64,000 nucleotides of DNA from Pandoraea sputorum (GTDB lineage Bacteria > Pseudomonadota > Gammaproteobacteria > Burkholderiales > Burkholderiaceae): NCBI RefSeq assembly GCF_000814845.2, contig NZ_CP010431.2:2542001-2606000 (forward strand). Reading direction: 5' to 3'. The position numbers were made by a program, and so were the translations under genes. Of this stretch, positions 1 through 64,000 are shown one piece after another (the first letter of the stretch is position 1; each line of letters starts with the position of its first letter). The notes below the pieces were generated by a model. It was not told where the DNA came from. It saw only the letters and a list, made by a program, of their open reading frames with translations, and did not search any database.

Positions 1-1
1 G

Positions 2-643
2 CGTGTGATGATTGCCGATGACCATGCGATCATTCGCGACGGTCTGAAAAAGATCATTTCGATGGCCCCCGACATGGCCGTCGTGTCCGAGGCGGTGGAT
101 GGCGAAGATGTTCTGAAGCGCCTGCGCCTGACCACCGTCGACGTGCTGTTGCTCGATATGTCGATGCCCGGGAAGAGCGGCATCGCGCTCATCGCCCAGA
201 TCAAGGCGAGCTATCCGTCGTTGCCGATTCTGGTGCTCAGCATGTATCGCGAGTCGCAATATGCCGTGCAGGCCATTCGCGCTGGCGCAGCGGGCTATCT
301 GACGAAGAACGCCGAGTCCGAGCAACTGATGAGCGCCATCCGGCGCGTGGCACGTGGGGGGACGGTCGTGTCGCCGCTGGTGGCCGACAAGCTGGTACGC
401 CAATTGCAGCAACCGGCCGAGGCACTACCGCACACGCGCCTGACCGCGCGCGAATTCCAGATTTTTCAGATGCTGGTCGAGGGTAATGGCATCAACGACA
501 TCGCCCGCTGCTTGTCGTTGTCGGCCAAGACCGTCAGCACACACAAGGCGAACATTCTTTCCAAGATGGACATTCCCTCGACGGCGGGGCTTGTGCATTA
601 CGCCATCGAACATGGCCTGATCGTCGCCGGTACCGACGCCTGA
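2..643 (+). CDS. NarL/FixJ-type response regulator (5' end outside window)
   Basis: Two-component response regulator that would bind DNA after phosphorylation by an unseen sensor kinase. The visible protein opens at the end of the first receiver beta strand (MIADDHAI, acidic pair). The phospho-acceptor Asp lies in LLLDMSMPG about 50 residues in and the switch Lys in YLTKN. A C-terminal LuxR-type HTH follows (LTAREFQIFQMLVEG, then LSAKTVSTHKANILSKM). The reading frame is open to the first base, and family members usually have a few residues before MIADDH, so the true start is probably just upstream of the window. A GTG at 5 and an ATG at 8 are the in-window candidates. Its partner kinase and target are not visible. 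Confidence 0.9.
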   Translation, partial: RVMIADDHAIIRDGLKKIISMAPDMAVVSEAVDGEDVLKRLRLTTVDVLLLDMSMPGKSGIALIAQIKASYPSLPILVLSMYRESQYAVQAIRAGAAGYLTKNAESEQLMSAIRRVARGGTVVSPLVADKLVRQLQQPAEALPHTRLTAREFQIFQMLVEGNGINDIARCLSLSAKTVSTHKANILSKMDIPSTAGLVHYAIEHGLIVAGTDA

Positions 644-914
644 TTCGGTCGGTGCTTGCGTGCGCCGGGCGCTCTGTCCGGCCGCACTTTTCCCCCCGTT
701 CTCAATGCTGCACCGCGTCTAGGGAAATTCTTAGACGAAAACCAGCAAATCCCGATGCCCCATATTCGGGCGCTCTTCTAATCTTGGTTCAAGCCTCTCT
801 TGAACCTTTGCCACCCCGGCCGTCGACACATTCCTGGCACTTCGGCCAAGTCCATCAACCTCACTCTGCGACGCTATTCGCAAGTGCTTTTCGTGACGTA
901 AGGAGACCCGCACC

Positions 915-2186
915 ATGCATGTGGACCTGCTGATCAACAACGTGTGCGTACGCGACGACGCGCCGCTCGTGGATATCGCTATCAAGGGCGGACGCATCGC
1001 CGCGATAGAGCCGGGCATCGACGCCACCGCCGACGAGCACATCGACGCGCAGGGCCGGGCGGCGATTCCCGGCCTTGTCGAGGCCCATCTGCACCTCGAC
1101 AAGGCGCTGTTGCACCGTCGTCTGCCCGCACGCTTTGGCACGCTCGACGAGGCCATTCGCGTGACCGGCATTCTCAAGAGCAAGCAGGAGCGCGAAGACG
1201 TGCTCGACCGCTCGCGTCAGGTACTCGACATGGCGGTCAAGAACGGCACGGTCGCCGTGCGTGCGCATCCCGACGTCGACCTGATTCAAGGCCTCATCGG
1301 TGTCGAAACGCTGCTCACGCTCAAAGACGAATACGACAGCCTGCTCGACCTGCAAATCGTGGCGTTCCCGCAGGAGGGCATTCTCAAGTCGAAGGGCACC
1401 TACGAACTGATGATCGACGCGCTGCGTATGGGGGCGGATGTCGTGGGCGGCTGCCCGTACAACGAGCTGAACTGGGAAGACACGAAGCGCCACATCGATA
1501 TCGTGTTCGAGCTGGCGCAACGCTTCGATGCGCCCATCGACATGCATGCGGACTTCGCCGACGACACCAGCGATCAGCGCTTCGCCGCCATCTCTTACAT
1601 CGCGCAGCGGACCATCGACACGGGCTATCAGGGACGGGTGTCGCTCGGCCATGTGACGAGTCTGGGCGCGCTCGACAACGACGAACTGGCGCCGGTGATC
1701 GAACAAATCCGTCTGGCGGGCATCAGCATCGTCACGCTGCCAGCGACGGATCTGTATCTCGGCGGACGCAAGGATGTGCAGAACCAGCGTCGTGGGCTGA
1801 CCCCAGTGAAAGCGTTGCATAGCGCGGGTGTGAACGTCGCGTATTCGTCGAACAACGTGCGCAACGCGTTCACCCCGTTCGGCAAGGCCGATATGTTGCA
1901 GATCGGCAATCTGCTCGCGCACGTGGCGCAATTCGGCGTGCCCGAGCATCAGCAGGCGATTCTGGATATGGGCACGCATAACGCCGCGCGCGCCATCGGG
2001 CTGTCGCACGACTACGGCATCGCCGTGGGCAAGCAGGCCGATCTGATCATTCTCGATACGTTCCGGGTGGCCGACGCGCTGCTCGATATCCCGCCACGTC
2101 TGTGGGTCATCAAACGCGGCCGCATCACGGTCGTGACGCAGCACAGCTGCGAGATTCACCGGCATTCATGTTGTTGTGCGCAATGA
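915..2186 (+). CDS. Amidohydrolase, cytosine-deaminase-like
   Basis: Metal-dependent amidohydrolase of the cytosine deaminase/AtzC branch, 423 aa. It opens with the usual small beta domain (LLINNVCVRDD), followed by the metal-binding motif HLHLDKALL. Later HxD/H segments (DMHADFADD, LGHVTSLGAL) and a late SSNNVRNAFTPFG loop replace the SDNV/RDPF region of CodA. Family members deaminate or hydrolyse cyclic amidines and amides such as cytosine, isoguanine or N-isopropylammelide; the substrate here cannot be told. It heads a run with a DUF1097 membrane protein and a gamma-glutamyltransferase-like hydrolase, and a second paralogue lies at 6760-7995. The ATG follows AGGAGA at a good distance. The tail is unusually Cys/His-rich (HSCEIHRHSCCCAQ). 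Confidence 0.88.
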   Translation: MHVDLLINNVCVRDDAPLVDIAIKGGRIAAIEPGIDATADEHIDAQGRAAIPGLVEAHLHLDKALLHRRLPARFGTLDEAIRVTGILKSKQEREDVLDRSRQVLDMAVKNGTVAVRAHPDVDLIQGLIGVETLLTLKDEYDSLLDLQIVAFPQEGILKSKGTYELMIDALRMGADVVGGCPYNELNWEDTKRHIDIVFELAQRFDAPIDMHADFADDTSDQRFAAISYIAQRTIDTGYQGRVSLGHVTSLGALDNDELAPVIEQIRLAGISIVTLPATDLYLGGRKDVQNQRRGLTPVKALHSAGVNVAYSSNNVRNAFTPFGKADMLQIGNLLAHVAQFGVPEHQQAILDMGTHNAARAIGLSHDYGIAVGKQADLIILDTFRVADALLDIPPRLWVIKRGRITVVTQHSCEIHRHSCCCAQ

Positions 2187-2214
2187 AGTTCTTATAAAAC
2201 TCAAGGAGACAATC

Positions 2215-2751
2215 ATGAAGAAGCTGCCTGCGGAAGTCGTTGCCTCACTACTTGCTGTCACCACCATCCCGATTGCGATGCTGCCGTTGCATCTGCCGCC
2301 ATGGGCCATCTTTATCAGCTGGGCAGCCACGTTCGCGATGGGCGGCCCGACGCTGGTGAACCTCAAACGCATCTGGGCGACGCTACCGATCGGATCGTTC
2401 TTCGCGTTCCTGATCGTGCTGGGCTTCAAACAGGCCGCGACGCAGTTCAGCGGCAACACGCTGGTAGTCGCGGAGATGGTGATCCTCTTCGCAGGCAACG
2501 GCTCGATGATGGCGCTGGCGCGCTTCTTCCCCGGCCTGAACTTCATCCCGGGCATGTTCTTCGGCTTCGCGACTTACTTCGCCACGCTGTTCGGCGGCTT
2601 CGGTCCCGTTGCACAGGACCCGCTGGCCGCACTGGCCGCCGCAGTGGCGATGAACGCCCTCGGTCCGGTCTACGCCTGGGTCAAGGAGCGTTACTCCGCC
2701 CCGGAAGTCTCGCATCAGCGCAACTGGAAGGGCTGGAAGGCGGAGGTCTGA
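2215..2751 (+). CDS. DUF1097 family inner-membrane protein
   Basis: Small integral membrane protein of 178 aa with four to five hydrophobic helices, matching the DUF1097 family (function unknown). The start is set by AAGGAG at 2203-2208 ahead of the ATG at 2215. A longer reading from 2176 would overlap the preceding amidohydrolase and lacks a ribosome site. It lies 28 bp after the amidohydrolase on the same strand, so the two are probably co-transcribed. In this setting a role in uptake or export of the amidohydrolase substrate is a reasonable guess, but nothing in the sequence proves transport. Confidence 0.82.
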   Translation: MKKLPAEVVASLLAVTTIPIAMLPLHLPPWAIFISWAATFAMGGPTLVNLKRIWATLPIGSFFAFLIVLGFKQAATQFSGNTLVVAEMVILFAGNGSMMALARFFPGLNFIPGMFFGFATYFATLFGGFGPVAQDPLAALAAAVAMNALGPVYAWVKERYSAPEVSHQRNWKGWKAEV

Positions 2752-2853
2752 CCTCCAATCCCCCGACGACTTAACGATTTAACGATGTACGGGCGAAGCG
2801 CTGCCAGTGTCGGGTGCGCTTCGCCTTCCAATGACATCCCCGAGGGAGACGGC

Positions 2854-4665
2854 ATGACGTTCGCACCAAAACTGGCCGATGGCCATACTCCGACACCACC
2901 GCAATCGACGCCGCTGCCGTCCGCTGCTGGCGATGTGAGCAGCATCAACGCGCGCCGCAATTTTTTGATGGGGACGGCGGCGCTTGCCGGTAGCGCCGTC
3001 CTGCCGCTCTCGGCCGTGGAGGCTGCCGAAGCCGTCGCTGCCGCACCGTCGGTGACGACGAAAGCGCTGACGAGCGCAAAGCCGGACGGGCGTCTCGCCC
3101 AATCGACGCGCGGTATGGTGACCAGTCCGCATGAGCTGGCGAGCGAAGCGGGACTGGAAGTGCTGCGTGCGGGCGGGAACGCCATCGAAGCGGCGATTGC
3201 CATCGGCGCGGTGCTAAGCGTGACGTATCCGCATTTCACCGGTCTGGGCGGCGACGCCTTCATGGTCATCAGCGATCGTGACGGCAATGTGCGCACGCTC
3301 TCAGGCATCGGTCAGGCCGCGGCACAAACGCCCGAGTACGGCAGCACGATTCCTGTGCGCGGCCCGGGTGCGACGCTGACCACGGCCGCGACCGTCGCCA
3401 TCTGGGACAAGGCATTCGAATTGAGTCGCGCGCAGTGGGGCGGTCAGCAATCGTGGTCGTCGCTCTTTTCACGCGCGACCGAGTACGCCGCGAACGGCTT
3501 TCCCGTGACGCCGTCGCAGCACTTCTGGCAGATGTTCCGGGCCAACGAGTTGTCCGGCTGGGAGGGCTTTTCGTCCACTTTCATGCCGAACGGACGCATC
3601 CCGCAGGCCGGTGAGCGCTTTCATCAGCCAGCGCTGGCGCGAAGTCTCGACAGCATCGCCACCCACGGCGGACGCGAATTTTATGAAGGCGATCTCGCCG
3701 GACGCATCGCGTCCGGTCTGAAGAAGGTCGGCTCGCCATTGCGCGCGAGCGATCTGTCCCGTGCGCAGGCGCGTGAGGAAGCGCCATTGCGCGTGGCGTA
3801 TCGGGACGGCGAGTTGCTTGGGCTGCGTCCGCCGACACAAGGCGTGACGACGCTTGAGATCATGGGCATCCTCAATCGCTTCGATCTGAAGTCGATGCCG
3901 GAGGGCAGCGCCGACTACTATCACGTACTGGTCGAAGCGGTGAAGCTCGCGTTTGTCGACCGCAACCGCTACGTGGCCGATCCCGATTTCGTCGACGTGC
4001 CGGTGGATCGTCTGCTGTCCAGTGCGAATCTCGACGCCCATGCGCGCAGCATTCGCATGGACCGCGCGATGCCGTGGCCGCACGTCTTCAAGACCGGCGA
4101 CACGGTGTACATCGGGGCGGCGGACAGTCAGGGCAATTGCGTGAGCATGCTGCAAACCGTCTACTTCGACTGGGGCAGCGGTGTGGTGCTGGGTGACACC
4201 GGCGTGCTGTGGCACAACCGGGGGGCGTCGTTCAGCATGGACCCGACGAGTCCCAACGTGCTGCGCGGCGGCAAGCGTCCGTTCCATACGCTCAATCCGG
4301 GCATGTACCTGAAGGACGGACGTCCGCAATTACTTTACGGCACGCAAGGCGCAGACGGGCAGCCGCAGACGCTTGCGGCCGTGCTCACCCGTCTCATCGA
4401 CTACGACATGGATCCATTGACGGCATTGAAGCGCCCTCGCTTCCTGCTGGGCAAGACGTTCTCGGATTCGCGCGACAGTCTCAAACTGGAACAGGACGCC
4501 GGTGCGGGTGTATTCACCGCGCTTGCCGCGCGAGGGCACGAGATGAGCCCGCTGCCACCGCAAAGCCAGTTGGCGGGACATCCCGGCGCGATTCGTATCG
4601 GCCCGCAAGGGCAGATGAGCGGGGCACACGATCCCCGCAGCGACGGCCGGGCGTTGGGCGTCTAG
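2854..4665 (+). CDS. Gamma-glutamyltransferase-family Ntn hydrolase, Tat-exported
   Basis: Self-processing N-terminal-nucleophile hydrolase of 603 aa, related to gamma-glutamyltranspeptidase and the GgtA/YwrD-type acylases. The N-terminus carries a twin-arginine signal (NARRNFLMGTAALAGSAV), so it should fold in the cytoplasm and act in the periplasm. GGT landmarks are present: EAGLEVLRAGGNAIEAA, GLGGDAF and a cleavage-site region GDTVYIGAADSQGN. There, Thr417 aligns with the catalytic Thr of the classical TTHFSVVD motif. The second Thr and the His of that motif are replaced, so the substrate may differ from glutathione. The start at 2854 follows GAGGGAGA. It probably ends the amidohydrolase-DUF1097 transcription unit. 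Confidence 0.85.
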   Translation: MTFAPKLADGHTPTPPQSTPLPSAAGDVSSINARRNFLMGTAALAGSAVLPLSAVEAAEAVAAAPSVTTKALTSAKPDGRLAQSTRGMVTSPHELASEAGLEVLRAGGNAIEAAIAIGAVLSVTYPHFTGLGGDAFMVISDRDGNVRTLSGIGQAAAQTPEYGSTIPVRGPGATLTTAATVAIWDKAFELSRAQWGGQQSWSSLFSRATEYAANGFPVTPSQHFWQMFRANELSGWEGFSSTFMPNGRIPQAGERFHQPALARSLDSIATHGGREFYEGDLAGRIASGLKKVGSPLRASDLSRAQAREEAPLRVAYRDGELLGLRPPTQGVTTLEIMGILNRFDLKSMPEGSADYYHVLVEAVKLAFVDRNRYVADPDFVDVPVDRLLSSANLDAHARSIRMDRAMPWPHVFKTGDTVYIGAADSQGNCVSMLQTVYFDWGSGVVLGDTGVLWHNRGASFSMDPTSPNVLRGGKRPFHTLNPGMYLKDGRPQLLYGTQGADGQPQTLAAVLTRLIDYDMDPLTALKRPRFLLGKTFSDSRDSLKLEQDAGAGVFTALAARGHEMSPLPPQSQLAGHPGAIRIGPQGQMSGAHDPRSDGRALGV

Positions 4666-4794
4666 CCAGGCGCGACATGCACGGCGCGGTGCCGGTAGCC
4701 ATCATGGCGCTGGCACCGCCGAAAACCCCAGTTGCCGGGCGTTCGTCGCGCGTGATACAAGTTCAGCCATTCATCGCAAAAATAAATACGAGAC

Positions 4795-5685
4795 ATGGCT
4801 GGCAGTGCGAAATCGAATCGACCGCTGTTCGATCTGGACCTCTTGCGCTCCATCATCATGGTGGCCGATTGCGGCAGCTTCACGACGGCGGCCGCGCGTC
4901 TGCATTCGACGCAGTCCACCGTCAGTCAGAAGGTGAAGCGCCTGGAGGACATGGTCGGCCATAAGCTGCTCGACCGGGGCAATCGCGAGGTGCACGCCAC
5001 CGACGCGGGCGAGTTGTTGCTCGGCTATGCGCGCCAGATGCTTGCACTCAACGATCAGATGTTCGAAGCGCTTTCGGGCGCGGTGGTGGCGGTGACGGTG
5101 CGCCTCGGTGTGCCCGAGGATTTCGCCACCGGTGCGATGACGCAGGTGCTGGCACGTTTCAATCGTCAGTATCCGCAGGTCAAGCTCGAAGTCACGAGTG
5201 GCCTGAGTCGCGATTTGCTGGGCAGTTACGATCACGGTGAACTGGATCTCGTGCTGGTCAAGCAGCGCCGCAACAGTCGCGAGTCGGTGGCGAGCAGTCC
5301 GGAAAAGCTGGCGTGGATCGACAGCGCGAAGCATCCGTCGTTCGGTCTCGATCCCGTACCACTCGTGACGTTCCCGACGCGAGGGCTGTACCGCGACGAT
5401 ATGATCAACGCGCTTGAAGCGATGGGGCGCAACTGGCGCATCAGCTTCACGAGTTCGAGTCTGAGCGGCATTCAGGGGGCTGTGGCCGATGGCATGGGGA
5501 TCAGTCTGGTGCCGCCGCGCGCTGTGCTGCAGGGGCACGTGGTGCTCGGTCGTGCGCAAGGGTTGCCTGTCGTCGACACGTTCGAGCTGGCGATCTTTCA
5601 CCGGCCGACGGCCGACCCGATGGTGGGCGCGCTCGCCAAGGTGCTTGTCGGGATGCTGGAATCGAAACCACGTGCGTCGAAGTGA
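4795..5685 (+). CDS. LysR-family transcriptional regulator
   Basis: LysR-type regulator of 296 aa. The N-terminal winged HTH begins FDLDLLRSIIMVADCGSFTTAAARLHSTQSTVSQ, with the LysR pattern through about residue 70. A periplasmic-binding-protein-like effector domain follows (about 95-290, with VRLGVPEDF at its opening). It faces the convergent allE gene and follows the amidohydrolase/GGT-like run, so it most likely controls one of these nitrogen-compound genes. The ligand is unknown. The start is preceded by only a weak GAGAC ribosome site and an AT-rich stretch (about 4775-4790). Confidence 0.88.
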   Translation: MAGSAKSNRPLFDLDLLRSIIMVADCGSFTTAAARLHSTQSTVSQKVKRLEDMVGHKLLDRGNREVHATDAGELLLGYARQMLALNDQMFEALSGAVVAVTVRLGVPEDFATGAMTQVLARFNRQYPQVKLEVTSGLSRDLLGSYDHGELDLVLVKQRRNSRESVASSPEKLAWIDSAKHPSFGLDPVPLVTFPTRGLYRDDMINALEAMGRNWRISFTSSSLSGIQGAVADGMGISLVPPRAVLQGHVVLGRAQGLPVVDTFELAIFHRPTADPMVGALAKVLVGMLESKPRASK

Positions 5686-5733
5686 TCGCAACGCACGCGG
5701 CTTAACGACTCTTTAGCTACGGCTCAATGCCGC

Positions 5734-6573
5734 TTACTTCGGCTGAGCGCCCAGCGTCAGATTCATGTGACGGTTGACGTCCTTGTACAGCAGGTAGCGG
5801 AACGGGCCGGGGCCACCGGCGTAGCAGGCCTGCGGGCAGAACGCACGCAACCACATGAAGTCACCGGCTTCGACTTCCACCCAATCCTGATTCAGACGGT
5901 AGACGGCCTTGCCTTCGAGCACATACAGACCGTGCTCCATCACGTGCGTTTCTGCGAACGGGATGACGCCGCCCGGCTGGAACGTCACGATGTTGACGTG
6001 CATGTCGTGGCGCATGTCCTGAATGTCGACGAAGCGCGTCGTCACCCAGCGACCGTCGGTGCCCGGCATCGCGATTGGCTCGACGTCCTGCTCGTTCTTC
6101 ACGAACGGTTCCGGGTACGGCAGACCTTCCACCGCCTGATAGTGCTTGCGGATCCAGTGAAAGCGCGCCGTGCTCTGGCTGTTGTTGCGCAGTTGCCAGT
6201 CGGTCGCAGGCGGGATGAACGCGTAGCCGCCCGGCGTGAGCGTGTTCGCCTTGCCCTGAATCGTGACGGTGATTTCGCCTTCCACGACGAACAGCACGCC
6301 TTCGGCCTTGTCGTCCTGCTCGGGCTTGTCGCTACCACCGCCTGCGCCCACTTCCATGATGTATTGCGCGAACGTCTCGGCGAAACCCGAGAGCGGACGG
6401 GCCAGCACCCACAGACGCGTGTTGTCCCAGAACGGGAGGTGGCTGGTCACGATGTCGCGCATCACGCCCTTCGGGATGACGGCGTACGCTTCGGTGAACA
6501 TGGCGCGGTCGGTGAGCAGTTCCGTTTGGCCCGGATGCCCGCCGTGCGGCGCGTAATACGTAGTCTTCGACAT
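5734..6573 (-). CDS. allE: (S)-ureidoglycine aminohydrolase
   Basis: Bicupin enzyme that releases ammonia from (S)-ureidoglycine to give (S)-ureidoglycolate in allantoin (purine) breakdown. At 279 aa it is close to characterised AllE/YlbA proteins. The C-terminal cupin keeps the expected Mn ligands: Glu208, His210 and His214 in ETHVMEHG, and Gln248 in CPQACY. The N-terminal cupin (EGVLFVVEGEITV) is the structural repeat. A clear AGGAG precedes the ATG. No allantoicase or allantoate amidohydrolase is in view; the neighbour on the same strand is an amidohydrolase of the cytosine-deaminase type. That suggests nitrogen salvage from purine- or pyrimidine-derived amides. Confidence 0.9.
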   Translation of the reverse strand: MSKTTYYAPHGGHPGQTELLTDRAMFTEAYAVIPKGVMRDIVTSHLPFWDNTRLWVLARPLSGFAETFAQYIMEVGAGGGSDKPEQDDKAEGVLFVVEGEITVTIQGKANTLTPGGYAFIPPATDWQLRNNSQSTARFHWIRKHYQAVEGLPYPEPFVKNEQDVEPIAMPGTDGRWVTTRFVDIQDMRHDMHVNIVTFQPGGVIPFAETHVMEHGLYVLEGKAVYRLNQDWVEVEAGDFMWLRAFCPQACYAGGPGPFRYLLYKDVNRHMNLTLGAQPK

Positions 6574-6598
6574 GCTTGTTAGCTCCTGATGATTCCGA

Positions 6599-6624
6599 TG
6601 CGTCGTTCTGTTGCGTCGTTCTGT
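6599..6624. repeat. 13-bp perfect tandem duplication upstream of allE
   Basis: The unit TGCGTCGTTCTGT occurs twice back to back and is followed by a run of T. It lies 26-51 bp upstream of the allE start codon, inside the presumed promoter or leader. This is either replication slippage or a duplicated regulator site. Confidence 0.8.
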
Positions 6625-6759
6625 TTTTTCCCCATCGTCCGCCGCCGGGTTCCTGGGTCACGATCCACGCTTGGGGGCGCGCTCGGATCGCTTCACCTCG
6701 GTGCGACGAACGTCAGCGACGCCGTCGCCTCGCGCAGGCGGCAGCGGCGCGCATGACAG

Positions 6760-7995
6760 TCAGGTCGGGGTGACCCCTGCTGTGTCCTTGAGCAGGGCAG
6801 GATCCAGCGCGAGTTGCGCCGGGCCGCCCCAATAACGTCCGTGACGAATCACTGCGCGCGCCGCCGGTGCGGCGGCCACAGCGGCGGCCGCGTTCGGTGC
6901 GTCGAAGACAATGAAGCTCGCTTCGTTGCCCGCGCTTAGCCCGTAGTCCGCTTTGCCGATCACGGCGGCGGCGGCTGTCGTCGCCATCTCGAGCGCGACT
7001 TGCAGGTCTTCGTCCGTATAGAAACCCGAGCGATAGCCGAGGAGCATCGCGCGTTGCAACATGTCGCCGTTGCCGTACGGCCACCAGCTGTCCTGAATGT
7101 TGTCGTTGCCCGTGAATACACGCACACCCGCTTCGCGCAAGCGCAGAATCGGGGGGAAGGCACGGTCGCCCGGGGCGTTGGTCATGATCGAGACGTCGGC
7201 GTCGGCCAGTGCACGTGCGATGGTGTCGAGTTCCTCCGGGCCAATGTCGCCCAGTCCGTAGGCATGGCTGACGGACACACGTCCCTGCATTCCGGCCGCC
7301 TGCGTGCGTGCCGCAATGCGATGCAACTGCGCGAGACCGATATCGCCAGGCTCATGCAAATGGATGTCGATCTTCGTGCCGTGCTTCTCCGCGATGCCGA
7401 AGATCACGCTCAGTTGCCCGTGCGGGTCGCCGTCGAGCGTGGTCGGGTCGATGCCGCCAACGACCTGCACACCGGCGCGAACGGCGTCTTCCAGAACCTC
7501 GGCTGTGCCTGGGCATGTCATTACCCCGGCTTGAGGGAAGGCCACGAGTTCGATGTCCAGCCATTCACGCCACTTTTCGCGCATGGCGAGGATTTCGTTC
7601 AGGTGGGTGAGGCCGGTGCTGGCGTCGACATCCACATGACAACGCATGGCAACGGTGCCGAACGACACCGTTTGGCGCATGAGGGTGTCGGCACGCTGCG
7701 CCATCGGCGCGGCGGCGGCGATTTCTTGTTTCTCGGCAGCAAGACGCTCGCGCAAGGTCGCGGCGGGGCGGTGCGGCCGCCAGCGATCGCCAACGAAGCT
7801 CTTGTCCAGATGGATGTGACCGTCGACGAAACCGGGCAGCACGAGCTTGCCCTGAAGATCGATGATCTGAGTGCCAGTGGTGTCGGGGGTGTACGACTCG
7901 GGCGCGCCGACGTAGATGAAATGTCCGTCACGCACAGCGAGGGTGATGGGGTTACCGTCGGCACCGACGGCGCCGACGAAAACGCGGTGAGTCAT
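6760..7995 (-). CDS. Amidohydrolase, cytosine-deaminase-like (second copy)
   Basis: Second metal-dependent amidohydrolase, 411 aa, related to CodA and AtzC-type enzymes. The metal site is HIHLDKSFVGD; further ligands are in DIHLHEPGD and SVSHAYGLGD, and the late TGNDNIQDSWWPYGNGDM loop is typical of the cytosine deaminase group. It is clearly divergent from the copy at 915-2186, so it is not a recent duplication. It is upstream of allE on the same strand with a gap of about 186 bp; the pair may form one unit feeding ammonia from heterocycles or ureides. The exact substrate cannot be assigned. Confidence 0.87.
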   Translation of the reverse strand: MTHRVFVGAVGADGNPITLAVRDGHFIYVGAPESYTPDTTGTQIIDLQGKLVLPGFVDGHIHLDKSFVGDRWRPHRPAATLRERLAAEKQEIAAAAPMAQRADTLMRQTVSFGTVAMRCHVDVDASTGLTHLNEILAMREKWREWLDIELVAFPQAGVMTCPGTAEVLEDAVRAGVQVVGGIDPTTLDGDPHGQLSVIFGIAEKHGTKIDIHLHEPGDIGLAQLHRIAARTQAAGMQGRVSVSHAYGLGDIGPEELDTIARALADADVSIMTNAPGDRAFPPILRLREAGVRVFTGNDNIQDSWWPYGNGDMLQRAMLLGYRSGFYTDEDLQVALEMATTAAAAVIGKADYGLSAGNEASFIVFDAPNAAAAVAAAPAARAVIRHGRYWGGPAQLALDPALLKDTAGVTPT

Positions 7996-8237
7996 TGGGA
8001 ACGCCTCTATGCTGCCCGGGGCCTCGCTGGCGCTGCCTCACAACCTGCCGAATGAACGTGTCGTGTGGCGAGGCGCAGTCGCGCTGCGGGGTCTCGTGGG
8101 GGTGAAACTGCGGGGTAAGACTTACAAGATAGCGAACCGATCGGGCATCGACAAATTAAATATCAAAATGCATGCCATTCGATTTCTGAATAGTTAGCAG
8201 TGTTAGCGCGACGCGTGATGGCGGGCAGGCGAACGCA

Positions 8238-8771
8238 TCACGGCACGACGATTTGCAGCGACCACGTGAAGCGCCCGAGGATGTTGGCGTCGCGGTCGGT
8301 CACCGTGGCGTCGACCTTGACGGCGGCCGTCCCGCTGGCGATCACCTCAGTCTCCCAGTAGGCATCCGGCGCTTCACGCGATACCGGTGCTTCGGGCATT
8401 GCGGACTGAGGCGCGAAGCGTGTGGCGTGGTTGTCGACGTGCAGGCTGGACCGTCCCAATGTGGTCTCGTCGGCGAGTTCGAATTGCAGTAACGCCGCGT
8501 GTTCGCCGCGCATGGCGAGCGGTGTCCAGCGCAGCTTCAGGCGGCTGCCGGGTTGCGCCTCGATCACCCACTTTGCCCCGTTGACGCCGGTTAGGGCGTC
8601 GGCATTCGGGGCCAGAGCATAGTAGGCGTCTCCGGTGACGGGCTGCGGTGGCCCTTCCGTCCCGGCCGCGCGATCGAGCAGCGTCACCGTATCGACGACG
8701 AGCAATACGTCGGTGCAGGCGGCGCTGCGGGTATCGACCCCCGTATCGCCGCAGGGCTTCGCTTCGGACAT
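8238..8771 (-). CDS. PixA/AidA-family protein
   Basis: 177-aa protein of the PixA (inclusion body)/AidA family. The opening TDVLLVVDTVTLLDR matches the conserved 'DVLVxIDT' start of that family. The middle carries GDAYYALAPN and an immunoglobulin-like beta pattern, and the end is DRDANILGRFTWSLQIVVP. The chosen ATG at 8771 has AGGGAG upstream; the longer frame to 8897 overlaps the preceding gene and lacks one. It is the downstream member of a tandem pair with 8864-9367. The family includes abundant crystalline or quorum-sensing-controlled cytoplasmic proteins of uncertain role. Confidence 0.75.
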   Translation of the reverse strand: MSEAKPCGDTGVDTRSAACTDVLLVVDTVTLLDRAAGTEGPPQPVTGDAYYALAPNADALTGVNGAKWVIEAQPGSRLKLRWTPLAMRGEHAALLQFELADETTLGRSSLHVDNHATRFAPQSAMPEAPVSREAPDAYWETEVIASGTAAVKVDATVTDRDANILGRFTWSLQIVVP

Positions 8772-8863
8772 GGAGGCTCCCTGCTGTAGGCCGTGATGAC
8801 CGCCACTCGTCGCACGCCTGAACGCGTACAACAAATGGCGGACCGTCGTGATGACGTGGGGAC

Positions 8864-9367
8864 TCAGTGGTTGCGAATGGTGATGAACGGATCCCACTGA
8901 TAGCAGCCGCAGACATTGCCGCTACGGTCGAGAATCATGAACTGGAAGTGATAGGTGACGCGACCGGTCTTGAGCGTTTCGCTCGACCAGAAATAGTTCG
9001 AGCAGGATTGCTTCTTCGGTTTGGTCGGGTCCGGCGGGTTCGGCACGGGGATCGTGACTTCGGCCTCGCGCGGGGAGGGCGGTGAGATCAGCTCGTTGCC
9101 CTGATTGCCCACGAACTTGTAGAAGATGCACGACTGCTCGAAGCCCAGCGAGAGCGAGCATTCGCGCCACCGGATGACATCGCCGACCGTGGCCGCGACG
9201 TCCAGTTCTCCGCCTGCTTGCCCGCTCACCACATTGCCCTGCGTCACGATCATGAAAACGTGCTTGAAGTCGATGACCGGCGGATTCGCCATGCTGGAAT
9301 TCTTGCCGTACCGGTCGACGATGGTCTTGGTGTCGATGCTGACCAGTACATCGGTGATTTGCGACAT
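8864..9367 (-). CDS. PixA/AidA-family protein (upstream paralogue)
   Basis: 167-aa paralogue of the next gene downstream. It starts MSQITDVLVSIDTKTIVDRYGKN, continues through SCSNYFWSSETLKTGRVTYHFQFMI and ends CGCYQWDPFITIRNH, the classic AidA/PixA layout. Several Cys residues (SCIFY, SCSNYF, VCGCY) stand out. The start at 9367 has GGAG upstream. The two genes are 92 bp apart on the same strand and should be co-transcribed from a promoter in 9368-9600. In some Burkholderiaceae such genes are under quorum sensing; no lux-box-like palindrome was identified here by eye. Confidence 0.78.
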   Translation of the reverse strand: MSQITDVLVSIDTKTIVDRYGKNSSMANPPVIDFKHVFMIVTQGNVVSGQAGGELDVAATVGDVIRWRECSLSLGFEQSCIFYKFVGNQGNELISPPSPREAEVTIPVPNPPDPTKPKKQSCSNYFWSSETLKTGRVTYHFQFMILDRSGNVCGCYQWDPFITIRNH

Positions 9368-9604
9368 GTGAGTCTCCACGAGAGGCTGAATTGAATACCG
9401 TCGGTGACAAAGACGACGGCGCCGAAATGACGATGAAACGACAAAACGACCTGGCGTTTCTGTTATGGAGGGTAGGCAGCGGTGGTGGATGTTCAACCTC
9501 GCAACGGATGAACACTATTGGTGACATCTCCGTGCAAAGCGGCCTGGTGTCTCGATTGACACTCGCGGACCCGGTGCTGACCAATCGACGAATTGGAGGG
9601 GGAT

Positions 9605-9646
9605 GCACAAAAGAAAAGCCCATGCGCGCGCGGGGCGGGCATGGGC
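9605..9646 (-). terminator. Intrinsic terminator of the GntR gene
   Basis: Perfect 8-bp stem GCCCATGC (9618-9625) with GCATGGGC (9639-9646). Read on the minus strand it is followed at once by a TTTTCTTTT tract (9609-9617). It lies about 45 bp downstream of the stop codon of the GntR gene. Confidence 0.8.
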
Positions 9647-9688
9647 CGGGTGAGGTGTTATGGGGGGTATGCGCGCAATGGCGCCGGA

Positions 9689-10342
9689 TCAGTCGTCCTT
9701 GCGGCTATGTTGCAGACGTTCGAGGACGTGGATGCTCAGGCGTGCTGTGTGACTGCGCATCGCGTTATACGCGGCTTCGGCATCGGCGGCGAGCACGGCT
9801 TCCACGACGCGGTCGTGTTCGTCGAACGACACGGTGAAGCGCTCTTCGACGTCGGACTGGGCCGCCCGGAACGGGGCGAGCCGTTCGCGGTGGCTGTCGA
9901 TCAGGGCCATCAGCGTCTTGTTCTGGGTACCTGCGCTCAGCAACTGATGGAACTCGCGGTTGAGCGCGAGATAACCGGCTTCGTCTCCCGCATCCATGCA
10001 CTGCTTGCTCTGGACGTGAATCATCTCCAGTTGCTTCTTTTGCATGGCGCTCATGCGCTGTGCGCTCAGACGGCAGCAAAGCGCGTCGAGTTCGCACATC
10101 GCTTCGAGCATGTCGGACAGGTCATCAATGCTGATGCTCGCGACGACACCGCCCTTGTGCGGCGTGAGTTCGATGAGCCCACGGGCGTTTAGCTCGCGCA
10201 GTGCTTCGCGAATGGGCGTGCGCGACGCCTTGAAGCGCTCCGCCAGCACGACTTCTTCAAGCTTCTGGCCGGGGGGCAGGCGGCCGTCGATGATTTCGCC
10301 CGTCAGTACGCGGCAGATCCGTGCGGCAATGGTTTCGGCCAT
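9689..10342 (-). CDS. GntR-family regulator, FCD (FadR) subfamily
   Basis: 217-aa transcriptional regulator with an N-terminal winged HTH (LPPGQKLEEVVLAERFKASRTPIREALRELNARGLIEL). An all-helical FCD ligand domain follows, with the conserved metal-type residues in NREFHQLL and a later His cluster (SFDEHDRVV, MRSHTARLS). It sits divergently from a VOC-protein gene at the edge of a 15-kb catabolic cluster. A TGTATACA palindrome lies 43 bp upstream of its own start, and related palindromes lie before three other promoters in the cluster. It is therefore the likely regulator of the whole set and of itself. FCD regulators usually release DNA on binding an organic acid; the ligand is unknown. Confidence 0.9.
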   Translation of the reverse strand: MAETIAARICRVLTGEIIDGRLPPGQKLEEVVLAERFKASRTPIREALRELNARGLIELTPHKGGVVASISIDDLSDMLEAMCELDALCCRLSAQRMSAMQKKQLEMIHVQSKQCMDAGDEAGYLALNREFHQLLSAGTQNKTLMALIDSHRERLAPFRAAQSDVEERFTVSFDEHDRVVEAVLAADAEAAYNAMRSHTARLSIHVLERLQHSRKDD

Positions 10343-10384
10343 GCTGGTTTATCTCGCTCCGTAGATGCGTCGTTTTAGTCGGAT

Positions 10385-10392
10385 TGTATACA
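10385..10392. promoter_or_regulatory. Putative GntR operator 1 (own promoter)
   Basis: Perfect palindrome TGTATACA within ATTGTATACAT, 43 bp upstream of the GntR start codon. It fits the T-n-G-T-(n)-A-C-n-A pattern known for FadR-type regulators with a two-base centre. Confidence 0.6.
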
Positions 10393-10495
10393 TGCGGATT
10401 ATACGAGTATTTTTCCTTATGTTCTCGTGTAAAAAGGGCGCAACGCCATAAGGGGCGGGGTTTGATCGATTTTCGGAACGGTGGAAAGCTCAATG

Positions 10496-10523
10496 TGCAT
10501 TCAAAAATACGTTTTTGAATGCA
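10496..10523. repeat. Perfect 12-bp inverted repeat, 4-base centre
   Basis: TGCATTCAAAAA (10496-10507) and its exact complement TTTTTGAATGCA (10512-10523) flank the centre TACG. It lies in the divergent promoter region between the GntR and VOC genes, 11 bp before the second operator. Its size and AT-rich arms suit an operator for a dimeric regulator. It could also form an RNA hairpin, and read on either strand the stem ends in five A or T bases. Confidence 0.85.
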
Positions 10524-10534
10524 ATATGCTGAGA

Positions 10535-10544
10535 TAGTATACAT
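10535..10544. promoter_or_regulatory. Putative GntR operator 2 (VOC promoter)
   Basis: TAGTATACAT shares the GTATAC core and one complete half-site with the other three sites. It lies about 60 bp upstream of the VOC-protein start at 10605. Confidence 0.5.
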
Positions 10545-10604
10545 AAGCCATTCGCCGGAGGTGCCGGCGAGGCCTATCACCTCAATCCGAAGGAGACATT
10601 CATC

Positions 10605-11072
10605 ATGGCCAAACTGCGTCACATTGCGCTTTCCGTGCCGGACCCATGGAAGGCAGCCGAGTTCTACATGCAGGCGTTCGATTTCAAGAAGGTCGGGGAG
10701 ACGGACTCCTCGCTCGCCCGGGGCGTCTACCTCTCGGACGGCGTCATCAACCTCGCGCTGCTCAACTATAAGAACGACGAAGCCGCGGGCGACCGCGGCC
10801 GCGAGTTCGTCGGCCTGCATCACATCGGCATCTGGGTGGAAGACGTGGCTGCCACGCGCGCGAAGATCGAGGCCGCTGGCGGACGCTACTACATGGGCGA
10901 AGTGCCGGTGAAGAGCAACATCTTCTACGAAGTGAAGTTCTTCGACCCGAACGGCGTGATCTTTGACGTCACCGCGCACGGCTGGGGCGGCGCTTCGAAA
11001 GACGGCACCGGCAACGACAACGCGCCGAAGCTGCGCCACGAAGGTCTCCAGGCCGACCGCAGCGGACTTTGA
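10605..11072 (+). CDS. VOC-family (glyoxalase/dioxygenase-fold) protein
   Basis: 155-aa vicinal-oxygen-chelate protein with two beta-alpha-beta-beta-beta repeats. Candidate metal ligands are His6 (LRHIALSV), His72/His73 (LHHIGIWV) and, at the usual Glu position, Asp121 (NGVIFDVTAHGW). A Glu-to-Asp change at the third ligand is uncommon and leaves lyase, isomerase or dioxygenase chemistry open. A strong GAAGGAGA site precedes the ATG. It is divergent from the GntR gene and preceded by a GntR-type palindrome, and a long hairpin follows it. It is the first gene of the presumed regulon and may modify the substrate or a toxic intermediate. Confidence 0.82.
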   Translation: MAKLRHIALSVPDPWKAAEFYMQAFDFKKVGETDSSLARGVYLSDGVINLALLNYKNDEAAGDRGREFVGLHHIGIWVEDVAATRAKIEAAGGRYYMGEVPVKSNIFYEVKFFDPNGVIFDVTAHGWGGASKDGTGNDNAPKLRHEGLQADRSGL

Positions 11073-11114
11073 TCGGCACGCGCCGCATCTCGACATCCCC
11101 CACGGTAGTGCCCC

Positions 11115-11168
11115 GAATCGCCGTCGGCCACCTCGCGCGCGTTGCGCGAGGTGTGTCGGCGGCGATTC
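11115..11168 (+). terminator. Nested hairpin after the VOC gene
   Basis: Outer arms GAATCGCCG (11115-11123) and CGGCGATTC (11160-11168) enclose an inner perfect 10-bp stem CACCTCGCGC/GCGCGAGGTG (11129-11138, 11144-11153). This is a very stable structure 40 bp after the stop codon. No T-run follows, so termination would be imperfect or Rho-assisted; it may instead protect the mRNA 3' end. Confidence 0.6.
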
Positions 11169-11276
11169 ATCATCCAAAGTCCTAAGGGGTAACCCGCTAT
11201 AAAAAAATAGCCCGTTTGTATAAGCAAATAGCAGTAGAAATTCAATTTCTTTGATATGTATAATTCGTCGAAAGAT

Positions 11277-11284
11277 TGTATACA
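11277..11284. promoter_or_regulatory. Putative GntR operator 3 (porin promoter)
   Basis: TGTATACA within ATTGTATACATACAA, 80 bp upstream of the porin start codon. The core is identical to the site at the GntR promoter. Confidence 0.58.
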
Positions 11285-11364
11285 TACAACGGGCGAGCGG
11301 CAGACATCCCGGCAGTTAAACAGGGGAGGCGTCGCAAATAAAACGAGAAACATCAGGAGACAGC

Positions 11365-12414
11365 ATGAAGAAGCGAGTGTTGTGTGCATTGCTGCTGGGT
11401 GCAATGCAGGGCGGTGCGTACGCGCAGTCTTCCGGGGGTGTCACGCTCTCGGGGTTCATCGACCTGAACATGGAGCAACTGTGGGGGTCGGGCGCGAATG
11501 GCGGCAAGGTCACGAGAATGTCCAGTGGTGGGCTGAACAATTCGCGTTTCAACCTGAGCGGTTATGAAGAACTGGGCGGTGGCAATCGCGCGTTCTTCAC
11601 GTACGAGCCGATGTTCTCAGCCAACAACGGCACACAATCGACGCAGGCGCGTCAGTCGTTCGTGGGGATCAAGGGGCCGTGGGGTGATCTGTCGTTGGGC
11701 CGTCAGTTCACGCCGTCGTACTGGATCGCGGGTTACGCCGATCCGAGCTGGGCGGCCGACTTCAGTATGGTCAACAACATGGAGTTCTTCTACGCCTCGT
11801 ATCGCGTCGACAACTCCATCCAGTACAAGACGCCCACCTGGTACGGCCTGAACGCGCGCTTCATGGCGACGACCGGTGTGGGCGACGGCACGCGCTCCGG
11901 TCGCTTCTACTCGGCTGCATTGGAATATCGCCAGGGCGGCATTTTCCTCGGCGCGGTCAGTGAGCTGCAATACACCCGTGACATCTACTCGGCCAGCCAG
12001 ATCCGCTCGTCGCGCGACAACTACTTCGCCGCGACGTACAAGTTCGGCAGCGTCGAACCGACGCTTATCTATCACACGTACAACGGCTACTACGCTTATC
12101 CGCCGTATGTCGCGTTCAACGTGCGCGGCTGGGACATTCAGGCTGGCGTGCGTTATGCGCTGACCGACCGCCATCGTTTCTACGCGAGCTTTGTCCACCG
12201 TCAGGACGACGACAACAAGGCGCTCTCCAACGCCAACGGCTTTGTCGTCGGTTACATGTACGGCTTGTCGAAGCGCACCACGCTTTATGCGACCTACGCT
12301 CGCGTGCAGCACAGCAACGACACGACCGTTCACTATCCGGTGACGTTCCAGGTCACACCGACCGGCTCGCAGAACCCGTCGGGTGTGCAGTTCGGTATTC
12401 GTCATGCGTTCTGA
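11365..12414 (+). CDS. Gram-negative porin (OmpC/Omp32-type)
   Basis: Outer-membrane trimeric porin of 349 aa. A signal peptide (MKKRVLCALLLGAMQGGAYA, cleaved before QSSGG) is followed by the beta-proteobacterial pattern VTLSGFIDLNMEQLWG, GYEELGGGNRAFFTYEPMF, SFVGIKGPWGDLSLGRQFTP and a terminal aromatic residue (GVQFGIRHAF). It has a good AGGAGA ribosome site. A GntR-type operator upstream and the catabolic genes around it suggest a substrate-inducible channel for the compound degraded by the cluster. The LVIVD-repeat gene follows after about 110 bp with no terminator between them. Confidence 0.92.
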   Translation: MKKRVLCALLLGAMQGGAYAQSSGGVTLSGFIDLNMEQLWGSGANGGKVTRMSSGGLNNSRFNLSGYEELGGGNRAFFTYEPMFSANNGTQSTQARQSFVGIKGPWGDLSLGRQFTPSYWIAGYADPSWAADFSMVNNMEFFYASYRVDNSIQYKTPTWYGLNARFMATTGVGDGTRSGRFYSAALEYRQGGIFLGAVSELQYTRDIYSASQIRSSRDNYFAATYKFGSVEPTLIYHTYNGYYAYPPYVAFNVRGWDIQAGVRYALTDRHRFYASFVHRQDDDNKALSNANGFVVGYMYGLSKRTTLYATYARVQHSNDTTVHYPVTFQVTPTGSQNPSGVQFGIRHAF

Positions 12415-12527
12415 CGCAGACGTCGTTCGCCATCAGCATTTGCGCATTTCCGCTTTTCAGTAATACGCCGCCGGCGAGGGTCGTTCACAGCGCCGGCGAG
12501 AAGACTTTTGAGATGAAGGAGGAAGAC

Positions 12528-14332
12528 ATGTTTCGCATGCAGACACGCGGTGCAGCCCCCGCCATGTTGACAGCCACGGCAGTGCTCGCGGCGCTTACGA
12601 TGACGCTCGCCGCGCACGCCTCGGCCCCCGAGAGCGCGCCGGTCGCGCAGCCGGCGCCCGCCGATAATCCGTCGGGTACGCCTGGCACGCCGAACGTCAA
12701 AGACCCGTATCTGGCCGGATGGCTGCGCCTCACGCCGGACCGCGAACCGAAGCCGCTTAAGGCCGGTGTCGATTACGGCATGGACCCGGCCACAGGCAAG
12801 TTCATCTGGCCGAAGGCTACGCCCGAAATTCACACAGGCCAGCGCTTCCCCGGGGAACTGACCACGTGGGACAAGAAGAGCTATTCGAAGAACGTAAAGG
12901 TGCTGGCGTTCTATCCGGGCGTCGATTCGCCGTTCCACGCGTGGAATAACATCGCCGACTTTAACGGCAAACGTTATCTCTACATCCACGACCGCGACTA
13001 TCTGCGCATCATGGACGTGACCGATCCGGCCAACGGTAAAGTCGTCTACTCGAAGGGCGGTGTGTGGGGGCCGAAGGGATCGAGCGAGAAGTTCGACGCC
13101 AACAACGTGCAGGACTACCTTGGCGGCGCCACCATCGTGTGGAACAAGAAGCTGGGCAAGCCGATCCTCGTCGCGTCGTTCGAAATCGGCCGCTACGGGC
13201 TGATGCAGGACAAGTCGAAGCAGCCGGACAAGGTCGCAGCGCAACGCAACTACAACTCGCTCAAGGGCTTCAAGGTCTTCGTGATGGATGGCCCATTGCC
13301 GTCCGACTGGAAGCTGATCGCCACGCGCACGACCGACTACAAGCATCCCAATGCGCCTGTCGGTCAGCAGCAAGGCTCGGGTTCGCTCGACTCGCCAGAG
13401 TTCTACGGCGGCAAGTACATGATTCTCTCGTCGGCGCCGGACGACAGCTACGCGCTCACGGAATACCCGAACTATCTCTACTCGCCGGGCTACCAGGTGT
13501 GGGATATGTCGGACCCCGCGAATCCGAAGTTCATCTCCCAGATTTCGGTGCCGGGCCAGATTCTCGGCAACGAAGAGCATGAGCAGGCGTACCTGCAAAA
13601 CCCGCGCGCGGGCAACCGCACGTCGTGGATGGGCTCGCGTATGCCGATCTTCCTGCCCAAGCCGCTGGAGCAGGGGGCAAGGTGGGCTTCGGCGCGATGG
13701 GGGGCCTCGGTCTGTGGTCGTTCGATCTGAGCGATCCGGCGCATCCGAAGGTCGTTGGCAACGTGAACACGGCACCGAGCTTCGCAGGCACGGAATATGA
13801 CAACGCCGACGTCAGCCAGTACGAGCGCACGGGTTACGTGTTCACCAGTGGTTACCCGATGAACCGCGACTGCTACGAGCCGTACAAGGACATCTTCGTC
13901 GTCGACGCGCGCAATCCCGCGAAGATGAAAGTGGCTGGCAAGCTGCCGGAGCCGGAAGTGCCCGAAGGCGCGCCGTTCACCAGCTTCTGTCAGCGTGGCG
14001 GCAACTACGGTCCGAAGCGTTCGAACTCCATCGGTCAGCCGGGTACGTGGCGTCAGGGCATCGTGCCGTATTCGTTCTACAACGCGGGCGTGCAGATTTT
14101 CGACGTGAAGGACCCGACCAAACCGCGTATCGCCGGTTACTTCGTGCCGGGCCTGGCCGACGAGACGGAACTGCCCGTCTACACGCTGGGTAAGGGCGTG
14201 TTCGCGATGTACACGGAGTACGACCGCAACATCATGTGGGCCTTCACCGAGAACGGCGCCTACGCGTTGTCGAGCCCGCTGCTGGGTGAGCCGGTGATGG
14301 GCGCACCGGCAAAGCCGTACCCGGCACGCTAA
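12528..14332 (+). pseudogene. LVIVD-repeat exported protein, frameshifted
   Basis: Secreted beta-propeller-like protein with LVIVD repeats. A signal peptide spans about residues 1-33 (MFRMQTRGAAPAM through AHASA). Repeats include YLRIMDVTDPANGKVV, YQVWDMSDPANPKF, LWSFDLSDPAHPKVV and VQIFDVKDPTKPRI. One frame runs from the ATG at 12528 (AAGGAGG upstream) but leaves the family at the G-run 13673-13677 and stops at 13730. The family sequence resumes in the next frame as GKVGFGAMGGLGLWSF and runs to 14332. Adding one G to the five-G run restores a single protein of about 601 aa. This is either a sequencing error in a homopolymer or a genuine recent loss. The function of such proteins is unknown. 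Confidence 0.85.
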
Positions 14333-14424
14333 CGAACGATTCGACGTCAAGGGCGGCGCGACCGGAAGGATCGGTTCGCGTCGTCACCGCCGACTTCACA
14401 GGGCCTCCAAAGCGTGAAGTGTTG

Positions 14425-14469
14425 AAGCGGGCAACCTCCGATGGTCTCCCGGTTGCCCGCTTCTTTTTT
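14425..14469 (+). terminator. Strong intrinsic terminator
   Basis: Perfect 12-bp stem AAGCGGGCAACC (14425-14436) with GGTTGCCCGCTT (14451-14462), a 14-base loop, then CTTTTTTA. It closes the porin-LVIVD transcript. The stop codon of the convergent dehydrogenase lies at its right edge, so it may also slow minus-strand transcription. Confidence 0.9.
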
Positions 14470-15436
14470 ATTTCGACGCGATGCGGTGCCCAACGGAGTT
14501 GACTGCAGCCGGTAGCGACGTGCCAGCGAGATGGGCGCGTACGTTGGCCAGCAGCAGGTCGATCTGGGCTTGTAGTGCCGCGGGAGAGCGGCCTGAGATG
14601 TGCGGCGTGAGCACCACGTTCTCGAGCATGCGCAGTGCGGACGGTACCTCGGGTTCGGTCTCGAAGACGTCGAGCGCGGCACCGGCAATCACGCCGTCGC
14701 AAAGCGCTTCGATCAGCGCCACCGTATCGACCACGCTGCCCCGGGCCACATTGACGAGGAAGCCGTGTGCGCCCAGACGTGCCAGCACGTCAGTGTTCAC
14801 GAGGTGATGCGTGGCCGGACCGCCGGGACAGGCGAGCACGAGGAAGTCGCTCACGTCGGCCAGCGCGCCGATGTCGTCGAAGTACCGCCAGCGACAGTTC
14901 GTGCGGGCTGTGCGCGTGTGATAGCCGATGGACATGCCGAAGGCTTCCGCGCGCGTCGCGATGGCCTGACCGATGTTGCCGAGGCCGACGATGCCGAGTT
15001 GTGCGCCGCTCAGCGTGGGACGCGGTGCGCGATGTTTCGCCCAGCCGCCAGCTTTCACGGCGCGGTCGAGCGTGACGAGCCCACGAGCGCTGGCAAGCAT
15101 CAGCGCGAGTGCGTGATCTGCGACGGTCTCGCCGTTCGTGTTCGGCGCATGCGCCACGGCGATGCCGCGCTGCGTAGCAGCGTCAACGTCGATGTTTTCG
15201 AAGCCCGCGCCGAAGGCGCAGATGAGTTCGAGCTGGGGTAGCGCATCCATTTGCGCAGCCGTGAGGCCGGTGGTGCCGTTCGTGAGCACGAGACGTACAT
15301 GGGGCGTCACGGGGTCGCCAGCGACGCAAAGCAGGGGTGCGTCGACGTCATGCAGACGCAGTCCGGCAGCAAGCAATTGTGCGCGGGCCAACGGTTCGAG
15401 CGGGATGAGATTGAGCAGGAGCGGCATGTCGTTCAT
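14468..15436 (-). CDS. D-isomer-specific 2-hydroxyacid dehydrogenase
   Basis: 322-aa NAD(P)-dependent dehydrogenase that interconverts 2-oxo acids and D-2-hydroxyacids, glyoxylate/hydroxypyruvate reductase type. The Rossmann motif is LGIVGLGNIGQAIATRAEAFG. The catalytic Arg lies in VNVARGSVVD, the Glu in DVFETEPEVP and the His in LTPHISGRSPAA. The ATG at 15436 is preferred over a reading extended to 15481 that runs into promoter sequence; a weak AAGACC precedes it. It is divergent from the FAH-family gene across a 156-bp region with a GntR-type palindrome, so it probably belongs to the same regulon and handles a 2-oxo or 2-hydroxy acid product. Confidence 0.88.
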   Translation of the reverse strand: MNDMPLLLNLIPLEPLARAQLLAAGLRLHDVDAPLLCVAGDPVTPHVRLVLTNGTTGLTAAQMDALPQLELICAFGAGFENIDVDAATQRGIAVAHAPNTNGETVADHALALMLASARGLVTLDRAVKAGGWAKHRAPRPTLSGAQLGIVGLGNIGQAIATRAEAFGMSIGYHTRTARTNCRWRYFDDIGALADVSDFLVLACPGGPATHHLVNTDVLARLGAHGFLVNVARGSVVDTVALIEALCDGVIAGAALDVFETEPEVPSALRMLENVVLTPHISGRSPAALQAQIDLLLANVRAHLAGTSLPAAVNSVGHRIASK

Positions 15437-15486
15437 GGGTCTTAATCGTCTCGATGAGATGGATTGAAAAATAAAATACAAATCAG

Positions 15487-15530
15487 TTGCTATGTATACA
15501 TATGCTATGTATTGTGTTTCAACATAGCAA
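15487..15530. repeat. Three copies of TGCTATGT (two direct, one inverted)
   Basis: TTGCTATGT at 15487-15495, TGCTATGT at 15503-15510, and the inverted copy ACATAGCAA at 15522-15530. The first copy overlaps the TGTATACA palindrome. The direct copies are 15 bp apart and the inverted pair leaves an 11-base spacer. This looks like a compound operator in the divergent promoter of the dehydrogenase and FAH-family genes. Confidence 0.7.
15491..15502. promoter_or_regulatory. Putative GntR operator 4 (divergent promoter)
   Basis: Perfect 12-bp palindrome TATGTATACATA with core TGTATACA at 15493-15500. It lies 55 bp upstream of the dehydrogenase start and 91 bp upstream of the FAH-family start. Confidence 0.6.
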
Positions 15531-15592
15531 TCAAAAAGACAGCCGATACGTGAAAACGAGATCGGTTACCGATGGAAGACAAGGAGGAAGGT

Positions 15593-16549
15593 GTGACCTG
15601 GTTTGGATTGGCAACTTATGAATCGCTGGCGCCGGGCGCCGTCGCCGCTCGTCGTACGGCACTGGTGCAGCACGGCCGTCTGTATGACCTCGACGCGGTG
15701 CTGCATCACATGGGCGCGGGTGCGGAAGACGGTCTCGCGTCGGCACAAGACCTGACGGCGCTGCTCTCGGACTGGTATGTGCATGGCGAGGCTGTGTCGG
15801 CCGCCGTGCGTCGCGCGATGGACGCAGGTGTTCCGGCCAAGGTGGGGGCGCTGGCGACCGACAGCTACCGTCTGTGCGTGCCGTATCAGCCGGGCCGCAT
15901 TTTTGCCACGGCGTCCAACTTCTACGAACACGCGGCGGAAATGGGCACCAAGCTCGCGCCGCGCAGCGAAAGCTCGCCGTACATGTTCATGAAGGCCGAG
16001 ACGAGCGTGACGGCGACCGGTACCGATGTCGTGCTGCCGCCGCATGCCGAGCGCGTCGACTGGGAGGTCGAACTGGCCGTGGTGATCGGGCGTCCGGGCC
16101 GTCATGTGCCGGTCGAACAAGCGCATGAATGGATCGCCGGTTACACCGTTATCAACGACGTGAGCGCACGGGATTTGAACCGTCGCACCGACTATCCGTT
16201 CACGCACGACTGGTTTCGCGGCAAGAGTTTCGATACCTTCGCTCCTCTGGGGCCGTGGTTTGTGCCGCGCGATGTCATTCGCGATCCCCAGAACCTGCGC
16301 ATGACCCTGTCGGTCAACGGCGAGTCGATGCAGGACGACACGACGGCAGGAATGATCTTCAACATTGCGGAGCAGATCGCTTACCTGTCGGAAATCCTCA
16401 CGCTCAAGCCCGGCGATCTGATCGCCACGGGCACGCCGACCGGCGTGGGCATGGGGCGTGGCGTGTATCTCAAGGCGGGTGACGTGATGGTGGCGGGTAT
16501 CGAGGGCATTGGCGCCATCGAGAACCGTGTCGTGGCACAACGCAAATAA
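15593..16549 (+). CDS. Fumarylacetoacetate-hydrolase (FAH) family enzyme
   Basis: 318-aa FAH-fold enzyme; family members cleave, hydrate or decarboxylate 2-oxo/enol acids in aromatic breakdown. Landmarks are the metal-site segment DWEVELAVVIGR, GYTVINDVSARDLN, GKSFDTFAPLGPW and the C-terminal ATGTPTGVGMG. The start is taken as GTG at 15593 because AAGGAGG sits 5 bp before it; the ATG at 15572 would include that ribosome site in the coding region. It heads a co-directional run with an ABC importer, a dioxygenase-like VOC protein, a hydrolase and a DapA-like aldolase. The exact reaction is open. Confidence 0.88.
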   Translation: MTWFGLATYESLAPGAVAARRTALVQHGRLYDLDAVLHHMGAGAEDGLASAQDLTALLSDWYVHGEAVSAAVRRAMDAGVPAKVGALATDSYRLCVPYQPGRIFATASNFYEHAAEMGTKLAPRSESSPYMFMKAETSVTATGTDVVLPPHAERVDWEVELAVVIGRPGRHVPVEQAHEWIAGYTVINDVSARDLNRRTDYPFTHDWFRGKSFDTFAPLGPWFVPRDVIRDPQNLRMTLSVNGESMQDDTTAGMIFNIAEQIAYLSEILTLKPGDLIATGTPTGVGMGRGVYLKAGDVMVAGIEGIGAIENRVVAQRK

Positions 16550-16586
16550 GAAAGACCGCTCAAGTGGCGGTCAGGAGGAGGCAGCA

Positions 16587-17621
16587 ATGCAGCAGTGGCA
16601 GTGGACCCGGCGCTGGTGGACGGCGCTCGCATGTGCCAGCACGATCGGCACGGCAGGGATTGCCGGCGCAGGCGCGTTGTGGGCGACGCCGGTCGCCGCA
16701 CAGGACAAGGTCAAGTTCAACCTCTCATGGCTGCCACAGGGCAGTACCGGCGGCGTGCTCGTCGCGATCAACAAAGGCTATTACCGCGAAGCAGGGCTGG
16801 AGGTATCGGCCATCGTCGGTCACGGCGGGCAACGCACCGTCAACGAAGTCGATCAGGGCCTGTTCGAGTTCGGCTACGGCGACCCGATCAGCGTCATGCT
16901 CAATCGCGCGCAGGGCGGCAAGACGCGGATGGTGGGGTCGATCAATGCGGTCTGGCCCGGCGCGATCTGCTATCTCGCGAAGCCTGGTCGCACCATCACC
17001 AAACCCGCCGACCTGAAAGGCATGTCGATGGGCGGTGGCGGCGCGTCGCCGTTGCAGAACATCGTGCCGGCGTGGCTCAAGGCGAACGGCCTGCCGCCGA
17101 CGTCCGTCAAGCTGCTCCGCCTCGATCCGTCCACGATCAATCCTTCGTTCTTGCAAGGGCGTGTGGATCTGACCGAGTGCTGGGAAGGTGCGAATCTGCC
17201 GGTACTCAAATCGCTGGCGTCGAAGCAGGGCCGCGAGATCGGCTCGCTGCGCTATCGCGATTTCGGGCTGGACATGGTCGGCAACGGCATCGTCACGACC
17301 GAAACGATGATCGCGCAGAAGCCGGATGTGGTGCGTCGCTTCGTGCAGGCAACGTACCGGGGCTATGCCTGGATGCGCGAGCATCCGGAGGAGTCTGCGG
17401 GTGTGATCGTCTCGCAGTACCCGATGCTCGACAAGCAGGTCATGGTCGAACAGATTCGCCAGATCGGTGCGCTGGAGACCGATAGCGAAACGAAGGGCCA
17501 CAAGCCGGGCTGGCTGCCGGTGCCGCGTATGGAGTCCACCGCGAAGTTCGTGCGCGACGCCTTCAATCTCGCGCCGACGCTCAAAGCCACCGACATCTAT
17601 ACCAATCAGTTCGTCGAGTGA
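16587..17621 (+). CDS. ABC transporter substrate-binding protein, NitT/TauT type
   Basis: Periplasmic binding protein of 344 aa in the SsuA/TauA/NMT1-like group. It has a long signal sequence (about residues 1-38, ending PVAAQ), then FNLSWLPQGSTGGVLVAINKGYY, the typical opening of this group. GNGIVTTETMIAQKPDVVRRF is the conserved late segment. The start at 16587 follows AGGAGGAG. Together with the permease (18278) and ATPase (19018) it makes a complete importer, interrupted by a VOC gene. Group members bind sulfonates, nitrate, pyrimidine precursors or aromatic acids; the ligand here should be the starting compound of the cluster. Confidence 0.88.
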   Translation: MQQWQWTRRWWTALACASTIGTAGIAGAGALWATPVAAQDKVKFNLSWLPQGSTGGVLVAINKGYYREAGLEVSAIVGHGGQRTVNEVDQGLFEFGYGDPISVMLNRAQGGKTRMVGSINAVWPGAICYLAKPGRTITKPADLKGMSMGGGGASPLQNIVPAWLKANGLPPTSVKLLRLDPSTINPSFLQGRVDLTECWEGANLPVLKSLASKQGREIGSLRYRDFGLDMVGNGIVTTETMIAQKPDVVRRFVQATYRGYAWMREHPEESAGVIVSQYPMLDKQVMVEQIRQIGALETDSETKGHKPGWLPVPRMESTAKFVRDAFNLAPTLKATDIYTNQFVE

Positions 17622-17640
17622 TTCCCGGTGTTCGGGAATC
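17620..17640 (+). other. Intra-operon hairpin overlapping the stop codon
   Basis: Perfect 8-bp stem GATTCCCG/CGGGAATC with a GTGTT loop. It overlaps the TGA of the binding-protein gene and ends 43 bp before the next start. No T-run follows, so it is more likely an RNA-stability or processing element that gives a higher level of binding protein. Confidence 0.6.
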
Positions 17641-17683
17641 CGATCGCGACCCGATGAGAACTGTTGCAATGCAAGGAGTGGAG

Positions 17684-18241
17684 ATGACAAGCCCCAAACC
17701 CAAACTCAATCCGAAGCGTCTCGGCCATCTGGTGCTGGTCGTACGCGATATTCAGAAGTCGGTGAAGTTCTATACCGAAGTGCTGGGCCTCACGGTCTCC
17801 GACTGGATCGACGACCAGATGGTGTTCCTGCGTGCGGGCAGCGATCACCACGATCTGGCGCTGTCGCAGATTCCGAAGAACTCGCCCGACATCGACGATC
17901 TGCCGCGCTACGGGCGTCCCGGTATGGAGCACTTCTCGTATCTGGTCGACAGCGTCGAGGAGATGGAGAAGGCCGTAGACGTGCTGCGCGCCCATGAGGT
18001 CGAGATCGTGCGCGGCATCGGTCGCCACGGTCCCGGTGCGAACTACTTCCTCGTGTTCAAGGATCCGGACGGCAACAACGTCGAGCTGTATTGCGAGATG
18101 ACGCAGATCGACGCCGAGCATCCGTACGAGGCGAAGGTGTGGGAGCGCAACATCGAGAGCTTCGACCGGTTCCGGTTCGAGCGTTTCGTCGTGCCGCCCC
18201 CGCCGGGGATGGTCAAGGAGAAGTCGGGCGGCAAGGCCTAA
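17684..18241 (+). CDS. VOC-family protein, extradiol-dioxygenase-like
   Basis: 185-aa VOC protein with an intact type-I extradiol-dioxygenase-like metal triad: His15 in LGHLVLVVRD, His83 in GMEHFSYLVD and Glu134 in GNNVELYCE. This matches the 2-His-1-carboxylate arrangement of catechol 2,3-dioxygenase relatives, although single-module proteins of this size also include glyoxalase-type enzymes. The ATG at 17684 has AAGGAG upstream; the longer frame starts inside the previous stop codon. Its place between the binding protein and the permease of one importer implies it acts on the imported compound, perhaps ring opening ahead of the FAH-family enzyme. Confidence 0.82.
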   Translation: MTSPKPKLNPKRLGHLVLVVRDIQKSVKFYTEVLGLTVSDWIDDQMVFLRAGSDHHDLALSQIPKNSPDIDDLPRYGRPGMEHFSYLVDSVEEMEKAVDVLRAHEVEIVRGIGRHGPGANYFLVFKDPDGNNVELYCEMTQIDAEHPYEAKVWERNIESFDRFRFERFVVPPPPGMVKEKSGGKA

Positions 18242-18277
18242 CCCGGCTTGCCCCATCCATCCGGAGGAGACATTCGA

Positions 18278-19021
18278 ATGAAACGCATCGCACAGACGAT
18301 CGTATTCTGGGGCGTGTTGCTCGCCCTGTGGGAAATGGCCGTGACGTACTTCAAGGTGCAGTCGTACCTGATGCCGCCGCCGTCGGCCATCTTTCGCGCT
18401 GCGTGGGAAGTGCATCCGCAGATGCTCGCGGACACGTGGGTGACGACCGTCGAAGTGCTGACGGGGTTCGTCGCCGCCGTCGCGGGCGGGCTCGTGATCG
18501 GTGTGGTCATCAGCTACAGCGCGTTCGCGCGCCGCACGCTGTATCCGCTCGTCACCGCTTTGCAAAGCATGCCGAAGATCGCGCTCGCGCCGCTCATGAT
18601 CGTGTGGTTTGGTTACGGCTTTGCTTCGAAGCTGGCGTCGACGTTCCTGTTCGCCTTCTTTCCTGTCGTGGTGGCGACGATGGGCGGTCTCGCGTCCGTG
18701 GCACGCAATCTCGACGAGCACTTCCGTGCACTGGGCGCAAGCCCGTGGGACACCTTCTGGCGGCTGTATCTCCCGGCGGCGCTGCCTGCGTTTGCCGACG
18801 GTCTCAAGATCGCCATGCCGCTCGCTGTCATCGGCGCCATCGTCGGTGAGTTCATCGGGTCGGAAGAAGGGCTGGGACATCTGATCGTGTTCGCGTCGGC
18901 AGCGGCACGCACCGACGTGATGTTCGCGGCGATTCTGATGGTGACGTTGCTGGCGGTGGTGCTCTACTGGGCCATCGAACGGCTGGCACGGTTTGTGTGG
19001 TGGCGGGGGATCAACGTATGA
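18278..19021 (+). CDS. ABC transporter permease, NitT/TauT type
   Basis: 247-aa inner-membrane permease with about six hydrophobic helices and the EAA loop (NLDEHFRALGASPWDTFWRLYLPAALPAFADGLKIA) that contacts the ATPase. GAIVGEFIGSEEGLGHLI is the hallmark of the SsuC/TauC group. GGAGGAGA precedes the ATG. Its stop overlaps the ATPase start (ATGA), so the two are translationally coupled. Confidence 0.9.
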   Translation: MKRIAQTIVFWGVLLALWEMAVTYFKVQSYLMPPPSAIFRAAWEVHPQMLADTWVTTVEVLTGFVAAVAGGLVIGVVISYSAFARRTLYPLVTALQSMPKIALAPLMIVWFGYGFASKLASTFLFAFFPVVVATMGGLASVARNLDEHFRALGASPWDTFWRLYLPAALPAFADGLKIAMPLAVIGAIVGEFIGSEEGLGHLIVFASAAARTDVMFAAILMVTLLAVVLYWAIERLARFVWWRGINV

Positions 19022-19878
19022 GCGGTCTGACTAATTCGAAGGCGAATATCGTGACGCCTCTGCATTCGGCGAGCGCAGCGGTTGCCCCGTCCGTCGCTCC
19101 TCAGACGTCGGACGCCATGATCGAAGTGCGCCACATCGACAAGACCTTTCCGGCGAAGAACCGCAAGACTGCGCCGGTGAAGATCCTCGACGACGTATCG
19201 CTCTCTATCGCAGACCAGGAGTTCGTGTCGATTCTTGGCACCAGCGGCTGCGGCAAAAGCACGCTGTTGCGCATCGTGGCGGGCCTGGTGGCGCATGACG
19301 GCGGTGAAGTGCGCGTGGCGGGTCAACGCGTGTCGCGTCCAGTGCCCGAGATCGGCGTCGTCTTTCAGACGAGCAATATGCTGCCGTGGCTCACGGTGCG
19401 CCAGAACCTGCTGCTCGGCACCAGCCTGCGCAAGATTCCGAAGGAGAAGAGCGAGCCGCGTGTGGCGGCGCTGCTGGAGATGTTGGGACTCGCGCAGTTC
19501 GCCGACCACCATCCGCACGAGCTGTCCGGAGGCATGCGTCAACGTGCATCCATCGGCCAGATTCTGGCGCTCGAACCCAAAGTGCTGCTGATGGACGAGC
19601 CGTTCGGTGCGCTCGACGCGCTTACCCGCGACAACCTGAACGTCGAGCTGCTGCGCATCTGGCAGGAGCATCGGCAGACGGTGTTGCTCGTGACGCACAG
19701 CATCGAGGAAGCGGTGTTCCTGTCGGACCGCGTGATCGTGATGTCGGCGCGTCCGGGCAAGGTCGAGCAGGAAGTGGTGATCGATCTGCCGCGTCCGCGC
19801 TCGCCGCAGACGATCAAACAGCATCCGCGCTACGCCGGGTACATCGCGCAGCTTTCGCAGTTGATGGGAGTCTATTGA
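19018..19878 (+). CDS. ABC transporter ATP-binding protein, NitT/TauT type
   Basis: 286-aa ATPase that energises the importer. Walker A is GTSGCGKSTL, the Q-loop is VFQTSNMLPWLTV, the signature is LSGGMRQRASI, Walker B is KVLLMDEPFGALD, and the switch His is in LVTHSIEEAVFLSDRV. An unusual N-terminal extension of about 37 residues (SNSKAN to TSDAM) precedes the first beta strand. Its start overlaps the permease stop and its stop overlaps the hydrolase start (TGATG), so this part of the operon is tightly coupled. Confidence 0.92.
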   Translation: MSGLTNSKANIVTPLHSASAAVAPSVAPQTSDAMIEVRHIDKTFPAKNRKTAPVKILDDVSLSIADQEFVSILGTSGCGKSTLLRIVAGLVAHDGGEVRVAGQRVSRPVPEIGVVFQTSNMLPWLTVRQNLLLGTSLRKIPKEKSEPRVAALLEMLGLAQFADHHPHELSGGMRQRASIGQILALEPKVLLMDEPFGALDALTRDNLNVELLRIWQEHRQTVLLVTHSIEEAVFLSDRVIVMSARPGKVEQEVVIDLPRPRSPQTIKQHPRYAGYIAQLSQLMGVY

Positions 19879-20831
19879 TGGACGGACAGACGCCAGCCGC
19901 CGCCGAGTGGGAAGTCGCGCGCTCGCTCATGCGGGGACTCGGCCCCTCGTGGACCGACGACATCGCTGCGGGACGCCGCGCCGTGCTCGACACCTACACG
20001 CCGTTGCTGGCGAAGGCGTCGGCGGAAGGCTTCGCCGTCGTGCGGGATCTGGCCTATGGTCCGCATGCGCGGCATCGGCTCGACGTCTACCGTCCGACAG
20101 CGTCGGTCGGACCGGCGAGTGCACCCGCATCCGCACCTATTGTGGTCTTCGTACACGGTGGTGGGTTCGTGCGCGGCGATATGAATGCCAACGCGCAGAT
20201 CTACGGCAACGTGCCGCGCTACTTCGCGCGACACGGCTGCGTGGCCGTCAACGTGGAGTATCGGCTTGCGCCGGAAGCCACGTTCCCGGGCGGCGCAGAG
20301 GATGTCGCGCTGGCGATGCAATGGATCCGTGAGCACATCGCGCAATATGCAGGCGAGGGCGGGGCCGACTTGTCCCGCATCCTGCTGATCGGGCATTCGG
20401 CGGGCGGCTCGCACGTCGCCAGCTATCTGTGCGATCCATGTGTGCGTCCGGCGGCACCTGAAGTGGCAGGGGCCGTGCTGATCAGCGCGCGGCTGCGTGC
20501 CGATGTCCTGCCGGACAATCCGAACGCCCCTGGCGTCATCGCCTATTACGGCGACGACGCAGCGCGTCATGAGGCGAACGCCCCGATGGCGCACGTCGAT
20601 GCCATGCCGGTGCCGGTGATGACGGTCGTTGCCGAGTTCGAGAATCCCCATCTCGATACTTACGCGCTCGAATTCTGTCATCGGCTCGCGAAGCGCGATG
20701 CGCACGCGCCGCGCTTCATTCAGGTGCACGACCACAACCACACGTCGGTCGTTGCGCATCTCGACACGGGCGACGATTCGCTCGGCCGCGAAATTCTGCA
20801 ATTCCTGCACGAAATCAACCCATCGCCCTGA
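19878..20831 (+). CDS. Alpha/beta hydrolase (hormone-sensitive-lipase-like)
   Basis: 317-aa hydrolase of the HSL-like (alpha/beta hydrolase-3) group, cytoplasmic. The oxyanion motif is HGGGF (about 93-97), the nucleophile is Ser174 in GHSAGG and the likely catalytic His is His288 in HDHNHTS. The acid is probably within VVAEFENPHLD. It would cleave a carboxylic ester, a lactone or an N-formyl group (kynurenine formamidase has the same fold and HGGxW/F motif). The start is fixed by overlap with the ATPase stop. It stands between the importer and the DapA-like aldolase. Confidence 0.85.
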   Translation: MDGQTPAAAEWEVARSLMRGLGPSWTDDIAAGRRAVLDTYTPLLAKASAEGFAVVRDLAYGPHARHRLDVYRPTASVGPASAPASAPIVVFVHGGGFVRGDMNANAQIYGNVPRYFARHGCVAVNVEYRLAPEATFPGGAEDVALAMQWIREHIAQYAGEGGADLSRILLIGHSAGGSHVASYLCDPCVRPAAPEVAGAVLISARLRADVLPDNPNAPGVIAYYGDDAARHEANAPMAHVDAMPVPVMTVVAEFENPHLDTYALEFCHRLAKRDAHAPRFIQVHDHNHTSVVAHLDTGDDSLGREILQFLHEINPSP

Positions 20832-20852
20832 TGCGGTCCGCGCCTGCCTGAA

Positions 20853-20876
20853 TCGCTGAACGGGGACGTTCAGCGA
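20853..20876 (+). other. Intra-operon hairpin with GNRA-type loop
   Basis: Perfect 10-bp stem TCGCTGAACG/CGTTCAGCGA closed by a GGGA tetraloop, between the hydrolase and DapA-like genes. No T-run follows, so it is an RNA stability or processing candidate rather than a terminator. Confidence 0.6.
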
Positions 20877-20917
20877 CGGCAGCGCCGCAACTCTCCCCCT
20901 CTCTCTTAGGAACTGTC

Positions 20918-21841
20918 ATGGTCGATCACGAATTGACCGGGGCGTTTGCGCCCGTCGTCACGCCGTTTCATGCGGATCTGACGCCGGATGCCCCCCGTTT
21001 TCTCGCGCATTGCGAATGGTTGCTCTCGCAAGGTGTCGGTCTCGCGCCGTTTGGCACGAACAGCGAAGCGAACTCGCTCGGACTCGGCGAGCGCATGGCG
21101 TTGCTCGACCTGCTCGTCGACAACGGTCTGGACACGCGGCGCATGCTGCCCGGCACCGGTTGCTGCTCGTTGCCGGAAACGGTGGCGCTCACACGACATG
21201 CCGTCGAGCGTGGCTGCGCCGGTGTGCTGATGCTGCCGCCGTTCTTCTACAAGGGCATCTCCGACGACGGTCTTTACGCCTACTACGCCCGCGTGATCGA
21301 GCAAGTCGCCGATGCGCGTTTGCGCCTGTACCTGTATCACATCCCTGCGCTGTCGGGCGTGCCGATCACGCTGCCGGTGATCGAGCGGCTGATTCGCGAC
21401 TTCCCGCAAACGGTCGTTGGCATCAAGGACAGTTCGGGTGACTGGAACAATCTGAACGCCATGCTCGACGCCTTCCCCGGTTTCGGCATCTTCCCGGCGT
21501 CCGAGTCGCTCGTGTCGCGGGCGTCGGCCAAAGGTGCGAAGGGATGCATTTCGGCGACGGTCAACGTCAATCCGCAAGTCATCGGACGGCTGTGCCGCGA
21601 GTGGGCGGGCGATACGAGTGACACGGGTGACACGGGCCCTGCGCTTCAGGCGCAAGCGGATGCGGTGCGCAGCATCGTGCAGTCGTACCCCATGATCCCG
21701 GCGCTCAAGGCGGTGCTGGCGTCGCATCGCGACGATCCGGCGTGGTCGCGCGTGCGTCCGCCGCTCACGCAGTTGTCGGACGAGCAACACGAGCGGCTGC
21801 TTGCGCAGTTGGCCGCTTGTGGTTTCACGTTGCCGGGTTAA
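20918..21841 (+). CDS. DapA-family (class I, Schiff-base) aldolase/synthase
   Basis: 307-aa TIM-barrel enzyme of the dihydrodipicolinate synthase family. The Schiff-base Lys170 is in VVGIKDSSGDW and Tyr140 in LYLYHIPALSG. The usual GTTGES loop is changed to GTNSEANSL, and the Arg that holds the dicarboxylate in true DapA (PSRTG) is missing (PALSG). It is therefore a catabolic aldolase, hydratase-aldolase or lyase, not lysine biosynthesis. A short repeated insert (DTSDTGDTG, about 21610-21637) from imperfect DNA repeats lies in the helical tail. It would split or build a pyruvate-type unit at the end of the pathway. Confidence 0.85.
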   Translation: MVDHELTGAFAPVVTPFHADLTPDAPRFLAHCEWLLSQGVGLAPFGTNSEANSLGLGERMALLDLLVDNGLDTRRMLPGTGCCSLPETVALTRHAVERGCAGVLMLPPFFYKGISDDGLYAYYARVIEQVADARLRLYLYHIPALSGVPITLPVIERLIRDFPQTVVGIKDSSGDWNNLNAMLDAFPGFGIFPASESLVSRASAKGAKGCISATVNVNPQVIGRLCREWAGDTSDTGDTGPALQAQADAVRSIVQSYPMIPALKAVLASHRDDPAWSRVRPPLTQLSDEQHERLLAQLAACGFTLPG

Positions 21842-21847
21842 GCGACG

Positions 21848-23206
21848 ATGCGCGGCGCGTTGCGGTATCGGTATCGGTTCTCACGCCGACGGGACACGAG
21901 TCAGGCGACACGTTCGGGCACTACGCGCGCTGGTGCGCGTATGCCCGGCGCGGTGCTGGCGATGGCCGTCGGACTCGGCGCTTGCGAGATGTCGCAGGCG
22001 CAGGTGCAGATCTACGGGCATCTCACGCCGATGACGGACTGGGTCAGCGTGAGCGGACGTCAGGTAACGGCCGCCGCGCCGCGCCCGACGCAAGCGCCCG
22101 CAGGCGCGATCAACGTGCCGGAGATGAGCGGCACACGCATGCTCTCGAGCATTTCGTACTTCGGCATGCGAGGCAAGGAAGATCTCGGCGACGGCTATGC
22201 CGCGATCTGGCAAATCGAAACGCCGGTCTCCATCGACGGCAAGGCCGTCGGCGCCATCGGCAATCGCAACTCGAACGTCGGGCTGCAGGGGCCGTTCGGC
22301 ACGGCGTTTCTGGGTAACTGGGACACGCCGTATCAGTGGTCGACGCTATCCGTCGGCTCGCCGGTGCGCAATCCCTACACGGGCGACCTCAGCACCATCC
22401 TGAGCAATCCCGGCTTCAACGTGCCGAACACGACGACGCAATCGGGGCGCGTCAACAACGCCTCGGATGCGACGTTCAACCGCCGTCAGGGCAACAGCAT
22501 TCAGTACTGGACACCTGAGTGGTACGGGCTGCAAATGCGGTTTTCGTACTCGCTGTCGAACGGCAGCGTCACGACACCGGCAGGCAGCATTTCACCCCAG
22601 GTGTTCGGCGCGGGGCTGGAGTACGTGAACGGTCCGCTGCGCGTGCGTTACGCGTACGAGATGCACAAGGACTACTTCGGACTCGCGTGGCTCGGCGCAC
22701 CGGCGAGTGCGAATCCGTCCAACGTGGGTTCACGTGCGACGGGATCGCGCGACGACGGACACAAAGTGCTCGTCGTCTTCACGTATGCCAACACAAAGTG
22801 GGTGGCGGGCTGGGACCGGCTGACATATCGCACGGACGATGGCACCAGCGGCAACCTCAACCACTACCGCCGCGACGCCGTCTACGCGATGGTCCAGCAC
22901 TTCTTCGGCGGAGGAAAGCACTCCATATGGCTCGGTGGCGGCTATGCGATGAACGGGTCGTGCTCGCGCGTGGGCGGTGGGGTGTGCAGCACCGCCGACC
23001 TCGGCGCGACGCAGATGAACCTCGGCTACCGCTACGACTTCTCGAAACGCACCGACGTGTACCTCGCCTATTACCAGGTCATCAACCGGGCGTGGGGCAG
23101 CTATGGCTTCTCGCCACGTCCTAACTTCAGCGCCACCAATGGCGGCGCCGCTCCGCCTGGGGCGCACTACCGGGGCATCGGCTTCGGCATCGAACACACC
23201 TTTTAG
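21848..23206 (+). CDS. Gram-negative porin (second in the cluster)
   Basis: Outer-membrane porin, up to 452 aa. The mature part starts near QVQIYGHLTPMTDWVS, and porin landmarks follow (SISYFGMRGKEDLGDGYAAIWQIETPV, GNRNSNVGLQGPFGTAFLGNWDTPYQ, RQGNSIQYWTPEWYGLQMRFSY, terminal GIGFGIEHTF). The start is uncertain. The reading from 21848 gives a long Arg-rich lead before the hydrophobic signal segment, while Met at 21941 begins directly at MPGAVLAMAVGLGACEMSQA but lacks a positive n-region. Neither has a clear ribosome site. It follows the DapA-like gene by 6 bp and may be coupled to it. Confidence 0.85.
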   Translation: MRGALRYRYRFSRRRDTSQATRSGTTRAGARMPGAVLAMAVGLGACEMSQAQVQIYGHLTPMTDWVSVSGRQVTAAAPRPTQAPAGAINVPEMSGTRMLSSISYFGMRGKEDLGDGYAAIWQIETPVSIDGKAVGAIGNRNSNVGLQGPFGTAFLGNWDTPYQWSTLSVGSPVRNPYTGDLSTILSNPGFNVPNTTTQSGRVNNASDATFNRRQGNSIQYWTPEWYGLQMRFSYSLSNGSVTTPAGSISPQVFGAGLEYVNGPLRVRYAYEMHKDYFGLAWLGAPASANPSNVGSRATGSRDDGHKVLVVFTYANTKWVAGWDRLTYRTDDGTSGNLNHYRRDAVYAMVQHFFGGGKHSIWLGGGYAMNGSCSRVGGGVCSTADLGATQMNLGYRYDFSKRTDVYLAYYQVINRAWGSYGFSPRPNFSATNGGAAPPGAHYRGIGFGIEHTF

Positions 23207-23249
23207 TCATTTCAATACCGCAGTACCGCAAGGAATATAGGAGACGATC

Positions 23250-24659
23250 TTGAGTACGACACAACCAGGCTTCGACAGCATTGTCGAGCGAGAAAAGGGA
23301 CTGCACCGCGGCCTCACCAGCGGGCAGTTATCGATGATTGCGATTGGCGGTGCGATCGGCACCGGCCTCTTTCTGGGTAGCGCATTCGCCATCGGCTTTG
23401 CCGGGCCGAGCGTCCTGCTGAGCTATGCCATCGGCGGTGCGATTGCGCTGCTGCTCATGGGTTGCCTCGCGGAGATGACCGTGGCGCACCCGACGTCAGG
23501 CTCGTTCGGCGCGTACGCCGAGCACTACATCGGGCCACTGGCCGGGTTTCTGGTGCGCTACGGCTACTGGTCGTCGATCGTCTTTGCGGTCGGCACGGAA
23601 GTCACGGCGATTGCCGTCTACATGAAGTACTGGTTTCCGGCCGTGCCGGGCTGGTACTGGATCGTAGGCTTCTCGGTCGGTCTCATCGCGATCAATGCGG
23701 CGAGCGTCAAAGTGTTCGGCGCGGTCGAGTATGCGTTCTCGATGCTCAAGATCGTGGCCATCGTCGCGTTCCTGATTCTCGGCGCGTACATCGTGTTTCG
23801 TGCGCCGGCCGAGAGTGGCATCGGGCTGGCGAACTACACGTCACACGGCGGCTTCTTCCCTAAGGGGGCGTGGGGCATGTGGGTGGCGGTGATCGTGTCG
23901 ATCTTCAGCTATCTGAGCATCGAGATGATTGCCGTGGCGGCGGGCGAGGCGCAGGATCCGCAGCGCGCGATCACCCGAGCCTTCCGCGCGACGATGTTCC
24001 GTCTCGTGTTCTTCTATCTGCTCACGCTGGCGCTCACGCTCGCCATCGTGCCGTGGAACGCCGCAGGTGAGGACGGTAGTCCGTTCGTGAAGGTGATGGC
24101 CGCAACGCATATTCCGGGCGCTGCGGGCGTGATCAATCTGGTGATTCTGGTCGCAGCGTTGTCCGCGATGAACAGTCAGCTCTACATCACCACGCGCATG
24201 ATGTTCTCGCTCTCGCGTGCAGGGTATGCGCCGCGCCGCTTCGGTGAAGTCAGCCGCAACGGTGTGCCGGTCGCCGCGCTCATGCTCTCGACCATCGGAA
24301 TTGCATTGGCTGTGGCGCTTAACGTGCTTGCTCCGCAGGCATCGTTCACGCTGATGATGTCGGTCTCGATGTTCGGCGCAATGTTCACGTGGCTGATGAT
24401 CTTCGTCACGCATCTGTTCTTCCGCCGTGCGCACGACGCGAAATCGCTGAGCTTTCGCATGTGGGGGTATCCATACGCCAGTCTGGCGGGCGCGTTGCTG
24501 ATGCTGGCGACGCTCGTCACGACCTACTTCACCGACGAGTTCCGTATGACGCTGGTCTACGGCGTGCCGTTCGTGATCGCCTTGTCGGTGGTGTATGCGC
24601 TTTGGTACCGCCAGCGTGGCAACGCCGCTGCTGTTCCTGCTCAGGGGCAGGGTAACTGA
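23250..24659 (+). CDS. APC-superfamily amino-acid permease
   Basis: 469-aa, 12-helix inner-membrane permease of the amino-acid transporter family (AAT/GABA permease-like). The opening GLTSGQLSMIAIGGAIGTGLFLGSAFAI is diagnostic, and the conserved helix-8 to -9 loop EAQDPQRAITRAF is present. The start is TTG at 23250, preceded by TAGGAGA at 23238-23244; no better ATG exists. It follows the porin on the same strand and ends at a hairpin. In the cluster it could import an amino-acid-like substrate or export a product. Confidence 0.9.
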   Translation: MSTTQPGFDSIVEREKGLHRGLTSGQLSMIAIGGAIGTGLFLGSAFAIGFAGPSVLLSYAIGGAIALLLMGCLAEMTVAHPTSGSFGAYAEHYIGPLAGFLVRYGYWSSIVFAVGTEVTAIAVYMKYWFPAVPGWYWIVGFSVGLIAINAASVKVFGAVEYAFSMLKIVAIVAFLILGAYIVFRAPAESGIGLANYTSHGGFFPKGAWGMWVAVIVSIFSYLSIEMIAVAAGEAQDPQRAITRAFRATMFRLVFFYLLTLALTLAIVPWNAAGEDGSPFVKVMAATHIPGAAGVINLVILVAALSAMNSQLYITTRMMFSLSRAGYAPRRFGEVSRNGVPVAALMLSTIGIALAVALNVLAPQASFTLMMSVSMFGAMFTWLMIFVTHLFFRRAHDAKSLSFRMWGYPYASLAGALLMLATLVTTYFTDEFRMTLVYGVPFVIALSVVYALWYRQRGNAAAVPAQGQGN

Positions 24660-24700
24660 CGTCGCCGGGCGGCAACCGGTATTTAGGCGGGAAGAGGGAA

Positions 24701-24731
24701 CGCACCGCGCCGAGAAAAATGGCGCGGTGCG
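24701..24731. terminator. Bidirectional terminator hairpin
   Basis: Perfect 11-bp stem CGCACCGCGCC/GGCGCGGTGCG with loop GAGAAAAAT, between the permease and the convergent unknown gene. On the minus strand it is followed by a pyrimidine-rich tract (TTCCCTCTTCCC). Confidence 0.75.
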
Positions 24732-24741
24732 AATATCGTGC

Positions 24742-26340
24742 TTACGACGTGTGCGTACCGTCCAGACGAAGCGGGTCGATCTCCAGCGCGGTGCGTTTGC
24801 GCACGGCGTCGGTCGTCGCGTCATCGCTGGTGCCGCCGGACGATCGCGTTGCATTTTTCGCGTCGTTTTGCATGATGGACTGGAGCAACGTCATCAGATC
24901 GGACGTGCTCGACGCCGACAGCGGCGTGGTGACGTCGCTGACCAGCTTGGCCATTTCATAGCGCTGCACTTGCGTTTTCTGGCTGGCCGAGCGGCTGACC
25001 TGAGCATGGGCAAGCAAGCCGTCGCGATAGCTCACGTCGACATTGCTCGACGCCGAATCCTGCACCTTCACATATTCGTAGTTCTGCGACTTCGGATCGC
25101 TCGTCAGTTGCAACGGCACCCCGGCCCAGAGCGAGCGGTGATAGCTCGCGGTCAGTGTGGCCTGCGTTTGCTGCTGAATCTTGCGGTTAAGCGTATCTGT
25201 GCCGCCGATCTGAGTGTTCTGCGAGATCTGGTAATCGAAGCCGTCGACTTCCGACGGACGCATCGGATTCGGCGACGTCTTCGTCTGCGACAGCGAGGCG
25301 CTGAAGTCTGCCAGACCGCTCAGCGTGGCCTTGTCCGCATTGCTAAGCGTGATGCGCGGCAGGGTGGGCGCGCTCGGGTAATGGCTGTTCAGGCCGCTGA
25401 ACGCTGCCTTGAACATGTTCATGAGCGAAGCATCGCCGTTGCCTCGCGCCTGCGCGGTGTCGAAGCGGGTGAGCCAGGCATCCAGAGCGGCGGCTTGCGC
25501 CTTCGGGCTGCCGATGGCCTGAAGATTCTTCAGGTCGACGTTGACGTCGAACTTGCCGCTCGCACCGTCGACGTGCATCGAACGTTGCGTGGCGTCCGCG
25601 TGGAACACGAAGGTCTGCGGCGTGGTGCCGTTGGCATTGAGCGTGGCGTTCAGGTCCACCGACGTGAGCACGGACGTGTCGAAGCCTGTCAGTGCGCTGA
25701 AGTCCACGACCGGCGGCTGCTTGGCGAGTCCGTTCACGGCGCTCTGGAAGGCATCGCCCAGTTTGCCGAGCTGGTCTCGTTCCGCGTCGGTCAACGTGCC
25801 TTTCGTGACGGAAAACTCGACGGACAGGCCGTCGTCGCTGCTGCCCAGTTTGACGTTGACTTGCGCGCCGCTGGCGGTCGTGACCGTCAATGCGAACTGG
25901 TTGTCGGCGCTCGTTTGCAGCTTGAATTGTTGCAACGCCAGATCGGCGTCGGTGGCGGGCGCGGCGGATGTAGAGCGCACCACGCTTTGCGAGAAGGACG
26001 TCGCCCCCGTTGCGATGGCGGACATCAGCTTCGACCCGAGCTGATCGAGACGATTGCCCAGCGATGTCGTCGACAGGTTGCCCGACATCAGTAGCGAGAT
26101 GGCGTCTGAGGGCAACTGCCGCCAGTTCAGCGCGGTCCCGTTGGCGACCGGCTGGGTGTACGTCGGCCAGTTGGCGACGGGCGGGGTCTGCGTGAGGGTG
26201 ACGCGCGTCGACTCGGCGACCGCCGAAGCGCCCGAGCCGGTGGGGACTGTGCCGGGCACTGCGCTCGGATTGGCGGCACGCGACGCAATGTCGCTCGTCG
26301 TCAGTGAAATCAGGTTTGTTGCTGTGTTGATAGACGTCAT
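24742..26340 (-). CDS. Hypothetical protein, large, Ser/Thr/Ala-rich
   Basis: 532-aa protein that I do not recognise. It contains no cysteine, is rich in Ser, Thr, Ala, Asn and Gln, and has no hydrophobic signal sequence or membrane helix. The first 100 residues look disordered. A central ordered part (about 150-260) includes FALTVTTASGAQVNVKLGSSDDGLSVEFSVTKG, which reads as beta strands, followed by LTDAERDQLGKLGDAFQSAVNGL. The composition resembles flagellar-hook, adhesin or other non-classically secreted proteins, but no domain can be named. The ATG at 26340 is chosen; the longer frame to 26406 has no better ribosome site. It stands alone between a convergent permease and a divergent methyltransferase. 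Confidence 0.7.
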   Translation of the reverse strand: MTSINTATNLISLTTSDIASRAANPSAVPGTVPTGSGASAVAESTRVTLTQTPPVANWPTYTQPVANGTALNWRQLPSDAISLLMSGNLSTTSLGNRLDQLGSKLMSAIATGATSFSQSVVRSTSAAPATDADLALQQFKLQTSADNQFALTVTTASGAQVNVKLGSSDDGLSVEFSVTKGTLTDAERDQLGKLGDAFQSAVNGLAKQPPVVDFSALTGFDTSVLTSVDLNATLNANGTTPQTFVFHADATQRSMHVDGASGKFDVNVDLKNLQAIGSPKAQAAALDAWLTRFDTAQARGNGDASLMNMFKAAFSGLNSHYPSAPTLPRITLSNADKATLSGLADFSASLSQTKTSPNPMRPSEVDGFDYQISQNTQIGGTDTLNRKIQQQTQATLTASYHRSLWAGVPLQLTSDPKSQNYEYVKVQDSASSNVDVSYRDGLLAHAQVSRSASQKTQVQRYEMAKLVSDVTTPLSASSTSDLMTLLQSIMQNDAKNATRSSGGTSDDATTDAVRKRTALEIDPLRLDGTHTS

Positions 26341-26562
26341 CGGGGGGCGTGTCGTCGAGAGGGTTCTGGTAAGGCCCGGTAAGGAAAGCGGGCCAATCCT
26401 ATGCATTAACGACCAGAGGTCGCCAATATTTAGCGGTACCCCTCAAATTGCACAGGCCCTGATGTCGCTCGCAACGCGACCTCGTCGAACACGCCACTTG
26501 CCTGCGTTGCATCTCTCATGGCATGATGAAACATCAAAAGTTACATGAATGTGGAGCCAGCC

Positions 26563-27249
26563 ATGCGGCAAGAGACCATCGCGATGTTCGACCAGCACGC
26601 GGCAACGTACGACCAGACCTGGAGCGCGATGACGCCTTTGCGCGATGCGCTGCAACTGGTGCTCGACAACGTTTTCGCGCCGCTGCCGCCTGAGGCGAAC
26701 GTCTTGTGTGTCGGCGCGGGAACGGGTGCGGAGATTCTGTATCTGGCCGAGCGTCATCCGGCGTGGTGCTTCACCGCCGTTGAGCCGTCGGGGCGGATGC
26801 TCGACGTGTTCCGCGGCAAAGCCGAAGCGCAAGGCATTGCGTCGCGCTGCGTCTTCCATCAGGGCTTTCTCGACTCGTTGCCCGAGAGCGAACCGTTTGA
26901 CGGCGCAACGTCGATTCTCGTCTCCCAGTTCGTGACGGACCGGGCCGAGCGGCGGGCATTCTTTCGCGGGATTGCCGACCGGCTGAAACCGGGTGGCTAC
27001 CTCGCAAGTGCGGATCTGGCGTGCGACATGACCTCCGAAGCCGGGCGACGGCTGCTGGAAGTCTGGTTCGGGATGATGTCGGTGTCGCCCGAGGCGCGTG
27101 AGCGGGCGAAGGCCATTTATGGGACGCAGGTGGCTGTTGTGCCGCCGGAGGCGATGGACGACATCATCTGGGAAGGCGGTTTCGACGAGCCGGTGCGTTT
27201 CTTCCAGAGCGGACTGATTCACGCGTGGTTCGCGCGTCAGGCGTTGTGA
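26563..27249 (+). CDS. Class I SAM-dependent methyltransferase
   Basis: 228-aa methyltransferase. The opening ETIAMFDQHAATYDQTW is followed by the SAM-binding loop VLCVGAGTGAEILYLAE, the acidic strand end FTAVEPSGRML and a C-terminal domain. The substrate is unknown. GGAG at 26553-26556 favours the ATG at 26563; an ATG at 26545 would add six residues. It is followed after 13 bp by an Rrf2-type regulator and the two are probably one operon, so the enzyme may be part of a stress or antibiotic response. Confidence 0.85.
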   Translation: MRQETIAMFDQHAATYDQTWSAMTPLRDALQLVLDNVFAPLPPEANVLCVGAGTGAEILYLAERHPAWCFTAVEPSGRMLDVFRGKAEAQGIASRCVFHQGFLDSLPESEPFDGATSILVSQFVTDRAERRAFFRGIADRLKPGGYLASADLACDMTSEAGRRLLEVWFGMMSVSPEARERAKAIYGTQVAVVPPEAMDDIIWEGGFDEPVRFFQSGLIHAWFARQAL

Positions 27250-27262
27250 GCGAGGGGCGACG

Positions 27263-27706
27263 ATGAGAAGCGACAGCCGACTTTCGCGCATGCTTCACGT
27301 GCTACTGCACATGGCTCGGCATGACGCACCTTTCACGTCCGAACAGCTCGCCCAGATGCTGCGCACCAATCCTGTGGTGGTCCGGCGCACGATGGCGGGG
27401 TTGCGCGAGGCCGGGTACGTTCGCTCGGACAAGGGGCATGGGGGCGGCTGGAGCATCGCCTGCGATTTGCACAAGGTGACATTGCTCGACATTCATCGCG
27501 CTGTCGGTGGTCCGAATATCTTCGCCATCGGTGTGGAGAGCGACAACCCCGAATGCGCCGTCGAGCGCGCGGTGAACGCGGCGCTCGACGGGGCGTTGCG
27601 TGAGGCTGAGGCGATCCTTATCGCAAGGCTCGGCGCCGTCTCGCTTGCCGATCTGGCACAGGACTTCGATGCGTTGTGCTCACGACACGAAGCGGCGGTG
27701 CGATAG
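27263..27706 (+). CDS. Rrf2-family transcriptional regulator
   Basis: 147-aa winged-helix regulator (SRLSRMLHVLLHMARHDAPFTSEQLAQMLRTNPVVVRRTMAGLREAGYVRSDKGHGGGWSI). The three clustered cysteines that bind an Fe-S centre in IscR or NsrR are absent; only scattered Cys remain (IACDL, PECAV, ALCSR). It therefore belongs with the YwnA/cluster-free members that sense redox or small molecules in other ways. A GAGGGG ribosome site precedes it. It is coupled to the upstream methyltransferase gene and probably represses that operon. Confidence 0.87.
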   Translation: MRSDSRLSRMLHVLLHMARHDAPFTSEQLAQMLRTNPVVVRRTMAGLREAGYVRSDKGHGGGWSIACDLHKVTLLDIHRAVGGPNIFAIGVESDNPECAVERAVNAALDGALREAEAILIARLGAVSLADLAQDFDALCSRHEAAVR

Positions 27707-27725
27707 GCGTTCTTTTGCGGCGTGC

Positions 27726-28256
27726 TTACGATGGCTGAGCGGCCAACTGCGCCTTGATGGCCGCTTCCGTCTTGTCGTAATCGCCCTCGCCGAAGTGCGT
27801 GTAGACGATCTTGCCTGACTTGTCGACGAGATAGAACGCGGGCCAGTAGAGATTGTCGTAGGCTTTCCACGTGGCGTAGCGGTTGTCCTGCGCGACCGGA
27901 TACGTGATGCCTGCGCGGCGCACGGCTTCCTGGACATTCTTCGTATCGCGCTCGTAGGCATATTCCGGCGTGTGCACGCCGACCACGACCAGTCCCTTGT
28001 CTTTGTACTTCTCGTACCACTGCTTAACGTACGGCGTGGTGTGAATGCAGTTGATGCACGAGTACGTCCAGAAATCGACCAGTACGACCTTGCCACGCAG
28101 TTGCGACAGTGTGAGCGGCTGGCTGTTGATCCAGTTGTCGATGCCCGTGAACTCGGGCGCGGTGCCGCCTGAGATCGGGCGAGCCTGCGACGGTGCGCAA
28201 GCGGTAAGGCCGGTTAGGGCGAGGGCGACGAAGGCACTTCTGAGTAGCGTCAACAT
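27726..28256 (-). CDS. Thioredoxin-like lipoprotein (TlpA/DipZ C-terminal type)
   Basis: 176-aa periplasmic thiol:disulfide protein. The N-terminal signal ends in a lipobox (LTAC, Cys20), so it should be lipid-anchored. The thioredoxin fold carries the active site YSCINC (Cys67 and Cys70) and the cis-Pro segment LYWPAFYLVDKSGKIVYTHFGEG. The YSCINCIHTTPYVKQWYEKY segment resembles the C-terminal domain of DipZ. It probably reduces or repairs periplasmic cysteines, or helps cytochrome c or copper-site assembly. It is a single gene facing the Rrf2 regulator. Confidence 0.88.
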   Translation of the reverse strand: MLTLLRSAFVALALTGLTACAPSQARPISGGTAPEFTGIDNWINSQPLTLSQLRGKVVLVDFWTYSCINCIHTTPYVKQWYEKYKDKGLVVVGVHTPEYAYERDTKNVQEAVRRAGITYPVAQDNRYATWKAYDNLYWPAFYLVDKSGKIVYTHFGEGDYDKTEAAIKAQLAAQPS

Positions 28257-28485
28257 GGCAGTTCTTCTCCTGTGAACAGTGCAACGGTTTTAGTGAGTCG
28301 GTAGCCGTATTTCACTGTCCGCGCGTATCTGCCATGTGTGCAAAAGGCCGCATTTCGGCAATGTCGTGTATCGGGGGGCCATCCAGATACATTGAGATAC
28401 AAACCGGGATAACGGGCGGGTTCGATTGCGATATAAAGCGCTTAACGACCGTGCCGCCGGCGCGGACTTATCCGGGAGTCGATCC

Positions 28486-28854
28486 ATGTCTGAAACGTTG
28501 CAAGGTTCCTGCCACTGTGGCGCTGTCCGATTTGAAGTTGTCACGCCGGTTGAACCGGCTGCGCGCTGCAATTGCAGCTTATGCCGCCGCAAGGGGGCGC
28601 TGATGACGCCGCCGTTCCCCGAAGCCAATTTGCGCATTCTGTCGGGCCAGGATGATCTGACCCTTTATCAGTTCAATACTCGCCTGGCGAAACACTATTT
28701 CTGCAAGCACTGCGGTATTTACCCGTTCCACGAGACGCGCATGATGCCCGGGATGTGGCGCGCCAATATCGGATGTCTGGAAGGCGTGGATCCGTACGCG
28801 CTCGAATATACGGTCGCGAATGGACAGAAGCATTCCGTGGTGGAGGATGCATGA
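28486..28854 (+). CDS. GFA (glutathione-dependent formaldehyde-activating) family protein
   Basis: 122-aa zinc protein of the GFA/CENP-V fold. Zinc ligands are in GSCHCGAVRFEV, ARCNCSLCRRKGA and FCKHCGIYPFHETR, the full pattern of the family. True Gfa accelerates S-hydroxymethylglutathione formation, but most members of this size have no proven activity. The start at 28486 follows GGGAG; the earlier in-frame Met at 28426 has no ribosome site. A short secreted-protein ORF overlaps its stop (ATGA). Confidence 0.87.
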   Translation: MSETLQGSCHCGAVRFEVVTPVEPAARCNCSLCRRKGALMTPPFPEANLRILSGQDDLTLYQFNTRLAKHYFCKHCGIYPFHETRMMPGMWRANIGCLEGVDPYALEYTVANGQKHSVVEDA

Positions 28855-29042
28855 AGCGTCTGCTGAGTCTGCTGGCATTTCTGGCGGGTGGCCTGAGTGC
28901 CGAAGTCGTCCATCCGCTGCAATGCGATCTCGCACCTGCGAGCCGCCGCGTGCTGCCGGAGACGGAGCGTGCGCGGCGTCGTAAAACCCCCGATCTGACG
29001 GAGGGCGGCGACGACCGTGGGCGTGGTGACTCGTCGCTATAA
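28851..29042 (+). CDS. Small putative secreted peptide
   Basis: 63-aa reading frame overlapping the GFA stop by ATGA, with GTGGAGG upstream. The N-terminus MKRLLSLLAFLAGGLSA looks like a signal peptide; the remainder is short, charged and Arg-rich, with a single Cys (LQCDL). It ends 8 bp before a response regulator. No family is recognised. The ribosome site and coupling make it plausible, but it could be chance. Confidence 0.45.
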   Translation: MKRLLSLLAFLAGGLSAEVVHPLQCDLAPASRRVLPETERARRRKTPDLTEGGDDRGRGDSSL

Positions 29043-29043
29043 T
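29038..29043 (+). promoter_or_regulatory. Consensus -10 hexamer immediately before the response regulator
   Basis: A perfect TATAAT lies 7 bp before the ATG at 29051, which would place the transcript start at or next to the start codon. No Shine-Dalgarno sequence is present, so a leaderless transcript is possible. The -35 region is poor. Confidence 0.4.
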
Positions 29044-29050
29044 CGTTCAC

Positions 29051-29791
29051 ATGGAAAAAATCGATCATGTGCTGATCGTCGACGACGATCGTGGGATTCG
29101 GGAGTTGCTTGCCGACTACCTCGAAAAGAACGGCATGCGTGTGAGCGTGGCCGCTAATGGGCGTGAGATGCGCGCGGTGCTTGCCGACGGTGCACCCGAT
29201 CTCATCGTGCTCGACCTGATGCTGCCTGGCGACGACGGCCTCGTGCTGTGCCGCGAGCTTCGCGCGGGCAAGTTCAGGGCGGTGCCGGTGCTCATGCTCA
29301 CCGCGCGCAGCGAAGAGACTGACCGCATCGTCGGCCTCGAAATGGGCGCGGACGATTACCTGGCCAAGCCTTTCGCGGTGCGTGAATTGCTGGCGCGCAT
29401 CAAGTCGGTGCTGCGTCGCACGCGTATGTTGCCGCCGGGCATGCAGGTCACGGAGACGGCCGAGATTCTCGGCTTCGGCGAATGGCAGCTCGATACGACG
29501 GCGCGTCACCTGCTCGATACCGACGGCACGCAAGTCGCGCTCAGCGGCGCGGAGTATCGCCTGCTGCGCGTATTGCTCGATCATCCACAACGCGTGCTCA
29601 CGCGCGACCAGTTGCTCAATCTTACGCAGGGCAGACAGGCTGACGCCTTCGACCGGTCCATCGATCTGCTCATCAGCCGGTTGCGCCAGCGCTTGCGCGA
29701 CGGTGCGCGTGAGCCTCGCTATATCAAGACGCTGCGCAACGAAGGCTATGTGTTCTGCTCGGCTGTCACCGTCGTCGGCACGCCAGAATGA
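29051..29791 (+). CDS. OmpR/PhoB-type response regulator
   Basis: 246-aa regulator with a receiver domain (acidic pair IVDDD, phospho-acceptor Asp55 in LIVLDLMLPG, Lys in YLAKPF). A C-terminal winged helix follows (LSGAEYRLLRVLLDHPQRVLTRDQLL through RSIDLLISRLRQRLRDG and IKTLRNEGYVF). It resembles OmpR/AdeR-type regulators. Its stop overlaps the start of the histidine kinase (ATGA), so the two are translationally coupled and form a two-component pair. The signal is unknown. Confidence 0.93.
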   Translation: MEKIDHVLIVDDDRGIRELLADYLEKNGMRVSVAANGREMRAVLADGAPDLIVLDLMLPGDDGLVLCRELRAGKFRAVPVLMLTARSEETDRIVGLEMGADDYLAKPFAVRELLARIKSVLRRTRMLPPGMQVTETAEILGFGEWQLDTTARHLLDTDGTQVALSGAEYRLLRVLLDHPQRVLTRDQLLNLTQGRQADAFDRSIDLLISRLRQRLRDGAREPRYIKTLRNEGYVFCSAVTVVGTPE

Positions 29792-31125
29792 CTCCCACCC
29801 TGACACAAGGCCCTGCTCCCGGGGCGTTCCAGTGGCACTGGCCGCGCTCGCTGTTCGCGCGGCTCGCGCTCATCCTCTTCGTAGGGCTGGCGCTCGCGCA
29901 GGCGCTCTCGTTCTGGCTCACCATGACCGAGCGCAATCGCGTGACGTCGAACATGATGAGCGTGTACATCGAGAGCGAAGTCGCCAGTTCCGTCGCGTTG
30001 CTCGATCATCTGCCAGCCGCCGAGCGGGCGCAGTGGTTGCCGCGTCTGGCGCGTCGTAGCTATCGCTTCGAACTTGGCACCGGTGCTGCCGGTGGAAAGC
30101 CCGATGCCGGTGCGGCCGCGCAGGTCGCACGCGTCATCGAAGATTCCATTGGTGTGTCGTATCCCGTGACGGTCAATAGCGTGCCCGGCGACCCGGATCA
30201 GCTTCAGGCGCACTTGCGTCTGAGCGATGGCTCGCCGCTGACCATCGACGTCTTCCCGACGCCGACCTTGCCGCTTTCGGGCTGGCTGCCTGCGATGCTG
30301 GTGCTGCAACTGGTCTTGATCGCCGGGTGCTGCTGGCTGGCGGTGCGTGTGGCGACGCGTCCGCTGAATGCGCTGGCGAAGGCCGCCGATACGTTGGGGC
30401 CCGATTTGCGGGCGGAGCGTCTGAGCGAGGACGGCCCGTCGGAAGTGGCGCGTGCCGCGCGGGCGTTCAATGCGATGCAGGATCGCATCGGCGGCTACAT
30501 GACCGAGCGCATGCAGATTCTCGCGGCCATCTCCCACGACTTGCAGACGCCGATCACGCGCATGCGCCTGCGCGTCGACACGATGGAAGACGAAACGTCG
30601 GCGGTGCGTCTGCAACAGGATCTGAAGGAGATGGAGTCGCTGGTCAAGGAGGGGGTGACGTACGCCCGAACGCTGCATGGGGCGTCCGAAGCACCTTGCA
30701 AGGTGGATATCGATTCGCTGCTGGATAGTCTTGTGTGCGATTACGTGGATGCGGGGTCGCCCGTCACGTTGAAGGGGCAGGTGGGACAGCCGATCGTGAC
30801 GCGTCCGCAGGCGTTACGGCGTATTGTAGGCAACCTCGTGGACAACGCGCTCAAGTATGGCAACGAGGCAAATCTCGACGTGACGCGGCGTGCCGAACGG
30901 ATCGACGTGATCGTGACCGATTGCGGTCCGGGCATTCCGGAGGACATGCTCGAAGCGGTCTTTGCGCCGTTCGTGCGGGTGGAGACGTCGCGCAACCGTC
31001 ACACCGGCGGCACGGGGCTGGGGCTGGCGATTGCGCGTCAGCTCGCGCAGGCGATGGACGCGACGCTCACGTTGCGCAACCTTGAAGGCGGCGGGTTGGA
31101 GGCGCGGTTGTCGCTCAAGGCGTAA
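29788..31125 (+). CDS. Membrane sensor histidine kinase
   Basis: 445-aa EnvZ-type kinase. The first membrane helix is about 24-45, a periplasmic sensor region about 50-163, and the second helix about 165-187, then HAMP (ATRPLNALAKAADTLG). The phospho-acceptor is His250 in AAISHDLQTPITRMRLR. The ATP domain has the N box DNALKYGNE, G1 DCGPGIPEDM and G2 GGTGLGLAIARQ. It is coupled to the response regulator upstream. The small secreted protein after it (31315) is a candidate target or signal modulator. Confidence 0.93.
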   Translation: MTPTLTQGPAPGAFQWHWPRSLFARLALILFVGLALAQALSFWLTMTERNRVTSNMMSVYIESEVASSVALLDHLPAAERAQWLPRLARRSYRFELGTGAAGGKPDAGAAAQVARVIEDSIGVSYPVTVNSVPGDPDQLQAHLRLSDGSPLTIDVFPTPTLPLSGWLPAMLVLQLVLIAGCCWLAVRVATRPLNALAKAADTLGPDLRAERLSEDGPSEVARAARAFNAMQDRIGGYMTERMQILAAISHDLQTPITRMRLRVDTMEDETSAVRLQQDLKEMESLVKEGVTYARTLHGASEAPCKVDIDSLLDSLVCDYVDAGSPVTLKGQVGQPIVTRPQALRRIVGNLVDNALKYGNEANLDVTRRAERIDVIVTDCGPGIPEDMLEAVFAPFVRVETSRNRHTGGTGLGLAIARQLAQAMDATLTLRNLEGGGLEARLSLKA

Positions 31126-31314
31126 GCAGGAACAACGCTATCGGTGGTCGCTTTGTATCGCAGTTTGTCTGGCAGCGTCGCAGGTACTTACGATTGCACT
31201 CGGCGCTGGATCGGACAAATGCCAGATACCTCCGAGAGGTCTAATGGTTTCAACGGCGGAGCAACAGAACCACACCGCGCGTTACCTAACCTTTACATCC
31301 TCTGGAGTTACACC

Positions 31315-31548
31315 ATGAAAGCCCTTCTGATCGCTGTTTCGCTCGCTACCCTTGGCACCGCTGGCGTCGCTTACGCCGCAGGCACCGATGAAATCCTGAC
31401 GAGCACCGGCAACTCGCTGTCTGCCGCTCACTGGACGCCGGACAACGGCCCGACGCTCAGCACGGCGCAAGTGCAGGCGCAACTGAAGAGCGCCGAAGCC
31501 TCTGGCCAGATCGACCACCTGAACATGACGCTGTACAAGGGTGCATGA
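31315..31548 (+). CDS. Small secreted hypothetical protein
   Basis: 77-aa protein with a clear signal peptide (MKALLIAVSLATLGTAGVAYA, cut before AGTDE) and a mature part of about 55 residues (ILTSTGNSLSAAHWTPDNGP; STAQVQAQLKSAEASGQIDHLNM). The final helical segment loosely recalls the short DUF4148-type periplasmic proteins common in Burkholderiaceae, but no family can be claimed. CTGGAG precedes the ATG and a terminator follows, so it is a real monocistronic gene. It lies downstream of a two-component system. Confidence 0.75.
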   Translation: MKALLIAVSLATLGTAGVAYAAGTDEILTSTGNSLSAAHWTPDNGPTLSTAQVQAQLKSAEASGQIDHLNMTLYKGA

Positions 31549-31610
31549 AGCGCATCGACAGGCGATGCCGGGCGAATGTGCCCGGTATTGCCGAGCGGTT
31601 TGCTGGCTTG

Positions 31611-31651
31611 AAACGGGCTGGGTTCTGTCTTGCGCAGATCTCAGCCCGTTT
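31611..31651 (+). terminator. Intrinsic terminator of the small secreted gene
   Basis: Perfect 10-bp stem AAACGGGCTG (31611-31620) and CAGCCCGTTT (31642-31651) followed by TCCTTTCG. A smaller CCGGGC/GCCCGG hairpin lies just before it (about 31568-31584). Confidence 0.72.
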
Positions 31652-31675
31652 TCCTTTCGTGGCGTCGTCACAACG

Positions 31676-32647
31676 TCAATGAGACGACACATAGATCCCA
31701 TCGGCGAACGCTTCCGGAATCGCGAAACTCTCACGCATGCGTCTCGTTTCGGCGGCTGGTGTCAGACCGAATAGTCGCTTGAACTCCCGGCTGAACTGAG
31801 ACGGGCTCGTGTAACCGACGGCATGGCTTGCGGCTTCCGCCGTCAGGTCCTGACGCACCATCAGCAACCGTGCCTGATGCAGGCGTGTCGACTTGACGTA
31901 CTGCATCGGCGAGACCTGCGTAATCGTCTTGAAATGACTATGGAAGCTCGGCACGCTCATGCCTGCCTCGTCTGCAAGCTGCGTCACGTCGAGCGGTTGG
32001 GCGTAACTGGCATGAATCAACCGCAGCGACCGGCCGATCCGGCCGAACTGTCCCCGCATCGAAAGCGCCTCGCGCATCGCGCCGCCCTGCGCCCCGGTGA
32101 GTACCCGGAAGTAGAGTTCACGCAGCAGGCCGTGTCCGAGGACGGCGGCTTCAAGCGGATCGCTCATTGCTTCGAGAAAGCGGAGTACGGACGTTTGCAT
32201 CCGTGCGTCCATCGGTGTGGACATCATGCTTCGCGGTGCGACTTCATGCACGGCAATGCCTTCCCGATCGATCTGCGCCGCAAGTTCCGCGGCCAGCGTG
32301 AAATCAAGATGCAGATAGAGCGCGAGCAGCGGCCGTTCGCGCGTCGCGTCCGTCTCCATACTGAAGGGGACGGGCACGGAGACGGCCAGATAGTGGTCTT
32401 CGTCGTACTCGTACAACTGCTCACCGAAATAGCCTCGCTTGCGCCCCTGACACACGATCACGATGCCCGGGTCGTACAGCACCGGCGTGCGCGACAGCGC
32501 ACGGTCCGAGCGCAGGATACGAACGCTGGGCAGTGCGCTCAGGTTGTAGCCCTCGGCAGGCGCGAGGTCACGCAACAAGGCGATGATGCGTGAGCGTGTG
32601 TCGCTGTCTGTGCCTGACGGCTTGCGTGGCGAAGTCCTTTGAATCAT
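31676..32647 (-). CDS. AraC-family transcriptional regulator
   Basis: 323-aa regulator with an AraC_N-type cupin-like sensor (PVLYDPGIVIVCQGRKRGYFGEQLYEYDEDHYL). Two C-terminal HTH motifs follow (LDVTQLADEAGMSVPSFHSHFKTITQVSPMQYVKSTRLHQAR and AAEAASHAVGYTSPSQFSREFKRLFG variants). It is divergent from an SDR oxidoreductase gene, the usual arrangement in which such a regulator activates its neighbour. The Met at 32647 is chosen; the frame extends to a TTG at 32659. Neither has a strong ribosome site. Confidence 0.88.
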   Translation of the reverse strand: MIQRTSPRKPSGTDSDTRSRIIALLRDLAPAEGYNLSALPSVRILRSDRALSRTPVLYDPGIVIVCQGRKRGYFGEQLYEYDEDHYLAVSVPVPFSMETDATRERPLLALYLHLDFTLAAELAAQIDREGIAVHEVAPRSMMSTPMDARMQTSVLRFLEAMSDPLEAAVLGHGLLRELYFRVLTGAQGGAMREALSMRGQFGRIGRSLRLIHASYAQPLDVTQLADEAGMSVPSFHSHFKTITQVSPMQYVKSTRLHQARLLMVRQDLTAEAASHAVGYTSPSQFSREFKRLFGLTPAAETRRMRESFAIPEAFADGIYVSSH

Positions 32648-32741
32648 AGTTTTAGGCAAGAAAATCAGCGAATTTTGGCTTAAACATCAATTTCAATGAG
32701 ACTAGTATGCACCCATCGATCAACGTTTGGGAGAGGCAACG

Positions 32742-33575
32742 ATGTCATCAGGAAAGATCTTGCTCATTACGGGCGTGAGTAGCGGTTTCGGCCGCGCGTT
32801 GGCACAAGAGGCGCTTGCAGCAGGCCACAAAGTGGTTGGCACGGTACGTAGCGAGCAAGCGAAGCGTGACTTCGAATCGCTTTCACCGACATCGGCGTTC
32901 GGCCGCATGCTCGATGTCACCGACTTCGACGCCATCGACGGTGTGGTGGCGGAGATCGAGGCCAACGTCGGGCCCGTCGATGCGCTGATCAACAATGCCG
33001 GTTACGGGCACGAAGGCATCATGGAGGAATCGCCGCTGTCCGAGATGCGTCGCCAGTTCGACGTCAACGTCTTCGGCGCAGTGGCGATGATGAAGGCGGT
33101 GTTGCCGTTCATGCGTGAGCGTCGGCGAGGGCACATTCTGAACATTACGTCGATGGGCGGGCATATCACGATGCCGGGCATCACGTATTACTGCGGAAGT
33201 AAGTTCGCGCTGGAGGGGATTTCGTCGAGTCTCGGTAAAGAGGTCGAGCCTTTCGGGATCGCGGTGACGGCTGTCGCACCGGGCTCGTTCCGAACGGACT
33301 GGGCGGGACGTTCGATGGCGCGCACCCCGCGCTCGATCCCGGACTACGACGCCAGCTTCGATCCGGTGCGTCGTGCGCGGGAAGAGAAGAGCGGGAAGCA
33401 ACTCGGCGACCCGGTGAAGGCCGCTCGCGCCATGCTCGCCGCCATTGACTCGGCACGTCCGCCCGCGCACCTCCTGCTCGGTAGCGATGCGCTCAGACTC
33501 GTACGGGAAAACCTCACGGCATTGGAATACGAATTCAGTCAATGGGAGCCGGTCACGCTCTCGACGGATGGTTAA
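32742..33575 (+). CDS. Short-chain dehydrogenase/reductase
   Basis: 277-aa classical SDR. The NAD(P) motif is ITGVSSGFGRAL, then NNAGYG. Catalytic Ser is in NITSMGG and the Tyr/Lys pair in YYCGSKFALEG. A basic residue after beta-2 (GTVRSEQAK) favours NADP. The start at 32742 has GGGAGAGG upstream. It is divergent from the AraC regulator and probably under its control. The substrate cannot be predicted; close relatives are annotated only as oxidoreductases. Confidence 0.88.
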   Translation: MSSGKILLITGVSSGFGRALAQEALAAGHKVVGTVRSEQAKRDFESLSPTSAFGRMLDVTDFDAIDGVVAEIEANVGPVDALINNAGYGHEGIMEESPLSEMRRQFDVNVFGAVAMMKAVLPFMRERRRGHILNITSMGGHITMPGITYYCGSKFALEGISSSLGKEVEPFGIAVTAVAPGSFRTDWAGRSMARTPRSIPDYDASFDPVRRAREEKSGKQLGDPVKAARAMLAAIDSARPPAHLLLGSDALRLVRENLTALEYEFSQWEPVTLSTDG

Positions 33576-33660
33576 AGCGGGAGAGCGGCGTTTAATCGGC
33601 CCGCGCGATGCGAGACACCTTGGGGTGCCCACGAAAGCGCGGACCGGTGGTCGATGCCGC

Positions 33661-33948
33661 TCAGAGCAGATCGGCGATCTGCGGATGGAACTTGACCGGA
33701 TCGAAGACCGTGACGCGATAGTCGGCAAGACCATGAATGCGGAACGGGTCTTGCTCGATGAGCGCGTCGAGTTCGTCACGCGAAACCTTACCGGAGACGA
33801 GGAAGATGCCACCGTTGCGCGGCTCCTTCGGTCCGGAGGCGATGAAGATCCCGCGCTCGTATTGCGTGGAGAGAAACGCGCGATGCGCTTGCAACTGCGC
33901 ATCGATGGCATTGAGCGGTTGAATGTAGGTCAGTTCGACGATGTACAT
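33661..33948 (-). CDS. YciI-family protein
   Basis: 95-aa ferredoxin-like alpha/beta protein of the YciI/YCII family. The opening MYIVELTYIQPLNAIDAQLQAHRAFL carries the conserved His, then GIFIASGPKEPRNGGIFLVSG and the late DPFRIHGLADYRVTVFDPVKF with its His-Gly. Some members act as muconolactone-isomerase-like or dehydrochlorinase-type enzymes, but most are uncharacterised. The start at 33948 is the first Met after a GGGG-rich leader. Confidence 0.85.
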   Translation of the reverse strand: MYIVELTYIQPLNAIDAQLQAHRAFLSTQYERGIFIASGPKEPRNGGIFLVSGKVSRDELDALIEQDPFRIHGLADYRVTVFDPVKFHPQIADLL

Positions 33949-34049
33949 CAGGGTAGCCCCATCAGGAAAGTACGGCGATTGCCGCTTGAAGGGCAGTGTA
34001 ACAATTCGCCTCTGAACGTGCGGACCAGAAGGTCGCCGTGCCACGCCGG

Positions 34050-34466
34050 TTATCTGTCGGTGACAGGCGTTTCATGCAGATGACGCCAAACGATATGTCC
34101 GTCGGCCTCGCGTTCGAATACCGCGGTGGAGCGACGCACCGTCTTGTGGCCTTCACCGTCGGTTTGCGTTTCGCGGTACGCCACAACGCCGCCTGCCGGC
34201 GACGCCGTGATGGTGTCGACTTCGTCGACGACGATTTGCAATCCGGGGCGCTTGCCGTGTCCCTGTCCGAACAGCGTGTCGAGCGCGGCGCGATTCACGC
34301 GGGTGCCCGAGAGCCCGATCATCGAAAATGCCGGCGAGAATCGGGCCAGCAGTAGTTCGAGCGCCGAAGGCTCGGCGCGGCCGCCGAGCCATTGTTCGAT
34401 GGCGATGTGCGCGTCGATGACTTCCTGAGCCAATGGGCAAGAGAATGGAGAGCGATGGTTTGACAT
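34050..34466 (-). CDS. NTF2-like (DUF4440-type) protein
   Basis: 138-aa cone-fold protein (EVIDAHIAIEQWLGG at the start; RSTAVFEREADGHIVWRHLHETPV at the end, a typical SnoaL/DUF4440 ending). Family members include small enzymes and ligand binders; no catalytic residue is evident. The gene stands alone, upstream of the YciI-type gene on the same strand with a gap of about 100 bp. Confidence 0.75.
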   Translation of the reverse strand: MSNHRSPFSCPLAQEVIDAHIAIEQWLGGRAEPSALELLLARFSPAFSMIGLSGTRVNRAALDTLFGQGHGKRPGLQIVVDEVDTITASPAGGVVAYRETQTDGEGHKTVRRSTAVFEREADGHIVWRHLHETPVTDR

Positions 34467-34749
34467 GTCGTGGCAGACCCGAATGTGAAGCCGGACATTC
34501 TAGCGAGGTCGCGTCCGAACTGCACATTACGTCAGATTGCGTCACATTGAGTTACAGCAGATGTATTGAGCGCGTCCGTCGCCGTCTCGGCATGACGGCC
34601 GCGCCCGAACCGTGCAAGAGGCGACTCTCTGGCATGGTGGCGAAGCGCAGGCGTCTCGCGAGCGCTTCCGTGGGATGACATCGCGGGCGCGCGCCGATCC
34701 GCTGCGCTTGCTCATGTCGCTGTGATCGTCTTCGGCAGGGCGTGTGGGG

Positions 34750-36078
34750 CTATCGCTCCAGTCCTGCGCGATGCTTTTGATACTGGATCGCTGAGACGAT
34801 GGCCACGCGCCGGATCGGCTCGGGCGGCAGCCACGTCGGGCGTTCGAACCCCAGCGCGTCTGCCAGTTCCGGCGATTGTTGGCAGCAGGCCATCTCACCG
34901 AGCAACTTGCCGAAGATGCTGCCCTTGAGCACGCCTGCGCCGTTACAACCGAGCGAGGCGAACAGGCCTTGCCGGACCTCACCGAAGTACAGCGCGCCGT
35001 TGCGGGTGAGCGCCGTCACGCCGCCCCACACATGCTCGAACTTGTGCGAGGTCATCTGCGGATAGCGGCGCTGATAGGCGTCGGCGAGCATAGCGTTGAC
35101 GTCACCCAGCGGACGCTCCTTCTCGTACGAGTAGGCGCTACGCACGACGAAACGACCGCCGAGCGTCTTGCGCAGCGTTGTCCCGAGTCGGTTCGCCGGG
35201 ATCACACCCCATTCGGCGGCCGGGCCGAGCTTGGCGAGCTCGTCGGCGGACAGCGCGGGGGTCATCGCCGCATACGTGTAGATCGTGAAGACGCGATCGC
35301 GCGCCAGCCCCAGCTTGCTGGCAAAGCCGTTGTTGGCGACGATGACTTGTCCGGCGCGCAGTTGCGTCGTCGCCGTCGTTACCGTGAAGGGGCCGGTACC
35401 GTCGAGCGACACGACCGGTTCGTTTTCCCAGAGTCGGACGTTTGCGGGCAGGCTGTCGGCTAGACCGCGCACGAGGGCGGCCGGTTGCACGAAAACGTTG
35501 TTGTCCGAGTGGTAGCCGTAGCCGTAGTAGCCGGTGCCGATCTCGCTGCGCAGGGCGTCGCGCGACAACTCACGGTACGTCACCCCCCATTCGCGGTACT
35601 GCGCGAGCGTGTCGCGCAGACGTTGCTCGCCATCGGGCGTGGCGGCCGCATGGTACTTGCCGACGGGGTTCCATCCGCAATCGATGCCATACGTCGTCAC
35701 GAGTTCGTGCAGCCATTTCAGGCCGAGGTCGTACAGGTGGATCTGCTTGCGGGCGACCTCGACCGGGCTGCCGTGTCCGCCCATGCCAGTGTTATGGGGC
35801 AGGTTGATGAGAAAGCCCGAGTTGCGTCCCGCCGACCCGTTGCCCACGGTAGTGGCGTCGATCACGAGCACTGTGGCGTCCGGACGGAGTTCCGCGACGC
35901 GACGTGCTGCCGCCAGCCCGGTGAAGCCCGCACCGACGACGATGACGTCGAAGCTGCGCGCGACCGGCGCTTGCGTGTGGGGCACGCGAGACGGCAGCAG
36001 CGCGTTCCAGCCTGCACCCGCCTGGTAGGCAGGGAAAGTACCCCGCGAAGCGCGGGAGGGAGTGACTTGATTGGACAT
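34750..36078 (-). CDS. FAD-dependent amine oxidoreductase-like protein (DAO family)
   Basis: 442-aa flavoprotein. The FAD-binding site is DVIVVGAGFTGLAAARRVAEL, then VLVIDATTVGNGSAGRNSGFLINLPH, and the C-terminal GLFASLGCNGAGVLKGSIFGKLL is typical of the DAO/PuuB/OrdL group. Members oxidise amino acids, gamma-glutamyl-amines or taurine-like amines. It lies upstream of, and on the same strand as, a NitT/TauT-type importer ATPase, with a gap of 71 bp and the importer genes first in transcription order. It is therefore likely the last gene of that operon and acts on the imported amine. Confidence 0.87.
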   Translation of the reverse strand: MSNQVTPSRASRGTFPAYQAGAGWNALLPSRVPHTQAPVARSFDVIVVGAGFTGLAAARRVAELRPDATVLVIDATTVGNGSAGRNSGFLINLPHNTGMGGHGSPVEVARKQIHLYDLGLKWLHELVTTYGIDCGWNPVGKYHAAATPDGEQRLRDTLAQYREWGVTYRELSRDALRSEIGTGYYGYGYHSDNNVFVQPAALVRGLADSLPANVRLWENEPVVSLDGTGPFTVTTATTQLRAGQVIVANNGFASKLGLARDRVFTIYTYAAMTPALSADELAKLGPAAEWGVIPANRLGTTLRKTLGGRFVVRSAYSYEKERPLGDVNAMLADAYQRRYPQMTSHKFEHVWGGVTALTRNGALYFGEVRQGLFASLGCNGAGVLKGSIFGKLLGEMACCQQSPELADALGFERPTWLPPEPIRRVAIVSAIQYQKHRAGLER

Positions 36079-36149
36079 GACGATTGAATTGCGGGGGCTT
36101 GCGAAACGTTGCTGAGGTGATGAAGTCGTATGTCGAGCCGTGTGCGACC

Positions 36150-37001
36150 CTATGCCGCCTGACTCTCCAGGCTGCGCATGACTTCGGTTTGCACCGTGTT
36201 CCAGATTTGCGATTTGAGTTCGTTGTAGCGCGGCGAGAGCTGTACCTGTGCGTCACGCGGCATCGGGAGATCGTTTGTCAGATCGCAGGCCACGCGACCC
36301 GGGCGGGCACTCATGATCACCATGCGCGTCGAGAGCATCAGCGCCTCGTCGATGGAGTGCGTGATGAAGACGATGGTCTTGCCGCTCTTCTGATAGATCT
36401 GGAGCAGTTCTTCCTGCAACACCTGACGCGTCATGGCGTCGAGCGCGGCGAACGGCTCGTCGAGCAGAATCACGTCCGGGTCGTTGGCGAGCACACGGGC
36501 GATCGACACGCGCTGACGCATACCGCCGGAGAGCGCCTTCGGGTAGCGGTCCTCAAAGCCTTTGAGGCCGACCATGTCGATATAGCGTCGCGCCGTGGCG
36601 TAACGCGTGGTCTTGTCGATGCCTTTCATCTTCAGGCCGAACGCCACGTTATCGAGCACACTTAGCCACGGGAACAGCGCGTACTGCTGGAAGACCATGC
36701 CGCAATGCGGGTCGATGCCTTTCACTTCGCGGTCGTTCACACGGATGCGGCCGGTCGTCGGCGCGTCGAAACCGGTGATCAGGTTGAGCAGCGTCGACTT
36801 GCCGCAGCCGGACGCACCGAGCAGCACCACGAACTCGCCGCGGGCGATGTCCATGTCGACGCGCTCGAGCGCCTGAAACTCGCCGTATCGCTTCGATACG
36901 CCTTCGATGGCGATCATCGTGTCGGACGATTTCGCGCGCGGCGTATCGTTGCCGTGATGCGCCGTTTGTGCCCCTGCGTGGGAATCGATGCGATCGTTCA
37001 T
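36150..37001 (-). CDS. ABC transporter ATP-binding protein (TauB/SsuB type)
   Basis: 283-aa ATPase: Walker A GASGCGKSTL, Q-loop VFQQYALFPWLSV, signature LSGGMRQRVSI, Walker B VILLDEPFAALD, switch His in FITHSIDEALMLS. A 30-residue N-terminal tail precedes the domain. The start at 37001 overlaps the permease stop (ATGA), so it is coupled; the longer frame upstream is only read-through of the permease region. It energises import with the permease and binding protein upstream. Confidence 0.91.
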   Translation of the reverse strand: MNDRIDSHAGAQTAHHGNDTPRAKSSDTMIAIEGVSKRYGEFQALERVDMDIARGEFVVLLGASGCGKSTLLNLITGFDAPTTGRIRVNDREVKGIDPHCGMVFQQYALFPWLSVLDNVAFGLKMKGIDKTTRYATARRYIDMVGLKGFEDRYPKALSGGMRQRVSIARVLANDPDVILLDEPFAALDAMTRQVLQEELLQIYQKSGKTIVFITHSIDEALMLSTRMVIMSARPGRVACDLTNDLPMPRDAQVQLSPRYNELKSQIWNTVQTEVMRSLESQAA

Positions 37002-37765
37002 GCTTGCCACCTCAACACCTTGCGCTCGATGGCGCGAAATACGATATCCGTCACGAGCACCGTGACGCTGATCATCACCATGCCGAGCACGACGACTTCC
37101 GTCTGGAAAAACTCCTTGCCGTTCATGATGAGAAAGCCCAGCCCTTCGCGTGCGGCGACCAGTTCGGCGGAAATCACACACGTCCACGACAGGCCGAGAA
37201 TGATCTTCATCCCCGAGAGGATCTGCGGCAGGCTCGCGGGCAGGATGACCTCACGCATGACTTGCCAGTTGCTCGCGCCGAGGTTCTTGGCGGCGCGCAC
37301 CAGCAGCGGGTCGACGTTGCGCGTGGCTTCGATCACATAGACCAGCGCCGGGGCGAACGTCCCCATGAACACGATGCTGTACTTCTGCGTCTCCGAGATG
37401 CCGAACCACAGCAGCGAGAGCGGAATCCAGCTCATCGATGGCAGCGGACGAAGGAACGACAGGATCGGGTCGAACGCGGCGCGTGCGTAACTCGACGTAC
37501 CCAGCACGATCCCCAACGGAATCGCCACGGCCGTGGCGGCGATGAAGCCGGTCATCACGCGACGCGTGGAGGCGAGCACGTTCGAGAGCAGCGTGCCGTC
37601 GCTCAGCATGGCGACGATGCGCTCGCCCACGGCGGAGGGCGGGGGCAGGAACAGGGGATCGATGACCCCGGTGCGGCAGGCCGCTTCCCATGCGAGCAGG
37701 AAGACGACCACGGACGCAAATCCCACACTCAGCAGCGTGGCGCGGGACGGTTGACGATGATTCAC
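36998..37765 (-). CDS. ABC transporter permease (TauC/SsuC type)
   Basis: 255-aa permease with about six helices, the EAA loop (LVRAAKNLGASNWQVMREVILPASLPQILSGMKIILG) and the C-terminal signature SAELVAAREGLGFLI. The start is GTG at 37765 behind GAGGAG. It is the middle gene of the binding protein-permease-ATPase order and is coupled to the ATPase by ATGA. Confidence 0.9.
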   Translation of the reverse strand: MNHRQPSRATLLSVGFASVVVFLLAWEAACRTGVIDPLFLPPPSAVGERIVAMLSDGTLLSNVLASTRRVMTGFIAATAVAIPLGIVLGTSSYARAAFDPILSFLRPLPSMSWIPLSLLWFGISETQKYSIVFMGTFAPALVYVIEATRNVDPLLVRAAKNLGASNWQVMREVILPASLPQILSGMKIILGLSWTCVISAELVAAREGLGFLIMNGKEFFQTEVVVLGMVMISVTVLVTDIVFRAIERKVLRWQA

Positions 37766-37823
37766 AATCAGACTCCTCAGGCGGATGCCGGTACGGATCG
37801 AGGGCGTACCGGCACGCGGATAC

Positions 37824-38837
37824 TTACAGATACGACGTGTTGATCCACTGACGCACGGCAGGCGCCTTGTCGATCTGCTTGTACGTCACGAGCATTTCGG
37901 CCAGACGCTGGAGGCCGTCGACATAGCTGCCCGGCGACTTGAGCAACTGCGTCTGTTGCGCGTGGCTGTACCACTCCGCGCCCTTGATCGTCTCGATCTG
38001 GTCGAGCGCCGACATGCTCGTCAGGCCGACCAGCGTGCGTGCGGCTTCGTCCGGCTTGTCGCGCAGGGTCTGGCAGGCGTCGAAGTAGACCTTCAGGTAC
38101 TTGCGCACCACGTCCGCGTTCTTCTCCGCCCAGGCATTGCGAACGATCAGGACGTCAGGCCCCGGCGTCACGTTGTACTTCTTGTAGAGAGAAAACTGCG
38201 TGTCGTCGGCGAGCAGCTTCATGCCTGTCATCGCGCGGATGCGATTGAACTGCGGCGTCCAGGCGGCTGCGGCGTCGATCTGGCCCGACTGAATGGCGCC
38301 GGGAATTTCCGGGGCGGGGACGTTGAGCACAGTGACGTCGTTCGACAGACCGGCGTTGCCCAGCAGATCGAGCACCAGCAGATGGGCACTCGACGCGAAC
38401 GTCACGCCCAGCTTCTTGCCCTTGAGGTCCTGGAGCGAGTTCACGCCGTCACGCACGAACAGTCCTTCGACGCGCCCGAAGCTTTCCGGCACCGCGACGA
38501 TCGAGAAATGCTTCGAGCCGCGCGCCATCAGCGCGAGCGCCGAGACGATCCCCGTGCAGGCGATGTCGATGCCGCCGGAGAGCACTGCGCTCATGCGAGC
38601 CGACGACGTGCCGAACGATTGCCATTGCTGATCGATGCCTGCTGCGCTCAGGGCGCCCGACTTCATCGCGAGATAGGCGGGATAGTGGCCCAGCCATGCC
38701 GAGCCGCCGTACTGAACCGTTGTGGCGTCGGCGGCGCGGGCGATACCCGACAGCGACAGGCCGCCGACGGCGGCAGCGGCAGGCAGGGCCGAGAGCGCGG
38801 CGCTCGTGTGGAGGAATTTGCGTCGTGAGAGGTTCAT
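37824..38837 (-). CDS. ABC transporter substrate-binding protein, Tat-type signal (NitT/TauT)
   Basis: 337-aa binding protein of the SsuA/TauA group. An RR-containing signal (NLSRRKFLHTSAALSALPAAAAV) suggests Tat export. Mature motifs are YGGSAWLGHYPAYLAMKSGAL and FGTSSARMSAVLSGGIDIACTGIV. A strong AAAGGAGA precedes the ATG. It leads the importer operon, which continues with the permease, the ATPase and a FAD-dependent amine oxidoreductase. The pairing suggests import of an amino-compound or aminosulfonate, but no ligand is proven. Confidence 0.89.
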   Translation of the reverse strand: MNLSRRKFLHTSAALSALPAAAAVGGLSLSGIARAADATTVQYGGSAWLGHYPAYLAMKSGALSAAGIDQQWQSFGTSSARMSAVLSGGIDIACTGIVSALALMARGSKHFSIVAVPESFGRVEGLFVRDGVNSLQDLKGKKLGVTFASSAHLLVLDLLGNAGLSNDVTVLNVPAPEIPGAIQSGQIDAAAAWTPQFNRIRAMTGMKLLADDTQFSLYKKYNVTPGPDVLIVRNAWAEKNADVVRKYLKVYFDACQTLRDKPDEAARTLVGLTSMSALDQIETIKGAEWYSHAQQTQLLKSPGSYVDGLQRLAEMLVTYKQIDKAPAVRQWINTSYL

Positions 38838-38941
38838 GCGTGTCTCCTTTGTAGGCTATGTGTTATTCGCGTTGAACGGTGGGCGCACTTCAGGTGAGGT
38901 TCGGTGTGGAATTCATCTGGCCCGGCGCCCCGGGCGGTGGA

Positions 38942-39904
38942 TCAGCAAAGCGCCAGCCGCTCGCCCAGCCAGGGCATTACACGGCGCAGTTCAGGGAAGG
39001 CCTCCTGCGCGAGCGCGAGACGCCCGGCAAGAAAGCATTGCGAGGCCATCTCCGAGACCTCGCCTTCACGTGAGACTTGGTAGATCGTTCGGGAGAGCGC
39101 GGGGCCGGGCAGTGGCAGAGCGGCGACTTGCGAGAGCGACGCGCGGCCTTGTAGCAGACAGAGCGGCGTCGCAATCGTGAAACCGACCTCGGCGGCGACC
39201 ATCGACATCACCACGTCCGACGTATCGATTTCGAGGTGCATGCGTGGCGAGTGTCCGGTGCGGCGCAGGTGGCGCTCGATTACTGCACCGAAGTGGGAGC
39301 GCCCGGAAAAACGAATCAGCGGCATCGACCGGATCAGCTCGCTGAGATCTGCGCTCGCAAGCTCGGCCTCGCGCGCCTTCGGCACGACGACGATGAACGG
39401 CTCGGTGAAAATCGGACGGCGCACGAGACGTTCCATGTCGTGCATCGGATCGCTCGTGACGATCAGATCGAGTTGGCGCGCGAGAAGCGCCTGCGCGTGA
39501 CCGTTGGCGAGACCGGACCAGAGAAGCAGCTCGCTGGTGCTCCCCGACATCTGCTTGACGATGGAGGGGCCGACCGTGGCGGCGAAGGAGTCGATCATGC
39601 CGACGCGCACGGCGGCGCGGCTGGCGACATCGGCGTCCTGCACCTGAGCGATGAGTCGGTCCATGTCGTCGACGATTTGGCGAGCGTGACGCGAGAGTGC
39701 GAGGCCAGCGGGCGTGAGTTTCAGCGGGCGGCGTGACCGGTCGAGCACACGGGTGCCGACGGTTTGCTCGATCTGTGCGATGGCTTGGGAAATGGCGGAC
39801 TGGGTGACGCCGAGGGCTTCGGCGGCGCCGGAGAGGCTACCGGCGCTGGCGACGGCTTCGAAGATCCGGAGTGATCGGACGTCGAGGTCTGCGCGCTTTT
39901 TCAT
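38942..39904 (-). CDS. LysR-family transcriptional regulator
   Basis: 320-aa LysR regulator with an N-terminal HTH (RSLRIFEAVASAGSLSGAAEALGVTQSAISQAIAQIEQTVG) and an effector domain. It lies 104 bp upstream of the importer operon on the same strand, an unusual tandem rather than divergent placement. It should regulate that importer. An AT-rich region with a 17-bp palindrome lies about 135 bp upstream of its start. Confidence 0.88.
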   Translation of the reverse strand: MKKRADLDVRSLRIFEAVASAGSLSGAAEALGVTQSAISQAIAQIEQTVGTRVLDRSRRPLKLTPAGLALSRHARQIVDDMDRLIAQVQDADVASRAAVRVGMIDSFAATVGPSIVKQMSGSTSELLLWSGLANGHAQALLARQLDLIVTSDPMHDMERLVRRPIFTEPFIVVVPKAREAELASADLSELIRSMPLIRFSGRSHFGAVIERHLRRTGHSPRMHLEIDTSDVVMSMVAAEVGFTIATPLCLLQGRASLSQVAALPLPGPALSRTIYQVSREGEVSEMASQCFLAGRLALAQEAFPELRRVMPWLGERLALC

Positions 39905-40039
39905 CGGCGTGTCTCCATTCGGGGCGGCGAGTATCAGGTGGCGAGAAGGACTTTCCTGAGGCGCTGCGATGTATCGGTATAAGAATTTCTGGCGATTGTA
40001 GGGATATAGAGGGATAAAACAAAACCAAGTTAAGTAAAA

Positions 40040-40056
40040 CTAATACTTTGTATTAG
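40040..40056. promoter_or_regulatory. 17-bp palindrome in an AT-rich upstream region
   Basis: CTAATAC-TTT-GTATTAG is a perfect 7-bp inverted repeat, about 135 bp upstream of the LysR start. It is a candidate regulator site; its arm spacing roughly suits a LysR box. Confidence 0.5.
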
Positions 40057-40177
40057 ATGGCGGGAATCGAGAGCGAAAGAAGGGGGAATTCTGGCGACGT
40101 CGGTCTCAGCGGATGAAATCGGCGAGACGAAGGAGGGAGGGGGAGGTTTCGGTTGAGGGACTGAGGGCGATGAGAGG

Positions 40178-40248
40178 GACGGATCGGCGCCCCCTTCTGA
40201 ATCGAGTTGGGTTTATGTCTGAGAGGCGGAAGGGGGCGCCGATCCGTC
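40178..40248 (-). terminator. 20-bp perfect inverted repeat, possible hut-operon terminator
   Basis: Arms 40178-40197 and 40229-40248 are exact complements over 20 bases (GACGGATCGGCGCCCCCTTC and its reverse), with a 31-base spacer. It begins 74 bp downstream of the hutG stop on the minus strand. There is no T-run after it on either strand, so it is not a textbook terminator. A miniature repeat element or RNA 3'-end stabiliser is possible. Confidence 0.6.
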
Positions 40249-40321
40249 GGACTGCGGGTGGTTGAGGCGGGTCAGTAGAAAGACAGAACAATGCCTCGGC
40301 AAGCGACATCAGAAAATCAAA

Positions 40322-41284
40322 TCAGAACAGCCGATAAGCCAAACGCGCGGCAACACGTGCCCCGGTGCCTTGTGCATCGAAGCGCGGGTTGTATTCGGCG
40401 AGATCGGCGATGCGCAGTTTGCCGGAGCGGCGCACGTGGGTGACGATGGCTTCGACGACGGAGATCGGCACGCCATAGGCCGCAGGGGCGGAGACACCGG
40501 GCATGACGGGGGCGGGGAGCACGTCGAGATCGATGGTGAGGTAGACGTGGCTGGCGTCTGCGATCAGTGTGTCGATCTGTGCAAGACGCTCGTCGAGATG
40601 GCGGTCCTGCATCTCCGTATCTTCGACGTACGTCACCTTTAACGCATTGGCGCGTTCAAACAGCGACGCTGTATTGCTCAACCGGCTGACCCCGAGGCAC
40701 GCATAGTCGAACGGAAGTCCCGCAGCCTCGCAAGCCTGAGCGATCTGATCGAACGGCGTACCCGACGTTCCGGGGCGCGCTGTACGCAAGTCGAAATGCG
40801 CGTCGAGGTTCAGGATGAGCACCCGGGAGCGATCGCCCTGTGCGTCGAGGTGAGCGCGCAGGCCTTGCCACGTTCCCCACGCAATCTCGTGTCCACCGCC
40901 GAGCACCACCGGCTGTGCCCCGGCGTCGAGTTGTCGGCGCACGGCATCGGCAAGGGCTTGCTGTGCGGCTTCGAGGGCGTCGCCGTCGCAGACCACGTCG
41001 CCTGCGTCATACAGACACGCGATGTCGTGCGCAGGCAGATTCGCCAATGCACGACGAATCGCAAGCGGGCCTTCGGCGGCACCGACGCGTCCCTGATTGC
41101 GTTTGACGCCGGCGTCGCTCGCAAACCCGAGCAACACGGGCGCGCCGCTCGTCGGGACATCCGTCAGCGCGTCGATCTCGCGCACGACATTAAAGAGACG
41201 GCGCGTGTCGCCGCGCTCGCCGACGTCCGTACGACCTTGCCAGATCGGCGTGTCGCCGGATACCGGTTTCAATTGCGTTGCCAT
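40322..41284 (-). CDS. hutG: Formimidoylglutamase (arginase-fold HutG)
   Basis: 320-aa ureohydrolase that converts N-formimino-L-glutamate to glutamate and formamide, the last step of histidine breakdown. Mn ligands sit in the classic arginase motifs [19 protein letters not shown] and [35 protein letters not shown] is the formimidoylglutamase-type N-terminus. The start at 41284 has GGAG upstream. It is 25 bp after hutI and the last gene of the operon. Use of this enzyme implies the four-step route rather than the HutF/formylglutamate deformylase route. Confidence 0.9.
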
Positions 41285-41309
41285 GAAAATGTCTCCAGTT
41301 CGCGGATGC

Positions 41310-42527
41310 TCAGCGTGTCGAAAGATCGCGCCACTCACCGTTGCGCACCGTGCGCGAGGGCAGTTCGCCGCCCAGCCAGTACGACAGCTCCGCCGGACGC
41401 TCGATTTCCCATGCCACGAAGTCTGCCGCCTTGCCCGCTTCGATCGTGCCGTGTGTATCGAGCATGCCGAGCGCCTTGGCGGCGTTGCGCGTCACGCCTG
41501 CGAGGGCTTCTTCCGGCGTCAGCCCGAAAAGCGTGCACGCCATGTTCAGCATGAGACGCAGCGACAACGCAGGCGATGTGCCCGGATTCAGATCCGAGGC
41601 CACCGCAATGTCCACACCGTGACGTCGCAGCAAGTCCACCGGCGGACGACGCGTCTCCTGCAACATATGGAACGCGCCCGGCAGCAGCACGGCTACGGTG
41701 CCCGCACGGCCCATCGCGGCAGCGTCTTCGGGCGTCATGTACTCCAGATGGTCCGCCGACAACGCGCCCAGTTCCGCGGCCATGCTCGAGCCACCAAGCG
41801 GAGACAACTGCTCCGCGTGCAGCTTCACCGGCAGCTTCAGCTTTTGTGCGCGAAGCAGCACACGCATGACCTGCGCCGGTGAGAACGCAATCGTTTCGCA
41901 GAAGGCATCGACCGCATCGACAAGACGTTCTTCCGCGAGCGTCGGCAGAATTTCGGAGCACACGTAATTCACATACTCATCCGCCTTGCCTGCGAACTCC
42001 GACGGCACCGTGTGCGCGGCCAGACACGTCGTCTTCACCGTGACCGGCAGCGTCTCGCCGAGACGGCGCGCCACGCGCAACATCTTGCGTTCGCTGTTCA
42101 GATCCAGCCCGTAGCCGGACTTGATCTCGACGGTGGTCACGCCGTCGCGCATCAGCGCGAGCAAACGCTTGCGGGCGGATTCGTAGAGGGCGTCCTCCGT
42201 GGCGTCGCGAGTGTGACGCACCGTGTGCTTGATGCCGCCCCCGGCCGCCGAAATCTCCGCGTAACTCACGCCTTGCAACCGCTGCTCGAACTCGAGACTG
42301 CGGTTACCACCGAAAACCAGATGCGTATGGCAATCGATCAGACCGGGCGTGACCCACGCGCCCTGAAGATCGATGCACTCATCCGCGCCGGAAGCCGAAC
42401 GCTCGCCACGCGGACCCACCCATTCGATCTGCTCGCCGCGCGTGACGATCACGGCATCTTCGATAGCGTTGTAGCGGCCGTCGCGCATCGTCGCGACATG
42501 GCAGTGCTTCCAGTAGGTACGTTTCAT
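41310..42527 (-). CDS. hutI: Imidazolonepropionase
   Basis: 405-aa amidohydrolase that opens 4-imidazolone-5-propionate to N-formimino-glutamate (third step). The metal motif is [12 protein letters not shown] (His67, His69). Family landmarks are [50 protein letters not shown] and [12 protein letters not shown]. The length matches HutI. It lies 7 bp after the permease gene and upstream of hutG. Confidence 0.95.
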
Positions 42528-42534
42528 GTGAGGC

Positions 42535-43914
42535 TTATTCCAGACTCATAGAGTTGCGCAATTGCGCTTCCTTGGGTTTGACACCGAATTGATACGCCAC
42601 AGACATCAGCGCGATCCAGCCTGCACCGACGTAGAGCGCGACGCGCGTGTCTTCCATATACCCGAGCACACCGATGACGAAGAGCATGAAGGCGATAGCG
42701 AGCGCCGGACCCACCGGCCACAGCGGCACCTTGAATTTCAGCGCGGCCACTTCCTGCGCCGACAGACGGCGGCGCATCGCCACCTGCGAGAGCAGAATCA
42801 TCAGCCACACCCAGACCGTCGCAAACGTGGCGATGGACGCAATGATCAGGAACACGCCTTCCGGAATCAGGTAGTTCAGTACCACGCCGCCGAGCAGCGC
42901 GAACGTCATCACCAGCACCGTGACCCAGGGCACGCCGTGACGCGACGTCGCCGAGAAAGCCGCCGGTGCCTGTCCATGCTCGGCCATACCGAACATCATG
43001 CGTCCCGCGCCGAAGATGTTGCTATTGATGGCCGAGATCGCCGCCGAAATCACGATCACGTTGAGAATCGCTGCGGCCGACTTGATGCCGAGGCCCGAAA
43101 AGATCTGCACGAACGGGCTACCCTGGCTGCCGATGCCGGTCCACGGGAAGATCGTCATGAGCACACACATCGTGAGCACGTAGAACAGCAGAATTCGGGC
43201 CGGTACAGCGTTGATCGCCCGCGGAATCACCTTCTCCGGATTCTTCGCTTCGCCGCCCGTAATGCCGATGATCTCGATGCCACCGTAAGCGAACATCACC
43301 ACGGCCAGCGAGGCCACCAGCCCACCCCAGCCATTCGGCAGGAAACCACCGTGCGACCACAGATTGCTCACCGCTGGCGCATGCTCGCTGTGCAGTTGCA
43401 CACCAGCAAAGAGAATGACACCCCCACCCACAATCATCGCGACGATGGCGAGAATCTTCACCAGCGCCAGCCAGAACTCCATCTCGCCGTACACCTTGAC
43501 GTTGCAGAGGTTCAGCCCGCAGATCAGCATCACGATGCCCAGCACCCAGATCCACTGAGGGACGTCCGGGAACCAGAAACCCATGTAAATCCCGAAGGCG
43601 GTCACGTCTGCAAGACAGACGATCACCATTTCCAGAATGTAAGTCCAACCCGTGAGGAAACCGGCCAGCGGACCGAGGTTGTCGCGTGCATAGCGTCCGA
43701 ACGAGCCCGACACCGGCTGGCGAACGACCATTTCACCGAGGGCGCGCATCACCATGTAGACGGCGGCACCGCCTACGATGTACGCAAGAATGACCGCCGG
43801 GCCTGCGAGTTGGATGGCCGACGCCGAGCCGTAGAACAGACCGGTGCCGATGGCTGAGCCGAGCGCCAGAAAGCGGATGTGCCGCGCGCTCAGATTGCGT
43901 TGCAGGTTTTTCAA
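42535..43914 (-). CDS. Amino-acid permease in the hut operon (probable histidine permease)
   Basis: 459-aa, 12-helix APC/AAT-family transporter ([44 protein letters not shown]; loop [19 protein letters not shown]). It resembles ProY/HutT-type permeases. The start is TTG at 43914, with AGGAG 5 bp upstream; the longer frame to 44094 runs through the intergenic region and is rejected. The position between hutH and hutI strongly suggests L-histidine (or urocanate) uptake. Confidence 0.87.
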
Positions 43915-43941
43915 GCTGTCTCCTGAATGCCTAATGAGCCG

Positions 43942-43957
43942 GCCCGCGTGTGCGGGC
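43942..43957 (-). other. Small hairpin in the permease leader
   Basis: GCCCGC-GTGT-GCGGGC, 28 bp upstream of the permease TTG start in the 198-bp gap after hutH. Direct repeats of GTGGACCGG follow farther upstream. It may lower expression of the permease relative to hutU and hutH. Confidence 0.4.
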
Positions 43958-44112
43958 GGCAGGTGAACTCGGGTTGTGCGTGGACCGGACCGACGGGCGA
44001 ACCCGTGGACCGGCGAACGAGGGGGCAACCCGGTACGCCACAATGCCGGTGCGCGAATCACTGTTCGTTTCGCCCCGGCAAGGGGCCAATTCAAACGCGA
44101 ATCAACGGTGAA

Positions 44113-45645
44113 TCAGGCGCTCGGCAACGTACCGGCGGGCACAAGTGCGCTCAGTTGTCGTTGCGCAATCAGTTCGCTGGCGCCCTCGATGTCCGGGGCG
44201 AAGTAGCGATCCTTATCGTAGAACGGAACCGACTGGCGCAGCAGTGCGCGTGCCTTTTCAAGGGCAGGCGTGGTCTTCACACCTTCGCGGAAGTCTAGTC
44301 CCTGCGCGGCGCTCAGCCATTCGATCGCAATGATGCCCTTGACGTTATCGGCCATCTCCCAAAGCCGCTTACCGGCGTTCGGGGCCATCGAGACATGGTC
44401 TTCCTGGTTGGCCGAGGTCGGGAGACTATCAACGCTGGCCGGATGTGCCAAGGCTTTGTTGTCGGATGCGAGTGCAGCGGCCGTCACTTGCGCGATCATG
44501 AAGCCGGAGTTCACGCCGCCGTTGGCGACCAGGAACGCGGGCAATTGCGACATGTGCTTGTCCATCATCAGTGAGATGCGACGCTCGCTCAGCGCACCGA
44601 TTTCGGCCAGCGCCAGCGCGAGATTATCGGCTGCCATCGCCACAGGCTCGGCATGGAAGTTGCCACCGGAGATCACGTCGCCCTGTTCCCAGAAGACGAG
44701 CGGGTTGTCCGACACCGCGTTCGCTTCGACAGCGAGCACTTCCGCTGCCTGACGGATCTGCGTCAGACACGCGCCCATCACTTGCGGCTGGCAGCGCAGC
44801 GAATACGGATCCTGCACCTTCTCGCAGTTGGCGTGCGATTGGCCGACTTCGCTCGTCTCGCCCAGCAGGTGACGAAATACCGCTGCTGCGTCGATCTGGC
44901 CGCGTTGACCGCGTGCCGAGTGAATGCGCGCGTCGAACGGTGCGCGCGAGCCGAGCATCGCTTCGACCGTCATTGCGCCGCACACGCTGGCGGCGGCGTA
45001 CATGTCTTCCGCCTCGAACAGGCCGCGCAGCGCGTAGGCCGTCGAGACTTGTGTGCCGTTAAGCAGCGCGAGACCTTCCTTCGCGGCGAGCGTCAGCGGC
45101 TCGAGACCGGCGATGGCGAGCGCCTCACGGGCGTTCATCCACTGACCGCGATAGCGCGCCTGACCTTCGCCGAGCAAAAGCAGGGACATATGGGCGAGGG
45201 GGGCGAGGTCGCCCGACGCGCCCACCGAGCCCTTGAGCGGGATGCGCGGATAGACTTCAGCGTTCACCAGCGTGACGAGCGCATCGATCACTTTGCGGCG
45301 AATGCCCGAGAAGCCGCGCGCCAGGCTGTTGATCTTCAGGACCATGATGAGACGCACGAGGGCGTCGTCGAGCGGCGCGCCCACGCCAGCGGCGTGCGAG
45401 AGCACAAGCGAGCGTTGCAAGTTTTCGAGGTCGTCGTGTGCGATGCGCGTGGAAGCGAGCAGACCGAAGCCGGTGTTGATGCCGTAAGCGGTGCGGCCCT
45501 CGGCCACGATGGCTTCCACACACGCCACGCTCTTGTCGATGGCGGCATAGGCCTTCTCATCGAGCGTGACGGTGGTCGGGTTCTGATAGACGTCGCGCAG
45601 TTGCGCCAGTGTGAGGGTGCCGGGCGTCACGAACAGTTTTGCCAT
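44113..45645 (-). CDS. hutH: Histidine ammonia-lyase
   Basis: 510-aa enzyme that deaminates L-histidine to trans-urocanate. The self-formed MIO cofactor comes from Ala143-Ser144-Gly145 in [12 protein letters not shown]. Other family segments are [20 protein letters not shown] and [18 protein letters not shown]. The start at 45645 is preceded by AAGGA; the frame's extension to 45669 adds eight unlikely residues. It follows hutU by 49 bp in the operon. Confidence 0.96.
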
Positions 45646-45694
45646 GGACGGATTTCCTTGATTCGACATATCGGGGGGTGTCTTGTCTTGATGT

Positions 45695-47374
<1,680 letters not shown>

Positions 47375-47416
47375 GGTAAGTCCTCTAGTTCTGAGCAGAT
47401 GATGGCTTGTACAGTA

Positions 47417-47428
47417 TTGTATATACAA
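47417..47428. promoter_or_regulatory. HutC-type operator upstream of hutU
   Basis: Perfect palindrome TTGTATATACAA, 43 bp upstream of the hutU start codon. It fits the TGTA-n2-TACA pattern recognised by HutC in pseudomonads. It lies between hutC and hutU, where a repressor would block the operon. Confidence 0.8.
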
Positions 47429-47515
47429 CCAATCGTGAACTAGGGTTTTCACGAACGCCGAACCCCGAGTAGGGCGCTCGTCTGAAGTTGCTTGTCGATG
47501 GACTTAGTCGTGAGG

Positions 47516-47531
47516 ACGCTTGATCAAGCGT
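47516..47531. repeat. 16-bp perfect palindrome between hutC and hutU
   Basis: ACGCTTGATCAAGCGT reads identically on both strands. CAAGCG recurs twice more within the next 25 bases (47535 and 47547 region). It lies 32 bp after the hutC stop. It could be a small hairpin (6-bp stem, GATC loop) or a second protein-binding site. Confidence 0.65.
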
Positions 47532-47563
47532 AACCAAGCGTCATGGCAAGCGATCATCCGTGA

Positions 47564-48319
47564 CTACTCGGCGTCGCCGAAACGCCCTTCGAGACGATGG
47601 CGCGAACCCGGATGCAGCAGTCGGGCGACAGAGACGACACGCTTGCCCGACCACGTTCTCCGGCGAATCAGCAGACAGGGTTCGGTGCGCTGGATTTGCA
47701 GCATGTGGGCTTCGTCCGGCGTCGCTGTGACGGCTTCGACCACATGCTCGCCCGACGTCAGTGGTGAAGTGCGCTGCAGGTAAGCGTTGGGCGTGAGCTT
47801 GGTGAAGTCTTGTTCGAGATAGTTCGGTGCGAGCGCGGGATTGACGAAGCGGTCTTCGATCTGCACCGGAATGTTGTCCTGATAGTGGACGATGACCGAA
47901 TGGAACAGCTTCTCGCGTTCCTGCAATCCCATGGCCAACGCGCGCTCAGGCCCGGCCAGTTCCTCGCGAAGCAGCTTCACTTCGGCGCGATGGCGGTGGC
48001 CGTGCTCGGAGATCTCGTCGGCAATGTTGTTGACGGCGAGCAGCGGCGAGTGCGACTTCGGTTCGGCGACGAACGTGCCTACGCCCTGCATGCGCACGAG
48101 GCGGCCTTCGGCGGTCAGCTCACGCAGCGCGCGATTGACCGTCATACGGCTCACGCCGGACTGTTCGACGAGTTCGTTTTCCGACGGTACGCGGTGGTGC
48201 GGCGGCCACGCGCCCGTGTCGATCTGACGGCAGATGAACTGCTTGAGCTGCAAGTAGCGCGGCGCAGGCCCTTGTTCGTTGAGCGTTTCGGCAGTGGGCT
48301 GAGCAGTTTGGCGTGGCAC
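47564..48319 (-). CDS. hutC: Histidine utilisation repressor, GntR/HutC family
   Basis: 251-aa repressor of histidine catabolism, relieved by urocanate. An N-terminal GntR winged HTH (APRYLQLKQFICRQIDTGAWPPHHRVPSENELVEQSGVSRMTVNRALRELTAEGRLVRMQGVGTF) is followed by a UTRA ligand domain (HRAEVKLLREELAGPERALAMGL; final GSRHRLEGRFGD). The start is GTG at 48319 with GGAGAGG upstream; the long frame to 48469 is not family sequence. It is transcribed ahead of hutU, with a HutC-type palindrome between them. Confidence 0.93.
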   Translation of the reverse strand: MPRQTAQPTAETLNEQGPAPRYLQLKQFICRQIDTGAWPPHHRVPSENELVEQSGVSRMTVNRALRELTAEGRLVRMQGVGTFVAEPKSHSPLLAVNNIADEISEHGHRHRAEVKLLREELAGPERALAMGLQEREKLFHSVIVHYQDNIPVQIEDRFVNPALAPNYLEQDFTKLTPNAYLQRTSPLTSGEHVVEAVTATPDEAHMLQIQRTEPCLLIRRRTWSGKRVVSVARLLHPGSRHRLEGRFGDAE

Positions 48320-48642
48320 CTTGTTGGCCTCTCCGGTCACGAGTGTGCGGGTGGGGAAAGCCTGAAGGATAAGCCAATCGCCTGCCGGAGACGAGAAAAA
48401 AAGCGGCACGCCTGCGCACAGCACGGCGTGAGGCAAGGCCGTGCGAGGGGAGTGCGAAAGCGTGCCCAAGGGTGAGCCGGTCCGTCATGCAACGCCACAC
48501 CATGTCCACAACGTTGCGTGTCGATCCGGTTCTCGCGAAGTCCCCGAGGTGAGACCAGAGCCCCCCGCCGTGGGGCGGCGAGGGGCAGTCCAACGTGACC
48601 TTACATCTACTACGGTGCTACAACTGCGATCCGTTCAGACGC
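48320..48642. other. 323-bp region without a gene
   Basis: Between the hutC start and the porin stop. It holds the hutC promoter region, a 7-bp GCACGGC/GCCGTGC hairpin (48422-48428, 48439-48445) and the porin 3' hairpin. No HutC-like palindrome was seen here, and no convincing reading frame. Confidence 0.6.
48560..48586 (-). terminator. GC-rich hairpin after the porin
   Basis: Outer arms GCCCC/GGGGC enclose inner CCGCC/GGCGG, about 57 bp past the porin stop. No T-run follows on the minus strand, so the call is tentative. Confidence 0.4.
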
Positions 48643-49851
48643 TTAGAACGTCTGACGGACACCCACGCGCACGAACGTCTGCGTCGCCGTGGCGGAGGAG
48701 ATGCCGTTGCCCACGTCGCCGACCGAAGCCGTCGCCGAGACAACGTTGCCGAACGTGTCGAGCGTGTTGCCCGACGCCTTCTGATAGCCGACCAGACCGT
48801 ATAGCGACGTGCGCTTCGACAGGGCGTAGTACGAGGCGAAGTTCACCGTGTGGTACTTCGGACCGCCCGCACCCTTCACGTCGCTGCCTTGCGTGTAGTT
48901 GTACGCAGCAGCCAGCCGCAGGGCCGGTGTGAACTGATAAGCGATGCTCGTGCCGATCGTGTTGAACGTGAAGCTGCTGGCGAACGTCGAGAGCGCGCCC
49001 GGCGTGTACTGCACGTTGCCGTACTGGATGCCGACCTGCGTGGCGCCGAAGGTGTAGCTACCGGCGGCCGAGATGATGCGCTGGCTGGCAGCCGAGGCGA
49101 AGCCTTCGTTGATCGACGACGAGAACGTGCCGTCATACGAACCGGACCAGGTGCTCGACGACGTGCCGTAAGCGTTCGTTGCCTGCAGGTAGCCCACTGC
49201 CACGGCGAACGGGCCGCTGGCGTACGAACCGCCGAAGCCCCACGTGTTCTGGTTCTTCACGCTGCCGGGTTGACCGCCGAAGCCATAGATCGCGCCGAAC
49301 TGGAAGCCGGCGTAGTTCGGGCTGGCCCACTTCACCGAGTTGTTCACGCGCGACTGGTTGTCCTGGTTGTCGATGTCGCCCGGGTGTGCGCCCATGCCGG
49401 TCACGAACGAACCGGCACTGATCGGGCCGACGTAGTCGACGATCGGATCGTACTGACGGCCGAACGTGAGCTTGCCGAGCGTGGCGCTTTGCAGACCCAT
49501 CCACGATTGACGACCGAACTGACGACCGCCCTGACCCGACGTACCGTTACCGATGTTGAAACCGTTTTCCAGCTGGAAGATGGCCGAATTGCCGCCACCC
49601 AGATCTTCCGAACCCTTCAGGCCCCAACGGTCGCCCGACCAGGTGCCGCTCGCGAAGCCCCAGACCGAACCGTTCGTGTAGTTGATCGGTGCGCCGACGC
49701 CGCCCTTGGAGTTGGCCGTACGCTGACCGCTGGCATAACCCACGCCGGCATCGACGATGCCGTACAGGGTCACGCTGCTCTGAGCGTAGACGGGAGCCAT
49801 GATGCCGGCCATACCGCCAAGGCCGAGTGCAGCGAGAAGAATACGTTTCAT
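48643..49851 (-). CDS. Gram-negative porin (OmpC-type)
   Basis: 402-aa trimeric outer-membrane porin. The signal peptide is MKRILLAALGLGGMAGIMAPVYA, cut before QSSVTLYGIVDAGVGYAS. Family segments are WGLKGSEDLGGGNSAIFQLENGFNIGNG, FGRQSWMGLQSATLGKLTFGRQYDP and SLYGLVGYQKASG, ending VRVGVRQTF. The start at 49851 is chosen over the longer frame to 49890 because the signal begins there. It is a single gene between the hut operon and an ABC-importer operon; it may serve the importer but shares no clear promoter. Confidence 0.93.
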   Translation of the reverse strand: MKRILLAALGLGGMAGIMAPVYAQSSVTLYGIVDAGVGYASGQRTANSKGGVGAPINYTNGSVWGFASGTWSGDRWGLKGSEDLGGGNSAIFQLENGFNIGNGTSGQGGRQFGRQSWMGLQSATLGKLTFGRQYDPIVDYVGPISAGSFVTGMGAHPGDIDNQDNQSRVNNSVKWASPNYAGFQFGAIYGFGGQPGSVKNQNTWGFGGSYASGPFAVAVGYLQATNAYGTSSSTWSGSYDGTFSSSINEGFASAASQRIISAAGSYTFGATQVGIQYGNVQYTPGALSTFASSFTFNTIGTSIAYQFTPALRLAAAYNYTQGSDVKGAGGPKYHTVNFASYYALSKRTSLYGLVGYQKASGNTLDTFGNVVSATASVGDVGNGISSATATQTFVRVGVRQTF

Positions 49852-49943
49852 AATATTAGTGATCCTAAATTTATATTGCAGGAACATCACGAAAACGCAC
49901 CGGCAGTTCCCCGGTGTGGGTCGGTTTTATCGAACTGCCGGTG

Positions 49944-50519
49944 TTACTTTCCGGGGTGGTCACCTCCGGGAAGTCCGGTAACGCTCAGCCAGGTGGCCAC
50001 GGCCACGACCAATGCGTCGATATCGTCGAAGCTCTCGGTGCCCGGCACGGCCGGGGCGTCGAGGACGGTAAAAACCGGTTTGCGCCACTGAAGTCCCAGC
50101 GCGATTTCCGAGAGCGTGCCCAGCCCGCCACCCACGGCCACGAGGCAGATCGAAGCGCGAGCGATCAGGGCGTTGCGCGTGATGCCCAGCCCCGTAGGCA
50201 GTGCCACGCTCAGGTATGGATTGGCGTCGTTCGCATGCTCCTCGGGCAGCAGGCCGATCACGATGCCGCCTGCGGCCGATGCCCCGGCGGAAGCCGCTTC
50301 CATCACGCCACCTTTGCCGCCGCATACCAGTGCGACACCGGCCGCCGCCAGCGCTTCTCCGATGCATTGCGCAGCGTAGAGTTGTGCGGGCGACGCTTCG
50401 CGCGGGCCGATGACACCGACGGGCGTCACATGACGCGAGGAACCTGCCTGACGGGCCGCGAGTTGATCGAGGGCGTGGCGGGCCGCAGCCGACCACTCAT
50501 TAAGGATGACGCCGTACAA
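49944..50519 (-). CDS. LOG-like (TIGR00725-type) nucleotide-binding-fold protein
   Basis: About 191-aa Rossmann-like protein with the LOG-family sequence pair GGKGGVMEAASAGA and AVGGGLGTLSEIALGLQW, plus VGVIGPREASPAQ at the front. It fits the TIGR00725 branch, related to lysine-decarboxylase-like cytokinin-activating proteins but of unknown reaction. The start is uncertain. TTG at 50519 has GGAGAG upstream; GTG at 50543 would lengthen it by eight residues. Either overlaps the end of the permease gene, so it is coupled and forms the last gene of the importer operon. Confidence 0.78.
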   Translation of the reverse strand: MYGVILNEWSAAARHALDQLAARQAGSSRHVTPVGVIGPREASPAQLYAAQCIGEALAAAGVALVCGGKGGVMEAASAGASAAGGIVIGLLPEEHANDANPYLSVALPTGLGITRNALIARASICLVAVGGGLGTLSEIALGLQWRKPVFTVLDAPAVPGTESFDDIDALVVAVATWLSVTGLPGGDHPGK

Positions 50520-51393
50520 GACACTCTCCGAGAGCGAGCACACCGCTGCATACCGCCATCAACACGAGCGACAGCGCGGCAGCCTGAGGGAAATCCGTTT
50601 GCCCGTCCGACATCTTCAGGAACATGAGCAACGGCAGGATGTTGATCTGGGTACCTGCGAGCGCCAGCGCCGTGCCGTACGTCCCGAGCGCAATCGCCGT
50701 GACGAGACACCACGCGGCGGCCAGTGTGGGCCACAGTTCGCGCAAGGCGACGTCGACGATCGCACGTAACGGCGTTGCACCCAGCGTGAGTGCGGCTTCG
50801 ATGGGACGGCGATCGAGGTTGGCGATGGCCGGATACACCATCAGCGCCACGCGCGGGATCAGGTAATACGCATAGGCGGCGACGAGCCCGGGTGCCGTGT
50901 AGATCAGCGCACCGAAATGCACCGGATCTGCGCCGAGCGACGCGAGAGTCATTGTCACAAAGCCGGAGCGACCGAACCCCAGGATGAAGCCATAGGCGAT
51001 CACCAGTCCCGAGAACGCGAGCGGCACGCCCATAGCCGCCAGCCAGAGTCGCCGACGGCGCGGTGTCTGACGCGCGAGCGTCACGGCGATCAGCGCGCCC
51101 ACAATGAGCGAGACGGTGCCCGCACCGATGGCCAGCGCCAGCGAGTTGACGAAGGCGTCGCGTACGAGAGGGTCGAGGGCGACGGCGGAAAACGCCGCAC
51201 CATGGCCCTCGAACGCCGCCACGACCAGCGACGCGAGCGGCAAGCCGAAGCCGAGTACCAGTACCACGGCGGCGGGCAAACCGCCGAAGCGGCGTACCCA
51301 TCCGCGTGGCGTGTCTTTCACACGGCTGAGTGCTGGCGACACGTGGGGATCCGGTGGCTCGACGATGCCGGTCGATGCGCGCACTGACGTCAT
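50500..51393 (-). CDS. ABC transporter permease (2-aminoethylphosphonate/iron/thiamin type), second
   Basis: 297-aa inner-membrane permease with about six helices. The EAA loop is EAALTLGATPLRAIVDVALRELWPTLAAAW. Related to PhnV/FbpB/ThiP-type permeases. The start at 51393 is chosen; the longer frame extends back over the binding-protein gene. It lies 11 bp after the binding-protein gene and overlaps the LOG-like gene. With the permease at 53625 it forms a heterodimeric channel. Confidence 0.85.
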   Translation of the reverse strand: MTSVRASTGIVEPPDPHVSPALSRVKDTPRGWVRRFGGLPAAVVLVLGFGLPLASLVVAAFEGHGAAFSAVALDPLVRDAFVNSLALAIGAGTVSLIVGALIAVTLARQTPRRRRLWLAAMGVPLAFSGLVIAYGFILGFGRSGFVTMTLASLGADPVHFGALIYTAPGLVAAYAYYLIPRVALMVYPAIANLDRRPIEAALTLGATPLRAIVDVALRELWPTLAAAWCLVTAIALGTYGTALALAGTQINILPLLMFLKMSDGQTDFPQAAALSLVLMAVCSGVLALGECLVRRHP

Positions 51394-51404
51394 GGTCTGC
51401 GAGC

Positions 51405-52526
51405 TCACTTGGCGAGTGCGGCGGCCGACCACAGACGATCGACTTCGGCCTTTTGCGCCGAGGCGCGAGCGACGTCGAGCGGATGCACCTGCGGGGCGTC
51501 CGGCATGCGGGCGCGCATCTCGGCGGTGAACGGCGTGCCGGGAACGGCCGGACGCACATAGCCCTGCGCGAACAGCGACTGACCGACCGGGCTCATGATG
51601 AGGTTCAGCCACAATTTGGCCGCTTCCGGATTGGGACCGTTCTTCACCAGACTGATGGCGTAGGGTGCGGAGACGCTGGCTTCCTTCGGAATCACGACCT
51701 GCGCTGCGTCGCCCATGCCGTCGGTGTACTTGGCCTTCAGGCCGTCGTTCTCGTAACCGATGAGGATCGGGATCTCGCCCTTGACGAACTTGGCATATGG
51801 CGTGGTGCCTTCGACGCGCATCACGTTGCCAGCCTCACGCAATTTGCCGAAGAACTCGGCACCCGGCTTCGGATTGTCGACGTTTCCGCCGAAAGCGTAC
51901 GCCGCTGCAAACACGGCAACCTGACCCTGACCGGTCGAGCGCGGATCGAGGTACACCACCGAGTTCTTGTACTCGGGCTTGAGCAGGTCGGCCCATGACT
52001 GCGGCACGTGCTTGACCAGCTTCGTGTTCACGAGGAACGCGATGTTGAGCGAGTGAATGGTGAACCAGCGACCGTCGTTGTCGCGGAAGACCTTCGGCAG
52101 CGTGTCGAAGTTGATCGGCTTGAACGGTGCGACCACATCCTTCTGCACGGCGTCGAGCGCCGAGCCAGCGAAGTAGTAAGCCGTGTCGGCTTGCGGACGG
52201 CGACGGGACTTGTCCAGTGCGGTGACGGTCGCGGCGGAGCCGATGTCGTTGTAGGTGATCTCGACCTTCGGATAGCGCTTGCGGAATTCGGCGAACAGCG
52301 CTTTCCAGTTGGCCCATTCCGGACCGGTGTCGAAGGACACGACCAGCCCTTCCTCGGCCGCCTTGGCATACAACTCGGTCTCGCCCGGATACAGCGGCGC
52401 GGCAGCGCTGGTTTGAGCGAATGCGGAACCTGCGGCACTCGACAACAGTGCAAAGGCAGTCGCAAGCGTCGCCACTGCAGGCAGGGCGCGCGGGCGCAGG
52501 GAAGAGGCGGGGTGGATCATCGACAT
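51405..52526 (-). CDS. ABC transporter substrate-binding protein (PhnS/FbpA-like)
   Basis: 373-aa periplasmic protein of the family-1 iron/2-aminoethylphosphonate/thiamin binders. The signal region is RALPAVATLATAFALLSSAAGSAFA, then LYAKAAEEGLVVSFDTGPEWANWKALFAEFRKRYPKVE. Conserved segments are DTAYYFAGSALDA, WADLLKPEYKNSVVYLDPRSTGQGQ and PILIGYENDG. ATG at 52526 is used; the Met at 52520 is better spaced from GGAG and equally likely. It is the third gene of the importer operon. Confidence 0.86.
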   Translation of the reverse strand: MSMIHPASSLRPRALPAVATLATAFALLSSAAGSAFAQTSAAAPLYPGETELYAKAAEEGLVVSFDTGPEWANWKALFAEFRKRYPKVEITYNDIGSAATVTALDKSRRRPQADTAYYFAGSALDAVQKDVVAPFKPINFDTLPKVFRDNDGRWFTIHSLNIAFLVNTKLVKHVPQSWADLLKPEYKNSVVYLDPRSTGQGQVAVFAAAYAFGGNVDNPKPGAEFFGKLREAGNVMRVEGTTPYAKFVKGEIPILIGYENDGLKAKYTDGMGDAAQVVIPKEASVSAPYAISLVKNGPNPEAAKLWLNLIMSPVGQSLFAQGYVRPAVPGTPFTAEMRARMPDAPQVHPLDVARASAQKAEVDRLWSAAALAK

Positions 52527-52590
52527 AGCTCCGTCTTGGACGTGAATCGGGGAATATTTGGCACGTCGCGCGGTTCTGGGGGCAGGCATC

Positions 52591-53628
52591 TCAGGCCCCG
52601 ACCGGCGGCAATACGCGCAGGTGCGCGGGGTCAAGCGCGATGGCGAACGACGCGGGCGTGCGGCTCTCGCCGAGCAGTGGGGTCGTTGCGCCTTCGGGCA
52701 GGAAGTCGAATCGGCAAGTCGCGCCGAAGAAGCGCACTGCGCCGGGATGACCGCCGAGGCGGTTGATGGTGCTCACTGGCGGGTCGCACTGAATGTGTTC
52801 GGGCCGCACCAGCAGCGAGACGGCCGTTCCCGGGCGCCATGCGCCGGTCTCGACGTGCAACTCGGCGAAGCCGGTGTCGACCATGCCGGGACGCGTCACC
52901 CGCGCAGGCAACACCGTCGACAACCCGGTAAAGCTCGCCACCGTTGCGCAGGCCGGGGCGTCGTACAGGCGTTGTGGCGTGTCGATCTGCAACAGACGAC
53001 CGTTATCGATGACGGCAACGCGATCTGCCATGCTCAGCGCCTCGTCGCGGTCGTGCGTAACGATCAGCGTGGTCTCGCCGCTGGCCTGTTGCAGCGCGCG
53101 AATTTCGTCGCGTAGTTGCTGACGAATGCCTGCGTCGAGCGCGGCGAGCGGTTCGTCGAGCAGCAATACGCGCGGCGAGATGGCCAGGGCGCGGGCGAGC
53201 GCCACGCGCTGCTGTTGACCGCCCGAAAGGGACGTCGGGCGACGCGTTGCGAATTCGGCCAGCCCGACGCGCGTGAGCATGTCGAGGGCCGCACGCTGAC
53301 GCTCGGCCGTCTTGACCCCTTGCATCCGAAGCCCATAAGCGACGTTATCGACAACGCTCAGATGCGGGAACAGCGCGTACTGCTGGAACACCATGCCGAC
53401 GTGACGACGCCAGACCGGCACGCCGCCGACGTCTTCACCGCCGATGGCGATGCGTCCGTGATAGCCGTCGAGCAAACCTGCGACGAGGCGCAGTACGGTC
53501 GACTTACCCGAGCCGCTGCGGCCCATCACGGCAAGCAATTCGCCCTGACGCGCTTGCAGGCTGACGTCGTCGAGGCCATTGGCCGCGCCTGCGTAGCGGA
53601 AGCTGACGTTTTCGAGAGTGAGACTCAT
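52591..53628 (-). CDS. ABC transporter ATP-binding protein (PotA/PhnT type)
   Basis: 345-aa ATPase with a C-terminal TOBE regulatory domain (about 240-345, SLLVRPEHIQCDPP). Walker A is GRSGSGKSTV, the Q-loop is VFQQYALFPHLSV, the signature is LSGGQQQRVAL, Walker B is RVLLLDEPLAALD and the switch His is in IVTHDRDEALSMADRV. The start at 53628 overlaps the upstream permease stop (ATGA). Long family length fits CUT1/Fbp/Phn-type importers. Confidence 0.91.
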   Translation of the reverse strand: MSLTLENVSFRYAGAANGLDDVSLQARQGELLAVMGRSGSGKSTVLRLVAGLLDGYHGRIAIGGEDVGGVPVWRRHVGMVFQQYALFPHLSVVDNVAYGLRMQGVKTAERQRAALDMLTRVGLAEFATRRPTSLSGGQQQRVALARALAISPRVLLLDEPLAALDAGIRQQLRDEIRALQQASGETTLIVTHDRDEALSMADRVAVIDNGRLLQIDTPQRLYDAPACATVASFTGLSTVLPARVTRPGMVDTGFAELHVETGAWRPGTAVSLLVRPEHIQCDPPVSTINRLGGHPGAVRFFGATCRFDFLPEGATTPLLGESRTPASFAIALDPAHLRVLPPVGA

Positions 53629-54524
53629 GAACTGACCTTCTGGCGGGAAGCCGCAACGATCGACATGCCGGTCGCGGCAAGCGCAAGCACGAGCAGCACG
53701 ACGGTGGCGGCGCAGGCGAAGCCGGTCGCACCGTAGAACGCCTGAAGCAACACCACCGGATAGTTGCGATAGCGGAAACCCGCGATGAGATTGGAAATCT
53801 GGAATTCGCCGATTGAGAGCGCCGCGACCATGACCAGCCCGGCCACCAGACTGTGCGTGAGATTCGGCACGGCAATCGTCAGAAACTGACGCAGCGGCGA
53901 TGCGCCCAGCGTGGCCGCGCAATCCTCAAGTTTTGCAATGTCGAGATGCCGCAGATCGGCAATCAACGTCTGCGTGAGATAGGGCAGCGTGAGTACGGCG
54001 TGCGCCAGCACGAGCAGCCAGAGCGAGCCGAGCCACGGCAGCGTGTCGCCGCTGAAGACGGCGATGTAGCCGAAGCCGAGCGTCAGGGCGGGCACGGCCA
54101 CGGGCAGCAGCGTCACCAGCCGCGCAATCGCCCCGCGGCCGCTGCGCGAGCGGTGGTGCAGCGAATATGCCAACGGCAGGCCGATCAGTGCAGTCATCGC
54201 ACAGCAGCTCAGCGCGACGATGAGGCTCGTCGAGAACGCGCGGCGAAATGATGGGTCGCCCGCCAGATCGGTGAACCAGTGCCCCGTCACGCCCGTGGGC
54301 AATACGGTGTTGGTCCACGTCTGGCCGAACGCGCCAATCAGCAGCAACAGTACGGGCAGGCAGAGGTAGATCAGAAATAGGGTTGCGACGGCGCGCACGA
54401 CCCAGATCAGCAGACCTGTCTTCGCGCGTGGCGCGGCATGCCTCGCGGCACCTGCGTCGGCAGGGGCTGGGTTGTGCCGGGGTGGCACAGTTTGGGCAAG
54501 GCGGTCGGCGTGAACGTCGGACAT
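53625..54524 (-). CDS. ABC transporter permease (2-aminoethylphosphonate/iron/thiamin type), first
   Basis: 299-aa permease, first gene of a five-gene operon (permease, ATPase, binding protein, permease, LOG-like). An N-terminal tail of about 30 residues precedes the first helix (VVRAVATLFLIYLCLPVLLLLIGAFG). The EAA loop is KLEDCAATLGASPLRQFLTIAVPNLTHSLVAG. The Met at 54524 is preferred to one at 54584, which lacks a ribosome site. It is divergent from the LysR gene at 54786, its likely regulator. Confidence 0.86.
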   Translation of the reverse strand: MSDVHADRLAQTVPPRHNPAPADAGAARHAAPRAKTGLLIWVVRAVATLFLIYLCLPVLLLLIGAFGQTWTNTVLPTGVTGHWFTDLAGDPSFRRAFSTSLIVALSCCAMTALIGLPLAYSLHHRSRSGRGAIARLVTLLPVAVPALTLGFGYIAVFSGDTLPWLGSLWLLVLAHAVLTLPYLTQTLIADLRHLDIAKLEDCAATLGASPLRQFLTIAVPNLTHSLVAGLVMVAALSIGEFQISNLIAGFRYRNYPVVLLQAFYGATGFACAATVVLLVLALAATGMSIVAASRQKVSS

Positions 54525-54785
54525 CGGGGAAACCTGAACGGCATACGGTGACAAATTCGCATCGGTCGGCCGAATGTCTTGCAATCCCTTACTACGAAAG
54601 GGCGGGCGGGGAGACAGCCGGATCGACGTTGGGCGAGAGTTTCACGGTCTGAAATGTCATCGTCATGAAGAAAACACACAATTCGGGCATCGTTCTGTGC
54701 GAAAACGGAACAGTTGGCGCGTCGTCGAAATCGGCCGCGAACCGCCGTTCCTGACCGGAACCCAACGCCAGCCTGACATTCCCCG

Positions 54786-55706
54786 ATGCGCCATTGCTAT
54801 CCGAACATCGCCGAACTGCTCGCCTTCACCAGCGCCGCGCGACACTTGAATTTTTCTCGTGCTGCTCGTGAGCTGGGCCTGACGCCGAGTGCCGTGAGTC
54901 GGCAGATTGCGGCGCTGGAGACGCTCGTCGGCACGCCGTTGTTCGTGCGCGAAGGGCGTCATCTGGTGTTGACCGACGCGGGGCGTCGCTTTCACGACCG
55001 CGTGGCGGAGCCGCTTCGCGAGATCGGCAACGCGTCGCTGGAACTGATGACGTCGCGCGGCGAAAGCGATCTGCTGACGATTGCCAGCGTGCCGACGTTC
55101 ACCACCAAATGGTTGATCCCCCGTTTGCCCGACTTCCTGGCGAGCACGCCTGGCGTTACGCTAAGCTTCAGCCGTCATCTGGCGCATGGCGATGCTTTCC
55201 CGTTCACGCTGGACGCGGCCGTGCGCTATGGCGATGGCTCGTGGGAGGGGGTCGTGAGCGAGTACCTGGACGGACGCCGGTTCGTGCCGGTCTGTGCGCC
55301 TTCGTTCGTCGCGCGCTATCCGCTGGCGAGCGCAACGGATGTGGCTCGCGCACCGAGGCTCGTGCACAATCAGGCGGAGGAAGTCTGGGGAACATGGGCG
55401 ACGGGCTACGACGTCGCGCCCCACGCGCAGCGTCCGGGGCCTCGCTTCGAACAGTACTCGGTGCTGCTACAAGCGGCGGAGGCGGGCATGGGCGTGGGAT
55501 TGGTGCCGGAGTTTCTGGCGCGTGAGGCGATCCAGGCTGGCCGTCTCGTCGTGCCCGTGGATGCTGGCGTGGATGTGCCACGTCATGGGCACTACCTCTG
55601 CTACCCGAAGGAGCGCCTGCAACAACGCTCGGCGTTGCGGACCTTCCGCGAATGGATGCTCGCTCAGGCGTCGCAGAGGTCAGTTACTTTTCAGGGAATT
55701 GCGTAA
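54786..55706 (+). CDS. LysR-family regulator (GcvA-like)
   Basis: 306-aa LysR regulator. The HTH is NIAELLAFTSAARHLNFSRAARELGLTPSAVSRQIAALETLVG; GcvA-type elements include SDLLTIASVPTFTTKWLIPRLPDFLASTPGV and the late RFEQYSVLLQAAEAGMGVGLVPEFLA. It is divergent from the importer operon across about 260 bp, so it should control that operon. Its stop overlaps the start of the alginate-lyase-family gene (TAATG). Confidence 0.9.
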   Translation: MRHCYPNIAELLAFTSAARHLNFSRAARELGLTPSAVSRQIAALETLVGTPLFVREGRHLVLTDAGRRFHDRVAEPLREIGNASLELMTSRGESDLLTIASVPTFTTKWLIPRLPDFLASTPGVTLSFSRHLAHGDAFPFTLDAAVRYGDGSWEGVVSEYLDGRRFVPVCAPSFVARYPLASATDVARAPRLVHNQAEEVWGTWATGYDVAPHAQRPGPRFEQYSVLLQAAEAGMGVGLVPEFLAREAIQAGRLVVPVDAGVDVPRHGHYLCYPKERLQQRSALRTFREWMLAQASQRSVTFQGIA

Positions 55707-56722
55707 TGGTTTTGCGTCTCGTCAGAATTGCAGGAGTTAGCGCAGCTATGTCGTTCACGATTGGGGCTTATGCCGCGCAAGGCGACTGTCCCGCGCCGCC
55801 ACCGGGCAACCCCGACATCCGGGCGATGGGCTACTACTCGGACGCCGCCAGCTCCGTCATCGATCCCCGGCTCAAGGCTGAAAGCGACGCGGCGGCCAAA
55901 CCGCTGAACGACTTCGCGTCTCATGTCACCAAATCGGCCGATGCATACGCCAGAACCGCCGACGCTGCCGCCGCACGTTGTACATTGACGTGGCTCGATG
56001 CGTGGGCCGACAGCGGCGCGATGCTCGGACGCATGGTGCACGTGAACAACGACCAGTCGGACTACATGCGTCAGTGGATTCACGGCGCGCTCGCGCTGGC
56101 CTATCTGCGCACGCAGGCAGCGGCGACACCACAGCAGCGGGCGTCCATCGAGCCGTGGTTGCGCAAGCTGTCGGCTGCCAATCTTGCGTACTGGGACGAG
56201 CCGAAACATAAGCGCAACAATCACTACTACTGGACCGGGATCGGCATTATGGCGACGGCTGTCGCCGTGCGCGACGACGCGTTGCTCAAGACCGCTCAGG
56301 GCATATTTCGCACCGGCATCGATGCCATCGAGCCCGATGGCAGTCTGCCGATGGAGATGGCGCGCAAGCGTCGCGCGCTGCATTACCACGACTACGCGAC
56401 AGCACCGCTTGTGATGATGGCCGAGCTGGCGCGTCTTCGCGGCGAAGACTGGTATGTGTACCGTCAGGGGGCGCTGGAACGCCTCGCCGCACGGGTGGCC
56501 GACGGCTACCGTGATCCCGCGTGGTTCAACGCGCAATCCGGTTCGGTACAGGAGACGGGCAGTCCCAAGGCGTCCAGCGGCTGGGTGGAGTTCTATCGTC
56601 TGCGCTCACCCGATCCCGCCCGCTTCCAGTCGATGCATGACGCCGGGCCATTCCGGGATCCGCGCATGGGGGGCAATCTGACGTTCATGGCCACGAACGG
56701 CATCGTGCCATCCGCGAACTGA
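55706..56722 (+). CDS. Alginate-lyase-family (PL5-like) periplasmic protein
   Basis: 338-aa exported protein (signal MVLRLVRIAGVSAAMSFTIGAYA, cut before AQGDC). The fold is an alpha toroid of the AlgL type. The catalytic segment is KRNNHYYWTGIGIMATAVA, followed by DGSLPMEMARKRRALHYHDYATAPL, which carries the conserved Arg, His and Tyr. It would cleave beta-1,4-uronate linkages by beta-elimination in the periplasm. No alginate synthesis genes are in view, so it may act on another uronate polymer. Its start overlaps the LysR stop; the Met at 55652 lies within that gene and is rejected. Confidence 0.83.
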   Translation: MVLRLVRIAGVSAAMSFTIGAYAAQGDCPAPPPGNPDIRAMGYYSDAASSVIDPRLKAESDAAAKPLNDFASHVTKSADAYARTADAAAARCTLTWLDAWADSGAMLGRMVHVNNDQSDYMRQWIHGALALAYLRTQAAATPQQRASIEPWLRKLSAANLAYWDEPKHKRNNHYYWTGIGIMATAVAVRDDALLKTAQGIFRTGIDAIEPDGSLPMEMARKRRALHYHDYATAPLVMMAELARLRGEDWYVYRQGALERLAARVADGYRDPAWFNAQSGSVQETGSPKASSGWVEFYRLRSPDPARFQSMHDAGPFRDPRMGGNLTFMATNGIVPSAN

Positions 56723-56739
56723 TCGACAGCGTCGGTCGG

Positions 56740-57630
56740 TCAGCCGTCGAGCGTTGCGCGGGACGCGATCAGATCGTAGAGCGCTTGTGCAGCGGGTGAA
56801 AGCCGTGCGCCTCGTCGGGTTACGAGTACCAATGTCCGTGCAATGACCGGTTCGACCAGATTGACCACCCGTATGTCCGGGTACGCTCCCTTTTGCAGCG
56901 CGAGACGCGGCACCACCGCCGCGGCCACCCCTTGCGCCACCATCCCGACGGCCGTCGAGCTGCGCTGCACCTCGAAGTGCGGCTGTAAGTCGACGTCGCC
57001 CAGCGCGCCATCGAGCAATGCCCGGTTGGCGCTGACCTGCCCCGCGAAGATAAGCGGGTAGGGCGACAAACTGCGCCAGGGCACGCGACGACGCCGGGCG
57101 AGCGGGTGCGATGCGTGACAGATCAGCACGAACTGATCCTGCGCGACGGGCAGACCGACGAGATCCGCATGACGTGACCCGGCGATGTGAATGCCGAACT
57201 CGGCTTCGCGACGAAGTACCGCGTCCGTCACGGCAGACGACGAATGATCGAGCACGCGCACGCGGTTATGCGGGAACTGCTGGGCATATGTCTGAAGAAT
57301 GTTCGGTAGAAACTGTACCCCCGCCGTCGGCACGCAGGCGATGGAGACGTCGCCACGCGCGGCCTGCCCGCTTTCGCGAATCTCGGTGAGCGCGTCGGAC
57401 AGTTCGTCGAGCAGTCGTCGCGCCTGCGGCAGGAAATCGCGTCCGATCTGCGTGAGCGACACCGAACGCGTCGTTCGCTCGAACAACGTGACCCCCAGAT
57501 AGTCTTCCAGCTTGCGCAACCGCTGAGTGATCGCCGTTTGTGTGACGCAGAGCGCGTCGGCAGCGCTCTGGAATCCGCCACGGTCTGCAATGGCCACGAA
57601 AGCCTGCACGCCAAGAATGTCGATTTTCAT
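56740..57630 (-). CDS. LysR-family transcriptional regulator
   Basis: 296-aa LysR regulator with HTH ILGVQAFVAIADRGGFQSAADALCVTQTAITQRLRKLEDYLG and an effector domain starting near ARGDVSIACVPTAGVQF. It is divergent from the aconitase gene across 117 bp, so aconitase (or a tricarboxylate pathway) is the probable target. CbbR/CitR-like behaviour is possible but not shown. Confidence 0.89.
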   Translation of the reverse strand: MKIDILGVQAFVAIADRGGFQSAADALCVTQTAITQRLRKLEDYLGVTLFERTTRSVSLTQIGRDFLPQARRLLDELSDALTEIRESGQAARGDVSIACVPTAGVQFLPNILQTYAQQFPHNRVRVLDHSSSAVTDAVLRREAEFGIHIAGSRHADLVGLPVAQDQFVLICHASHPLARRRRVPWRSLSPYPLIFAGQVSANRALLDGALGDVDLQPHFEVQRSSTAVGMVAQGVAAAVVPRLALQKGAYPDIRVVNLVEPVIARTLVLVTRRGARLSPAAQALYDLIASRATLDG

Positions 57631-57747
57631 CAGAATTATTGAGTAATCGGACAGATAAATTCATTTTACCGGCATTGAGGCCGACGCCAGAATGCGTCCT
57701 GCGATCGCACCCATCCACCCACAAAACGTTCCAAGAAGGAGTGATCG

Positions 57748-60051
57748 ATGTCTCAATTCCTCTCTGCGGAGGCGCTCGCACGCCTTTATGCCGCCATGGC
57801 CGACAAGCTGGCTATCGTGCGACGCCGTCTCGGTCACCCGCTGACGCTTTCCGAGTCGGTGCTGCTCGGTCACCTCACCGATCCCTTGACGCAGCCGCTG
57901 GTGCCGGGCAAAAGCTATCTGGCGCTCGGCGTCGACCGCGTCATGTTTCAGGACGTCCTCGGTCAGACGGGCATGCTCCAGTTCATGCAGACGGGTCGCG
58001 AGCGTGTCGCCGTGCCCGCGAGCATTCATTGCGACCATCTGATTCAGGCGCGTGTCGAGGGACGGGCCGACCTGAAGGCGTCCGTCGACGAAAACTATGA
58101 GGTCTACGCGTTCCTGCGCAGCGCGGCGGCAAAATATGGCCTTGGGTTCTGGGAGCCAGGCGCAGGCATCATTCACCAGGTCGTGCTCGAAAACTATGCG
58201 TTTCCCGGCGCGCTCATGATCGGCACCGACTCGCATACCCCGAATGCAGGTGGTCTTGGCGCGTGTGCCGTTGGCGTGGGCGGTGCGGATGCTGTCGAAG
58301 CACTGGCCGGTTTGCCGTGGGAAGTGTTGTATCCGAAGCGCATCGCCGTGTACTTGACAGGCACGCTCGGCGGCTGGACGGCGCCGAAAGACGTGATTCT
58401 GCGTGTCGCGGGCGAGTTGACGGTGTCGGGCGGCACCAATGCCATCGTCGAGTACATCGGTCCCGGCGCTCGCACGATCAGCGCGACCGGCAAGGCGACC
58501 ATCACGAACATGGGGGCAGAATTGGGGGCTACGACGTCGATGTTCCCCGCCGACGCGCGCATGCTCGATTACCTGCGGGCGAGCGGACGTGGCGATCTGG
58601 TGCCGGTGATCGAAGCCAATCTGGCGTTGCTTGCCCCCGATCCTGAAGTCGAAGCCGACCCCGAAGCGTTTTACGACCGGGTCATCCGCATCGATTTGTC
58701 GACGCTTGAGCCTCACGTTGTCGGACCGCACTCGCCGGATCGGGCCCGCACCGTAGCGGAACTCGCATCGCAAATGAAAGCGGCCGGTGAGTCGCAGACG
58801 TTCGACGCAGGGGACGTCCAAACCGATGCTGTCTCCGCCGCACTCATCGGCAGTTGCACCAACTCCTCATACGAAGACATGAGCCGTGCGGCGGACGTCG
58901 CCAGGCAAGCGCAGGTACACGGTCTCAAGGCGACGGTACCGTTCATGGTCACGCCCGGTTCCGAGCAGGTGCGGGCGACCATCGAACGCGACGGGCAACT
59001 GGCCGCGCTGTCGTCGATGGGAGGCACTGTGCTCGCCAACGCTTGCGGGCCGTGCATTGGCCAGTGGCGTCGTGAGGCAGCAGCGGTGGCATCGCCCAAC
59101 ACTATCGTCACCTCATACAACCGCAACTTCCCGCGCCGCAACGACGGATCGGCCAACACCGTAAATTTGATCGCCAGCCCGGAGATCGTGACGGCGTGGG
59201 CGCTCGCCGGACGGATTTCGTTCGATCCGCAGCGCGATACGCTGACCGGCCCCGACGGCAAGTCATTTCGGCTTACGCCGCCCGCCGTCGCGCCCGAGGT
59301 GCCGCCGCAGGGTTTCACGCGCGGCGCGACGCATTACATTGCACCACCCGAGGACGGCCGCGCCGTGACGATTAACGTCGATCCTGCGAGCGAGCGCATT
59401 CAGGTGCTGCGTCCGTGGCCCGCATGGAACGGCAGCGATCCGAAGGGCATGCCCCTGCTCATCAAGACGCGGGGCAAGACCACGACAGACCACATCTCCC
59501 CGGCGGGACCCTGGCTCAAACTGCGCGGACATCTGGAGCGTTTCAGCGACAACCTGCTGATCGGTGGCGCTAACGCATTCACCGGCGAGACGGGCAGCAC
59601 GACCGACTGGCTGACCGGTGAAACGGGTGTCACACCGGCGCAGGCGGCACGCGCTTACCGCGCGGCGGGGGTGCCTTGGGTGATCGTCGGGGACTTCAAC
59701 TATGGCGAAGGCAGCAGTCGCGAGCATGCGGCGCTGTCGCCGCGTTTGCTTGGCGGTATGGCGGTGATCGCGCGGAGCGTCGCACGGATTCACGAGACGA
59801 ACCTGAAGAAGCAGGGGTTGCTCGCGCTGACGTTCGTGAACGCCGACGACTATGAGCGTGTTCGTGCGGACGACCGTATCGATCTTGTTGGGCTGAGCGA
59901 TCTCGCACCCGGACGCGAGGTGCAATGCGTGCTGCATCACGCCGACGGCACACAGGAAACGGTGCCGCTCAAGCACAGCTATAGCGATGTGCAGTTGGCG
60001 TGGTTCCGCGCGGGGTCTGCGCTGAACGTTGTCCCTAAGGCCGCGCAGTAA
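57748..60051 (+). CDS. Aconitate hydratase (aconitase family)
   Basis: 767-aa [4Fe-4S] hydratase. Cluster ligands are Cys370 (GSCTNSSYED), Cys433 and Cys436 (CGPCIGQW). Substrate-site segments are DSHTPNAGGLGACAVGVGG, NFPRRNDG and the swivel-domain GDFNYGEGSSREHAAL. The length is near the mitochondrial-type enzyme and shorter than AcnA (about 890). It interconverts citrate and isocitrate; a related substrate such as a methylcitrate-type acid or homoaconitate is possible given the dedicated divergent LysR. AAGGAG precedes the ATG. Confidence 0.9.
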   Translation: MSQFLSAEALARLYAAMADKLAIVRRRLGHPLTLSESVLLGHLTDPLTQPLVPGKSYLALGVDRVMFQDVLGQTGMLQFMQTGRERVAVPASIHCDHLIQARVEGRADLKASVDENYEVYAFLRSAAAKYGLGFWEPGAGIIHQVVLENYAFPGALMIGTDSHTPNAGGLGACAVGVGGADAVEALAGLPWEVLYPKRIAVYLTGTLGGWTAPKDVILRVAGELTVSGGTNAIVEYIGPGARTISATGKATITNMGAELGATTSMFPADARMLDYLRASGRGDLVPVIEANLALLAPDPEVEADPEAFYDRVIRIDLSTLEPHVVGPHSPDRARTVAELASQMKAAGESQTFDAGDVQTDAVSAALIGSCTNSSYEDMSRAADVARQAQVHGLKATVPFMVTPGSEQVRATIERDGQLAALSSMGGTVLANACGPCIGQWRREAAAVASPNTIVTSYNRNFPRRNDGSANTVNLIASPEIVTAWALAGRISFDPQRDTLTGPDGKSFRLTPPAVAPEVPPQGFTRGATHYIAPPEDGRAVTINVDPASERIQVLRPWPAWNGSDPKGMPLLIKTRGKTTTDHISPAGPWLKLRGHLERFSDNLLIGGANAFTGETGSTTDWLTGETGVTPAQAARAYRAAGVPWVIVGDFNYGEGSSREHAALSPRLLGGMAVIARSVARIHETNLKKQGLLALTFVNADDYERVRADDRIDLVGLSDLAPGREVQCVLHHADGTQETVPLKHSYSDVQLAWFRAGSALNVVPKAAQ

Positions 60052-60080
60052 CGGAGTATCACCGAGCAACGCGGAGCAGT

Positions 60081-60114
60081 CGGACGGACGAGACCGAAGG
60101 TGTCTCGCCGTCCG
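60081..60114. terminator. Convergent hairpin after aconitase
   Basis: CGGACGG-A-CGAGAC (60081-60094) pairs with GTCTCG-CCGTCCG (60102-60114) with one bulged A and a 7-base loop. It lies between the aconitase stop and the convergent binding-protein stop. No strong T-run. Confidence 0.6.
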
Positions 60115-60135
60115 GCACCTTTACGTCATGTCATT

Positions 60136-61149
60136 TCATCGCGACGCACTCTGACGCGTTGTCTGACCCTTCGCCTCAAGCACGGTGTTAAACGACGTAT
60201 CGACGATCTTGCTCACATCGAAGCGGTTCGGCAGCGCGCCGGTTTGCGTCAGGAAATCGCTAGTGCCCTGATAGTCGGCCACGGCTTGCTTGTCGACGGC
60301 ATCGACCGTCATTCCGGCCTGACCGATCCAATGCCGCGCCACATCGCGATCCAACCCGGCCTTCTTAGCCCATTGATCGGCATACACCTCCTTGTGACTC
60401 TCGACCCACGCACGCGCCTTTTGCAGGCGTGCGAGGAAGTCGGCAATCACCGCGTGCTTTGCGGTGACCGACGGCGCGTAGGCGGCTACGCTACTCAGTC
60501 CCGGCATCAGATCGCGTGCGGTGATGATCGGACGTGCCCCGTTGTGCACCACTTGCTGCGAGATGTACGGCTCCCAGACGGGGAACGCATCGATAGCGCC
60601 ATTCGGCAGCGCGACGGCGGCGTCAACCGGCATCAGCTTGACGAACTGGACGTAATTGGTCGGAAGCCCGGCTTTCTCCAGCACGCGCAGCGTCAGTTGC
60701 TGACTCCACGCACCTGGCCAGTAGGCAACCTTTTTGCCCTTCAGATCCTGAATCGATTTGACGGGCGAATCTTTCGGCACGAGTAGCGCAATCGTGTCGG
60801 GGTTCTGACGCGAGACGGCGATCAGTTTGACCGGTGCGCCTTTCGCGGCGAGGAACAGGAAGCCCGAGTCGCCGAGGAAGCCGAGGTCCAGCGCTCCCGC
60901 GTTGAGTCCTTCGGCTACCGGCGCGGCCGACTGAAAGTGTTTCCATTCGACCTGATAGTTCGCGCCTTCAAGCGCACCTGAGGCCTCCATCGACGCCCGC
61001 ACGTTGTAGTAGTTCTGATCCCCGACGCGCAACGTGACGCCTTGCGCGTTCGCCACGCCTGCGTGCATTACGCCGAACGCAGTGAAAGCAGAAAGGGAAA
61101 GAGCGGGAAGGGCAAAGCGGGCGCGACGAATCCAGCGCAGCAACATCAT
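60136..61149 (-). CDS. Aliphatic-sulfonate-type ABC substrate-binding protein (SsuA-like)
   Basis: 337-aa binding protein. The signal ends at HAGVANA, before QGVTLRVGDQNYYNVRASMEASGAL. Motifs typical of SsuA are LDLGFLGDSGFLFLAAKGAPVKLIAVSRQNP and PNGAIDAFPVWEPYISQQV. Two adjacent ATG codons at 61149 and 61146 are both possible, with AGGTG ahead. It follows an SsuD-like monooxygenase by 55 bp on the same strand. The SsuB and SsuC partners are not next to it, so the importer is incomplete here or uses subunits encoded elsewhere. Confidence 0.87.
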   Translation of the reverse strand: MMLLRWIRRARFALPALSLSAFTAFGVMHAGVANAQGVTLRVGDQNYYNVRASMEASGALEGANYQVEWKHFQSAAPVAEGLNAGALDLGFLGDSGFLFLAAKGAPVKLIAVSRQNPDTIALLVPKDSPVKSIQDLKGKKVAYWPGAWSQQLTLRVLEKAGLPTNYVQFVKLMPVDAAVALPNGAIDAFPVWEPYISQQVVHNGARPIITARDLMPGLSSVAAYAPSVTAKHAVIADFLARLQKARAWVESHKEVYADQWAKKAGLDRDVARHWIGQAGMTVDAVDKQAVADYQGTSDFLTQTGALPNRFDVSKIVDTSFNTVLEAKGQTTRQSASR

Positions 61150-61204
61150 GACACCTATAAAAAGCGATTGAAAAGAAGACAAAGAAACGTAATCGCGACG
61201 AGAA

Positions 61205-62293
61205 TCACGCCGCCTGAGGCGCGCGCTGCCGGTCGAGTTCGGCGGTATGGCGGCGGATGGCGGGAATCAGCGATTCGCCATAGCGGATCGTGTCTCCGAG
61301 CGGGTCGAACCCGCGGATCAGGAACGTATCGACGCCAAGTGCGTAATAGCGGCCCAGCGCTTGCGCCACCTGTTCTGCGGTACCGACGAGTGCCGTTGAA
61401 TTCCAGCGAGCGCCCGTCGCTTTTGCGACGCCCATCCACAGGCGCTCGTCCACGACGTCGCCGCGTTGGGCGGCGGCCAGCAGTCGCTGCGAGCCGACGT
61501 TCTCGGGAGCTTCGGCACGAAGTCCAAGGCTTGCTCGCGTTGCTTTGACCTGACGCAGCACGTCGTCGGCCCGCGCCCATGCTTGTTCTTCCGTGTCGGC
61601 GACGATGGGGCGGAACGAGATCGAAAAGCGTGGCTTACGGCCGTAACGCTGCGCGGCGGTGCGTACGCGGTTGACTAGCGACTCGACGGCGTCGAGCGGC
61701 TCGCCCCACAGCATGTACGTATCGGCGTGGCGTGCCGCGACGTCGATGGCGGCGTCGGACGCACCGCTGAAGTAAATCGGGATGTGCGGCTTCTGCCAGG
61801 TCCGTACGGCGGGTGACGCCTGTTCGAAGCGATAGTGCGCGCCGTCGAAGTCGACCGGACTGTCGGCAGTCCAAATGCGCTTGAGGGCATCGAGGTATTC
61901 GTCCGTGCGGGTGTAGCGTGCGTCGTGATCGAGAAAGTCGCCATCGCGGCGCAAATCGGCATCGTTGCCACCGGAGACGACGTTGAGCGCCACCCGTCCG
62001 CGCGAGAACTGATCGAGCGTGGCGAGTTGACGGGCCGCGAGCGGTGCCGCGATGACCCCGGGACGGTAGGCGAGCAGAATTCCCAGCCGTTGGGTCGCGG
62101 CTGCGACGTGGCTACTGACGAGGCTGCCTTCCGGGCCGTTCGAGAAGTAGCCGATGAGGGCGCGGTCGAAACCGGCCGTCTCATGGGCCTGCGCCATGCG
62201 CGTAATGAACGTGGGGTCGACGGCCGCGCCCGTGGGTTGATCGACTTCGGACCCCGGCGCTGCCGTGATCATCCCGATAATTTCTACGCTCAT
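61205..62293 (-). CDS. LLM-class flavin-dependent monooxygenase (SsuD-like)
   Basis: 362-aa FMNH2-dependent TIM-barrel monooxygenase, alkanesulfonate monooxygenase-like. Family segments are EIIGMITAAPGSE, RLGILLAYRPGVIAAPLAARQLATLDQFSRGRVALNVVSGG, DARYTRTDEYLDALKRIW and IYFSGASDAAIDVAARHADTYMLWGEPL. It would desulfonate an organosulfonate to an aldehyde plus sulfite, with reduced FMN from a separate reductase not seen here. GGAG precedes the ATG at 62293. It is in one operon with the SsuA-like protein. Confidence 0.9.
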   Translation of the reverse strand: MSVEIIGMITAAPGSEVDQPTGAAVDPTFITRMAQAHETAGFDRALIGYFSNGPEGSLVSSHVAAATQRLGILLAYRPGVIAAPLAARQLATLDQFSRGRVALNVVSGGNDADLRRDGDFLDHDARYTRTDEYLDALKRIWTADSPVDFDGAHYRFEQASPAVRTWQKPHIPIYFSGASDAAIDVAARHADTYMLWGEPLDAVESLVNRVRTAAQRYGRKPRFSISFRPIVADTEEQAWARADDVLRQVKATRASLGLRAEAPENVGSQRLLAAAQRGDVVDERLWMGVAKATGARWNSTALVGTAEQVAQALGRYYALGVDTFLIRGFDPLGDTIRYGESLIPAIRRHTAELDRQRAPQAA

Positions 62294-62433
62294 AAGTGCA
62301 CTCCATACAGGCAAAGTGCGAGCGTAGCGGGCGCATGGCCCGCCGTGAACGAAGGAAATCGGGATACGTTATGCCGCGAGTCGGCATAAGCATCGCCAGC
62401 GTGCGACGCAATCCTTAAGACGAGATTTGGCGC

Positions 62434-63600
62434 TCACCAGCCGTGCAGACGTGGCCACGTTGCGACATCGCGATCCTGATCGATGGCGTGGTACTCGGGA
62501 AACTGCGCACCCGTCGCACACGCGTGATTCGGCAGAATGCGAAGCAGCGTGCCGATGGGGAAGCGTGCCACGATGTCCCCGTCGGCTCCACCCTCGCGCG
62601 ACAAAATGCCGTGCTCCTGATTCGCACCGCTCAGCACGTAACCGGGCACAACGCTGCCGTCGATTCGGCAAACCTGCCCGTAGCCGAAGTCATGCTTCTG
62701 CTTTTGTGTGCCCCGGTCGCGGCTCATGGCCATCCAGCCAGCGTCGACGATGGCCCAGCCTTTGTCGGCCTGATGTCCGATCACCGTCGTGAGTACGCTC
62801 AGTGCCAGCTCGTCGGTCGTGCATACGCCCACGTTATGCATCACCAGATCGAAGAACACATACACACCGGCGCGGACTTCCGTCACGCCTTCCAGGTGTT
62901 CGGCGGCGAGCGCGGTGGGCGTCGAGCCGACGCTCACGACCGGACACGGCAGACCGGCATCGCGCAGACGCGTTGCCGCCAGCACGCAGCCCGCACGCTC
63001 CTGTTCGGCGATGGCGGCGAGCGCTTCGGGCGTGTCGAAGTCGTAGCTCGAACCGGCGTGCGTCATGACGCCGCCCAGCTTCGCGCCGCCATCGTGCAGC
63101 ACGCGGGCGACGTCGATCAGGGCGTCCTCACCGGGACGGATGCCCGAGCGGTGTCCGTCCGTATCGATCTCGATCCACACGTCGAACGTCTCACCATACT
63201 CGGCCCCGAAGGCGACGATGGCCTGCGCCGACGCCACGCTGTCCGTGATGATCTTCAGATCGCAACCCCGGCGACGCAACGCCAGCGCCGCAGGCAACTT
63301 GCTCGCCACCATGCCTACTGCATAAAGGATGTCGGTTACGCCGTGGTCGAAGAAGTGCGCAGCTTCTTTGAGCGTGGACACAGTGATGCCCGTTGCACCA
63401 GCATCGATTTGGGCTTGTGCAACTTCCACGGACTTGCTGGTTTTGACGTGCGGCCGAAATCGCACGCCGAGCGTGTCCATGCGCGATTGCATGCGGCGGA
63501 TGTTTTGTTGCATGCGGGGCACATCGATAACGGCGGCAGGCGTTTCCAACATTTCCAGCGTTCGCAAGGACGCGAGCGCAGCGTTGTGGGTCGAAGTCAT
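62434..63600 (-). CDS. DSD1-type PLP enzyme (D-serine dehydratase/D-threonine aldolase-like)
   Basis: 388-aa fold-type III PLP enzyme, alanine-racemase-like N-terminal barrel plus a metal-binding C-terminal domain. The Schiff-base Lys is in VRFRPHVKTSKSVEVA, and phosphate-binding SVGSTPTAL follows. The C-terminal metal site is PNHACAT (His and Cys). It would act on D-3-hydroxyamino acids such as D-threonine or D-serine. It lies 11 bp after the HAD-hydrolase gene on the same strand, so the pair is an operon. Distinguishing dehydratase from aldolase is not possible by eye. Confidence 0.87.
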   Translation of the reverse strand: MTSTHNAALASLRTLEMLETPAAVIDVPRMQQNIRRMQSRMDTLGVRFRPHVKTSKSVEVAQAQIDAGATGITVSTLKEAAHFFDHGVTDILYAVGMVASKLPAALALRRRGCDLKIITDSVASAQAIVAFGAEYGETFDVWIEIDTDGHRSGIRPGEDALIDVARVLHDGGAKLGGVMTHAGSSYDFDTPEALAAIAEQERAGCVLAATRLRDAGLPCPVVSVGSTPTALAAEHLEGVTEVRAGVYVFFDLVMHNVGVCTTDELALSVLTTVIGHQADKGWAIVDAGWMAMSRDRGTQKQKHDFGYGQVCRIDGSVVPGYVLSGANQEHGILSREGGADGDIVARFPIGTLLRILPNHACATGAQFPEYHAIDQDRDVATWPRLHGW

Positions 63601-63611
63601 GGCGATGATTC

Positions 63612-64000
63612 TCAGGCGGTGGCGTGGAAGTGGCGAAGCCAGTCGAGTGCAGGGGCAAGCGTGGGCGCTTCGCCATCGGGGGCGGGCGCACCGTCGGGAC
63701 GCGACAGGCCAACACGGTTATGCCAGAACGTGCGCAAGCCAACGGCGGACGTGCCGAAGAGGTCGTAACCGGAACCGGCGACGAAGGCCGCATCGCTGGC
63801 GTCGACACCAAGCTTGTCGAGGGCCAGACGATACGGGCGAGGGTCGGGTTTGTAGAACCCGGCTTCCTCCGACGTCACCACGACATCCCAGTCGATGCCG
63901 AGCAACGCGGCGGCTTGATGCCCGAGTGTCTTCGAACAGTTCGTGACGACGCCCAGTTTGCAGTGCGGACGAAGCGCCTGAAGCAACTCGCGTGCACCGT
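63612..64000 (-). CDS. HAD-superfamily hydrolase (subfamily IA), 5' part outside window
   Basis: C-terminal 130 residues or so of a haloacid-dehalogenase-fold hydrolase; the frame is open to the window edge, so the start and the nucleophile Asp motif lie beyond. Motif II is VVTNCS, motif III Lys is in GFYKPDPRPY and motif IV is VAGSGYDLFG. Phosphoglycolate-phosphatase or 2-haloacid-dehalogenase-like chemistry is likely. It is upstream of the DSD1-type PLP enzyme in the same unit. Confidence 0.82.
   Translation of the reverse strand, partial: GARELLQALRPHCKLGVVTNCSKTLGHQAAALLGIDWDVVVTSEEAGFYKPDPRPYRLALDKLGVDASDAAFVAGSGYDLFGTSAVGLRTFWHNRVGLSRPDGAPAPDGEAPTLAPALDWLRHFHATA

Follow-up and report, generated by a model that had tools for sequence, protein, structure and literature searches.

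The kpi pathway for 4-hydroxypyridine in Arthrobacter IN13 brings together a dioxygenase that cleaves the ring, a hydrolase and an FAH protein (available part of PMC7356986). In Cupriavidus metallidurans CH34, the onb genes of the 3-hydroxyanthranilate/2-aminomuconate pathway, also found in Cupriavidus ST-14, were named together with kynU for 3-hydroxykynurenine, and the adjoining block described below is not mentioned in the available part of that source (PMC8879955). At the regulatory level, an FCD-GntR protein of the Atu1419 type binds the operator ATGTATACAT (available part of PMC7797058).

Here we describe a 15-kb cluster (9689..24659) in a 64,000-nucleotide stretch of the Pandoraea sputorum genome (the window). 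Its gene families, conservation and operator footprint, and the finding that 3-hydroxyanthranilate genes co-occur with it and can be physically linked to it, lead us to favor the reading that it is probably a GntR-controlled module for the import and degradation of a kynurenine-family (tryptophan-derived) aromatic, the product of which would enter the 3-hydroxyanthranilate pathway encoded elsewhere in the genome. The main new point is the near-constant co-occurrence of the block with the 3-hydroxyanthranilate dioxygenase (HAAO), seen in 28 of 29 block-bearing genomes against 19 of 300 genomes of the order.

Overall organization of the cluster

The initial annotation had named a regulator, porins, an ABC importer, a permease and a set of enzymes; all these gene families were confirmed at their positions. 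The cluster starts with the 217-residue FCD-family GntR regulator (9689..10342, minus strand; Pfam FCD 8.7e-24, GntR 1.2e-14), followed on the plus strand by VOC1, a small VOC-fold protein (10605..11072; Glyoxalase, 5.2e-13) with conserved H6, H73 and D121 (alignment columns), and porin1 (11365..12414; Porin_4, 5.7e-42). The next plus-strand gene (12513..14332), absent from the initial annotation, codes for a secreted LVIVD β-propeller protein. Its frame is broken near 13.66 kb into two ORFs (12513-13730 and 13625-14332), and intact copies of 557-610 residues exist in 18 other loci, that of Pandoraea commovens having both an LVIVD Pfam match and a propeller model. The D-2-hydroxyacid dehydrogenase (14468..15436, minus strand; 2-Hacid_dh_C, 3.5e-51) has conserved R232, E261 and H279.

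The remaining genes all lie on the plus strand. The ABC importer consists of an NMT1-type substrate-binding protein (16587..17621; NMT1, 4.3e-37), a permease (18278..19021; BPD_transp_1, 2.9e-32) and an ATPase (19018..19878; ABC_tran, 9.3e-32). It is followed by an α/β hydrolase (19878..20831; Abhydrolase_3, 6e-21) that possesses the HGGG and GHSAGG motifs and a C-terminal His, its nearest PDB entry being 4zrs (2.9e-42). Porin2 (21848..23206, alternative start 21941; Porin_4, 7e-31) and an amino-acid permease (23250..24659) close the cluster; the best NCBIfam models for the latter are of the GABA/ProY/ThrP type, each below its cut-off. In the NCBIfam scan, none of ten window proteins reached the cut-off of an enzyme model.

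Conservation of the core block

Genes from 39 sets (the window and 38 related loci, some of which lie on short contigs) were clustered at an identity of at least 38% over 60% of the length. The conserved core comprises the GntR regulator, VOC1, the 2-hydroxyacid dehydrogenase, the FAH-family protein, the ABC importer with VOC2 inside it, the α/β hydrolase and the DapA-like protein. VOC2 is present in 38/39 sets, the FAH-family and substrate-binding proteins in 37/39 each, the ABC permease in 36/39, the GntR regulator in 34/39, VOC1 in 32/39, and the dehydrogenase, hydrolase and DapA-like protein in 30/39 each; the ATPase count of 36/39 comes from a cluster that also caught unrelated ATPases. 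The core occurs in Burkholderiales and, in a reduced form, in Pigmentiphaga and Alphaproteobacteria. As its gene order is kept across many genera, the cluster is more than a chance grouping, which supports one coherent catabolic unit; an outcome of fragments scattered in unrelated contexts was not seen for the core.

The proposal that all parts form a single cluster holds for the core; it is modified for porin2 and the amino-acid permease (11/39 sets each), which occupy this place only in Pandoraea (10/12 loci, against 0/26 non-Pandoraea loci). Of the two Pandoraea exceptions, one contig ends before these genes and Pandoraea terrae (L050) lacks them. Weaker porins of 27-33% identity are found near some blocks.

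In genera other than Pandoraea, the module often also has RidA and a malonic semialdehyde reductase, and the RutE copy of one locus (L055), at 292 bits, exceeds the cut-off of 152. These two proteins and the aldolase would be enough for a full lower pathway, which raises the rather doubtful alternative that the block alone fully degrades an aromatic N-heterocycle or aminophenol in a kpi-like manner (extradiol cleavage, deformylation, enamine hydrolysis and FAH hydrolysis), the 3-hydroxyanthranilate link being a matter of shared habitat or inducer. The kpi combination of enzymes introduced above speaks for such self-sufficiency. However, neither RidA nor RutE is present in the window's block; for the reductase, a 53% homologue lies at 3,498,363 of the P. 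sputorum genome, outside the window.

VOC2 resembles a one-domain extradiol dioxygenase

VOC2 (17669..18241, alternative start 17684, plus strand; Pfam 6.4e-28) matches PDB entry 3b59 and homoprotocatechuate dioxygenase, and its predicted model has a mean pLDDT of 74.7. In the numbering of the 190-residue form, the metal triad consists of H20, H88 and E139; H88 and E139 are found in 38/38 rows and H20 in 23/23 rows with letters, and the triad is also invariant in a 21-row alignment. A pair of second-sphere histidines, H61 and H120, which align to 3b59, is likewise present in 38/38 rows, and we take it to be equal in role to H195/H241 of BphC. By its residues VOC2 thus looks like a one-domain extradiol dioxygenase. 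The usual active-site Tyr, presumably Y250 of BphC or Y257 of HPCD, is absent, its position (E-10) being occupied by V129 in 38/38 rows. VOC2 is therefore classed as working like a type I extradiol dioxygenase, not as a member of the type. The earlier suggestion of an H-H-E VOC protein able to open a ring is borne out as to the triad, with the caveat that the catalytic-site Tyr is an invariant Val. VOC2 also falls below the equivalog cut-offs of HpaD (82 bits against 321), C23O and BphC, the last two with lower scores.

This fold speaks against the self-sufficient N-heterocycle pathway, in that KpiC and PydA belong to families other than VOC according to the available part of PMC7356986. A LigB- or amidohydrolase-type ring-cleaving domain, the kind given for kpi/pyd in that source, was not found among the Pfam matches of the block.

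The FAH-family and DapA-like enzymes

FAA_hydrolase proteins are characterized by a His-x-x-Glu dyad and acidic metal ligands. In the FAH-family hydrolase of the block (15572..16549, plus strand; Pfam 2.8e-76), H120, E123, E165, E167 and D196 are each retained in no less than 97% of the 36 aligned rows. It is nearest to HpaG and 2,4-diketo-3-deoxyrhamnonate hydrolase, with PDB matches 1gtt and 8gsr, and reaches 220 bits against an NCBIfam cut-off of 500 for the rhamnonate-pathway enzyme. These relatives, together with the H-H-E triad and second-sphere histidines of VOC2, lend chemical support to the module reading.

The DapA-superfamily aldolase-like protein (20918..21841, plus strand; DHDPS, 2.2e-36) retains K170, which we take to be the Schiff-base Lys. 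Its GTNSE motif replaces the usual GTTGE in 29/29 rows with letters (of 30 rows). Position 145, which we assume to correspond to the dicarboxylate Arg of E. coli DapA, is Leu, Phe or Met in 30/30 rows, in agreement with the previously noted lack of this Arg. An assignment as 4-hydroxy-tetrahydrodipicolinate synthase was rejected, for both GTTGE and the Arg are missing and the score, 109 bits, stays below the cut-off of 206.

The same enzymes could be assembled into a sugar-acid or furanone pathway, in which the FAH-family protein would be a 2,4-diketo-3-deoxy acid hydrolase and the DapA-like protein a 2-keto-3-deoxy acid aldolase, joined by the 2-hydroxyacid dehydrogenase and the FCD-GntR regulator. 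L-2,4-diketo-3-deoxyrhamnonate hydrolase is indeed among the FAH matches, and a 57% DapA relative in Roseivivax adjoins a mandelate-racemase-family gene and lies near an IlvD/Edd gene. Nevertheless, we regard this pathway as very improbable, given that the usual sugar-acid dehydratase type is absent from the Pfam matches of the block, and that the extradiol-like VOC and the kynureninase and HAAO links favor aromatics.

A predicted GntR regulon

Three putative GntR operators lie in the block promoters: TGTATACA in the GntR/VOC1 intergenic region (10385..10392), which is conserved in relatives, TGTATACA upstream of porin1 (11277..11284), and TATGTATACATA between the dehydrogenase and FAH genes (15493..15500). 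The operator palindrome ATGTATACAT is matched at 15492-15501 of the window, and the palindrome occurs in the predicted target promoters. In the whole 5.74-Mb genome TGTATACA occurs seven times, three of them in block promoters (P 6e-7). Across 42 related loci, 71 sites were found and none lies within a called gene, though 86% of the sequence is called coding; 34 of these sites come from 12 closely related Pandoraea loci and 37 from the other 30. A perfect TGTATACA is missing in 10/42 loci. Judged from these motifs, the block is predicted to form one regulon of its own GntR, and the co-regulation of its segments proposed in the initial annotation is likewise predicted from the three operators.

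Sites of the TGTATACA type are also located upstream of kynureninase in three loci (L062, L065 and L069), all close relatives from Paucibacter and Roseateles. The HAAO and kynureninase genes of P. sputorum have no perfect operator.

Association with 3-hydroxyanthranilate genes

The 29 genomes of the HAAO count belong to Burkholderiales, Pigmentiphaga and Alphaproteobacteria; the count becomes 27/28 if two entries from the same assembly with identical coordinates (G175 and G443) are counted once, and the sole miss is a 3.2-Mb MAG (G449). Within the family, HAAO is present in 27/150 genomes, comprising 14/14 with VOC2 and 13/136 without it. At the genus level, 3 of 25 genera of the family carry the signal (hypergeometric 0.037). 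The control gene boxB occurs in 11/28 block-bearing genomes, and BoxB is likewise enriched with VOC2 in the family (10/14 against 40/136, P 0.003). The co-occurrence could have an ecological cause; moreover, HAAO is inseparable from the rest of its own operon, so the link may concern the lower pathway. Habitat alone, as the self-sufficient pathway would have it, hardly explains the 28/29 co-occurrence together with operators before kynureninase.

Physical linkage points the same way as our preferred module reading. In G387, G369 and C. metallidurans CH34 the block forms one uninterrupted stretch with kynureninase, HAAO, ACMSD and a closely related copy of the window's amino-acid permease, which is 80-84% identical to the kynureninase-adjacent permease of other genomes. 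The CH34 locus has no gene for the substrate-binding protein. Among the 26 non-Pandoraea loci, kynureninase lies within or adjoins the block in five and 2-aminomuconate operon genes adjoin it in six. HAAO, ACMSD and 2-aminomuconate genes are absent from the window; the P. sputorum genome has a single HAAO match at 1,460,592, about 1.1 Mb from the block, and kynureninase is about 1.3 Mb away. This tie to kynureninase and 3-hydroxyanthranilate catabolism was beyond the reach of the initial annotation.

Proposed pathway

We infer the pathway order and the substrate as follows. The GntR protein would repress the block as long as neither the substrate nor an intermediate is present, and the porins and NMT1-type importer would take the substrate up. 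VOC2, with VOC1, may open or rearrange the ring in the manner of an iron-dependent dioxygenase, whereupon the FAH-family protein would hydrolyze an acylpyruvate-type 2,4-diketo acid, the products being a short 2-oxo acid and either 3-hydroxyanthranilate or a substrate of kynureninase. The side-chain fragment could be disposed of by the α/β hydrolase, the DapA-like aldolase and the 2-hydroxyacid dehydrogenase, joined outside Pandoraea by RidA and the RutE-like reductase. Kynureninase and HAAO would carry the remainder through 2-aminomuconate to central metabolism. Xanthurenate is our lead guess for the substrate.

Alternatively, the block might merely detoxify reactive by-products that arise when tryptophan or 3-hydroxyanthranilate is degraded, a role compatible with two glyoxalase-fold proteins, with RidA homologues in relatives and with the nearly constant company of HAAO. 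It seems scarcely probable beside a carbon-source route, as dedicated porins and an ABC importer favor uptake over the clearance of internal by-products.

A more specific form of the import and degradation module can be offered tentatively: an apparently undescribed cluster for a tryptophan product of the quinoline or phenoxazine type (either xanthurenate or a phenoxazinone, for instance cinnabarinate or an ommochrome), in which a one-domain VOC oxygenase of a new class that lacks the catalytic Tyr would open the ring and the FAH-family protein would free 3-hydroxyanthranilate or feed kynureninase, possibly in the same GntR regulon in some relatives. Our literature search found no description of the cluster, in line with the earlier statement that no described pathway is known to have this exact gene set.

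Kynurenine-pathway products are signaling and neuroactive compounds in animals, and we found little in the literature on how bacteria dispose of the products of its branches. As a conserved block that has a predicted operator and nearly always occurs alongside HAAO, the cluster provides a short list of candidate substrates and a regulator, in addition to uncharacterized VOC and DapA subfamilies with clear signature residues.

Comparison with known systems

Despite sharing its logic, the kpi pathway differs from the block in having an amidohydrolase-family dioxygenase and a flavin hydroxylase; a permease, KpiP, is named, whereas no aldolase or ABC importer is named in the available part of PMC7356986. 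The GntR protein is predicted to share the operator ATGTATACAT with Atu1419-type regulators (available part of PMC7797058), yet Agrobacterium Atu1419 governs hydroxycinnamate degradation, with a ligand and targets unlike those of the block.

None of the genes of the 3-hydroxyanthranilate/2-aminomuconate pathway (onb genes, for which we take nba to be another name) lies in the window, HAAO being elsewhere in the P. sputorum genome, whereas genes of this pathway stand next to the block in CH34, G387, G369, Trinickia (L052) and Burkholderia arboris (L079). Compared to type I (VOC-fold) extradiol dioxygenases, such as homoprotocatechuate 2,3-dioxygenase, BphC and the one-domain L-DOPA dioxygenase (PDB 6on3), VOC2 is a one-domain protein of about 20-35% identity with Val in place of Tyr at E-10, but shares with them the fold, the H-H-E triad and the two second-sphere histidines.

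Gene organization and enzymes of the block

The block spans 9689 to 24659 of the 64-kb window, which lies at 2,542,001-2,606,000 within one 5.74-Mb contig, and comprises, in order, genes for GntR (-), the VOC-fold protein VOC1, porin1, a beta-propeller protein, a 2-hydroxyacid dehydrogenase (-), the FAA_hydrolase-family protein FAH, an ABC binding protein, a second VOC-fold protein (VOC2), an ABC permease, an ABC ATPase, an alpha/beta hydrolase, a DapA-like protein, porin2 and an amino-acid permease. The cluster described in the initial annotation is thus real, with all of its gene families found in this interval. The importer genes enclose the VOC2 coding sequence. The closest named genomes are Pandoraea, with P. 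commovens carrying a VOC2 99% identical to the window's. The LVIVD beta-propeller gene (12513-14332) is split across two frames, with a break near 13.66 kb; the gene is a pseudogene peculiar to this strain, or else the break is a sequence error. Whole copies stand in 18 other loci. A small cytochrome c gene adjoins the beta-propeller gene in L062 (Paucibacter or Roseateles), L067, G387 and Cupriavidus metallidurans CH34 (only the L067 copy was checked), hinting at a periplasmic redox role.

VOC2 keeps H20, H88, E139, H61 and H120, which bears out the H-H-E triad proposed for a VOC protein, and 38 of 38 aligned copies have Val where extradiol dioxygenases carry Tyr. Its predicted structure adopts the VOC fold (mean pLDDT 74.7). 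FAH, which is closest to HpaG and L-2,4-diketo-3-deoxyrhamnonate hydrolase, keeps the His-x-x-Glu pair and the acidic ligands. Residue comparison confirmed that the DapA-like protein, as annotated, lacks the dicarboxylate Arg; it carries a GTNSE motif. The alpha/beta hydrolase is of the HSL/Abhydrolase_3 type (closest PDB entry 4zrs).

Left of the block, at 8238-9496 (-), lie two adjacent small ORFs (families F13 and F15) with relatives found only in Pandoraea loci; we take them to resemble AidA/PixA-type inclusion proteins. Further left, at 6760-7995 (-), is an amidohydrolase gene, by eye of cytosine-deaminase type; the Pandoraea loci compared end short of it.

Conservation across genomes

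A single scan for VOC2 across species genomes yielded 38 loci: 12 from Pandoraea, three from Pigmentiphaga, one each from a Rhodospirillales and a Rhizobiales MAG, and others from Ralstonia, Trinickia, Paraburkholderia, Collimonas, Paucibacter, Undibacterium, Herbaspirillum, Pelomonas, Massilia, Roseateles, Duganella and other Burkholderiales or betaproteobacterial records. Gene calling and clustering of the window with these loci (39 sets, some on short contigs) placed FAH and the binding protein in 37 sets each, the permease and ATPase in 36 each, GntR in 34 and VOC1 in 32. The dehydrogenase, the hydrolase and DapA each occur in 30 sets, porin1 and the propeller protein each in 19. The core families recur in most sets and are conserved as a block. 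At this place in the block, 10 of the 12 Pandoraea loci hold porin2 and the amino-acid permease (of the other two, one is cut short by its contig end and the P. terrae locus is without them), against none of the 26 non-Pandoraea loci.

Among these 26 loci additional genes occur: a RidA-family gene in 15, one for a RutE-like malonic semialdehyde reductase in 12, and one for kynureninase in 5. When one copy of each was scored against model cut-offs, RutE of L055 (292 bits vs 152) and kynureninase of L061 (330 vs 246) lay above, and the RidA-family member of the Trinickia locus L052, which is part of an adjoining 2-aminomuconate operon, lay below (75 vs 106). RidA and RutE are absent from the block in Pandoraea loci; a RutE homologue (53%) lies at 3,498,363 of the window's own genome.

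The Pigmentiphaga and alphaproteobacterial MAG versions are reduced, with several of these genes missing. Alongside the reduced block in the alphaproteobacterial MAGs L072 and L071 are a FAD_binding_3 hydroxylase and an aspartate-dehydrogenase-like protein, with an RraA-like aldolase also in L072; none of the three is in the window's block, and the arrangement may show how hydroxylation enters a related pathway. On a Caballeronia SBC2 plasmid (L081), a 50% relative of the alpha/beta hydrolase occurs with GntR and porin genes, adjoining 2Fe-2S genes and a ring-hydroxylating dioxygenase, in a different catabolic cluster that may be related to the block.

Predicted operator

The palindrome TGTATACA has seven sites genome-wide, three of which are in the promoter regions of GntR/VOC1, porin1 and dehydrogenase/FAH; the probability of three of seven falling inside the block's 15 kb by chance is about 6e-7. 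When the 38 loci are joined by four from plasmids, 32 of the 42 hold sites, 71 in all, and none lies within a called gene, though 86% of the sequence is called coding; by comparison, two other palindromes of like composition are intragenic in 40/45 and 10/16 cases. By count, TGTATACA ranks first among 64 palindromes of this kind (71 vs 45 for the next, median 2), also in the 30 non-Pandoraea loci (37 vs 33, median 2). In the closely related Paucibacter and Roseateles loci L062, L065 and L069, sites stand upstream of kynureninase. This distribution shows a predicted operator common to the block promoters, and we infer that the block's own GntR binds it. With such operators in three block promoter regions, the earlier proposal of co-regulation by GntR holds as a prediction. 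ATGTATACAT is bound by an Agrobacterium FCD-GntR (PMC7797058).

Association with 3-hydroxyanthranilate genes

In CH34 (L076, L123), G387 and G369, one contiguous stretch holds the block together with genes for kynureninase, 3-hydroxyanthranilate dioxygenase (HAAO), ACMSD, the steps from 2-aminomuconate to pyruvate, and a permease that shares 80-84% identity with the amino-acid permease of the window. The ABC importer genes are absent from the CH34 block locus, where a different binding-protein gene is found instead. Parts of the 3-hydroxyanthranilate/2-aminomuconate operon adjoin the block in six of 26 non-Pandoraea loci, and also in Burkholderia arboris. The window's own genome carries HAAO at 1,460,592 and kynureninase at 1,265,817. 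After the HAAO-ACMSD operon there (L106; 1,452,001-1,472,000) come genes for a branched-chain-type ABC importer and for a second alpha/beta hydrolase, by eye of kynurenine-formamidase type.

With VOC2 presence set at E 1e-40 or better, HAAO occurs in 14/14 family genomes with VOC2 vs 13/136 without (n=150; Fisher 1e-12), an association that at genus level rests on 3 of 25 genera (P 0.037). Among order genomes, HAAO occurs in 19 of 300, including all three with VOC2. Block-bearing genomes have HAAO in 28 of 29 cases (limit 1e-20; G175 and G443 are one assembly), and boxB, a control gene, in 11 of 28. Since boxB is also enriched with VOC2 in the family (10/14 vs 40/136), catabolic richness accounts for part, but not all, of the HAAO association.

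Proposed pathway

Because HAAO is a near-obligate partner, the simplest view is that an imported aromatic derived from tryptophan is turned by the block into 3-hydroxyanthranilate or into a substrate of kynureninase. This product would be freed by a 2,4-diketo-acid hydrolase from an intermediate of 3-hydroxyanthraniloyl-pyruvate type, and the DapA-like protein, dehydrogenase, hydrolase, RidA and RutE would act as side-chain enzymes. Such an intermediate points to xanthurenate, which we offer as a guess at the substrate; an equally speculative candidate is a phenoxazinone, e.g. an ommochrome, which would account for kynureninase and a second ring-cleaving enzyme.

Altogether, the block is real, conserved and, by prediction, co-regulated. 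No description of it was found in searches of open-licence papers. In others' annotation, plasmids of Ensifer PDNC004 and Diaphorobacter HDW4B carry, within ~12 kb, genes for GntR, 2-hydroxyacid dehydrogenase, VOC, alpha/beta hydrolase, DapA-family, RidA, malonic semialdehyde reductase, FAH and a further VOC protein.
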